Below, one piece after another: positions 1 through 30,957 of a stretch of 30,957 nucleotides of DNA. The notes under the pieces were generated by a model, which was given only the letters and a program-made list of their open reading frames with translations, ran no database searches and was not told the DNA's origin. The stretch spans positions 1-30,957 of IMG/VR virus record IMGVR_UViG_3300002835_000738, one strand, 5' to 3'. Position 1 is the stretch's first letter, and the number at the start of each line of letters is the position of its first letter. This stretch comes from a virus. Made by a program: the position numbers and the translations under genes.

Positions 1-1443
1 TTTTCAGCAAATACAATTTCCGGACTACCTGTTATCGAAGCGTTTGCTGACTCCACCGTTAAAATAGGAAAGTATGGACAAGAAGCGATTGTCGTTTCTG
101 GATCTGGAGGTAATTTACAATTGTCAGGATCTATTGTATTACCTTCACTTGTAACAGCAGCAGATACCAATGTAGTTGTATTCAATACCACTTCAAAGAA
201 AATATCATATAACACTGCGTTGTCTTTGCAAGGTACTCAAGGTACTACTGGTAACACAGTTCAAGGAGCCGCAGGTAACACAATTCAAGGTTCATCAGGT
301 GCTACAGTTCAAGGAGCCGCAGGTAACACAATTCAAGGTTCATCAGGTGCTACAATTCAAGGTTCATCAGGTGCTACAATTCAAGGTTCATCAGGTGCTA
401 CAATTCAAGGTTCTGCAGGTGCTACAATTCAAGGTTCTGCAGGTGCTCAAGGTACACCAGGTACTACAATTCAAGGAGCAGCGGGTACTGCAATTCAAGG
501 TTCACCAGGTACTGCAATTCAAGGTTCACCGGGTACTTCCGTTCAAGGTTCACCAGGTACTTCCGTTCAAGGTTCTGCAGGTGCTCAAGGTTCACCAGGT
601 ACTGCAATTCAAGGTTCACCAGGTACTTCCGTTCAAGGTTCACCAGGTACTTCCGTTCAAGGTACCATAGGTACTTCTGTTCAAGGTAGTGCAGGAGCTA
701 ATGCCGGTATAACATCTTTTACTAACGGCGTTGATAACCGTGTTCTAACAGCAGCTAGCTCAACTACAATAAATGCAGAAGCTAATTTAACTTATGATGG
801 AACTACCTTATATAATACAATTGCTGATGGTTATGTGCAAGCTTATAAAGACGCAGATGAGTACGCTGCTTTAAGAAGTCTAGGTTTAATATACATTAAT
901 AGAGGAGGTCAGCAAATTGTTATGGACGCTCAGTTTGGTGGAGTAGGCTCAGGCCAAGCGGCTAGAATTACTTCAACTGGTAATCTAAATATATATAGTA
1001 ATAATACTGCAGGTACTGGAACTATAGGTGTATATGGTACTTTAGCAACTACCGGGGCTATTACAGCAACTGGAAATATTACAGCTTACTTCTCAGATGA
1101 AAGACTTAAAAAAGACCTAGAACCAATTGAAAATGCTTTAAGTAAAATTGATTCATTAAGAGCAGTAACTTATTACCAAAATGAAATAGCAGATAGTTAT
1201 CTTAAACCTAATACAGAAAAACAAGTTGGAGTTATAGCTCAAGACATACAAAAAATACTACCAGAAGCGGTAAAACCAGCTCCTTTTGATGTTATTACCG
1301 ATAAAGATGGTAATAAAACAAGCTTATCAGGTGAAAATTATTTAACAGTACAATACGAAAAAATAGTGCCATTATTAATAGCTGCTATTCAAGAGTTAAC
1401 TGATAAAGTAAATGATTTAGAAGAACAACTTAAAACTAAATAA
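1..1443 (+). CDS. Tail fibre with collagen-like repeats and C-terminal S74 chaperone domain (5' partial)
   Basis: The frame is already open at base 1, so the gene begins upstream of the window and the TTG at 121 is not its start. From about 229 to 708 it encodes octapeptide repeats of the form G-S-[SAP]-G-[AT]-[TAS]-[IV]-Q, a collagen-like fibrous shaft. A beta-rich region follows. From about 1093 comes an intramolecular chaperone/peptidase S74 domain: the Ser of SDERLKKDLEPI (codon 1093-1095) is the expected self-cleavage residue, followed by VGVIAQDIQKILPEAV and a terminal coiled coil (PLLIAAIQELTDKVNDLEEQ). In known S74 fibres this domain trimerises the shaft and then cuts itself off. The role is therefore host-receptor binding at the tail. 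The next gene starts 2 nt after the stop, so the two are probably co-translated. Domain assignment is firm; the receptor is unknown. Confidence 0.9.
   Translation, partial: FSANTISGLPVIEAFADSTVKIGKYGQEAIVVSGSGGNLQLSGSIVLPSLVTAADTNVVVFNTTSKKISYNTALSLQGTQGTTGNTVQGAAGNTIQGSSGATVQGAAGNTIQGSSGATIQGSSGATIQGSSGATIQGSAGATIQGSAGAQGTPGTTIQGAAGTAIQGSPGTAIQGSPGTSVQGSPGTSVQGSAGAQGSPGTAIQGSPGTSVQGSPGTSVQGTIGTSVQGSAGANAGITSFTNGVDNRVLTAASSTTINAEANLTYDGTTLYNTIADGYVQAYKDADEYAALRSLGLIYINRGGQQIVMDAQFGGVGSGQAARITSTGNLNIYSNNTAGTGTIGVYGTLATTGAITATGNITAYFSDERLKKDLEPIENALSKIDSLRAVTYYQNEIADSYLKPNTEKQVGVIAQDIQKILPEAVKPAPFDVITDKDGNKTSLSGENYLTVQYEKIVPLLIAAIQELTDKVNDLEEQLKTK
229..708 (+). repeat. Tandem 24-bp repeats encoding a QG-octad collagen-like shaft
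   Basis: About 17 imperfect 24-bp units occur in tandem, encoding octads such as GSSGATIQ, GSPGTSVQ and GSPGTAIQ. Two or three 18-bp hexad units (GSAGAQ) interrupt them. Neighbouring units are often identical at DNA level, especially the GSSGATIQ run near 330-410 and the GSPGTSVQ pairs near 530-660, which suggests recent unit duplication. Gly spacing alternates 3 and 5, so it is not a strict Gly-X-Y triplet helix. Repeat number could change by recombination without a frameshift. Confidence 0.9.
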
Positions 1444-1445
1444 AT

Positions 1446-2015
1446 ATGACATTACCAGCCTCAGGTGCTCTTTCTTTTAGTGCAATAAATACTGAACTTG
1501 GTAGAGCAAGTACTGCTACATTAGAATTAAAAACAGCATCCGATAGCGCTTATGTTGTTATTAATAGAAACTCAACCGCAGGATACAATATTTGGTATAA
1601 TTCAGTAGTAAATGGAAACAATTATTCTATAGATAAATTTTATAGTTATAACCATTCAGCTAATATATTATTTGATTACAGTTTCAGTAATAATTGTGCT
1701 GTGACTGTATCTAATATTGTAATTAGTTTTGGTTCTGGTAATACTATAGTGAATAGACCAACTCTTACTTCTGGACAAGAGTTAAATGGAGCAAATATAA
1801 ATACTAACAGAAGTGGAAATGGATGGTATGTATATTATTCAAATAATATTGCCGCTGGATATCTAGTAGATATCTATTTATATGATGCTGATACTGGAGA
1901 TGAATTATACTCGATATACGGGGATACAGCAAATACTCACACGGGTCAATCTATAGGCCCTACTAGTAATTACTATAGACATTTAGGATTAAATTTAACA
2001 TTTAATGATCCTTAA
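1446..2015 (+). CDS. Putative tail fibre/tip structural protein
   Basis: This 189-residue protein begins MTLPASGALSFSAINTELG. That matches an N-terminal signature (M-x-LPASG-x-[IL]-SF-x-x-[IV]N-x-ELG) I know from many phage tail-fibre or virion-attached proteins. The rest is rich in Asn, Ser, Tyr and Thr with short beta-strand-like stretches, as in adhesin tips, and has no recognisable enzymatic motif. It starts 2 nt after the fibre stop codon, so it is likely translated from the same message. It may form a distal tip or accessory fibre on the preceding shaft. The structural assignment is moderately sure; the exact position in the virion is inference. Confidence 0.72.
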   Translation: MTLPASGALSFSAINTELGRASTATLELKTASDSAYVVINRNSTAGYNIWYNSVVNGNNYSIDKFYSYNHSANILFDYSFSNNCAVTVSNIVISFGSGNTIVNRPTLTSGQELNGANINTNRSGNGWYVYYSNNIAAGYLVDIYLYDADTGDELYSIYGDTANTHTGQSIGPTSNYYRHLGLNLTFNDP

Positions 2016-2068
2016 GATATCTCTATAATAGCAACTATCTTACTTTAATTATTTTTTACTAAATTTAT

Positions 2069-2082
2069 ATATTTATATTAAA
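2069..2082 (+). promoter_or_regulatory. Late-promoter-like box ATATTTATATTAAA
   Basis: Exact copy of the 14-mer found seven times in this window, ending 9 nt before the ATG at 2092. It is AT-only, has a fixed orientation relative to genes, and shows no obvious -35 partner, as in T4-type late promoters. Its inner TATTTATA is the reverse complement of the T4 late consensus TATAAATA. Function is inferred from recurrence and position. Confidence 0.6.
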
Positions 2083-2091
2083 ATACCAATT

Positions 2092-2400
2092 ATGGCAATA
2101 GAAATCAACAACTTCAATCCTGTATGGAAATATGAAAATAATTCTTCAACAGAATATTCAGATGGTGTTTATATGTTTATAAACTGTGAAACTGTAAATA
2201 AAACTTCAATAAATATTAAAGCAGCTATTTATAATCAAAATCCGTCTATAATAGGAACAAAATTAAGAGGATATATAGTATATGATTTGGTTCCAATTAA
2301 TGTTGAAGGAAACTTATTAGGGCTATCTCATGATTATATTATAACTCAATTAACAACTCTTAATCCTGGAGTAACATTTACTAAAGTAGGTTTAATTTAA
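2092..2400 (+). CDS. Hypothetical protein, possibly tail-associated
   Basis: This 102-residue protein (MAIEINNFNPVWKYENNSS...) has alternating hydrophobic/polar segments typical of a small beta-sheet protein. It has no signal peptide, membrane segment or motif I recognise. An exact late-promoter-like box lies just upstream, so it is probably a late gene with its own start, next to the tail fibres. An accessory adhesin or fibre-associated protein is a reasonable guess from position only. The ATG at 2092 is chosen because the promoter box ends 9 nt before it. Confidence 0.6.
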   Translation: MAIEINNFNPVWKYENNSSTEYSDGVYMFINCETVNKTSINIKAAIYNQNPSIIGTKLRGYIVYDLVPINVEGNLLGLSHDYIITQLTTLNPGVTFTKVGLI

Positions 2401-2516
2401 ATCTGGATATTTAAAACTAAGTTATTATATTTTTTAGTAAATACAATTAAGCGGCGCGGTTCAGTCAATTTCACAGAAAATCAATTGAAAACTTATATGT
2501 TTTTAAATTGTTCTTG

Positions 2517-2549
2517 ATTTCTTCAAAAGAAATTCATATATTAATTAAA
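2517..2549 (+). promoter_or_regulatory. TTTCTTCAAAAGAA hairpin element plus late-box variant
   Basis: ATTTCTTCAAAAGAAAT (2517-2533) folds into a 7-bp stem with a 3-nt CAA loop. It is followed by ATATATTAATTAAA (2536-2549), a variant of the late box, and the ATG at 2564. The same TTTCTTCAAAAGAA core occurs at 30113-30126 and 30697-30710, each time a few bases before a CATAT-type box and a start codon. Recurrence in the same arrangement suggests a regulatory module; mechanism unknown. Confidence 0.45.
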
Positions 2550-2563
2550 AGTAAAATAAAGTT

Positions 2564-4279
2564 ATGTTAGTAAAGCAAGTAATACAAGCCGGGGGATCGA
2601 TTACTCCTTTAATAATTCCTAGTGAATTAACCGACGGCACTGGATTGACCAATCCTTCTATATACAATGACAATGGAAATCTTATTTTAAATCTGCGTCA
2701 TGTGCAATATACACTATACCATGCAGAAAACCAACAACAATTTCCGTGTCTATGGGGGCCGTTAGCATACTTAAACCCTGAAGATGACATTACGCTACGC
2801 ACTGTTAATTATCTTTGTCATCTCAATGAAAATTTCGAAGTATCAAACTGCAATCGTGTAGATACCTCTAAATTAGATATAACTCCTGTATGGGAATTTA
2901 TTGGATTAGAAGACGCTAGAATAGTTAGATGGAATGATAAATTGTATTTATCCGGAGTTCGTAGAGATACCAAACCAAATGGAGAAGGTAGAATGGAACT
3001 ATCTGAAATAGTAAACGATAAAGAAGTATCCAGATTTAGAATTCCAGCTCCAGGAAAAAACGATTCATATTGTGAAAAGAATTGGATGCCTATAATAGAT
3101 ATGCCATTTCATTATGTAAAATGGAGCAACCCTGTAGAGATAGTTAAAGTTGATATTGAAGCTAATACGTGTGAGACTGTATTCAATTCCGGAGCGTACA
3201 TTCCAGTTAATCGAGATATCAGAGGCGGTTCTCAAGTAATTACTTTAGGAGATTATCGAATAGCATTAACTCATGAAGTTGATTTGTACTTCAATGAAAT
3301 AGGTCAAAAAGACGCACAGTATTATCATAGATTTATAGTATGGGACAAATCATGGAATATAGTTCATACCTCTGAAGAGTTTAAGTTTTTAGATGCTATG
3401 ATTGAATTCTCTTGTGGTATGTGTGAATACAATAATGAAATTTTAATTACATTTGGATATCAAGATACCACTGCATTTTTATTAAGAATACCAATGAACT
3501 TCTTTAATAATTTACTAAGACTTCAGAATACACCTAAACAAAAATTTAACAATGTATGTCCAATAACGTATGTAAGTTTTATTACAGAAGCTAAACGAAG
3601 ATCTCAATTAGAATCTGAATTTGACGAATATAATATTTTAGATGTAAGTACATTTATATCAACTAAAGAAACAGATCAAGAACATAAAATAACAGGTCAG
3701 TTTGTCGATCTAATAGAACCACCGGCTCTAGGATGCACTGTATCACATTTGAAAGCTATCAAAAATTGGTATGAAGACTCAGACTCTGAATATGCTTTAT
3801 TTTTAGAAGATGATGTTACTTTACAAACTGCACAATATTGGAATTTTACATGGGAAGAATTTATCAATGAATTACCTTCCGATTGGGATTGTGTGCAATT
3901 AACATGTATTAAAGAAAATTTATCTGAAGTTAAATTGCGAGAGCGTGAATGGGATGATTGGTCTGTAACTGGATATATCGTAACCCGTAAATATGCTAAA
4001 CAATTAATTGACACTTATTTCAAAGAAGATAACACAATTCATTTATATACAAATGAAGGAACTACTTATCCATGTATTGAAAATGTCATTTACACTTTAG
4101 GTAAAGTATATTGCATTCCATTACTAGCAGAAAACATCAATTTCAATTCTACCTTTTATGGAAAAACTATAAATGAACCTCATAAACCATATCACTTGAA
4201 TTCAGCAAACTTCGTAATGGATTGGTGGAAACAAAATGGTAAACAAACTAATATTAAAGAGTTATGCAAAATTTATTAA
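2564..4279 (+). CDS. Bifunctional GH130-like beta-propeller / GT25 glycosyltransferase fusion
   Basis: 571 residues in two parts. Residues about 1-330 resemble the five-bladed propeller of GH130 mannoside phosphorylases and related phage or bacterial enzymes: GLEDARIVRWNDKLYLSGVR, then EKNWMPI, a GGSQ-like turn and a HEVDLY segment. From about 335 a GT25 (LPS-type) glycosyltransferase domain begins. It contains ALGCTVSHLKAIKNW, equivalent to the GCxxSH motif of GT25, and ALFLEDDV, the expected acidic nucleotide-sugar/metal site, and ends with a tyrosine- and asparagine-rich tail. The gene lies just after the tail fibres and overlaps the next gene by 16 nt, so the pair probably works together to modify a glycan on the fibre or on the host surface. 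Domain family is fairly sure; substrate and target are unknown. Confidence 0.75.
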   Translation: MLVKQVIQAGGSITPLIIPSELTDGTGLTNPSIYNDNGNLILNLRHVQYTLYHAENQQQFPCLWGPLAYLNPEDDITLRTVNYLCHLNENFEVSNCNRVDTSKLDITPVWEFIGLEDARIVRWNDKLYLSGVRRDTKPNGEGRMELSEIVNDKEVSRFRIPAPGKNDSYCEKNWMPIIDMPFHYVKWSNPVEIVKVDIEANTCETVFNSGAYIPVNRDIRGGSQVITLGDYRIALTHEVDLYFNEIGQKDAQYYHRFIVWDKSWNIVHTSEEFKFLDAMIEFSCGMCEYNNEILITFGYQDTTAFLLRIPMNFFNNLLRLQNTPKQKFNNVCPITYVSFITEAKRRSQLESEFDEYNILDVSTFISTKETDQEHKITGQFVDLIEPPALGCTVSHLKAIKNWYEDSDSEYALFLEDDVTLQTAQYWNFTWEEFINELPSDWDCVQLTCIKENLSEVKLREREWDDWSVTGYIVTRKYAKQLIDTYFKEDNTIHLYTNEGTTYPCIENVIYTLGKVYCIPLLAENINFNSTFYGKTINEPHKPYHLNSANFVMDWWKQNGKQTNIKELCKIY

Positions 4280-5514
4280 ACAATATCATACAGGATCCTA
4301 AAAGCGAAATATACAATTTCAATTTAGGTTGGTATTATGAACAACAAGGCCATACTGCGTCAGCATTATCATTTTATTTAAAAGCAGCTGAATATGGAGT
4401 AAACCGAGATATAGTATACGAGTCTTTAATTCGAATGTCTAAGTGTCTATCTAAACAAGGAAGAAGACCAGCAACTGAAAAATCGCTAATACATAATGCT
4501 ATCTCATATGAACCAACTCGACCAGAAGCTTATCTTATATACAGTCAATATGCTGAGTATCATAAAGATTGGCACGGGGCTTATACAATGTCTAATATTG
4601 GATTGCAATTTATTAACAATGCTAAACCTACTATTACTGACATTGGATATTTAGGAGAGTATGTATTGATATTTCAAAAAGCACTTTCTGGATTTCAAAA
4701 AGGATTAAGTAGAGAATCTAGATTGTTATTTTATAAATTAATTGATGATTATTCAAATGTTATGAATGAGTTTTATACAGCAGTAACATCTAATAATATT
4801 ATTAATATTGGAGCAATGCTAACCTTCAATAACAAATATACAGAGTCTAAATATTTCGATTTACGTTTTAAGTTTACAGAGGCTGATAAAATTAAAACTA
4901 ACTATGCACAAACTTATCAAGATATGTTTACATTGTCAATGCACAATGGAAAGCGAAATGGGACTTATTTAGAAATAGGATCAAATGATCCATTTTTCAA
5001 TAGCAATACAGCTTTATTAGAAACACAATTTGATTGGACCGGAGTATCAATTGATATTAAACAACCAGAAGTTGATAAATTCAATGCTCAAAGAAAAAAC
5101 CAAGCAATAGCAGTAGATGCTACTCAAATTAATTATACAGATTTAATTGCTAAACATTTTACTTCAATTGACGACAAATATGAAATTGATTATTTACAAA
5201 TAGATTGTGAGCCTGCAGAAACTACATATAAAATTTTAACAATGATTCCATTTGAAACTTGCAAATTCGGAGTTATAACATACGAGCATGATCATAGATG
5301 TGATGTTAGCAGAACATGTAGAGAAAAATCTAGAAAGTTTTTAACTGCTAAAGGATACAAGCTAATAGTAAATGATATTGCGCCTGACGATGCACATTCA
5401 TATGAAGATTGGTGGGTTCATCCAGATTTAATTGATACATCTATTATTTCAAAAATGGAATGTGTAAATGATCAAATTAAAAATGCAGAAAAATACATGT
5501 TAAATAAATTATAG
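4264..5514 (+). CDS. TPR-like N-terminal domain fused to FkbM-type methyltransferase
   Basis: 416 residues. Residues about 10-130 contain helical repeats with TPR features (NLGWYYEQQGHTASALSFYLKAAEYG; EAYLIYSQYAEYHKDW), a likely protein-binding scaffold. The C-terminal half, about 215-400, fits FkbM methyltransferases: GTYLEIGSNDPFFNSN (SAM-binding), DWTGVSIDI, DYLQIDCEP and VITYEHD. FkbM enzymes usually O-methylate sugars, which suits the glycosyltransferase encoded immediately upstream with a 16-nt overlap (translational coupling). A likely role is methylating the glycan made or remodelled by its partner, as decoration of tail fibres or masking of a receptor. Family confidence is good; the biological target is inference. 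Confidence 0.77.
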   Translation: MQNLLNNIIQDPKSEIYNFNLGWYYEQQGHTASALSFYLKAAEYGVNRDIVYESLIRMSKCLSKQGRRPATEKSLIHNAISYEPTRPEAYLIYSQYAEYHKDWHGAYTMSNIGLQFINNAKPTITDIGYLGEYVLIFQKALSGFQKGLSRESRLLFYKLIDDYSNVMNEFYTAVTSNNIINIGAMLTFNNKYTESKYFDLRFKFTEADKIKTNYAQTYQDMFTLSMHNGKRNGTYLEIGSNDPFFNSNTALLETQFDWTGVSIDIKQPEVDKFNAQRKNQAIAVDATQINYTDLIAKHFTSIDDKYEIDYLQIDCEPAETTYKILTMIPFETCKFGVITYEHDHRCDVSRTCREKSRKFLTAKGYKLIVNDIAPDDAHSYEDWWVHPDLIDTSIISKMECVNDQIKNAEKYMLNKL

Positions 5515-5789
5515 TCATTAATAAACGCTATTTTAATCAAAAGGTACAGTCGACAAACTTTTATCCTATAAGAGTACTTGACTTTAAAGATCGGCTGCAC
5601 AATCAAGTAATACAAGGATGTACGTATAGTTTAAATTGTAAATACAATGCAATCTAATAACAATAAACTAAAAAACAAATATTCATTTGTTAATCAATTA
5701 GTTTCAAAAGAACAGCCCATAATTATTAATGTACATTTTAAGTAATGTAAAATTTAATAAATTAATATAATAATATAAATAAATTAGTT
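5515..5789 (+). other. 275-nt non-coding region with several hairpins
   Basis: No credible gene is seen on either strand. Three inverted repeats stand out: CTTTTAT-CCT-ATAAGAG (5558-5574, one G-U); AACAAAT-ATTC-ATTTGTT (5674-5691, perfect 7 bp), nested inside AAACTA/TAGTTT arms (5665-5670 and 5699-5704); and TACATT-TTAAGT-AATGTA (5732-5749, perfect 6 bp). None has a clean T-tract, so they are poor terminators. I looked for a tRNA cloverleaf and found no T-arm. It may hold a structured leader or small RNA ahead of the sheath/tube unit, or only unconstrained spacer. Confidence 0.4.
5774..5781 (+). promoter_or_regulatory. TATAAATA, T4-type late promoter match
   Basis: TATAAATA ends 8 nt before the ATG at 5790. 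It equals the T4 late -10 consensus and lies in the same place where other genes carry the ATATTTATATTAAA box. In such AT-rich DNA an 8-mer match can be chance. Confidence 0.4.
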
Positions 5790-6059
5790 ATGTCAGAAAT
5801 CAAATTAACAGAACAAGAACTAAAACAAGTTCAAGAGCTTCGTACAAAATACGCAACAATCACTGCTCAATTAGGTCAGCTTAAAGTAGAGCAAATCATC
5901 GTTAACGAGCAAACCAATCGCTTAAGCGAGTTAGAATTGGAATTTACTAAAGAATATTTGTCTATTCAAACTGAAGAAGAAAAGCTAGCTGCAGCCATTA
6001 CTACTAAGTATGGAGAAGGCGAAATTGATGTAGAAACAGGAGTAATTACTGTACTCTAA
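5790..6059 (+). CDS. Small coiled-coil protein of T4-like phages
   Basis: An 89-residue, highly charged helical protein (MSEIKLTEQELKQVQELRTK...) with heptad-like spacing over about residues 5-70, then a short tail KYGEGEIDVETGVITVL. Proteins of this length with a coiled coil and a C-terminal KYGEG-I-x-x-x-TG motif are familiar as hypotheticals in marine T4-like phages. It sits just before the sheath gene with its own TATAAATA box. A structural or assembly role is plausible from context, but no function is known to me. Confidence 0.72.
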   Translation: MSEIKLTEQELKQVQELRTKYATITAQLGQLKVEQIIVNEQTNRLSELELEFTKEYLSIQTEEEKLAAAITTKYGEGEIDVETGVITVL

Positions 6060-6083
6060 TCTTCTGTTTGACCAAAACAAACC

Positions 6084-6096
6084 ATATTTATTAGTA
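6084..6096 (+). promoter_or_regulatory. Late-box variant ahead of tail sheath gene
   Basis: ATATTTATTAGTA shares the ATATTTAT core of the recurrent late box and lies 44 nt before the sheath ATG. This leaves a longer A-rich leader than for other genes. It is an imperfect match, so confidence is limited. Confidence 0.35.
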
Positions 6097-6140
6097 GATA
6101 AATAATCTTTTAACAACCAAATCTTAAACATAAAAACACA

Positions 6141-8558
6141 ATGGCAGAAAAAATCGTTAGCCCCGGTGTCTTTACCGAAGAAAAAGATTTGTCGTTCTTA
6201 CCTCAAGGAATTGCCGGTATTGGAGCAGCATTTGTAGGACCAACCACAAAAGGTCCAGCAATGATTCCAACATCAGTAACTTCATATAGCGAGTTCGTTC
6301 AAATTTTCGGTGATACCAATCCAAATTTATACTTACCTTACGCAGCTAAGGAGTATTTAGCAAATTCAGGACAATTAACAGTTGTTCGTACTTTACATGA
6401 TGATGGATATGAATTATCAAGTCCTTTAGCGTTAGTAGCTACTGGTTCATTTGGTTCTAGACATATTGCATTAATTCACCCTTCGCAAGTAGTTTCAGAG
6501 ACTACTGCATTTTATAATGGTACTACTCCATTGTTTCAAGCATCAGCATTAACTTCAAATATCTCAGGATCGTTCGTAATTAACGTATCTGGTTCATATA
6601 CAGTTGATACCGCTGCATTCCCTAACGCTGTAGGAAATGGATCTGCTATTTATAGTGCTTCATTAAATAGCTCAAATGCTAACTTTTTAACTAAAGTATT
6701 TAGCAAGACTGCTAACACAACTTCAACTCCAGGTTATTTGTATACAATGTTTACTAAAGCTGCATCAGCTTCATTAGCTGCTGACCCTGCTTGTACTATT
6801 TCTATTCAAACTGGATCATTTGATTTCACTGATGGTTATATGGAAGCTCAAACTCCATGGATCATTTCTCAGACAGTAGCAGCTGCTAATCAGAATTTAT
6901 TCAAATTGCATACTATCGCTGATGGTATTCATTCAAATTACGAAACTAAAGTTGCTATTTCAAATATCAAACCTGCTGGAACAGTAGCTGGATCTGAATA
7001 TGGTTCATTTACCGTAACAATTCGCGCCGTAGATCAAACTAAATTAAACGCAATTGGTTCTCCATATACAACTCAAGACTCAGATGTTCGTCCTAGTATA
7101 TTAGAATCGTTTGATAACGTTAATTTAGATCCTAATTCTGCAAGATACATTGCAAGAGTAATTGGTGACCAATATATGACATTTACTTCAGGTAAAGTTA
7201 TTGTATCTGGAGATTATCCAAGTAAATCTAAATATGTATATGTTGAAGTAGATGATAACGTAGCTAAAGGAGTTTATTCTCCAGAGTTAGTTCCTTTCGG
7301 ATTTGCCGCTTTATTTAATCCATTACCTTCAGCTTTTGAAAATATACCTTCTGCTAGTTTCGCAACTGCTCAAACTATCAATGGTATTTACAACAAACGT
7401 AAGCATTTCGGATTTGAATATGATTTCGTAAACACAGATAACATCAATTACTTAAAACCACTTCCTGCAGCAAATGCAACGATTGGTTCAAATGCTAAAT
7501 TCTTATTATCTAATTGTTTAGAAGATTCAACTTTAGGCAGTAATGCTATTGACTTAACGACAGCTACTTCAATTGACTCTCGTAAGTTTATTGTTCCTTT
7601 CCAAGGTGGTTCAGACGGTATTCAATCTAACCGTAGAATTTTAGTAGGAGCTGATATCGTAGCTGCAAATACTCAAGGATATGATTTATCAAGTGCAACA
7701 GCTGCTGATTATTCAGTATACAAAAATGCAATTGATGCAGTATCTAATCCTGATGAGTTAGACATTAATATGATAGCTCTTCCAGGTGTTATTCAAGATG
7801 CTCACTCTGCAGTAATTGATTACGCTGCTAATATGTGTATTGACAGAGGTGATACTTTCTTAGTATTTGATTGTGTTGGCTTAACTGGAAATATTGCTGC
7901 TGCTACTTCAGCAGTTGAAGCTTTAGATAATAACTATGCCGCTACTTACTACCCTTGGGTGAAAATTGTAGATGCTAATATTAACAAACCAGTATGGGTA
8001 CCACCAAGTGTGGTAATTCCAGGCGTGTTAGCTTTCAATGATAGAGTAGCTGCTGAATGGTATGCACCTGCAGGTTTAAATCGTGGTGGTTTATCAACAG
8101 TATTAGACGCTTATACTCGTTTAACTCACGCTGAAAGAGATGAGTTGTATGAAGGTCGCGTTAATCCTATTGCTACTTTCCCTGGTCAAGGTGTTTGTGT
8201 ATGGGGTCAAAAGACTCTTCAAGCTAAACCTTCAGCATTAGATCGTATCAATGTTCGTCGTTTATTAATTGCTGTTAAGAAATACATTGCATCAGCTACT
8301 AAGTATTTAGTATTTGAAAACAATACAGCAGCAACTCGTAACCGTTTCTTAAATATCTGTAATCCTTATTTGGAATCAGTACAACAACGCCAAGGTTTAT
8401 ATAGCTTTAAAGTTGTAATGGATGAAACAAATAACACTCCAGATATCATCGATCGTAACATTATGTATGGTCAAATATTCTTGCAACCAGCTAAGACCGC
8501 TGAATTCATTATTATTGATTTCAACATCTTACCTACCGGTGCAGCATTTGCTCAATAA
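6141..8558 (+). CDS. gp18: Tail sheath protein (gp18-like)
   Basis: An 805-residue contractile tail sheath subunit. The N-terminus is typical: MAEKIVSPGVFTEEKDLSFL, then GAAFVGPTTKGPA and a YLPYAAKEYLANSGQLTVVRTL segment. The conserved C-terminal sheath core is also clear: WYAPAGLNRGG, INVRRLLIAVKKYIASATKY, FENNTAATR and FILIDFNI-like ending IIIDFNILPTGAAF. The middle, about residues 90-480, is a Ser/Thr/Ala-rich insertion domain expected on the sheath surface. T4 gp18 is 659 residues, so this one is larger. Sheath subunits polymerise around the tube and contract on infection. A strong terminator follows the gene and the tube gene comes next, the standard gp18-gp19 order. Confidence 0.97.
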   Translation: MAEKIVSPGVFTEEKDLSFLPQGIAGIGAAFVGPTTKGPAMIPTSVTSYSEFVQIFGDTNPNLYLPYAAKEYLANSGQLTVVRTLHDDGYELSSPLALVATGSFGSRHIALIHPSQVVSETTAFYNGTTPLFQASALTSNISGSFVINVSGSYTVDTAAFPNAVGNGSAIYSASLNSSNANFLTKVFSKTANTTSTPGYLYTMFTKAASASLAADPACTISIQTGSFDFTDGYMEAQTPWIISQTVAAANQNLFKLHTIADGIHSNYETKVAISNIKPAGTVAGSEYGSFTVTIRAVDQTKLNAIGSPYTTQDSDVRPSILESFDNVNLDPNSARYIARVIGDQYMTFTSGKVIVSGDYPSKSKYVYVEVDDNVAKGVYSPELVPFGFAALFNPLPSAFENIPSASFATAQTINGIYNKRKHFGFEYDFVNTDNINYLKPLPAANATIGSNAKFLLSNCLEDSTLGSNAIDLTTATSIDSRKFIVPFQGGSDGIQSNRRILVGADIVAANTQGYDLSSATAADYSVYKNAIDAVSNPDELDINMIALPGVIQDAHSAVIDYAANMCIDRGDTFLVFDCVGLTGNIAAATSAVEALDNNYAATYYPWVKIVDANINKPVWVPPSVVIPGVLAFNDRVAAEWYAPAGLNRGGLSTVLDAYTRLTHAERDELYEGRVNPIATFPGQGVCVWGQKTLQAKPSALDRINVRRLLIAVKKYIASATKYLVFENNTAATRNRFLNICNPYLESVQQRQGLYSFKVVMDETNNTPDIIDRNIMYGQIFLQPAKTAEFIIIDFNILPTGAAFAQ

Positions 8559-8577
8559 TTAAAATTACAATAAAGAT

Positions 8578-8609
8578 AAAGCCTCTAGAAATAGGGGCTT
8601 TTCTTTTGT
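8578..8609 (+). terminator. Intrinsic terminator after tail sheath gene
   Basis: AAAGCCTCT (8578-8586) pairs with AGGGGCTTT (8593-8601), nine pairs with one G-U and a 6-nt loop, followed by TCTTTTGTTTTT. It lies 20 nt after the sheath stop and would separate the sheath from the tube transcript. Confidence 0.88.
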
Positions 8610-8688
8610 TTTTAAGTATCATCATATTTATTAATATAAAAAAAACTGATGCCTAATATATAAATGGTATAGTTTTTACAAAAGAAAG

Positions 8689-8702
8689 ATATTTATATTA
8701 AA
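8689..8702 (+). promoter_or_regulatory. Late-promoter-like box ATATTTATATTAAA before tail tube gene
   Basis: Exact 14-mer, 22 nt before the ATG at 8725 and downstream of a terminator, so the tube gene would need this promoter. A weaker variant, ATATTTATTAATAT, lies at 8624-8637 and could be a second start. Confidence 0.65.
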
Positions 8703-8724
8703 GAAATACTAAACAAAAAAAACA

Positions 8725-9213
8725 ATGGCTGAATTATTAGACCCAACCGAAATAATGTTTACCGCTTTTGAACCAAAAGTGGCTAACCGTTTTATCATGT
8801 ACATTGAAGGTATCCCTGCTTATTTAATTAAAGCGACTAATCGTCCAGGTATTACTTTCGGTGATGTGGTATTAGATCATATCAACGTAGAAAGAAAATT
8901 AAAAGGAAAAGGACGTTGGAATGATGTATCAATTACTTTATACGATCCAGTAGTTCCTTCAGCTTCTCAAGCAGTAATGGAATGGGTTCGTTTATCTCAT
9001 GAGTCTGTAACAGGTCGTGATGGTTATTCTGACTTTTACAAGAAAGACATTACTTTCAATGCTTTAGGACCAGTAGGTGATAAAGTTGAAGAATGGACGC
9101 TAAAAGGTGCTTATATTGGAGACGCTAACTTTGGTGACTTTGATTGGGCTACTGAAGATGCTGTAAATATTCAATTAACATTGAAATACGATTACGCAAT
9201 TTTGCAATTCTAA
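8725..9213 (+). CDS. gp19: Tail tube protein (gp19-like)
   Basis: 162 residues, matching the T4 gp19 length (163). Family features are visible: FEPKVANRFIMYIEGIPAYLIKA near the start, then a LDHINVERKLKGKGRWNDVSITLYDP strand region, and near the C-terminus an IQLTLKYDYAIL strand. Hexamers of this protein stack into the inner tube through which DNA passes. The gene follows the sheath, with its own upstream late-type box and a strong terminator after it, so it can be expressed at its own high level. Confidence 0.96.
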   Translation: MAELLDPTEIMFTAFEPKVANRFIMYIEGIPAYLIKATNRPGITFGDVVLDHINVERKLKGKGRWNDVSITLYDPVVPSASQAVMEWVRLSHESVTGRDGYSDFYKKDITFNALGPVGDKVEEWTLKGAYIGDANFGDFDWATEDAVNIQLTLKYDYAILQF

Positions 9214-9238
9214 TAATTTTAGTATCATCAATATATGT

Positions 9239-9267
9239 AAAGAGGCCATAGAAATATGGTCTTTTTT
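9239..9267 (+). terminator. Intrinsic terminator after tail tube gene
   Basis: AAAGAGGCCATA (9239-9250) pairs with TATGGTCTTTTT around a GAAA tetraloop (9251-9254), about 12 pairs with two G-U, running into a six-T tract. It lies 25 nt after the tube stop and is the clearest terminator in the window. Confidence 0.93.
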
Positions 9268-9276
9268 ACTGTTTAG

Positions 9277-9290
9277 ATATTTATATTAAA
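9277..9290 (+). promoter_or_regulatory. Late-promoter-like box ATATTTATATTAAA
   Basis: Exact 14-mer, 10 nt before the ATG at 9301 and 9 nt after the tube terminator. The terminator-box-ATG arrangement strongly suggests a fresh transcription start. Confidence 0.65.
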
Positions 9291-9300
9291 GACAAATACA

Positions 9301-9525
9301 ATGAAAACATCAGAATTTAGAAACTTAATCCGCGAAGAAGTTAAAAAAACTTTAAACGAAGGTGGAACTGGTATAGCTGAAAATATGTGGGTAAAAGAGT
9401 TAGTAGGTAAGAAAATTACAAAAGCATTTGTTAAAACAAGTGGTCCAGATTTAATCATATGGTGTGAAGATGGGTCACAGTACACATTGAAAACTGTAGC
9501 AGGCTTGGTTAAGTGGGATAAATAA
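9301..9525 (+). CDS. Small protein with capsid-targeting-like N-terminal peptide
   Basis: 74 residues beginning MKTSEFRNLIREEVKKTLNE. This N-terminus is shared with genes at 11180 and 30173 and more loosely with 9628. It resembles the T4 capsid-targeting sequence of internal proteins (MKTYQEFIAE), which gp21 protease cuts after a [LI]-x-E site; here I-R-E at residues 10-12 would fit. The remainder (MWVKELVGKKITKAFVKTSGPDLI...) looks like a small beta domain ending GSQYTLKTVAGLVKWDK. The real function is unknown; a virion-packaged internal protein is my inference. It has its own late-type box. Confidence 0.7.
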   Translation: MKTSEFRNLIREEVKKTLNEGGTGIAENMWVKELVGKKITKAFVKTSGPDLIIWCEDGSQYTLKTVAGLVKWDK

Positions 9526-9627
9526 CTACCTATAATGAAATTAAACGAAGGTACATTTGAAGGTAATTCAATCGCTGTTTATAATGCCTAAAACGGCAGA
9601 AGTCATGATATAATAAAATAAAATACA

Positions 9628-9978
9628 ATGAATCCAAAAGAATTTAAAAGGTTGTTGAAAGAGTTTGCTCCTACTCAACAAATTACTGAAGCAGATATTC
9701 AGCCTACAGGACCTGATGGCGAAAAAATTACAGACCCAGTTATTATCAAAAATTTAAATCTGGCTATTAAGGCAGTTAATTCTGCTATTCGTCCTAAATT
9801 AATACAAATGATTGAAGATCCAGAAGCAGCAAAGGCTTTGAAATCTACCTCTCAAAGAGCAGCGGTTATAGCTGCTATGGCAATTGCATTTGGAATTTCA
9901 GAAAAAGAATTTTCTCAAATCATTGTTAAGATCAAGACATTACTTAAGAAGTCAGATGACACTGTAAGTGAAGAATAA
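9628..9978 (+). CDS. Small helical protein with capsid-targeting-like N-terminus
   Basis: 116 residues. It starts MNPKEFKRLLKEFAPTQQI, a divergent version of the MK-x-x-EF-x-x-[LI]IREE peptide in neighbouring genes, with L-K-E at residues 10-12 as a possible prohead-protease site. The rest is mostly helical (NLNLAIKAVNSAIRPKLIQM, AAVIAAMAIAFGISEKEFSQIIVKI), with an Ala/Ile-rich amphipathic segment near residues 75-100. No known domain is recognised. No exact late box precedes it, so it may be read from the promoter at 9277. A role as an internal or assembly protein is inferred only. Confidence 0.65.
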   Translation: MNPKEFKRLLKEFAPTQQITEADIQPTGPDGEKITDPVIIKNLNLAIKAVNSAIRPKLIQMIEDPEAAKALKSTSQRAAVIAAMAIAFGISEKEFSQIIVKIKTLLKKSDDTVSEE

Positions 9979-9987
9979 TACAATTAC

Positions 9988-10001
9988 ATATTTATATTAA
10001 A
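9988..10001 (+). promoter_or_regulatory. Late-promoter-like box ATATTTATATTAAA
   Basis: Exact 14-mer, 14 nt before the ATG at 10016, just after the preceding gene's stop. Confidence 0.62.
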
Positions 10002-10015
10002 TAAAACCATTAGTT

Positions 10016-10885
10016 ATGCCAACAGTTAACGATAACTATCCTAAAAAGGATAATGCAGAAATGTCGGATGCGCAGTTAAAAGAACTTGCCATTCAACAAA
10101 TGCAACGCCAAGAGGTTAAAAACTCTGGATTCCCAACAGAAATGATTTCATTACCGTCTCAAGGTAAAGTATATCCTGAGACAAGTCCTTTATCTTCAGG
10201 TAAGATAGAAATGAAATACATGACAGCTCGAGAAGAAGATATTCTTACTTCACAAAATTTAATTCGTCAAGGAATTGTATTAGAAAAGCTAATGCAATCA
10301 ATGATTGTATCTCCTATTAATTACAATGATTTAGTTATTGGAGATAAAAATGCTATTATGGTCGCTGCTCGTATTTTAGGATACGGTAAAGACTATTCTG
10401 CTTCTGTAGATTGTCCAAAATGTGAAGCTAGTAATCCTATTGAAATAGATTTAACTCAGTTACCTGAAAAGTCTATTCCTGAAGATGCTAAAATGATATC
10501 TCCAGGCGTATTTGAATTTACGTTACCTCAATCAAAACGAGTAATTCATTTTAAATTAATTAATACAGGTCTAGATAAGCAAATTACTAGAGATTTAGAA
10601 GCAACTAAAAAAGCTAATAAATCATCCACTGCAATTGACAGAGAATTGACTACTAGATTGAAAAATATCATAGTGTCAGTTGACGGCGAGACAGATAAAA
10701 AATTCATAAGCAATTTTGTTGATAATGAATTATTTGCAATGGATTCTAGATCATTTAGAACATATATGAAAGAAGTAGCACCTGACACGACATTTGCCGT
10801 TAATTTTGTATGCAGCGAATGCGACCACGAAGAGGAGGCGTTAGGGTTTTCAATTGATACTAACTTTTTTTGGCCTAAGTTCTAA
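10016..10885 (+). CDS. Baseplate hub assembly/tail assembly chaperone-like protein with zinc-ribbon cysteines
   Basis: 289 residues. The N-terminal part contains GFPTEMISLPSQGKVYP and KYMTAREEDILTSQNLIRQG, which I recognise from the T4 gp26/gp51-type hub assembly family found before the tape measure in many T4-like phages. Two cysteine pairs, CPKC (133-136) and CSEC (266-269), would form a four-Cys zinc ribbon. Position, two genes upstream of the tape measure, fits a tail assembly chaperone. The 3' end carries a seven-T run (10865-10871) where ribosomes could shift into the next open frame. Family naming is moderately sure; zinc binding is inferred from the cysteines. Confidence 0.75.
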   Translation: MPTVNDNYPKKDNAEMSDAQLKELAIQQMQRQEVKNSGFPTEMISLPSQGKVYPETSPLSSGKIEMKYMTAREEDILTSQNLIRQGIVLEKLMQSMIVSPINYNDLVIGDKNAIMVAARILGYGKDYSASVDCPKCEASNPIEIDLTQLPEKSIPEDAKMISPGVFEFTLPQSKRVIHFKLINTGLDKQITRDLEATKKANKSSTAIDRELTTRLKNIIVSVDGETDKKFISNFVDNELFAMDSRSFRTYMKEVAPDTTFAVNFVCSECDHEEEALGFSIDTNFFWPKF

Positions 10886-11099
10886 ACACAAACCTTTAAT
10901 TCATAGTCAGTTATTTGATATGGTTTATCATGGCCATGGATTTACCTGGTCTGAATTATATAATATGCCAGTTTGGCTTCGTAAATTTTATTATAAAAAG
11001 ATGGAAGAAGCAATGAGTAAACAAAAAGAAGCTCATACAAAAGCATCTAAAAAAACATCTAAACCTAAAATATCAAGACCATCAGTAGGACCTAAATAA
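10854..11099 (+). CDS. Frameshift extension of the tail assembly chaperone
   Basis: This frame is open from inside the preceding gene to 11099. The protein segment GLSSKHKPLIHSQLFDMVYH followed by GHGFTWSELYNMPVWLRKFYYKKM resembles short conserved proteins (xxYNMPxWLRxFY) encoded between the hub-assembly gene and the tape measure in T4-like phages, ending in a Lys/Ser-rich tail. The only starts are TTG at 10854 and an internal ATG at 10920. The conserved-looking HKPLIHSQLFD lies before that ATG, so translation by frameshift from the upstream gene is more likely than independent initiation. In-frame use probably begins near 10872. The gene's stop lies inside a terminator hairpin. Confidence 0.68.
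   Translation: MILTFFGLSSKHKPLIHSQLFDMVYHGHGFTWSELYNMPVWLRKFYYKKMEEAMSKQKEAHTKASKKTSKPKISRPSVGPK
10865..10871 (+). promoter_or_regulatory. Candidate ribosomal frameshift site (T7 run)
   Basis: In the upstream gene's frame the codons are AAC TTT TTT TGG, five codons before the stop at 10883. A +1 (or -2) slip on TTT TTT T moves into the frame that runs to 11099, giving ...NFF-GLSSKHKPL. The other shift (-1) would stop after two codons (TTG GCC TAA). A homopolymer slip site in a tail chaperone gene just before a tape measure gene parallels lambda G/GT-type frameshifting. Confidence 0.5.
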
Positions 11100-11111
11100 G
11101 GTCCTATTTTT
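11086..11111 (+). terminator. Intrinsic terminator overlapping stop codon
   Basis: TAGGACCT (11086-11093) pairs perfectly with AGGTCCTA (11099-11106) around AAATA, followed by TTTTT. The hairpin includes the last codons and TAA of the upstream frame, so terminating ribosomes could influence its folding. Confidence 0.88.
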
Positions 11112-11150
11112 GTATTCGTATGAAATTGATACCAACTGTTTATTAAACTG

Positions 11151-11164
11151 ATATTTATATTAAA
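11151..11164 (+). promoter_or_regulatory. Late-promoter-like box ATATTTATATTAAA before tape measure unit
   Basis: Exact 14-mer, 15 nt before the ATG at 11180 and about 40 nt after a strong terminator. The following genes to 19308 lie close together without further exact boxes, so this may drive the whole tape measure/baseplate unit. Confidence 0.65.
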
Positions 11165-11179
11165 TAAAGAGTAAATTAC

Positions 11180-11596
11180 ATGAAAACCTCTCAAATAAAA
11201 CAAATTATTAAAGAAGAAATAATATTAAATAAACTTAATGTTATTGACAGCTCTATTTCATCAATTTGTGAAGAATATATGCAAGTGTCAACTTTAAATG
11301 AAAGTATTTTAGGATCATTAATGGGTCTTTTTCTAGATTCTAAATACAGAAAAAAAGCTGAAGAGCTTAAAAAATCTCCAGAGTATAAAGATTTAATGCT
11401 TCAAATGAAAGTTTCAGCTGAATCACTTAATGCAGTAACTGAAAAATTAAAAAAAGCTATTGATGAAAAACAAGCAGCAATTGCAGCTGCTAAATCAGTA
11501 GGCATTAAACTTAAACCATATACAACAATTGATGATTTAATAGCACAGTTTCCTGGACATGCAAAATTATTAGCTAAATATAAACCTAATAAATAA
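11180..11596 (+). CDS. Small helical protein with capsid-targeting-like N-terminus
   Basis: 138 residues starting MKTSQIKQIIKEEIILNKLN, with the same N-terminal peptide type as the genes at 9301 and 30173; I-K-E at residues 10-12 would suit gp21-type cleavage. The body is helical and charged (YRKKAEELKKSPEYKDLMLQ; AVTEKLKKAIDEKQAAIAAA), and a short hydrophobic ESILGSLMGLFLDS segment sits near residues 42-55. It precedes the tape measure by 4 nt, so it is translated with it. Internal head protein or tape-measure partner are both possible; I cannot decide between them. Confidence 0.68.
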   Translation: MKTSQIKQIIKEEIILNKLNVIDSSISSICEEYMQVSTLNESILGSLMGLFLDSKYRKKAEELKKSPEYKDLMLQMKVSAESLNAVTEKLKKAIDEKQAAIAAAKSVGIKLKPYTTIDDLIAQFPGHAKLLAKYKPNK

Positions 11597-11600
11597 ATAA

Positions 11601-14153
11601 ATGGCTAAAGATTCTGATAAATTAATTGCGGACCAAGCAAAACAAATTAAAGCCTTAAAAGAAGCTGCTCGTAAAAAAGAAGCTAAAGCGAGTACTGAAA
11701 TGAAAGATCAAGTAGATTGGTCTCAACAGTTACTGGATATAGAATCTGAAAGAATTAAAGGATGGTCAAAGTTACGAGAGTCTCAAGAGTTGTCGGCAAT
11801 GGCAATGGAAGACCTCCGAGATACTACGAAACAAATGTCTGCCATAGACAGAAAAAATTTAATTACTAATACTAAACAAGAAAAAGCACTTCAAAAAAAT
11901 CTTAAAGCTCAAATTAAAATTTATGATTTAGAAAAAGAAGCTTTACCTCATAGAAAAAAATTATTAGAGTCTCAAGAAAAATTAAATAAACTACATGATA
12001 AATATAAAGAGTCAGTAGAAGAAAGTTTAGACTTTTTTGACGATTTTAATAGCAAAATAAAAAGTATTCCTATTGTAGGAGATTTTTTATCAAAGGCAAT
12101 TGGATTAGATAAAATAAAAGAAGAACTTACTGATAAATTTACAGGGTATTTAACAAACGCATTAGACCCTGCATCAGCTGCGCAGGCAGCGGCATCCGCA
12201 GAAGCAGTTGCCGGCTATGAAGCACAAATTGCAGCTCAAGGAGTATTAGCAGCTGAAACTGGAGTAGTAGCTGTAGAATCCGGAGTAATTGCAACAGAAA
12301 TAGGAGTTGCAGCAGCTGAGACAGTAGCTTTAACTGCAGGAACAGCAGCAGCATCTGTAGGAGCAATGGGATTTGCATCTGCAATGGGCGCAGCGGCAGT
12401 AGCGGCATGGGCAGCAATGTCACCAATGCTTCCTTTAATTGCTTTAGCTGCGGCATTGTTAGCAACAATAATGCTTATTAAAAAAGGATTAGATGTAGAT
12501 GAAGAAATATCACATCTAGCTAAAGGAATGGGCCAAACTAAGCACGAAGCTGAAGAAGCACATCATCAATTTGCAGAAATTGCAGCTGATACTGAAATAG
12601 TAGGAGCTAATATAGAATCAATAACTCAAGCCAATAAAGATTTAAATGCTATTTTAGGAACTAACGTTACAGCGTCTAAAGAAATGTTAGAAGCTCAAGT
12701 TCTTCTAACAAAACAATATGGATTGACAGGCGAAGAAGCAGCAGAGTTTCAAGCCGTATCAGCCGGCACTGGTAAAACAGTTAATCAAAATTTAGCGACA
12801 GTTCAAGCAATGGTCGAAGGTTATAATACCATGACCGGCGATTCTTTGAATTTTAAAGAGATATCAAAAGACATTGCTAAAACTTCTAAAGCTACTTTAG
12901 CTTCTTATAAAGGAAACGTTAAAGCTCTTACGCTAGCTGCTATTCAAGCTAAGAAAATGGGTATGTCTTTAGAAGATACTCAACATGTAGCTGATAATTT
13001 GCTAGATATTGAATCTTCAGTTGAGGCTGAAATGAAAGCCAATGTATTGACAGGTAAGCATATGAATATGAATAAAGCTCGTCAATTAGCATTAGAAGGC
13101 AAAACAGCAGAAGCTGCAGCAGAGGCTGTTTCTCAAGCAGGTTCGCTTTCTGAATTAAACGACATGAACATTATTCAACGTAAATCAATTGCAGATGCAG
13201 CGGGAGTTACTGTTGATCAGTTAATGAAATCGGCTGAATTACAAGAATATAGCAATGCATTAAATGGCGCAGAGATAACAGATATGAAAGATCTAACTGC
13301 TGAACAAATCCATCAGTTAGAAATAGCAGGGGCAATTGATAAGACAAAGGCAGATCAATTAATGAAAGAACAACAAATTGCTTCTACAAATGAAAAAATG
13401 GCTCATATAGGAGATAGGTTATCAGCAATTATGATGAAGATTGCTGATCCAATCGTAGATATGTTAGATCCATTAATGGAAATGGTAGATTTTGTATTTC
13501 CTTTACTTGGAGTAGCAATGGCTCCAATGATGTTCGGATTTAAAGTTGTAGGCATAACTGTAGGAGGTATAATAAAAGCAGTTAGTTATTTAATCGGAGT
13601 TATCGGCCGATTAGGTATAATGATTAATGAAGCTTTAGGAGATCCGTTAAAAGGAATAGTAGATTTTTTCAAAGATATCGGAAATTCTATATCAAACTTC
13701 TTTGGAGGAATATTTGATTATTTTTCAGAAAGAATAACTAATATGTTACCAGATTGGGCATTGAAGTTATTAGATATAGGACCTTCAAATAAAGAATCAG
13801 AAGCTTCGCATCAGAAAGTTGATGATGCTATGATAGCTCCAGATGGAGGATTAGTAGTATCAGGTCAAAAAGGATCGTTTCAATTAAATTCTCAAGATTC
13901 TGTAGTAGCTGGAACTAGTTTAGGAGAGCAAAAAGACGACGGACCAAGTGACTTTAGCAATTGGTGGGATTCAATGACAGGCGGAAATGACAATGCAGAA
14001 ATAGTTTCTTTATTAAGAGAATTAATCGCAAAAGTTGAACAACCAGTAATGGTTAATATTGGCGGCCGAGTAGTCGACGAAATGGAAAAACAAACTTCTT
14101 TAAGAAGAACGTATAATACCAAAATGGACAGCGGTTATGGCACGTTTGGATAA
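11601..14153 (+). CDS. Tail tape measure protein (gp29-like)
   Basis: 850 residues. Residues 1-150 are charged coiled coil. Residues about 188-270 are extremely Ala-rich and lead into a hydrophobic segment (PMLPLIALAAALLATIMLI, about 275-293). Long helical stretches follow to about 600, then a second hydrophobic region (FPLLGVAMAPMMFGFKVVGI and beyond). Near the end, IAPDGGLVVSGQKGSFQLN is a pattern I know from tape measure proteins of T4-like phages. Length, helicity and membrane-like segments fit a protein that sets tail length and is injected first. Position between the assembly chaperone and baseplate genes supports this. Repetitive Ala codons explain open antisense frames here. Confidence 0.88.
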   Translation: MAKDSDKLIADQAKQIKALKEAARKKEAKASTEMKDQVDWSQQLLDIESERIKGWSKLRESQELSAMAMEDLRDTTKQMSAIDRKNLITNTKQEKALQKNLKAQIKIYDLEKEALPHRKKLLESQEKLNKLHDKYKESVEESLDFFDDFNSKIKSIPIVGDFLSKAIGLDKIKEELTDKFTGYLTNALDPASAAQAAASAEAVAGYEAQIAAQGVLAAETGVVAVESGVIATEIGVAAAETVALTAGTAAASVGAMGFASAMGAAAVAAWAAMSPMLPLIALAAALLATIMLIKKGLDVDEEISHLAKGMGQTKHEAEEAHHQFAEIAADTEIVGANIESITQANKDLNAILGTNVTASKEMLEAQVLLTKQYGLTGEEAAEFQAVSAGTGKTVNQNLATVQAMVEGYNTMTGDSLNFKEISKDIAKTSKATLASYKGNVKALTLAAIQAKKMGMSLEDTQHVADNLLDIESSVEAEMKANVLTGKHMNMNKARQLALEGKTAEAAAEAVSQAGSLSELNDMNIIQRKSIADAAGVTVDQLMKSAELQEYSNALNGAEITDMKDLTAEQIHQLEIAGAIDKTKADQLMKEQQIASTNEKMAHIGDRLSAIMMKIADPIVDMLDPLMEMVDFVFPLLGVAMAPMMFGFKVVGITVGGIIKAVSYLIGVIGRLGIMINEALGDPLKGIVDFFKDIGNSISNFFGGIFDYFSERITNMLPDWALKLLDIGPSNKESEASHQKVDDAMIAPDGGLVVSGQKGSFQLNSQDSVVAGTSLGEQKDDGPSDFSNWWDSMTGGNDNAEIVSLLRELIAKVEQPVMVNIGGRVVDEMEKQTSLRRTYNTKMDSGYGTFG

Positions 14154-14163
14154 TTATTAGTAT

Positions 14164-16488
14164 ATGGCATTAATAGACTTAAAATCAAATTTAGCAAGTT
14201 TTCGTTCAGACTTTTCAACACCTAGTGTTGCAACTCAAACTGAAATGCCGACTAAACAATTAAAGAAGGCTCAGCAAACACAAGCATCTCGAGCTACAGT
14301 GGATCGAACCAATTGGATTGATTCAGTTGTAATTAACGATTTTAAAAATACTGGCCCGACTGGTTGGCAACCTGGAAAATTTACTTTGCGATCACAATTA
14401 GGAGATGGAAAATCTCCATTAATAAGAAGTTATGACCCGCTTATAACAAACACTTATAATTGGTATAACTCTGATGGTAAAGTAAGTCCACATACAGGAT
14501 TTTATAGTAAAGATAATACTTATCAAATAAAAGCAACTAAAAAAGGATTTTTAGCGGCTACATACAATACAAATTCTCCAGTAGATGATGTATATAAAAA
14601 GTTTAGTTTACAAGACGAAGCTTACAATCCGACTTACATAAAACAACCTTTTATTGTAAGAGGTATTCAGCGTAAAGGAAATGAAACTCCTCAATATTGG
14701 GGATTCGGATCTCGTTCAGGATTTGATGATGGATTGATTAGAGGCGGTGTAGTAACAGTTGCAGACCGAGTTGTATCAGATACCGTTCGTATTGCAAAAT
14801 TCATGGCATCTCCTAAAGGTCTTTTATGGATAGTTAAACAAGTAGGATTAGGGTTAACCAATTCTAAAGTAGAAGCTGTTGGAGGAACTTTTGGTCGACA
14901 AACAAGAATACATACCGGAGTCGCTTCATTACTTTCAGTACCCGGTACTCCATTTGGATTGCATTTTACTCGCCATGGCATTCCATTTGCAAATGAATCT
15001 GCTAGCTATGAAAATGTAATTAAAGAGAAGCAACGTACAAGCGCTGGGGAAGTATATAGCAGATTAATTGATTTGCAAAAAGAATTTGATGCTGGTAAAT
15101 TTTATAGCAATAAAATAATAGAAGGCTTATCTAAAGTTAAAATATTTAAAACTAAGTCGCTAGGCTCTAACATATTATCAGGATTAGGCGGACCAGGTTC
15201 AGTATATGGAATAGGATTTACTCAAATTCGCAGAGTTACAGACACTAAATCAGACGCAGTTGAACGAGCAGCAAGATTTGGATTTACTCAAATACATAGT
15301 ATTGAGTCTCAATACGCGTCTGCAATTGGTAAAGCATCAACTTCAACAAAAACAGATGAGTTAATTAAACTACCTGGTGAAAATGTAATTAGAAACAGTA
15401 GAATTGATAATGAAATTGGCGGAGTTTTACCAAATGGACAATTTGGTAATTATGATGAAAAAACCCCTGGTAATGATCAAGAAGCTGATTTATCAACTTT
15501 AGCAACACTTAAAAATACATATACAAGCACTCCAAATAACCCAATTAATACATATGCTACATTAGCGTATACAAAAATTAATAAAAATGCTAGGTCGGAA
15601 AGAAAAGGAGATTTTCGAAATGGATTAGATGATAGCGCTAAATCATTTAGCGGTAAAAAATTAACTGCTGATCAAAATCAATATGAAAAGTATAATTTAG
15701 AAACTAAATACGGATTTGGTAATGTTGGTAAAGTTGGAGCAGACAGAAGCGATCCTAATAAATTTTTAGTAGATTCGACAGAGTTTACTAAAAAGAAAAA
15801 AAATAGATTTGTTTTAATTAATAAAGGAGATGCATTTCGTGGAGATAAAGTAACTGCTATTGACATAGCATCTCCTGGAAAAAACAATCAAGTATATACA
15901 GATACCGGTCAAGATTTAATTACATTTTATTTTGAAGATGGCGAAGAAGGGACAAATGTAATGCCATTTAGATGTACAATGACTGGATATTCAGATTCAT
16001 TTACTCCAGGATGGGATAGAATAGATATTATGGGACGTCCAGATGGCGCGTATTTATATACAACATTTGAACGTTCAGTTTCATTTAATTTTACAGTAGC
16101 CGCATTATCTCGTTCAGAAATGATACCTATGTGGAGAAAGTTAAATTATCTATCTACATATACAATGCCAGACTTTAATGGTTCGGCTAGACCATCAGGT
16201 CCATTTATGAGAATTAGTATAGGAAGTTTATTTAAAAACACTCCTGGATTTATTTCTTCTTTAACATATACAGTCCCAGATGACACCAATTGGGATATAG
16301 CAGAAGATGCAAAAACTAATAAAAATGCTAAACAATTACCAATGGTAGTTGATGTAGCTATGTCGTTTACTGTAGTAGGTGACTTCCGACCACAAATGAT
16401 GGGAAGAGCTTATAGTTTACAAGGAGAAGGCGATTGGTTAAAAGATTCAGTTACAAAATTAGGATCAAAATCTAAAGGTAAAAAATAA
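14164..16488 (+). CDS. Large baseplate/tail tube initiator-like structural protein
   Basis: 774 residues with no catalytic motif. The N-terminal third contains DRTNWIDSVVINDFKNTG and a Tyr/Asn-rich region. The C-terminal part (about 585-765) contains FYFEDGEEGTNVMPFRCTMT, FERSVSFNFTVAALSRSEM and SLTYTVPDDTNWDI, then VDVAMSFTVVGDFRPQM. Alternating strands with this layout recall tube-like folds of baseplate cap proteins such as T4 gp48/gp54. Its place directly after the tape measure and before a gp53-like gene supports a baseplate-tube junction role. The assignment to a specific T4 homologue is uncertain; structural protein is much surer. It starts 10 nt after the tape measure stop. Confidence 0.7.
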   Translation: MALIDLKSNLASFRSDFSTPSVATQTEMPTKQLKKAQQTQASRATVDRTNWIDSVVINDFKNTGPTGWQPGKFTLRSQLGDGKSPLIRSYDPLITNTYNWYNSDGKVSPHTGFYSKDNTYQIKATKKGFLAATYNTNSPVDDVYKKFSLQDEAYNPTYIKQPFIVRGIQRKGNETPQYWGFGSRSGFDDGLIRGGVVTVADRVVSDTVRIAKFMASPKGLLWIVKQVGLGLTNSKVEAVGGTFGRQTRIHTGVASLLSVPGTPFGLHFTRHGIPFANESASYENVIKEKQRTSAGEVYSRLIDLQKEFDAGKFYSNKIIEGLSKVKIFKTKSLGSNILSGLGGPGSVYGIGFTQIRRVTDTKSDAVERAARFGFTQIHSIESQYASAIGKASTSTKTDELIKLPGENVIRNSRIDNEIGGVLPNGQFGNYDEKTPGNDQEADLSTLATLKNTYTSTPNNPINTYATLAYTKINKNARSERKGDFRNGLDDSAKSFSGKKLTADQNQYEKYNLETKYGFGNVGKVGADRSDPNKFLVDSTEFTKKKKNRFVLINKGDAFRGDKVTAIDIASPGKNNQVYTDTGQDLITFYFEDGEEGTNVMPFRCTMTGYSDSFTPGWDRIDIMGRPDGAYLYTTFERSVSFNFTVAALSRSEMIPMWRKLNYLSTYTMPDFNGSARPSGPFMRISIGSLFKNTPGFISSLTYTVPDDTNWDIAEDAKTNKNAKQLPMVVDVAMSFTVVGDFRPQMMGRAYSLQGEGDWLKDSVTKLGSKSKGKK

Positions 16489-16493
16489 AAATT

Positions 16494-16814
16494 ATGTCAA
16501 GATACGATAATTACACATTTACTCAAACACCTAAATTAGATGTTGAGAACAAACGAAGATATTACGATTCGTTAATAGATCCTGTAATCGAAAAAAGCGT
16601 TGATGATATTTATGTAGTTACGAGTGTCGGAGAACGTTTAGACCTATTAGCATGGAAATATTATCAAGATCCAGAATTATGGTGGATTATTTCTGCAGCG
16701 AACCCAGAATTACGAAAGGATTCCTTATATTTAGAACCTGGTATTCAAGTTCGTGTACCTAGAGATTATCAAGTAGTATTACAATTGTTTATAGATCAAA
16801 ATAGTTTTAGATAA
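16494..16814 (+). CDS. Baseplate wedge protein with LysM-like domain (gp53-like)
   Basis: 106 residues. After an N-terminal FTQTPKLDVENKRRYYDSLI segment comes a LysM-like fold: YVVTSVGERLDLLAWKYYQD, then ELWWIISAANPE, and ending LEPGIQVRVPRDY. This order (VxxGxRLDxLAxxYYxDPxLWWxIxxAN...PGxxLxIP) is the hallmark of T4 gp53-type wedge proteins and small LysM baseplate proteins that bind the tube or hub. The TAA stop overlaps the next ATG (TAATG), indicating translational coupling with the hub gene. Confidence 0.88.
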   Translation: MSRYDNYTFTQTPKLDVENKRRYYDSLIDPVIEKSVDDIYVVTSVGERLDLLAWKYYQDPELWWIISAANPELRKDSLYLEPGIQVRVPRDYQVVLQLFIDQNSFR

Positions 16815-18667
16815 TGGCAGAACAAACAATATTTTTTACAGATTGTGATAAATCAATATTTGATGCGATTAAGGCCCGTAGAGCAATTTACGGTTCAGAA
16901 AATCGCAGCAGTACAGATCATGCATGGTTATATAAAAAGATGGCTTATGCAACAGCGTCTGCTCGTAATAGCACAAATCAAAGAACATCTTCATTATTAA
17001 CTCCTACGGGTGCTGGAGTAGGTGGTGGTGGATTATATAGAGGTAAAACGCCAACTCAAGATGGTAGGTTTTTACCTAAGCCTCATATTAATACAGTAAA
17101 AGTATCTAATGAAGGAGACTTTGGATCTATTAAAAAATGCGAAGTAACATTTACAGTATATAGCAGAGCAGATTTAGATAAAATGCAATCATTCTTTGAT
17201 ATAGGAGCTGATTTAGTAGTTCAATATGGATGGAATAATGCAGGCCCCGCGGGCGGTAAGCCTGGTATGTTTAAAGGAGTTGTATATAATTTCGGATATC
17301 AAGTTAATATCTCAGGTGGATTTGATTGCACTACATATGGAATAGGGCCTGGTATAGCAGCGTTAGCAGGTAATGTCAATGCAGCTTCTGATAGTAAAGG
17401 TCAAAAGATAACAGATCCTTTAGGAAATGTAGTTAGTTATAATAGCTTATCAGAAGCATTAACGACATTAAAATCAAAAGCTGATCAATTACAACCTGGA
17501 GTAGTTAATGAAGATGCAGTTGGATGTGTTAAAATGCCTTCATCATGGGGAACCGCTAGCGAGTCAACTGAGTCAAAAGAAGCAGCTCAAAAAGCTGAAG
17601 ATGCTTCTATGTATTTTATTTCGCTGGAAAAGATAGTTCAATTAATTAAATTAAAAGTATTAGAAGACGCGGGTGGTGATAAAATGAAAAATATCACATT
17701 CAAATGTAACGGTACTATTACCTTAGGTAATATTCCTGGTCCAGATTATTTAGTATCAGCAAATCCAAAAGAAATTTTATTTCCTGGACTATGCAAATAC
17801 GGTACTAATCATACTTTTACTTTTGGAGATTATGATGCTAAATTTACTGCATCTGACCCCGGAGGCGATTTAAGCAAGACAATGATTAATATTGATTATC
17901 TTATTGATACGCTATCTAAAATAGGAGAATCAACTCAAGATAAAAGTAAATCTGCAGACAGTACAATCGCTAAATTTTTTAAAATATTATTTGATAGAAT
18001 TCATTATTGCAGTGGCACTAGATTTAAATTGTCATTAGCAACAAACGCAAAAGGCGCTGACGGTCAAGATGATTCTGAATTTTTAGTAGTTGATACCAAT
18101 TATATAGCCGCTCCATTAAAAAATCAAATTTTAGAATTAACTGCGGTAACTGAACAAAGCGTTTGTAGAGCAATTTCATTAGTAGCTAAAATTCCTTCAG
18201 AAATGGTAACAATGGCGTATGTACAAAATACAAGCACATTAGCAAAAGCTGATACATCAGGAATAGGTGCAGTAACTGGAGGGTCTACACAAAAACAAGC
18301 AGGTGCTGAAACTGCTAAACCAACATTACAAGAGTGTCTTTTAAAATTCGACTCTGCAGAAGTAACTGCTAAAGATATTACTTCATTGCAAGCTGCTTTA
18401 AACCGAGTGTATATAGGTGGAAATGATCCTGGATCAAAACCTTCTAAAGAAGCAATTCCATATCCTATTGATTTTTCAGCCACTATAGATGGATTAGAAG
18501 GATTTGTATTTGGAAATGCAATCACTACAAATTACTTACCTTCAGTATATGCCGATAAAAACGGAACAAAAGTTGCATTTACTATAACTAAAGTAGAACA
18601 TACTATTGCTAATAATGATTGGACGACTAGTTTATCAACAATATGTAGATTAATACCTAGACCATGA
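16814..18667 (+). CDS. Baseplate hub protein (gp27/late control D-like)
   Basis: 617 residues. KVSNEGDFGSIKKCEVTFTV, followed by DLDKMQSFFDIGADLVVQYGW and FKGVVYNFGYQVNISGGFDC, is a pattern seen in large baseplate hub proteins of T4-like phages, related to the gp27/gpD beta-barrel hub. The C-terminal part has IDFSATIDGLEGFVFGNAIT and FTITKVEHTIANNDWTTSL, typical of hub proteins that close the tube. There is no lysozyme domain, unlike T4 gp5. The start overlaps the previous stop and the ATGA at 18664 overlaps the next gene, so three baseplate genes are coupled. Hub function is likely; precise homology is uncertain. Confidence 0.78.
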   Translation: MAEQTIFFTDCDKSIFDAIKARRAIYGSENRSSTDHAWLYKKMAYATASARNSTNQRTSSLLTPTGAGVGGGGLYRGKTPTQDGRFLPKPHINTVKVSNEGDFGSIKKCEVTFTVYSRADLDKMQSFFDIGADLVVQYGWNNAGPAGGKPGMFKGVVYNFGYQVNISGGFDCTTYGIGPGIAALAGNVNAASDSKGQKITDPLGNVVSYNSLSEALTTLKSKADQLQPGVVNEDAVGCVKMPSSWGTASESTESKEAAQKAEDASMYFISLEKIVQLIKLKVLEDAGGDKMKNITFKCNGTITLGNIPGPDYLVSANPKEILFPGLCKYGTNHTFTFGDYDAKFTASDPGGDLSKTMINIDYLIDTLSKIGESTQDKSKSADSTIAKFFKILFDRIHYCSGTRFKLSLATNAKGADGQDDSEFLVVDTNYIAAPLKNQILELTAVTEQSVCRAISLVAKIPSEMVTMAYVQNTSTLAKADTSGIGAVTGGSTQKQAGAETAKPTLQECLLKFDSAEVTAKDITSLQAALNRVYIGGNDPGSKPSKEAIPYPIDFSATIDGLEGFVFGNAITTNYLPSVYADKNGTKVAFTITKVEHTIANNDWTTSLSTICRLIPRP

Positions 18668-19308
18668 TAAGAAATAAATTATATTATCCTAAATCACATA
18701 TAATTACCAATCTTCATACAGATGGTAAAGAATGGATGTTTGAGGACTCTACGGAATTTATTGGTTATTATCATAAATACGTCGATGGAACTGTATTAAG
18801 TGGAGCTGTATATAGCAGAACAGAATCTAAAAAATTAATACCTTATATTGATTCAGTAAAAGATCCTACAAATGTAATATACGATTCACTTAAAAGCAAA
18901 TCAAGTTTTAAAGCTCCTTATACAGTATACACAATACCAACTGAGTCAGACTTTGAAGCTGGAAAAATAATTAGATATTTTTTACGTAGAAGAAATACTT
19001 CTACATATGAAGATATTACAGAAATTGATAAAGACCAATACAAACTTTGGAAACAGTCTTCAGGTGGTATTGACAGAACATTATACAATGCTATTACACT
19101 TGAATGGAAGTTAACAGGCCCGTTAAATGATATACGAGAAGGCCTTAATGTAACATATGGTGTATCAGACACTAATAAACGAATGGTAGAGTTAAAAGAT
19201 TCAGAATTTCTTGGATTAAAGAACTTTTTAACTGATTATATTGAATATACCATTTATTCTCCTTACATAGATAAAGAAATTAAAAAATTATTTGTATATT
19301 TGAATTAG
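18664..19308 (+). CDS. Baseplate-associated protein of unknown role
   Basis: 214 residues, starting MIRNKLYYPKSHIITNLHTD, with many Tyr and charged residues and predicted beta strands such as GKEWMFEDSTEFIGYYHKYV and a helical C-terminus (FLTDYIEYTIYSPYIDKEIK). I have no confident family name. Its ATG overlaps the stop of the hub gene (ATGA) and it ends the run of coupled baseplate genes, so it is probably a virion or baseplate-assembly protein. The polymerase gene begins 21 nt later, marking the change to the replication block. Confidence 0.68.
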   Translation: MIRNKLYYPKSHIITNLHTDGKEWMFEDSTEFIGYYHKYVDGTVLSGAVYSRTESKKLIPYIDSVKDPTNVIYDSLKSKSSFKAPYTVYTIPTESDFEAGKIIRYFLRRRNTSTYEDITEIDKDQYKLWKQSSGGIDRTLYNAITLEWKLTGPLNDIREGLNVTYGVSDTNKRMVELKDSEFLGLKNFLTDYIEYTIYSPYIDKEIKKLFVYLN

Positions 19309-19329
19309 TTTACTTATATTTACTAGGTA

Positions 19330-20682
19330 ATGAAAATCATCGAAACAACATCGGAGTTTAATTCTTTCCTAGAACAAAGTAAAGAATTCGATTGGATAGT
19401 TGTGCCTACATACTGTAACGGAGAAAGACCTGTATATACAGATCACGTTTCTGTTGTATATGTATATGTCATCAATTTAGATGAAGAGGTTATGATAGTA
19501 TTCAACCATACAGAAGGTCTTTCGCTTTCAGAAGAACTACTAAATCAATTTCCATTAGATAAAAAATTATTTGTATATGGTAAAAAACGATTTAAAAGAT
19601 TTTTAGATCGACCAAATATCATAGACATCAATTTAGTAGAGTATTTTTATAACAATCAGCCAATTGAAGATGATTTTGAAACTTCAGCTCACGAGTTCTT
19701 TACGAGAACCTATGGTAACTTCACTGATTTAAATACAATCATTCCAATTACTAAACACATTGAAAAGAGTCAAGCAATTAGTCAACGATTTTTAGATGTA
19801 TATGATTTCTTTCAAGAGGATGCAGCTTTTACCAAGTATAATGATTTGATAATTGATTCTCTTTATCAAATAGAACAAAATGGATTATTTACCAATTATG
19901 AACAATTTAAGAAAAAATTCAACGAAGCTATATTATATGATCATTTCGCTTATTCAGAATATAACATATACACTACTACCGGAAGACCTAGTAATAGGTT
20001 TGGTGGTATTAACTATGCTGCTTTAAATAAAGACAATGGTCAGCGAGCGGCATTTGTTTCTAGATTTGGAGAAAATGGATTTATAATGTCCTTTGACTAT
20101 GACGCTTATCATTTAAGATTGCTAGCAGAGTTAGTAGATTATAAATTTCCAGATAAAGTTTCAGTGCATGAGTATTTAGGTAAATTTTATTTTCAGAAAG
20201 AAGAGCTGACAGCAGCTGAATATTCAGAGTCAAAGTCTATTTCATTTAGACAGCTTTATGGAGGTATAGGAGAAGAGTATTTGGAAATTCCATTCTTCGC
20301 AAAAATATATGAATACACTCAGTTATTATGGGCTAGATATAGACAAGATGGGTATGTAGAAACTCCAATGTTCGGAAGAAAATTATTTAAATCTTTCTTC
20401 TCTGAAATGAATGCAGCAAAGCTTTTAAATTATGTATTGCAGTCCTACGAGACCGAGCGAAACATGGCCGTTATTCATAACATACTTCTACGTACACAGT
20501 CTTTCTCATCGAAGCTAATACTTTATACCTATGACAGTTTTTTATTCGATTTTAATAAAAAAGACGGAGCTGAATTAATAAAAATAATCAAAGAAGAATT
20601 AGAACAAAATGGCAAATTTCCAATTAAGTTAGAGATAGGTCCCGACTATCACAATATGATTACAGTAAAAAGGAACGTTTAA
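19330..20682 (+). CDS. Short family A DNA polymerase with degenerate exonuclease domain
   Basis: 450 residues. The C-terminal half carries family A motifs: TTTGRPSN (215-222); motif A SFDYDAYHLRLLAEL with metal-binding D256; motif B K302-x3-F306-x3-Y310-G; and motif C YTYDSFLFD with D402. Counting from motif A, the residue equal to Klenow E710 (steric gate) is H261, and the Glu after the motif C Asp is S403. The N-terminal 170 residues look like a remnant 3'-5' exonuclease domain, but I see no DxE active site, so proofreading is probably absent. It is shorter than T7 polymerase (704 residues). It heads a block with SSB, recombinase, exonuclease and helicase, so it is probably the replicative or a repair polymerase. 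T4 itself uses a family B enzyme. Confidence 0.86.
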   Translation: MKIIETTSEFNSFLEQSKEFDWIVVPTYCNGERPVYTDHVSVVYVYVINLDEEVMIVFNHTEGLSLSEELLNQFPLDKKLFVYGKKRFKRFLDRPNIIDINLVEYFYNNQPIEDDFETSAHEFFTRTYGNFTDLNTIIPITKHIEKSQAISQRFLDVYDFFQEDAAFTKYNDLIIDSLYQIEQNGLFTNYEQFKKKFNEAILYDHFAYSEYNIYTTTGRPSNRFGGINYAALNKDNGQRAAFVSRFGENGFIMSFDYDAYHLRLLAELVDYKFPDKVSVHEYLGKFYFQKEELTAAEYSESKSISFRQLYGGIGEEYLEIPFFAKIYEYTQLLWARYRQDGYVETPMFGRKLFKSFFSEMNAAKLLNYVLQSYETERNMAVIHNILLRTQSFSSKLILYTYDSFLFDFNKKDGAELIKIIKEELEQNGKFPIKLEIGPDYHNMITVKRNV

Positions 20683-20781
20683 TATATTTATATATGAAAA
20701 AGATCAGTTATAATATTATTCGCTTTGGTACAATTAATTTGTTTATTTACAATAGAACCGGAATTGGATCATACAATAGGT

Positions 20782-21108
20782 ATGATATCAAAAACGTATG
20801 AAGTTGTTTATAAAAGAATTTTTATTTTATCAATTGATAGCAGTGATGAGCTTATTTGTAGTTTCAATGTTGAGAAAGGTAATGTAAGAAAACAATTACC
20901 AGGAGCAATGTTAGTGCATCGTAAAAAGGAAACCAATACGTTGTATACAATTAACTCGTTAAATGCTTTAATTAAAAAAGAGAATGGTGGAATAGTAGAT
21001 CCGAGCTTTGCAGTTGAATGGTCAAAGTATGCAAATAGTCTTTTAGTAACTTCAAATAACGATTTGAAAGTACTTCAGACGAAAGTATATCAGATTATTA
21101 ATTTGTAA
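20782..21108 (+). CDS. Conserved-looking small protein between polymerase and SSB
   Basis: 108 residues from the ATG at 20782. The frame is open further upstream to 20698 with a TTG at 20725, but that stretch (IILFALVQLICLF-like) has no ATG, and the compact beta-alpha pattern starts at MISKTYEVVYKRIFILSI. Notable segments are ELICSFNVEKGN and MLVHRKKETNTLYTINSLNALIKK, then VEWSKYANSLLVTSNNDLKVLQTKVYQI. I feel this resembles hypothetical proteins near replication genes of other T4-like phages but cannot name a function. Location suggests a replication accessory role. Confidence 0.62.
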   Translation: MISKTYEVVYKRIFILSIDSSDELICSFNVEKGNVRKQLPGAMLVHRKKETNTLYTINSLNALIKKENGGIVDPSFAVEWSKYANSLLVTSNNDLKVLQTKVYQIINL

Positions 21109-21171
21109 AGTTTTTAAAGAAATATTTGGTACCTACGAAAGGTTATCATATATTTAGTTATGTTAGGAGTT

Positions 21172-21249
21172 GAATATGTAGACACGGTATTCTAGACACC
21201 CGAGTAAACATTACCAATTACTAATTATCAATTAATCAATTAACAATTA
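21172..21249 (+). promoter_or_regulatory. Candidate gp32 translational operator: hairpin/pseudoknot plus periodic AATTA repeats
   Basis: GAATA (21172-21176) pairs with TATTC (21188-21192). Loop bases CGG (21185-21187) could pair with CCG (21200-21202) to give a small H-type pseudoknot. TAGACAC occurs twice (21179-21185, 21193-21199). Then AATTA occurs five times, starting at 21216, 21223, 21230, 21238 and 21245, an almost exact 7-nt period, ending 13 nt before the gp32-like ATG. T4 gene 32 mRNA has a 5' pseudoknot followed by an unstructured A/U repeat tract that gp32 coats cooperatively, one monomer per about 7 nt, to block its own translation. The resemblance is inferred. Confidence 0.5.
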
Positions 21250-21262
21250 AAAAAAAAGAAAA

Positions 21263-22048
21263 ATGGCTATTAATTTAGATGCTATCAAGCAAAAACTCAA
21301 TTCGTTACAAAACGTAACAACCAAATCAAACAATCTCTGGAAGCCAGAACCTGGCACTCAAGTAGTACGTATTGTACCTTACCAACATAACAGAGAAAAT
21401 CCATTTATTGAACTTTATTTCCACTATAACTTTGGTGGTAAGTCAATTTTATCTCCTCAATCATTTGGTCGTCCTGATCCTATTATTGAATTCGCTGAAA
21501 AATTGAAATCAACAGGTAACTCTGACGATTGGAAAGCTGGAAAGAAATTAGAACCAACAATGCGTTGTTATGTTCCAATTATCGTTCGCGGTAAAGAATC
21601 TGAAGGTGTTAAATTCTGGGGCTTTGGTAAATCAGTGTATCAAGAACTTTTAGGCTTTATTGCTGACCCTGATTATGGTGATATTACAGATCCAGTTGCT
21701 GGACGTGACATCGCAGTAGAATTCAAAGCTGCTGATCAAACAGGAAAGTCTTATCCAGAGACCACAATTCGTGTTAAGCCTAATCAGACTGCAGTTACTG
21801 ATAACAAAGCAATTTTAGAGAAGTTAGGTAACCAACCAAAAGTAACTGATATTTTTAAAGAGTCTTCATACGAAGAAATGACTAAAATGTTACATAACTG
21901 GTTAGATCCTGAAAACAACCCTACACCAGAAGCTGAAACTCCTGCTCCAAAAGCATCTAATGCTAATAAAGCTGGATTAGAAGAAGCTTCTCCGGTTGCA
22001 AAAGTTGATGATGTAGCATCAGCGTTCGATTCACTGTTTAATAACTAA
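21263..22048 (+). CDS. gp32: Single-stranded DNA-binding protein (gp32-like)
   Basis: 261 residues. The N-terminus MAINLDAIKQKLNSLQN, then LWKPEPGTQVVRIVPYQHN and FIELYFHYNFGGKSILSPQS, fits gp32-type SSBs with an OB-fold core; VKFWGFGKSVYQELLGFI and ITDPVAGRDIAVEF follow. The usual zinc-binding cysteine set of T4 gp32 is not obvious (only one Cys, in MRCYVP). The C-terminus is acidic and ends DDVASAFDSLFNN, the usual protein-interaction tail. It coats ssDNA during replication and recombination with UvsX, encoded next. The 154-nt leader with a repeat tract suggests autoregulation. A small hairpin (GTAAC-TGAAAG-GTTAC, 22056-22071) lies after its stop. Confidence 0.92.
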   Translation: MAINLDAIKQKLNSLQNVTTKSNNLWKPEPGTQVVRIVPYQHNRENPFIELYFHYNFGGKSILSPQSFGRPDPIIEFAEKLKSTGNSDDWKAGKKLEPTMRCYVPIIVRGKESEGVKFWGFGKSVYQELLGFIADPDYGDITDPVAGRDIAVEFKAADQTGKSYPETTIRVKPNQTAVTDNKAILEKLGNQPKVTDIFKESSYEEMTKMLHNWLDPENNPTPEAETPAPKASNANKAGLEEASPVAKVDDVASAFDSLFNN

Positions 22049-22083
22049 AAAACAAGTAACTGAAAGGTTACGACAGGATAACT

Positions 22084-23247
22084 ATGGCAAAAAGTAAAAC
22101 AACAGTTGATGAAGGAGTAATACAAGATGATTTAGCTTCAGTATTAGCAGACAATCTCAATAAGAAATTTAAAAGCTCAAATTATAAAGTAGCTTATTTC
22201 TTAGAAGGTGATACAGACGCTCCCTCTGAAGTAAATGAATGGGTCTCAACCGGATCTACAATGTTAGATTTAGCAATTTCAAATCGACCTAACGGAGGAC
22301 TTCCAGTAGGACGTATTATTGAAATTACCGGTTTAGAAGCTTCAGGTAAATCATTATTAGCTGCTCACGCATTAGCTGACACTCAGAAAAAAGGAGGCTT
22401 GGCAGTGTATATTGACACTGAAAACGCAATCTCTAGAGAGTTTCTAGAAGCTATAGGAGTTAATCTTAAGGATATGTTATATGTCCCTTTAGAGACAATT
22501 GAAGACATTTTTGATGCTATGGATAGCATCGTAGAATCTGTTAGAAAGAACTCTAAATCAAGAATAGTTACTATAGTAGTAGATTCTGTTGCCGGCGCAT
22601 CAACTAAACAAGAGATGGCAGCTGATTATGATAAAGATGGTTGGGCCACTTCAAAGGCAATTATCTTATCAAAAGCAATGCGTAAAATTACTAATTTTAT
22701 TGGTAGAGAACGTATATGTTTGATATTCACTAATCAGTTACGTACTCGTTTAGGAGTTTCGTTTGGCGACCAATGGACAACATCAGGTGGTAAGGCAATC
22801 GCATTCCACTCGTCAGTTCGTCTTAGGTTAAAGTCAGTAGGACAAATTAAATTAGCAAAGTCTGCAGATAAACCAGAGGCAGTTGTAGGAATTACAACTC
22901 GAGCTCAGGTAGTTAAAAATCGTATGGGCCCGCCTTTACGTACTGTAGATTATGATATTTACTTTGATTCAGGTATTGACGACTTTGGTAGTTGGTTAAC
23001 TATGATGAAGAATTATAATTTAGTAACTCAAGCAGGTGCATGGTATACTTATACTAACACTGAGACAGGTGAAGTAGTTAAATTCCAATCTAAAGATTTC
23101 AAATCTAAGTTAATTGACGATCCAGAAATGAAAGCGCAGGTTTATAAAACAATTTGCGAAAAATATATTCTTAATTATAGAGCCGGTGATGACTTTGGTA
23201 TCGACGATATTGAAATCGAAACAGAGTTTGACGGAGAAGAATCATAA
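22084..23247 (+). CDS. uvsX: UvsX/RecA-like recombinase
   Basis: 387 residues. Walker A GLEASGKS at 83-90, Walker B IVTIVVDSVAG with D167, LIFTNQLRTRLGVSFGDQWT (the QxR region) and TSGGKAIAFHSSVRLRL (DNA-binding loop region) are the expected order for T4-type RecA family recombinases; T4 UvsX is 391 residues. The C-terminus is acidic (DDFGIDDIEIETEFDGEES), typical of RecA relatives. It would load on gp32-coated ssDNA for recombination-dependent replication. AGGA at 22075-22078 precedes the ATG by about 5 nt, one of the few SD-like sequences in the window. The exonuclease gene follows after 6 nt. Confidence 0.95.
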   Translation: MAKSKTTVDEGVIQDDLASVLADNLNKKFKSSNYKVAYFLEGDTDAPSEVNEWVSTGSTMLDLAISNRPNGGLPVGRIIEITGLEASGKSLLAAHALADTQKKGGLAVYIDTENAISREFLEAIGVNLKDMLYVPLETIEDIFDAMDSIVESVRKNSKSRIVTIVVDSVAGASTKQEMAADYDKDGWATSKAIILSKAMRKITNFIGRERICLIFTNQLRTRLGVSFGDQWTTSGGKAIAFHSSVRLRLKSVGQIKLAKSADKPEAVVGITTRAQVVKNRMGPPLRTVDYDIYFDSGIDDFGSWLTMMKNYNLVTQAGAWYTYTNTETGEVVKFQSKDFKSKLIDDPEMKAQVYKTICEKYILNYRAGDDFGIDDIEIETEFDGEES

Positions 23248-23253
23248 ACAAAT

Positions 23254-24309
23254 ATGAAAGGTTACGCAGAATTATTAAGACAAGTTCGCGAAGACCACGA
23301 AAAACAGAATTCAGGTTTAGAGAAAGACAGTAAAGTGTTGATTATCGACGGCCTGAATTCGTTTATTCGGGTTTTTAGTGCAGTCCCTCTCGTTAATGAC
23401 GATGGCGAACATATTGGAGGTTATATAGGATTTATGCGATCAATCGCAGCTGTTATTAGACAGTTCAAACCTACAAGATGTATTATTGTATTTGACGGTA
23501 AAGGAGGCTCGGCCCGAAGAAAGAAAATGCACTCTGGATATAAAGAAGGTAGATCAATGTCTACTAGATTTAATCGTAGAGGAGATGTAGGTGAGCAATC
23601 TGTAGAAGAAGAAATTGCATCAATGCGATTGCAAATGAGTAAATTGTCAGAATATTTAGAATGTCTGCCAGTTACTCTTATATCAATTGATAATATCGAA
23701 GCTGATGATACTATTGCATATTTAACGACAGAAGTATTTCGTCCTATAGGAAGTGAAGTCATTATAATGTCCGACGATAAAGATTTTATCCAGTTAGTAG
23801 ATAGCAAGACTTCAGTATGGAGACCAGTAGAAAAGAAATATTATACACCTAAAGAAGTTAATGATAGATTCGGAGTACCTTCTCATAACTTTATTCATTA
23901 TAAAGTATTTATGGGAGATGGCTCTGATAACATCAAAGGCATTAATGGAGTAGGCATAAAAACACTTCAATCTAAATTTCCAATGCTATTAGAAGAAAAG
24001 ACTATTACGCTAGAAGAGCTATTGGATTTTTGTAAAGCTAAACAAGACGATCATAAAATATATAGAACAGTTGTTGATAATGAAGTTGCAATGCGACTCA
24101 ATTGGCAATTGATGTCATTAGAAGATTTGGATATAGCCAGTAATTTTAAATTAATGATTACAGATATGGCAGCAAGACCAATTCCAAAATTAGACACATT
24201 TACTTTTAAAAAGATGTTTATGTCAGATAAAGCTTATACAGCAATACCAAATGTAGACACTTGGTTAGCAAATAGTTTTAGCACACTTGCAGCATTTAGT
24301 CAAAAATAA
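23254..24309 (+). CDS. 5'-3' exonuclease / flap endonuclease (T4 RNase H-like)
   Basis: 351 residues. The acidic active site of the FEN/5'-nuclease family is present: IIDGLNSF (D32), IVFDGKG (D81), NIEADD (E149, D151, D152), SDDKDF (D174, D175, D177) and GDGSDNIKG (D222, D225), followed by a helix-hairpin-helix GVGIKTLQSKF. K90-K91 and a Lys/Arg-rich arch (MHSGYKEGRSMSTRFNRRG) lie between. The enzyme would remove RNA primers and flaps from lagging-strand fragments. It lies between UvsX and the helicase, with a 6-nt gap from UvsX, so it is co-expressed with both. All key residues appear intact. Confidence 0.93.
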   Translation: MKGYAELLRQVREDHEKQNSGLEKDSKVLIIDGLNSFIRVFSAVPLVNDDGEHIGGYIGFMRSIAAVIRQFKPTRCIIVFDGKGGSARRKKMHSGYKEGRSMSTRFNRRGDVGEQSVEEEIASMRLQMSKLSEYLECLPVTLISIDNIEADDTIAYLTTEVFRPIGSEVIIMSDDKDFIQLVDSKTSVWRPVEKKYYTPKEVNDRFGVPSHNFIHYKVFMGDGSDNIKGINGVGIKTLQSKFPMLLEEKTITLEELLDFCKAKQDDHKIYRTVVDNEVAMRLNWQLMSLEDLDIASNFKLMITDMAARPIPKLDTFTFKKMFMSDKAYTAIPNVDTWLANSFSTLAAFSQK

Positions 24310-24345
24310 TTTTTAAATTACAAATGAAAAATATATATTTAACGT

Positions 24346-25707
24346 ATGTCAGATAAATTATCAAATTTCGGTTACGGATTTCAAATTAAGATTATATCTT
24401 CTTTGTTAACTGATAAGCCATTTTTACAACAAGTTTCAGATATTCTATTGCCTGAATTCTTTGAATCAGAAGCAAATCAATGGATAGTTGAAACTACGGT
24501 AAAGTATTTCAATGAATATAAGACAGCTCCAACGTTAGATGTATTTAAAATTAAAGTTCAAGATGTTGATAGAGAAGTAGTTAAGACTTCAATTATTGAA
24601 TCTCTTAAAGACTCTTATCGATATTTAGAATCTGAAGATTTAGATTTCGTAAAAGAACAAACAGTAGACTTTTGTAAAAATCAATGCATTAAAAGAGCTA
24701 TTTTAGATTCAGTTGAACTTCTTCGCAGAGGTCAATATGATTCTATTAAAGCTACTATTGATGCGGCTATGAAAGCAGGAGCAGATAAAGAAGTTGGTCA
24801 TGAATATAATGAGTCAGTTGAAGCTCGATACTTAGACAATATAAGATCCACTATTCAAACTCCATGGCCAATTATTAACGATTTGTCAGACGGTGGGTTT
24901 GGTAAAGGAGAGTTAGTTGTCTTTGTAGCACCTGCTGGTATTGGTAAATCTTGGGGTCTTATTAACGTAGGAGCTCATGCAGTTAAGCAAGGATTAAATG
25001 TAGTTCATTATACATTAGAGTTAAATGAAGGTTATGTAGGTCAGCGTTATGATGCTGTATTAACAGGTATAGCAGCACAGAATTTAAAATATAATCAAGA
25101 CGAGATTGCTAATATGGTATCTAAATTAAAAGGTAATTTAGTTATTAAATATTGGCCAACTAAAACAGCATCGTGCTCGACTATTAGATCTCATATAGAG
25201 AAAATGATTATGGTAGGTAAAAAACCAGATTTACTCATTGTCGATTATGCAGATTTATTAAGAGGAGCAGTAGCTAGAAAAGAAATGCGTCATGAGTTAG
25301 AATCTATCTATGAAGACTTGCGTGGTATAGCAGGAGAGTATGAAGTTCCTTTATACACAGCATCGCAAGCAAATAGAAGTGCATTGGAGCAAGATGTAAT
25401 TGAAGCTGACAAAATATCAGAGTCATATTCTAAAGTAATGATTGCAGACTTTGTATTATCACTATCTAGAAAGGTAACAGATAAGATAGCAGGCACTGGT
25501 AGATGGCATATTATCAAGAATCGTTTCGGACCTGACGGACTTACACTTCCAAGTAAAATGAATATGAGTAATGGACAAATTCATATCTATGAAGAAACCT
25601 CCGTACAAGGAAAAGATACTAATAAACAAATGCAAACAGGTGAAGAATTATTAAGGAAAAGTTTATTACAAAAATATAAAGAAGTCCAGGGAGATTCTTT
25701 AGGGTAA
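24346..25707 (+). CDS. DnaB-type replicative helicase (gp41-like)
   Basis: 453 residues. The N-terminal 150 residues are helical (NFGYGFQIKIISSLLTDKPF, typical of phage DnaB-like proteins). The RecA-type core has Walker A APAGIGKS (195-202), HYTLEL, Walker B PDLLIVDYADLL (D300) and TASQANRSALEQ, with a WHIIKNRFGPDG arginine-finger region. It would unwind the fork 5'-3' as a hexamer. No primase is fused, so primase must lie elsewhere. A linker at its 3' end holds an isolated GGAGGA before the reductase gene. T4 gp41 is 475 residues, so length is consistent. Confidence 0.93.
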   Translation: MSDKLSNFGYGFQIKIISSLLTDKPFLQQVSDILLPEFFESEANQWIVETTVKYFNEYKTAPTLDVFKIKVQDVDREVVKTSIIESLKDSYRYLESEDLDFVKEQTVDFCKNQCIKRAILDSVELLRRGQYDSIKATIDAAMKAGADKEVGHEYNESVEARYLDNIRSTIQTPWPIINDLSDGGFGKGELVVFVAPAGIGKSWGLINVGAHAVKQGLNVVHYTLELNEGYVGQRYDAVLTGIAAQNLKYNQDEIANMVSKLKGNLVIKYWPTKTASCSTIRSHIEKMIMVGKKPDLLIVDYADLLRGAVARKEMRHELESIYEDLRGIAGEYEVPLYTASQANRSALEQDVIEADKISESYSKVMIADFVLSLSRKVTDKIAGTGRWHIIKNRFGPDGLTLPSKMNMSNGQIHIYEETSVQGKDTNKQMQTGEELLRKSLLQKYKEVQGDSLG

Positions 25708-25760
25708 CCAATAGTTATATAACCCGGAGGAAAGAGTCTAACTAAAACAACAAATCAATT
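25708..25760 (+). promoter_or_regulatory. Leader with hairpin and isolated strong Shine-Dalgarno-like GGAGGA
   Basis: GGAGG is present at 25726-25730, within CCCGGAGGAAAG, but it lies about 30 nt before the nrdJ ATG at 25761, too far for normal initiation, and no other start codon is suitably placed. Just upstream, GGGTAAC can pair with GTTA and ACCC around CAATA with an internal bulge. It may be a structured leader or a leftover initiation site. Confidence 0.35.
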
Positions 25761-27617
25761 ATGGAATTATCAAACGAAATTTTATCGGACATTACCGTCC
25801 ATATGAAGTATGCACGCTTTCGCCCAGAGCTGCAGCGTCGAGAAACTTGGGAAGAGCTAGTTACCCGTAACAAGGAAATGCACATCAAGAAGTATCCGCA
25901 TTTAGAGGCAGAGATTGAAGAGACGTATAAATTCGTTTATGATAAAAAAATATTACCTTCAATGCGCAGTTTGCAATTTGGTGGTAAGCCTATTGAAATT
26001 TCTCCAAACAGAATTTACAATTGTGCTTATTTACCTATTGACGATTGGAGAGCATTTGGAGAAGTAATGTTTTTATTACTAGGTGGCACAGGAGTAGGGT
26101 ATTCAGTACAAAAACATCACGTAGATGCATTACCTGAAATTAGAAAACCAGATGCAAAAAGGAATAGAAGATTTTTAATAGGAGACTCTATTGAAGGTTG
26201 GGCAGATGCAATTAAGATGTTAATGAAATCTTATTTTCATGGAGGAGCATCTATTAACTTTGACTTTTCAGACATTCGTCAAAAAGGAGCAATGTTAGTA
26301 ACTTCAGGTGGTAAAGCACCCGGACCTCAACCATTAAAAGAGTGTTTAGTAAAAATTCAAGGTATCTTAGATACTAAAATAGATAATGAAAAATTATCAC
26401 CAATTGAAGTGCATGATATTGTGTGTCATATTGCAGACGCAGTATTAGCAGGTGGTATTCGTCGTGCAGCATTGATTTCTTTATTCAGCGCAGACGATAA
26501 TGAAATGATATCTTGCAAATCAGGACCATGGTGGGAGTTAAACCCGCAAAGAGGTAGAGCAAATAACTCAGCAGTTCTTTTAAGAAACAAAGTAACTCAA
26601 GAGTTCTTTATGTCTTTATGGGAAAAGATCAAAGCTTCAGGAGCAGGAGAGCCAGGTATTTATTTATCAAACGATAAAGATTGGGGAACTAATCCATGTT
26701 GTGAAATTGCACTTCGTCCATTCCAATTTTGTAATTTATGTGAGGTAAATGTTTCAGACATTGAGTCTCAAGAAGATTTAGATGCTCGTGTTAAAGCAGC
26801 AGCATTTGTAGGAACACTTCAAGCAGGTTATACCAATTTCCATTATTTACGTCCTGTATGGCAACGCACTACAGAGAAAGACGCTTTAATTGGTGTAGGT
26901 ATGACAGGTATTGGTTCAGGTGTTGCTCAAAAGTATGACTTAAAACGTGCAGCTGAATTAGTTAAAGAAGTAAATACAGCTACTGCAAAACAAATTGGAA
27001 TCAATGCATCAGCAAGATGCTCAACCATCAAACCTTCAGGAACATCATCATTGGTATTAGGAACTTCATCGGGCATTCACGCTAGACACAATGACTATTA
27101 TATTCGTCGTGTGCGTGTAGGTAAGAATGAAGCTATTTATACTTATTTAATGATTAATCATCCAGAGTTAATTGAAGATGATTATTTCCGTCCACACGAT
27201 ACGGCAGTAATTTCAGTACCTCAAAAATCTCCAGCAGAGTCTATTTTAAGAACAGAGTCTGCATTGGATTTATTAGAGAGAGTAAAATGGTTTTACACTA
27301 ACTGGGTTAAACCAGGACATCGCAATGGACAAAATACTCATAACATTTCAGCTACAGTATCTATTAAAGAAGATGAATGGGAAGTAGTTGGTAATTGGAT
27401 GTGGGAGAACAGAAAGTTCTATAACGGATTATCAGTTCTACCTTACGACGGTGGTACATATATTCAAGCTCCTTTCGAAGATTGCACTAAAGAAAAATAT
27501 GAAGAAATGATGAAACATCTATCTAATATTAATTTAGCTCATGTAGTTGAAATAGCTGACAATACTAATTTGCAAGATCAAGCTGCTTGTGCAGGTGGTG
27601 CTTGTGAAATTCAATAA
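25761..27617 (+). CDS. nrdJ: Class II adenosylcobalamin-dependent ribonucleotide reductase
   Basis: 618 residues. Hallmarks of the monomeric B12-dependent (RTPR-like) class are visible: ILPSMRSLQFGG, NRIYNCAYLP (C88), LAGGIRRAA, the NPCCEI loop (thiyl Cys C313, E315), C324 eleven residues later as in the C408/C419 pair of Lactobacillus RTPR, STIKPSGTSSLVLGTSSGIH, and C-terminal shuttle cysteines C610-x4-C615 (CAGGACEIQ). The usual motif is NPCGEI; here an extra Cys replaces the Gly. It is shorter than RTPR (about 740 residues). The enzyme makes deoxynucleotides for phage replication and needs cobalamin from the host, unlike T4 NrdAB. A dUTPase gene follows nearby. Confidence 0.92.
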   Translation: MELSNEILSDITVHMKYARFRPELQRRETWEELVTRNKEMHIKKYPHLEAEIEETYKFVYDKKILPSMRSLQFGGKPIEISPNRIYNCAYLPIDDWRAFGEVMFLLLGGTGVGYSVQKHHVDALPEIRKPDAKRNRRFLIGDSIEGWADAIKMLMKSYFHGGASINFDFSDIRQKGAMLVTSGGKAPGPQPLKECLVKIQGILDTKIDNEKLSPIEVHDIVCHIADAVLAGGIRRAALISLFSADDNEMISCKSGPWWELNPQRGRANNSAVLLRNKVTQEFFMSLWEKIKASGAGEPGIYLSNDKDWGTNPCCEIALRPFQFCNLCEVNVSDIESQEDLDARVKAAAFVGTLQAGYTNFHYLRPVWQRTTEKDALIGVGMTGIGSGVAQKYDLKRAAELVKEVNTATAKQIGINASARCSTIKPSGTSSLVLGTSSGIHARHNDYYIRRVRVGKNEAIYTYLMINHPELIEDDYFRPHDTAVISVPQKSPAESILRTESALDLLERVKWFYTNWVKPGHRNGQNTHNISATVSIKEDEWEVVGNWMWENRKFYNGLSVLPYDGGTYIQAPFEDCTKEKYEEMMKHLSNINLAHVVEIADNTNLQDQAACAGGACEIQ

Positions 27618-27622
27618 CAGTA

Positions 27623-27838
27623 GTGAGAAACGACGATTGGATTTATAAACTAGATTTAGAGGAGCGGTTTAATAAGCCGCTCTTTTATTTTGAAGATGGA
27701 TTAGTAGTATTTACTCCTATGCATCATATTACACGAGGTACTTGTTGTGGTAATAAGTGTCGTCATTGCCCGTACGAACCTTTACATATTAAAGGTAATT
27801 CTCAATTACAAGATATTTATATTAAAGATACTAAATAA
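27623..27838 (+). CDS. DUF5522-like small cysteine-rich protein
   Basis: 71 residues from a GTG start 5 nt after the reductase stop. The segment LVVFTPMHHITRGTCCGNKC followed by RHCPY matches DUF5522, short proteins common in Bacteroidota with the signature LVVFTxxYHLxRGxCCGxxCRHCPY. The cysteines (C-C-x3-C-x2-C) suggest metal binding; the biochemical role is unknown to me. Two oddities: a terminator-like hairpin lies inside its coding sequence (27658-27690), and its last codons (DIYIKDTK) are made of an exact late-promoter-like box for the following dUTPase. Its presence is my best host clue. Confidence 0.78.
   Translation: MRNDDWIYKLDLEERFNKPLFYFEDGLVVFTPMHHITRGTCCGNKCRHCPYEPLHIKGNSQLQDIYIKDTK
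27658..27690 (+). terminator. Intragenic terminator-like hairpin
   Basis: GAGCGGTTT (27662-27670) pairs with AAGCCGCTC (27674-27682), one G-U, loop AAT, followed by TTTTATTTT. The flanking bases 27658-27661 can extend pairing into the T tract. It lies about 35 nt inside the DUF5522-like gene, so transcription of that gene from upstream would be attenuated unless ribosomes disrupt it. Confidence 0.6.
27813..27826 (+). promoter_or_regulatory. Late-promoter-like box inside upstream gene, ahead of dUTPase
   Basis: Exact ATATTTATATTAAA within the last codons of the DUF5522-like gene, 25 nt before the dUTPase ATG at 27852. Confidence 0.6.
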
Positions 27839-27851
27839 TAAAATTTTAAGT

Positions 27852-28274
27852 ATGAAAATTAAAGTTAAAAAGCTTCATCCGAAAGCCATTATACCCGCTT
27901 ATGCGAAGCAAGGCGACGCTGGGTTAGATATGACAGCAATACAGCTAGTTAAAACCGAAATGTACTATGAGTACTTAACAGGTATTGCAATAGAAATTCC
28001 AGAAGGATATGTAGGATTGATGTTTCCTAGATCATCAATTTCAAAAACTAAACAAATTTTATCTAATCATGTAGGAGTTATTGACTCTGGGTTTAGAGGT
28101 GAAATTCGTTTTAGATTTAAGAAGTTAGCTTGGGACAATGGAGACCTTTATGATGTAGGCGATAAAATAGGTCAGCTAGTTATTGTGCCTATTCCAACTA
28201 TTGAATTAGTTGAAGTAGATGAACTATCAGATTCAGAAAGAGGAGAAGGTGGATTTGGTTCTACTGGAAATTAA
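27852..28274 (+). CDS. dut: dUTPase
   Basis: 140 residues from the ATG at 27852. The frame is open upstream to 27747, but that part overlaps the previous gene in another frame and lies before the promoter box, and family motif 1 sits at the normal distance from 27852. All five trimeric dUTPase motifs are present: QGDAGLDM (20-27), PRSSI (59-63), GVIDSGFRGEI (75-85), GDKIGQLVI (103-111) and the P-loop-like RGEGGFGSTG (130-139). It hydrolyses dUTP to dUMP and pyrophosphate, keeping uracil out of phage DNA and feeding thymidylate synthesis. It works with the ribonucleotide reductase upstream. Nothing is missing. Confidence 0.96.
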   Translation: MKIKVKKLHPKAIIPAYAKQGDAGLDMTAIQLVKTEMYYEYLTGIAIEIPEGYVGLMFPRSSISKTKQILSNHVGVIDSGFRGEIRFRFKKLAWDNGDLYDVGDKIGQLVIVPIPTIELVEVDELSDSERGEGGFGSTGN

Positions 28275-28283
28275 TTAAATTAG

Positions 28284-28297
28284 ATATTTATATTAAA
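28284..28297 (+). promoter_or_regulatory. Late-promoter-like box ATATTTATATTAAA
   Basis: Exact 14-mer, 9 nt before the ATG at 28307 and 10 nt after the dUTPase stop. Confidence 0.62.
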
Positions 28298-28306
28298 GGT
28301 ACATAA

Positions 28307-28678
28307 ATGAAAGATTTAGCTTCAATATTATTACATTCACAAACACAAACTCATATATATCATTTACGAGTAAAAGGTAGCGGCTCATACGCAGCTCATA
28401 AAGCACTTCAAAAGTATTATGAAAGTATAGACGGATTAGTCGACATGTTAGTAGAATCGTATCAAGGTAAAAATGGATTAGTCTATTTTGATCAAGTTGA
28501 TGAAATTGATAACAATGCTTCTATAGAAAATATTTTAAAATATTTTGATAAATTAATTTCTATTATAGATAAACTTCGTAAAGGAAAAGAATTAGAAGAT
28601 TCGTTTATTCAAAATCAAATAGACGCGGTTGTTGATTTATTATATTCTACAAAATATAAATTAGAAAATTTAGAATAA
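28307..28678 (+). CDS. DUF5856-like (ferritin/Dps-fold) protein
   Basis: 123 residues, all helical. LLHSQTQTHIYHLRVKG, then YAAHKALQKYYESIDGLVDM and LVESYQGKNGLV, gives the H-x3-H...AxHxALxxYYExIxxLxDxLxExYQG pattern of DUF5856, a phage family I place in the ferritin-like/Dps fold. In Dps proteins similar His and acidic residues bind iron; whether they do here is unproven. It has its own late-type box and its TAA overlaps the next ATG (TAATG), so it is translationally coupled to the putative nuclease gene. It could be an injected or packaged DNA-protection protein, which is speculation. Confidence 0.75.
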   Translation: MKDLASILLHSQTQTHIYHLRVKGSGSYAAHKALQKYYESIDGLVDMLVESYQGKNGLVYFDQVDEIDNNASIENILKYFDKLISIIDKLRKGKELEDSFIQNQIDAVVDLLYSTKYKLENLE

Positions 28679-30060
28679 TGGCAATTAACTTAGATAATTT
28701 ACTACAAGAAGATAATAAAGATTTAGTAAATACAGAAATTATTACTGAAACAACTTCAACACCAGAAGTTACAATTCCTGATTTTGAATCTATCGTAACT
28801 GAATGGAGTTATCGTTGTGATAAAGGATATCCAGATATGAATGATCGATCTGATATGTTGCATTTGCAAACTATATTAGAAGAAAAAGGAATTGAATCTC
28901 CTTTTGAAAGATTAACAGAAGCGCCTGATTTTATATCTAATATTGATTTACTTAAAAAAGAAGGGTTTGATAAATTATACAACAGCCTGCCATCCGATGA
29001 TAAAAAAACACAATTTATTAAATTTATAGATACCATACCAAGCGCTTTACGAAAAGAGTTTATTAAAACTGCAAAAGGACTATCTTCGAGTGAAATTAAA
29101 GAATTTGCAAAGTTTTTTAAATCGTTAGATTCAGTAGAGCAGTTAAATAACGTTTCATATAAACCATATAAAAAATTATGGGATACTGCCGTTGGTCAAG
29201 CAATTGGAAATGGAGAATTATTTATATCATTCGCAGTTGATAAAGCCGTAGTGCAAGGATCGACTGAGTCATTTGATATTGACGATCAAGGAAAGCATTA
29301 TGAAGTAAAATCTTTATGGGTATATGATAATCGCGAGAATAAATATAAATATGGTCAAATTAGACCAGGCGCGGAAGGTAAAGTATCTAAGTATCCATTT
29401 ACAAAACAACTAATGGAATTTTATTCATTAGTACGTAAACTACAAGATCCTAAAATTAAAAGTAATGTTATGTCATTAGGGTCAAAAGAAGCTATGAATA
29501 AAATTTATAGCATCATTAATGAAATATCAACTATTAAGCCAAAAGGAGGCGATGTATTAGAGTCGCCAGGCGATATTCCTACTAGTATGATGAATAACGT
29601 TTATAATAGTGCAATTGAATTGCATAAAATAAAAACGGTACCTTTGAAAAAAGACATTACAACTTCTAGAATAGCAGTTAAAGGATCAAAAGCAGATTCT
29701 TCATATTGGATTAGCCCAGAAGATGCTGACGAAATTACAAAGTCTGCCGGCTCAAGTAAAGAAGTTAAAATTAAAGTAGGTAGCGCAGTTTCTGACGAAT
29801 CAAAAGAAGGAAAAATTATATTAACTGACTTATTTAATCATCCTTTCGTAACCAATCCAAAAATATTTACTAACTCATTATCAGCTATTAAAGACACATT
29901 TTTTGGCGGAAAATCAGGATTAGTATATTTTTATCAAGAAGTTACTTATGTATCTAAAGATATGTCTGAGTTTGCTACGGTAGAGTCTTCTCAAGACGGA
30001 TATCGTTTTGGATTAAAATCTAGAAATAAAGGAAAGGCGTATATTGAAGACCAAAGATAA
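28678..30060 (+). CDS. Putative PD-(D/E)XK nuclease-like protein
   Basis: 460 residues with no family name I can assert. Residues about 175-215 contain GNGELFISFAVDKAVVQGST then SFDIDDQGKHYEVKSLWVY. The arrangement helix-E-...-D-x(n)-[E]VK fits a PD-(D/E)XK site, with E181, an Asp in FDID, and the E-V-K triad. Similar GxGE...D..YEVK arrangements occur in hypothetical proteins of marine phages. The N-terminal 150 residues are helical, acidic and interrupted by EWSYRCDKGYPDMNDRSDM; the C-terminus ends in a beta-rich KSGLVYFYQEVTYVSKDM segment. It is coupled to the upstream ferritin-like gene. A nuclease or a packaged DNA-binding virion protein are both possible. Confidence 0.58.
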   Translation: MAINLDNLLQEDNKDLVNTEIITETTSTPEVTIPDFESIVTEWSYRCDKGYPDMNDRSDMLHLQTILEEKGIESPFERLTEAPDFISNIDLLKKEGFDKLYNSLPSDDKKTQFIKFIDTIPSALRKEFIKTAKGLSSSEIKEFAKFFKSLDSVEQLNNVSYKPYKKLWDTAVGQAIGNGELFISFAVDKAVVQGSTESFDIDDQGKHYEVKSLWVYDNRENKYKYGQIRPGAEGKVSKYPFTKQLMEFYSLVRKLQDPKIKSNVMSLGSKEAMNKIYSIINEISTIKPKGGDVLESPGDIPTSMMNNVYNSAIELHKIKTVPLKKDITTSRIAVKGSKADSSYWISPEDADEITKSAGSSKEVKIKVGSAVSDESKEGKIILTDLFNHPFVTNPKIFTNSLSAIKDTFFGGKSGLVYFYQEVTYVSKDMSEFATVESSQDGYRFGLKSRNKGKAYIEDQR

Positions 30061-30139
30061 ATTTTAAGATACTCCAATTTGGAGTATTCTACTATTAATA
30101 TTAAAGATTTGGTTTCTTCAAAAGAATTATCATAATAAC
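30061..30139 (+). repeat. Duplicated intergenic cassette, copy A
   Basis: It contains, in order: a perfect hairpin ATACTCCA-ATT-TGGAGTAT (30069-30087), TCTACT, a late-box variant CTATTAATATTAAA (30092-30105), GATTTGG, TTTCTTCAAAAGAA (30113-30126) and a CATATTTA-type box. Copy B at 30641-30720 has the same order and near-identical sequence. The hairpin lacks a strong T tract, so it may be a processing or stability element rather than a terminator. Confidence 0.75.
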
Positions 30140-30153
30140 ATATTTATTTAAAA
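30140..30153 (+). promoter_or_regulatory. Late-box variant ATATTTATTTAAAA
   Basis: Differs from the exact 14-mer only in the second half; ends 19 nt before the ATG at 30173. It follows the TTTCTTCAAAAGAA element as at the other two sites. Confidence 0.45.
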
Positions 30154-30172
30154 TAAAAAAAACTATCATAAT

Positions 30173-30610
30173 ATGAAAATACAAGAATTTCGTAAATTAA
30201 TACGTGAAGAGATTAAAGCAGTAATGAAAGAAAGCTTATCAAAAAAATCTTTAAAAGAAGTTAAGACAGTTAATTCAACTGCTGACTTTGAAGAATATGA
30301 AGATTTTGAAGTTAGCAAAGCTTTAAATATACAAGGAGATAATTCAATAGATTTTTATTTAAAAGGTGTTGAAGATAAATGGGAAGACGGAAACGAAGGT
30401 CAATTAGGAGCAATTAAAGATGCTGGATATACACTTGCTTTACTAGTAAAGGTGGAATTTGAAGGTTTAGGCCCGCGATTTTCAGGAATTGAAGTTTACA
30501 AAGTAAATGGACAGCCTTATGTAATCGTTTCAGAAGTTGAAATTGAATCTGCTTCATTATTCAAAGCATCTGACTTACCTAAAGTATTAAAAGCGTTAGG
30601 AGTTAAGTAA
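30173..30610 (+). CDS. Small acidic protein with capsid-targeting-like N-terminus
   Basis: 145 residues beginning MKIQEFRKLIREEIKAVMKE, the clearest match to the N-terminus of the gene at 9301, twenty kilobases away; I-R-E at residues 10-12 would be a gp21-type site. A Lys-rich linker (SLSKKSLKEVKT) is followed by an acidic alpha/beta domain (TADFEEYEDFEVSKALNI; DFYLKGVEDKWEDGNEG; LLVKVEFEGLGPRFSGIEVY), which suggests a cleavable tag plus a separate folded domain. No family known to me. The TAA stop overlaps the ATG of a truncated remnant ORF (30610-30633). It lies between the two copies of the duplicated cassette. Confidence 0.72.
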   Translation: MKIQEFRKLIREEIKAVMKESLSKKSLKEVKTVNSTADFEEYEDFEVSKALNIQGDNSIDFYLKGVEDKWEDGNEGQLGAIKDAGYTLALLVKVEFEGLGPRFSGIEVYKVNGQPYVIVSEVEIESASLFKASDLPKVLKALGVK

Positions 30611-30633
30611 TGAAAGCTTCTGAATTAATATAA
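30610..30633 (+). pseudogene. Remnant of a capsid-targeting-tagged gene (MKASELI then stop)
   Basis: The ATG overlaps the previous stop (TAATG). It encodes only MKASELI before TAA, which matches the first residues of the recurring MKxSE-type N-terminal peptide seen at 9301 and 11180. It lies immediately before duplicated cassette B. I read it as a leftover of a deleted or recombined gene copy; at this length coincidence is possible. Confidence 0.35.
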
Positions 30634-30640
30634 CTAAATA

Positions 30641-30720
30641 TTTAAGATACTCCCACCGAAAATGGGAGTATTCTACTATTTATATTAAAGATTTGGTTTC
30701 TTCAAAAGAATATCATATAT
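30641..30720 (+). repeat. Duplicated intergenic cassette, copy B
   Basis: Hairpin ATACTCCCA (30647-30655) with TGGGAGTAT (30663-30671) and loop CCGAAAA, then TCTACT, CTATTTATATTAAA (30676-30689, one mismatch from the late box), GATTTGG, TTTCTTCAAAAGAA (30697-30710) and ATATATTTAAAGA (30715-30727) before the ATG at 30740. Relative to copy A the stem has gained a C and a matching G, so pairing is kept while sequence changed. Confidence 0.78.
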
Positions 30721-30739
30721 TTAAAGATAAATAAAAAAT

Positions 30740-30957
30740 ATGGATATAACTAAGATATTAGAATCAGTAAAAGAAGTGCCTACGAGTACCAAGTTGCAAT
30801 GCTGGGTATTTGAGATCAATAACTCTTATTATCACGTAGCTGAATGTAGAGGATATCAAATTCCAGATCATACATCAATTTGGACTTCATCTAGGAATGG
30901 AAAGAGAATTAGTAAAGAACCTATATTTACGGTTCAGGTAAAAGACCATAAAAAGTG
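30740..30957 (+). CDS. Hypothetical protein, truncated by window end
   Basis: From the ATG at 30740 the frame stays open to the last base (72 codons plus 2 nt), starting MDITKILESVKEVPTSTKLQ and containing CWVFEINNSYYHVAECRGYQ. It follows cassette B, which supplies two late-box-like sequences and the TTTCTTCAAAAGAA element, as in front of the tagged gene at 30173, so the start is credible. No function is recognised and the C-terminus is not visible. Confidence 0.6.
   Translation, partial: MDITKILESVKEVPTSTKLQCWVFEINNSYYHVAECRGYQIPDHTSIWTSSRNGKRISKEPIFTVQVKDHKK

Follow-up and report, generated by a model that had tools for sequence, protein, structure and literature searches.

What does it mean that several small proteins with unlike bodies begin with a similar peptide in this 30,957-nucleotide viral sequence (hereafter, the window)? 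One group of uncultured aquatic T4-related phages apparently labels many unrelated small proteins for loading into the head and delivery to bacteria, and the label is probably cut off. The shared N-terminal leader itself is confirmed as real and more than chance. An unbiased all-versus-all comparison covering the N-termini of the 33 ORFs in the window with 60 aa or more gave a single cluster, made up of exactly the genes at 9301, 11180 and 30173, and no reversed leader reached the PSSM threshold in 12 genomes or records. The first-pass annotation had assigned one tag to these three genes and, loosely, to 9628, noting [LI]-x-E at residues 10-12 in each. The four ORFs, their N-termini and the motif (4/4) are as it described, although 9628 proved to carry another leader (class B). 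The features, with predicted cuts, are as follows.

9278..9285, + strand: TATTTATA, late-promoter-like, 23 bases 5' of 9301
9301..9525, + strand: putative cargo gene with class A leader, 74 aa (PSSM 55.3; close relatives L002:3608 and L292:472)
9301..9360, + strand: class A leader of 9301, predicted cut LNE-20/G (from leader conservation)
9628..9978, + strand: putative cargo gene with class B leader, 116 aa (body occurs in other contexts)
9628..9690, + strand: class B leader of 9628, predicted cut ITE-21/A
11152..11159, + strand: TATTTATA, 28 bases 5' of 11180
11180..11596, + strand: putative cargo gene, 138 aa, between the hub and tape-measure region
11180..11302, + strand: class A-type helix and spacer of 11180, predicted cut LNE-41/S (from the family alignment)
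28285..28292, + strand: TATTTATA, 22 bases 5' of gene 28307, upstream of 28678
28678..30060, + strand: 460-aa protein with a leader domain of ~80 residues, then a nuclease-like body
28678..28920, + strand: leader domain of 28678, EWSYRCDKGYP type, predicted cut LTE-81/A
30141..30148, + strand: TATTTATT, 32 bases 5' of 30173
30173..30610, + strand: putative cargo gene with class A leader, 145 aa (PSSM 52.7)
30173..30232, + strand: class A leader of 30173, predicted cut MKE-20/S

Gene 30173 also has a second LKE, ending at residue 29.

The class A leader (consensus MKxSEFRKLIREEVRKVLxE), common to 9301, 11180 and 30173, is amphipathic and strongly conserved at the protein level. A regular expression over residues 1-13 identified 192 distinct complete ORFs bearing it among 376 records (the window plus loci, partly overlapping). 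Their bodies fall into 121 unrelated families by blastp (E<=1e-4), such that a shared leader heads unrelated bodies in the manner of T4-type internal proteins. The earlier claim of differing bodies behind one tag is thus borne out, as is the portable half of its proposed portable packaging signal, at least as far as sequence can tell; packaging itself we infer. Because a DNA pattern scan that supplied many of the class A ORFs (at least 118 stretches) also set part of residue 14, the independently conserved residues are 15-20. Among the 190 ORFs aligning without a shift, residue 18 is L, I or V in 167 and residue 20 is E in 172. Within the window, 9301 and 30173 pass the PSSM threshold; 11180, whose residues 15-20 deviate, falls below it. 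Six S77-bearing records and Mel-JY01 lack the leader, which counts against the cargo reading and indicates that class A is lineage-specific. Scans of Flavobacterium phage immuto (bases 110000-159999) and RM378 (first 50 kb) yielded neither class A nor class D leaders (see below) above threshold, and a tblastn search of INPHARED with the leader gave one match (LR756508, E 9), which scored below leader level.

Conservation in class A extends to E20 and drops sharply at residue 21. The motif [LIVMF]18-x-E20 occurs in 109 of the 121 class A families versus 37 of 1003 untagged ORFs, and L or I occupies P3 in 91 of the 110 families with E20. The leader therefore ends in L/I-x-E, as in the CTS-tagged internal proteins of T4 type. 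In six of the 12 exceptional families, the site ends at residue 21-23. In the 11180 family, [LI]xE shares one column in 13/13 chosen members though spacer length varies, and a site kept in register with the body counts for cutting. This evidence puts the predicted cuts at E20 in class A, E21 in 9628 and E41 in 11180. The cut at residues 10-12 proposed earlier is probably wrong: as the main cut it was rejected because conservation continues to E20, and both the exceptional families and the later, in-register site of the 11180 family also speak against it.

Leaders of other classes are found on further proteins. The class B leader of 9628 (MNPKEFKRLLKEFAPxQQ[IL]xE) also heads an unrelated body, L091:4543, where the final three residues are RKE, not [LIVMF]xE; the 9628-type body carries a class A or a class B leader in relatives and also lies within a longer ORF. 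A third leader type, ending LTE-81, is found on 28678-30060, a set member that the earlier reading overlooked. Its predicted LTE-81/A site falls in a disordered linker (residues 81-87). This body was compared with PD-(D/E)XK nucleases, which have a restriction-endonuclease fold with D...ExK. In 19 aligned sequences of the 28678 body, D200 and K211 are invariant and E209 is nearly so. No Pfam family and no Foldseek match at E<=0.001 was found for this body; its best VIA rows were Cas12a (Z 4.7), HhaI (Z 4.3, rmsd 3.7, 126 aligned) and PvuII (Z 3.1). Class D is a sister leader whose length and site position match the 10-residue T4 tag in a by-eye comparison. The bodies behind it include ADP-ribosyltransferase-type (ART) enzymes, one of them near the protease gene, and zeta-type enzymes. 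A cultured relative, Microcystis phage Mel-JY01, has class D proteins at 60276-60926, 60923-61105 and 62056-62718. The class D regex set contained false members, L266:3265 and five families (13, 16, 27, 32 and 43) that were removed before annotation. The set's DNA polymerase A match is taken to stem from L266:3265, and RTasPolA, one of three PADLOC models returned in a run confined to the class D set, is taken to be a product of this false positive.

Bodies recur behind different leaders or within longer chains, and in 26 of the 30 contexts other than the seeds' own a site lies close to the junction (40/45 with the seeds included; 15 of 16 seeds used), relative to a control of 0.15-0.43 per module. 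Raw BLAST alignments often overran the site, and junctions bounded by them serve as examples only. In some genes several bodies seem to be strung together as cargo polyproteins, with cut sites in tandem; one such protein, of 464 aa, is L195:11808-13202. In two scanned chains, L195:11808 and L038:693, no Pfam domain was found at E<=0.01, and the best fold match of the L038 model (Z 7.1 over 66 residues) was below the trusted level. We lean slightly towards the prohead protease doubling as a polyprotein processor, with a small number of interchangeable leaders that would load many swappable effectors singly or in chains of at most five modules. On the same slender balance of probability, [LI]xE sites would occupy linkers, and one targeting event would supply several effectors in a fixed ratio.

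Leaderless relatives beginning at the predicted junction favour the cargo reading, and those relied on are L185:8341, L193:11196 and Mel-JY01 36273. Besides the last of these, six were considered and four of them set aside: L337:6331 has a short leader of its own, L288:7675 is a repeat protein, L071:34 lies at the beginning of a contig, and the start of L360:452 could be internal. Mel-JY01 36273-36488 is a leaderless syntenic relative of 11180 (profile match E 0.004, best of 622 ORFs). It shows that an 11180-type protein can do without this leader, which counts against the cargo reading.

The bodies were also compared by composition and identity. The motif [LI]xE is depleted in class A bodies (observed/expected 0.66, 0.49-0.80) versus matched ORFs (1.17, 1.12-1.23). 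Two results count against the cargo reading: [LI]xE is not depleted in class D bodies (0.97, with eight families, 13, 16, 27, 32, 37, 38, 42 and 43, left out of the test), and VxE shows no depletion in class A bodies, though V is frequent at the capsid site. Net positive charge is found in 59 of 121 class A bodies; these are thus not basic as T4 internal proteins are described to be, a trait of those proteins more than a defining one, and this too counts against the cargo reading. Searches of class A against Pfam matched 14 families with one member each (best E 2.5e-5), and against PHROGs three, all without annotation; few class A bodies thus match known families, and by sequence comparison none does so convincingly. 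Searching PDB sequences with L232:7925 at E<=0.01, or with a Mel-JY01 class D protein at E<=1, returned nothing usable.

A gp21-type (S77) protease, the presence of which the first-pass annotation had made a check of its internal-head-protein interpretation, is encoded by the class A-bearing relatives G001, G002, G007 and G013; none was detected in the window, a fragment without recognised head genes. It is present in four of nine class A-bearing records, the other five being fragments of 31-81 kb, and in eight of 12 records of a further set, where one of the four without it is 102 kb; both counts weigh against the cargo reading. At sequence level, the portable signal, the terminal [LI]xE, the relatives' protease, late-type promoters and the ART-type bodies of class D favour that interpretation, whereas its cut at 10-12 is unsupported. 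The relatives' capsid protein carries a [VI]xE/[AS] site in 13/13, that of Mel-JY01 has ISE/A, and genes adjoining the protease have leader-like ends. Genes 9301, 11180 and 30173 have the same promoter element as tail genes. TATTTATA lies upstream of 58/192 class A ORFs, versus 5/192 for the T4-type TATAAATA, which was rejected as the late promoter.

We consider it likely that these proteins are late cargo of the phage head. The N-terminal leader (an amphipathic stretch of 20 residues in class A) would dock each protein in the prohead core, and the protease would cleave after [LI]-x-E at the leader end, freeing a body that would remain in the head beside the DNA and then be delivered to the host. 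Leaders and bodies would swap as modules, and chained bodies with intervening cut sites would allow one leader to import several proteins. This reading draws on the leader, its site, exchange at the site, site avoidance in class A bodies, the relatives' protease and capsid site, and late-type promoters; from these we infer docking, actual cleavage, packaging, injection and any host function. The amphipathic, strongly conserved class A leader would also suit a docking helix that stays uncut and anchors small accessory proteins to the core or shell of the prohead or to the tail. We regard such a helix as unlikely, as conservation of E20 with collapse at 21, sites in register with bodies despite variable spacers, sites between chain modules and the scarcity of [LI]xE within class A bodies would all be unexpected without cutting.

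It is similarly improbable that the tagged proteins serve in assembly as core or scaffold and on maturation are cut and expelled instead of being injected as effectors. In T4, gp21 cleaves the core proteins, which are largely lost from the head (PMC9026906), and the leader-like ends beside the protease would fit this role. Proteins destined for fragmentation would not be expected to avoid extra [LI]xE as class A bodies do, and the wide variation of bodies from phage to phage and the ART- and zeta-type enzymes of class D also count against this role. Least credible by far is a duplicated gene start, which would make the proteins paralogues that have diverged, with the leader simply the best-conserved stretch. 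Third-position similarity of 0.59 in leaders versus 0.33 in bodies does indicate that the leaders share a common source; however, no blastp similarity links bodies across the 121 families, body codons 22-30 stand at 0.28, 0.29 and 0.33 for the three positions, and the same bodies occur with other leaders.

If the cargo reading is true, the 20-residue leader with its [LI]xE junction is a simple finder of head-delivered proteins in uncultured phages, many unknown small phage genes become testable candidates for host takeover or counter-defence, and cargo polyproteins cut by a capsid protease would be an additional route for loading several effectors together. Cargo polyproteins processed by a prohead protease were not found in print, nor was any Far-T4 leader family of this kind, term look-ups in PMC4360716 included; the search covered few subscription journals. 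Polyvalent proteins are predicted to be delivered together with DNA and separated by proteolysis (PMC5512222). They likewise hold multiple effector modules per chain, but embedded peptidase domains release these modules, whereas here prohead-protease motifs separate small ones. Ejection proteins of SPN3US and phiKZ have propeptides cut by the prohead protease (PMC5694885). The likeness lies in N-terminal propeptides of head proteins removed after x-x-E by a distant gp21 relative, and two paralogues with an identical N-terminus parallel the shared leader; those propeptides, however, mostly exceed 100 residues, with the motif A-x-E or S/A-x-E. Closest are the T4 internal proteins, whose capsid targeting sequence is cut by gp21 (PMC3012670, PMC9026906) at an L/I-x-E motif (PMC9026906). 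Both systems have a short N-terminal leader on diverse bodies, a terminal L/I-x-E, a gp21-type protease and ART among the cargo type. They differ in that the class A leader has 20 residues and the T4 tag 10, and that here leaders come in several classes, class A bodies form 121 families, bodies may be chained and are not basic, and packaging is a prediction. The best reading is of a large, modular, new variant of the T4 internal-protein system.

When the N-termini encoded in the window were compared with one another in an unbiased way, exactly the genes 9301, 11180 and 30173 (named by ORF start) came out as a group. The first-pass annotation had placed a shared T4-like tag on four genes, on 9628 only loosely; it holds for these three but not for 9628, which carries a different leader (class B). 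Using a regular expression on residues 1-13, the leader of the three (class A) was found on 192 distinct complete ORFs in 376 records, comprising the window and loci that partly overlap each other. The remainders of these proteins, or bodies, fall into 121 families, which at sequence level supports the proposal of a portable tag on unrelated bodies. The class A consensus is MKxSEFRKLIREEVRKVLxE; its information content falls from 3.75 bits at residue 20 to 0.91 at residue 21 and no more than 0.55 at residues 22 to 30. Since agreement between families is 0.68, 0.80 and 0.59 at codon positions 1-3 of the leader and 0.28, 0.29 and 0.33 at the three positions of body codons 22-30, the leader is conserved at the protein level and shared by descent, and the bodies are not. 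One class A-like leader (IKLSQFKSLIREEIQSVLRE) lies mid-way in a 276-aa ORF at L308:1341-2171 (L numbers denote loci from related records) rather than at the N-terminus.

The motif [LIVMF]18-x-E20 is present in 109 of the 121 family representatives versus 37 among 1003 untagged ORFs, all 100 aa or longer, from the same loci. Among the 12 families lacking it, a site ends at residue 21, 22 or 23 in six and at 41 in one; the others have none near. Cutting had originally been placed at residues 10-12. In the 11180 family, [LI]xE occupies a single alignment column in 13/13 members, which were chosen by us, though the helix-to-site distance varies, and the 9628 body is preceded by LSE, LNE, ITE, LQE, LHE, LKE or ISE, whether it stands behind either of two leaders or in the interior of a 181-aa ORF. 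This later register and these junction motifs make a cut at residues 10-12 unlikely, and the predicted cut is likely after E20 in 9301 and 30173, E21 in 9628, E41 in 11180 and E81 in 28678.

Besides class A, leaders include class B, the type MNLQENYRRLFKG (in L064 and L072, with an altered form in L066), an ~80-residue domain of 28678 found in 21 ORFs, and class D, which is short (MIKLKDLLKE and variants) and comprises 68 ORFs in 49 families, a set from a mechanical regular expression that contains some false members. Locus L005, whose UvsX is 99% identical to that of the window, retains the 28678 leader with a much diverged body past LTE|A, and residues 81-87, the leader-body junction, are disordered in the 28678 model (pLDDT 83). 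Untagged ORFs were also matched to bodies, in alignments that begin at residue 1 of the body. A site lay within 4 residues in 29/34 cases behind another leader and in 6/6 at positions beyond 45, compared with 0.27 at random positions. A class D-type leader, MVRLYRILKE, also occurs in the 484-kb uncultured phage LR756508 (L378:23968-24402) on a body that is ART-like by eye, ~1.4 kb upstream of a tube gene homologue.

Some ORFs string several bodies together with predicted sites between them. In L032 and elsewhere a module starting with MSDID makes up a tagged protein on its own. It is also found internally in five different contexts, with a site exactly before it in 5/5. Across 15 modules, and not counting the seeds, a site lies at most 5 residues off in 26 of 30 distinct contexts (control 0.15-0.43 per module). 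The 464-aa L195:11808 has eight [LIVMF]xE sites past its leader, arranged as four pairs each exactly five residues apart (96/101, 169/174, 242/247 and 321/326), an arrangement reached by 0 of 20,000 permutations. Of its modules, the fourth recurs in L090:6007, preceded by VVNE, and the last stands alone as a tagged protein in L295:1949. In the model of another chain, L038:693 (pLDDT 71.5, pTM 0.30), junctions 104, 188 and 272 fall inside stretches of pLDDT <50 and junction 365 is three residues away from one; extra sites at 100, 121, 179, 228, 258, 262 and 391 are not junctions in our reading.

Class A bodies themselves are poor in [LI]xE (82 observed vs 124.6 expected; 0.66, 95% interval 0.49-0.80), compared with 1.17 (1.12-1.23) in 1174 length-matched untagged ORFs. 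Within these class A bodies, Ex[LI] (1.15), [LI]E (1.12), [LI]xD (1.26), [LI]xK (1.15), VxE (1.05) and AxE (1.26) are undepleted, and the intervals of FxE (0.94) and [LI]xxE (0.87) include 1. A uniform picture of site avoidance is weakened because class D bodies show no [LI]xE depletion (0.97, 0.67-1.24), a value that chained bodies would raise.

The gp21-type protease was found in leader-bearing relatives but not in the window, where neither an S77 protease nor Gp23 was detected. PF03420 is present in 11 of 18 related genome records (G numbers), among them every one of the 7 that reach 100 kb, and the G001 protein matches 5jbl, a structure of the T4 prohead protease (E 2.6e-17). Class A leaders occur in nine of the 18, four of which have the protease (G001, G002, G007 and G013); the five without a match are fragments of 31-81 kb. 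Of 12 further records, chosen because they have a leader or a body of the 9628 type, eight have the protease, and it is absent from G019 (102 kb, chosen for the body) and three records of 47-54 kb. Genes adjoining the protease have ends that resemble a leader, such as VRKALTE|S in G002. Gp23 was matched in 13 of 19 records, and in all 13 capsid proteins [VI]xE|[AS] aligns at a single position near residue 60; the T4 capsid propeptide has 65 residues and the gp21 motif is L/I-x-E, as given in PMC5694885 and PMC9026906.

The window, a virus record of 30,957 bases, derives from a T4-related myovirus, with tail sheath (6141), tube (8725), baseplate hub (10016), a gp32-like protein (21263) and a RecA-type recombinase, here named UvsX (22084). 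Ranked by tube protein, the phage collection places Microcystis phage Mel-JY01 nearest (70%), followed by Flavobacterium phage immuto (54%) and Rhodothermus phage RM378 (46%), the last described in PMC7198788 as the only isolate among Far-T4-like viruses. The tail fibre at 121-1443 contains an extended array of GxxGxxIQG-type repeats, and its C-terminal part gives matches to fibre and baseplate families. Among the fibre genes, a 571-aa protein (2564-4279) matches a phage glucosyltransferase PHROG in its C-terminal half (E 6e-49).

An upstream element was used to consider the timing of expression:

Window 8690, 9278, 9989, 11152 and 28285, + strand: element TATTTATA

Most tube (79/86), sheath (52/62) and hub (43/50) genes have TATTTAT[AT] in the 80 bases upstream of them. 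It is rare or missing before uvsX (0/66), RNase H (0/57), helicase (1/52) and gp32-like (6/64) genes; for RNR the count is 11/31 and for the capsid gene 0/15. It precedes 85/192 class A genes, 20/68 class D genes and 146/721 of the remaining ORFs with 150 aa or more, late genes among them. Within the window the element is 23 bases ahead of 9301, 28 ahead of 11180 and 32 ahead of 30173, spacings like those of hub (27) and tube (35); for 28307 the distance is 22. Copies of TATTTATA number 15 on the + strand and 3 on the - strand, versus 8.8 for both strands in shuffles. The T4 late promoter is TATAAATA, which TATTTATA mirrors, and TATTTATA(TTAAA) is probably the late promoter of this phage group. 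Neither 9628 nor 28678 has an element of its own in the window, and both may be transcribed by read-through from upstream. Directly 5' of 28678, a small protein (28307-28678) with its own late-type element matches the PHROG 'starvation-inducible transcriptional regulator' (E 4e-19); we take it to be Dps-like.

A single phage can carry many such genes. In G018 (148.6 kb), a PSSM score of at least 14 and the class D expression pick out 10 genes of class A and 7 of class D. In G002, an 11.2-kb island (L195:4566-15732) holds 14 genes with leaders, which belong to two classes; the five-module 464-aa chain is one of them. Class A matches number seven in G001 and six in G007; there are none in six other S77-bearing records or in Mel-JY01, which has three class D genes:

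L240:12277-14719 (Mel-JY01 60276-62718): related genes of a cultured phage starting MIKLKSLLQE, MIKLKSLLKE and MIKLMSLVTE, ART-like by eye only

The one of these proteins scanned had no Pfam match, and family searches gave no convincing match for class A bodies. ART-type class D proteins are L284:3018, L184:4592 and L232:7925, which in G006 is encoded two ORFs downstream of the protease gene; other class D cargo includes a zeta-toxin-type kinase (L351:9632) and leucine-rich repeats (L309:3102), and one member of the set matches an Alt-like PHROG (3.8e-12). The 28678 body may be a PD-(D/E)XK nuclease: it has conserved residues of that motif, with weak structural support.

By its anatomy, the leader-cargo arrangement would work like the T4 internal-protein system. 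We do not class the genes as T4 internal proteins, because they differ in both body and leader, and their packaging is a sequence-based proposal. As predicted from sequence, the system is a new form of the T4 internal-protein kind, and differs from that of T4 in that the leader is longer and comes in several classes, the set of bodies is much larger and cargo is also chained.

Follow-up and report, generated by a model that had tools for sequence, protein, structure and literature searches.

The 30,957-base stretch analyzed here (the window), a metagenomic viral contig whose host is unknown, carries a gene, beginning at position 10016, that stops just beyond a run of seven T residues while another reading frame continues past its end. 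Does this locus encode one protein, or does it produce two from a single start? Our results favor the second answer. A programmed +1 ribosomal frameshift at AAC UUU UUU UGG is the likely means by which two proteins arise from one tail-chaperone gene, with the slippage being inferred and no product having been measured.

In the frame of the 10016 gene, the junction (10862-10885) reads AAC TTT TTT TGG CCT AAG TTC TAA and is preceded by GAT ACT. Its T run is the only one of seven or more on the plus strand of the window. Past the run, the +1 frame stays open from GGC (10872) up to a stop at 11097-11099, and the conserved residues in this domain are IFDLVYHG..FTW..VYNMPVWLRKFY. There is no ATG or GTG in the window's +1 frame ahead of the conserved part, leaving a TTG at 10854 as the only formal start. 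The junction reads C TTT TTT and so does not meet the criterion for a canonical -1 heptamer (X XXY YYZ); taken by itself, the site permits +1 and -2 shifts alike. A sequence-only reading had claimed a T run near the end of the gene with a +1 or -2 continuation, a -1 frame that closes at once, and no good start before the conserved part, all of which held, the -1 frame closing after about 5 codons. Two of its counts held only in part: it gave 76 codons for the continuation, where 75 follow the run, and it had the gene ending five codons after the run, where four sense codons (W P K F) come before the stop.

The product of the 10016 gene belongs to PF12322, the gp26/gp51 family, by the profile cut-off (Pfam E=2e-12; 47.7 bits versus a cut-off of 24.5) and by the order of elements and fold of models, the fold being a prediction. 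It also matched phrog_150 (PHROG 150, baseplate hub) with E=3e-14. An AlphaFold model of the short form (pLDDT 84.6) found viral baseplate-hub models in BFVD, including the SP-15 hub and Aeromonas phage 25 gp26. The order of elements in this model is similar to that in a model of T4-type gp51 (AlphaFold, pLDDT 82.9), where the C-terminal extension is helical. The gene's neighbors are a tail tube gene upstream, identified by profile match, and a putative tape measure gene downstream, inferred from synteny alone: the 850-aa gene had no Pfam or PHROG match, and an annotated tape measure gene sits at its place in relatives L082 and L250. The sequence-only reading had called the product a tail assembly chaperone, which fits both the place after the tail tube gene and a published list where T4 gp26 and gp51 appear among the hub assembly chaperones (PMC3004832).

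Table 1. Features of the proposed frameshift locus and its neighbors, in window coordinates
Feature	Coordinates	Strand	Evidence
Tail tube protein gene	8725..9213	+	phrog_4542 E=1.5e-22; Pfam gp19 E=2.7e-6, slightly below its cut-off
Zero-frame gene, 289 aa, short form	10016..10885	+	PF12322 T4_baseplate; phrog_150 baseplate hub
Purine-rich Shine-Dalgarno-like element AGAGGAGG, about 26 nt 5' of the T run	10831..10838	+	Selected in relatives
T7 run, putative slippery site, TTT TTT T then GG	10865..10871	+	Kept in relatives
Continuation in the +1 frame, 75 codons and a stop, encoding the C-terminal part of the predicted long form	10872..11099	+	Relatives, conservation, substitution pattern
Zero-frame stop TAA, closing the short form ...NFFWPKF	10883..10885	+	Sequence reading
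850-aa gene in tape-measure position	11601..14153	+	Putative, by gene order in annotated relatives

Three scans of viral contigs, together with cultured phages, yielded 195 nonredundant junctions in which both parts of the gene were found. These counts rest on an 80% identity filter with no further correction for phylogeny. Of the 195 relatives, 189 carry the second domain in the +1 frame and the other 6 carry it in the -1 frame, at classical heptamers. Among those in the +1 frame, 181 of 189 keep TTT TTT followed by T, distributed over TTT TTT TGG CCT (162), TTT TTT TAC CCT (10), TTT TTT TGG CCA (7), and TTT TTT TTC CCT (2). The remaining sites of the +1 group are GCT TTT TGG, CTT TTT TGG, TTT CTT TGG, TTT CTA TTC, TTT TTT CAC, and TTT TTT AGT, of which the last two belong to phages SP-15 and LIS04. 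The layout is not confined to metagenomic contigs, as it recurs in the cultured phages Mel-JY01, Flavobacterium immuto, SP-15, LIS04, and RM378; the last, a Rhodothermus phage, has TTT TTT TGG with the +1 frame open.

The second frame is real coding sequence under purifying selection. In 48 independent pairs of relatives, substitutions past the first stop fell on second-frame codon positions 1, 2, and 3 in the numbers 282, 146, and 708. Codon changes in that frame were synonymous in 558 cases and nonsynonymous in 349, compared with 95/827 and 78/846 in the other two frames. Furthermore, this conserved frame lacks an independent start in many genomes. In 83 of the 189 +1-group relatives, the interval from the upstream stop to the conserved part contains no ATG, GTG, or TTG, and in 33 of the 189 the in-frame upstream stop is merely three codons 5' of GL. 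The locus satisfies one criterion of a G/GT-type arrangement, an overlapping second open reading frame (ORF) that lacks its own start and begins at a conserved slippery site. The suggestion that the continuation looks like a conserved protein was borne out by the 189 relatives and the substitution pattern. The test named for it, conservation of the T run and frame relation in related phages, was passed without refutation, and the refuting condition, a free-standing second gene with its own start in relatives, was not borne out.

Conservation of the T7 run is far beyond chance, because 181 of the 189 +1-frame relatives keep it and because the second frame evolves as coding sequence. Some of the surrounding conservation has a simpler source: the GG and CCT that follow the run are mostly explained by double coding, with FFWP in frame 0 and FFGL in frame +1. 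Double coding does not explain two other features. The third positions of both Phe codons are T in 117 of 117 representatives, while TTT usage elsewhere is 78%. In addition, no representative (0/117) has a T directly 5' of the run, compared with 60.1 expected from codon usage. With a T there, the site would contain the -1 heptamer T TTT TTT.

The mechanism that we propose is as follows. Most ribosomes would continue to the UAA and release the 289-aa short form, which is gp26-like. In some, the P-site tRNA-Phe would move from UUU to the overlapping +1 UUU, with TTT at 10868-10870 as the proposed slip codon and TTT at 10869-10871 as the site of re-pairing. These ribosomes would then read on through GGC CUA to make a 360-aa long form, which is gp51-like and has a C-terminal domain predicted to be helical. 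The slippage itself, its efficiency and the ratio of products, and the exact slip codon are all inferred, as are the chaperone roles of the products. If the parallel with lambda gpG/gpGT holds, coating the tape measure would fall to the short form and recruiting tube subunits to the long one, with neither remaining in the virion.

The strongest alternative concerns direction. A -2 shift at the T7 run would give a fusion with one extra Phe. Several observations speak for it: T at positions -6 to -1 in most relatives, including the window, would let tRNA-Phe re-pair two bases back; the first Phe codon is always TTT, which a +1 slip confined to the second TTT does not need; and phage Mu employs -2 (PMC5009743). 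Against it, relatives with GCT TTT TGG (L067/L068), TTT CTT TGG (L082/L122), or TTT CTA TTC (L254) can re-pair at +1 but not at -2. In bacteria, a tendency to slip by +1 is established for UUU_Y and CUU_U, the latter being the most efficient RF2 variant tested (PMC5009743), and the tail genes of different phages use -1, -2, and +1 (PMC5009743). For these reasons a +1 shift is the likely direction at the window's site and a -2 shift is unlikely; the ambiguity that the sequence-only reading left between them thus leans toward +1, on the strength of the relatives with interrupted runs.

Two further alternatives are much harder to sustain. Transcriptional slippage at the T7 run could produce mixed mRNAs, each read without frameshifting. 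A homopolymer run is present and its length is selected, as this explanation would have it. Yet there are relatives with TTTCTTTGG or TTTCTATTC that lack any run, and the strict exclusion of T before the run fits control by codon register; a run of seven is also short for bacterial transcriptional slippage. We regard this explanation as very improbable. There is equally little to recommend the view that the second ORF is translated separately, either as a gene in its own right with a start of its own or through translational coupling to the first ORF. In its favor, public records annotate the second ORF separately, 63 of 64 cyanophage-type relatives (described below) have an ATG directly after the first stop, and the window has its TTG at 10854. 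The startless +1-group relatives and those with a stop three codons before GL argue against it, however, as do HTVC008M and Aeh1 of the cyanophage-type group, which are also startless, and it leaves both the T7 rule and the avoidance of a preceding T unexplained. Finally, indel errors are drawn to homopolymers, but sequencing or assembly error or a pseudogene is all but excluded. The comparative data refute it: run length and frame are the same across many metagenomes, in some 180 contigs, as well as in cultured phages, and the second frame is under purifying selection.

A domain in the +1 frame is not the only arrangement found at this protein position. In five contigs (L028, L037, L046, L086, and L087), A AAT TTC stands at the same FF and the -1 frame carries the domain; these contigs nest within the +1 group when a tree is built from the zero-frame protein, with their nearest neighbor unresolved. 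Similarly, the jumbo phages XacN1 (T TTT TTT) and PA5oct (T TTT TTC) have the domain in the -1 frame. The same is true of all 64 distinct cyanophage-type junctions, which come from cyanophages and a pelagiphage among others (P-SSM2, S-PM2, HTVC008M, Cr30, KVP40, and P-SSM2-like contigs), where T TTT TTC or T TTT TTT falls at FF. The -1 heptamer criterion is met by the L028 group, XacN1, PA5oct, the cyanophage-type phages, and Aeh1. In the cyanophage-type phages, a GGAGGG-type element ends 7-9 nt 5' of the heptamer in 61 of 61 junctions tested, a layout that is dnaX-like. An ATG directly follows the first stop in most of these junctions but is absent in HTVC008M, and translational coupling remains possible in the relatives that have it. 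In the public records of P-SSM2, S-PM2, Cr30, and KVP40 (L263, L264, L267, and L268), the -1 domain is annotated as a separate short gp51. It is likely that each of these is the tail of a gp26-gp51 fusion.

Published work offers a check on the frameshift reading. Sullivan et al. 2010 reported that gp51 was missing from Aeh1 only, and that cyanophage and marine vibriophage gp51 was short of its ~200 N-terminal residues (PMC3037559). A frameshift origin of the long form predicts that Aeh1 holds the domain out of frame past gene 26. This expectation held: the Aeh1 sequence past gene 26 reads GAT TTT TTC GAC TGA, with RFFRLTLVNDSVYDLFNVNYEMHKEGWTIEELETTTPFERAIYRTL in the -1 frame. The gp51-type domain lies in an unannotated gap (NC_005260, about 118835-119000; locus L368), and no ATG, GTG, or TTG precedes its conserved part.

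The same domain connects the locus to phage T4. T4 gp26 and gp51 each match PF12322 and are therefore paralogues, with gp51 ~50 residues longer at its C-terminus. Profile comparison aligned the fused +1 proteins with the fused cyanophage-type proteins across the FF junction (E=4e-13), and the latter with T4-type gp51 as far as the C-terminus (E=1e-18). Second domains alone matched between the +1 and -1 (cyanophage-type) groups with E=1e-8, and the -1 domain matched the gp51 C-terminus with E=3e-12, compared with 0.03 or worse for control segments of gp51 and gp26. Direct comparison of the +1 domain with the gp51 C-terminus gave only 0.0025, no better than a control segment (0.0028), so that the -1 group has to serve as the intermediate. 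Homology to T4 gp51 is thus shown stepwise, and T4 gp26 (short) and gp51 (long) probably represent split copies of one frameshifted gene. A bolder reading, which we lean toward without much confidence, is that the gp26/gp51 frameshift is ancestral in T4-like phages, that changes of direction between +1 and -1 have occurred at least twice, and that a duplication in the T4 lineage left gene 26 with the short form and gene 51 with the long form fixed. T4 gp51 is required but is not part of the particle, and its function is unknown (PMC3004832); by analogy, being essential yet absent from the particle would fit a GT-type role. Searches of the PDB with fused, gp51, and second-domain profiles returned no solved relative, and a Foldseek search with the gp51 model returned no significant PDB match. 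We also observed that in Enterobacter phage EC-F2 (L248; 1501-2794) a gp51-like and a gp26-like gene stand in tandem on the same strand, as opposed to the divergent pair of T4, and it is possible that this lies nearer the state of duplication.

The locus shares features with several known systems without matching any one of them. Like lambda gpG/gpGT (Xu, Hendrix and Duda 2004; PMC5009743), it has a gene 3' of the tail tube that, judging by synteny alone, may also lie 5' of the tape measure, with proposed short and extended products from a shift near the gene's 3' end; the direction of the shift varies among phages. Unlike lambda, the window's clade belongs to PF12322 and would shift by +1 at a near-invariant TTTTTTTGG. 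Pfam and PHROG showed no similarity to lambda G or T, so membership in that family is not met; the lambda-like comparison drawn in the sequence-only reading stands as an analogy of layout, the sequence family being that of T4 gp26/gp51. T4 shares PF12322 with the window, and its gp51 amounts to a gp26-like protein plus the residues that match the frameshift domain through cyanophage-type relatives. It differs in that T4-type phages have two genes in place of one frameshifted gene, the short and long forms being encoded separately and, in T4, divergently. The cyanophages and KVP40, with their "gp26" and short "gp51" (PMC3037559), share the two-part layout and the FF position; they differ in the -1 heptamer, the upstream GGAGGG-type element, and annotation as two genes. 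With the RF2 (prfB) +1 site, CUU UGA, there is a common putative slip codon, CTT T, in L082 and L122, and a common pattern of UUU or CUU followed by U. In contrast to RF2, the A site here is a non-stop codon (UGG or UAC) and the Shine-Dalgarno (SD)-like element is about 26 nt away rather than 3.

Frameshifted tail chaperones are already a known kind, but the shift in the gp26/gp51 family, its motif, and the gp26/gp51 link appear to be undescribed. The open-access literature that we searched held no description of a frameshift in gp26/gp51, or of gp26 and gp51 as its split form; subscription papers, including Xu et al. 2004, were outside the scope of the search. A ribosomal slip at a fixed spot in one gene appears to give very many T4-related phages two versions of a tail helper. 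This reading would explain why T4 has two genes (26 and 51) where its relatives have one, and it accounts for two published oddities, the "truncated" gp51 of cyanophages and the "missing" gp51 of Aeh1. It would also mean that many public phage genomes are wrongly annotated at the gp26/gp51-family gene. From the comparison, gp26 and gp51 gain a concrete and testable role. In addition, these phages constitute a large natural experiment in which +1 and -1 slippage can be compared at a single position in the protein, and the rule is clear: +1 phages have no T before the run, whereas -1 phages with a U run have a T there.

The purine-rich element upstream of the run is under strong selection in the +1 group, and its role is unexplained. 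At the AGAGGAGG codon, the GAG:GAA ratio is 43:6 in +1-group relatives, compared with 427:1989 across the rest of the genes, and the best anti-SD energy averages -8.2 at this place versus -3.5 in control windows. As an SD-type frameshift stimulator the element was rejected, its spacing matching neither RF2 nor dnaX. Downstream RNA structure was weakly enriched (mean z of -1.0 in 60 relatives, against simple shuffles).

Two other observations concern the rest of the window. Its 25761-27617 region encodes a ribonucleotide reductase with a match to the B12-dependent (class II) insertion domain. Separately, four small proteins (window 9301, 9628, 11180, and 30173) have in common an N-terminal motif of the type MKxxEFRxLIREE, which recalls the capsid-targeting sequence of T4 internal proteins, and three of the four adjoin the frameshift gene.
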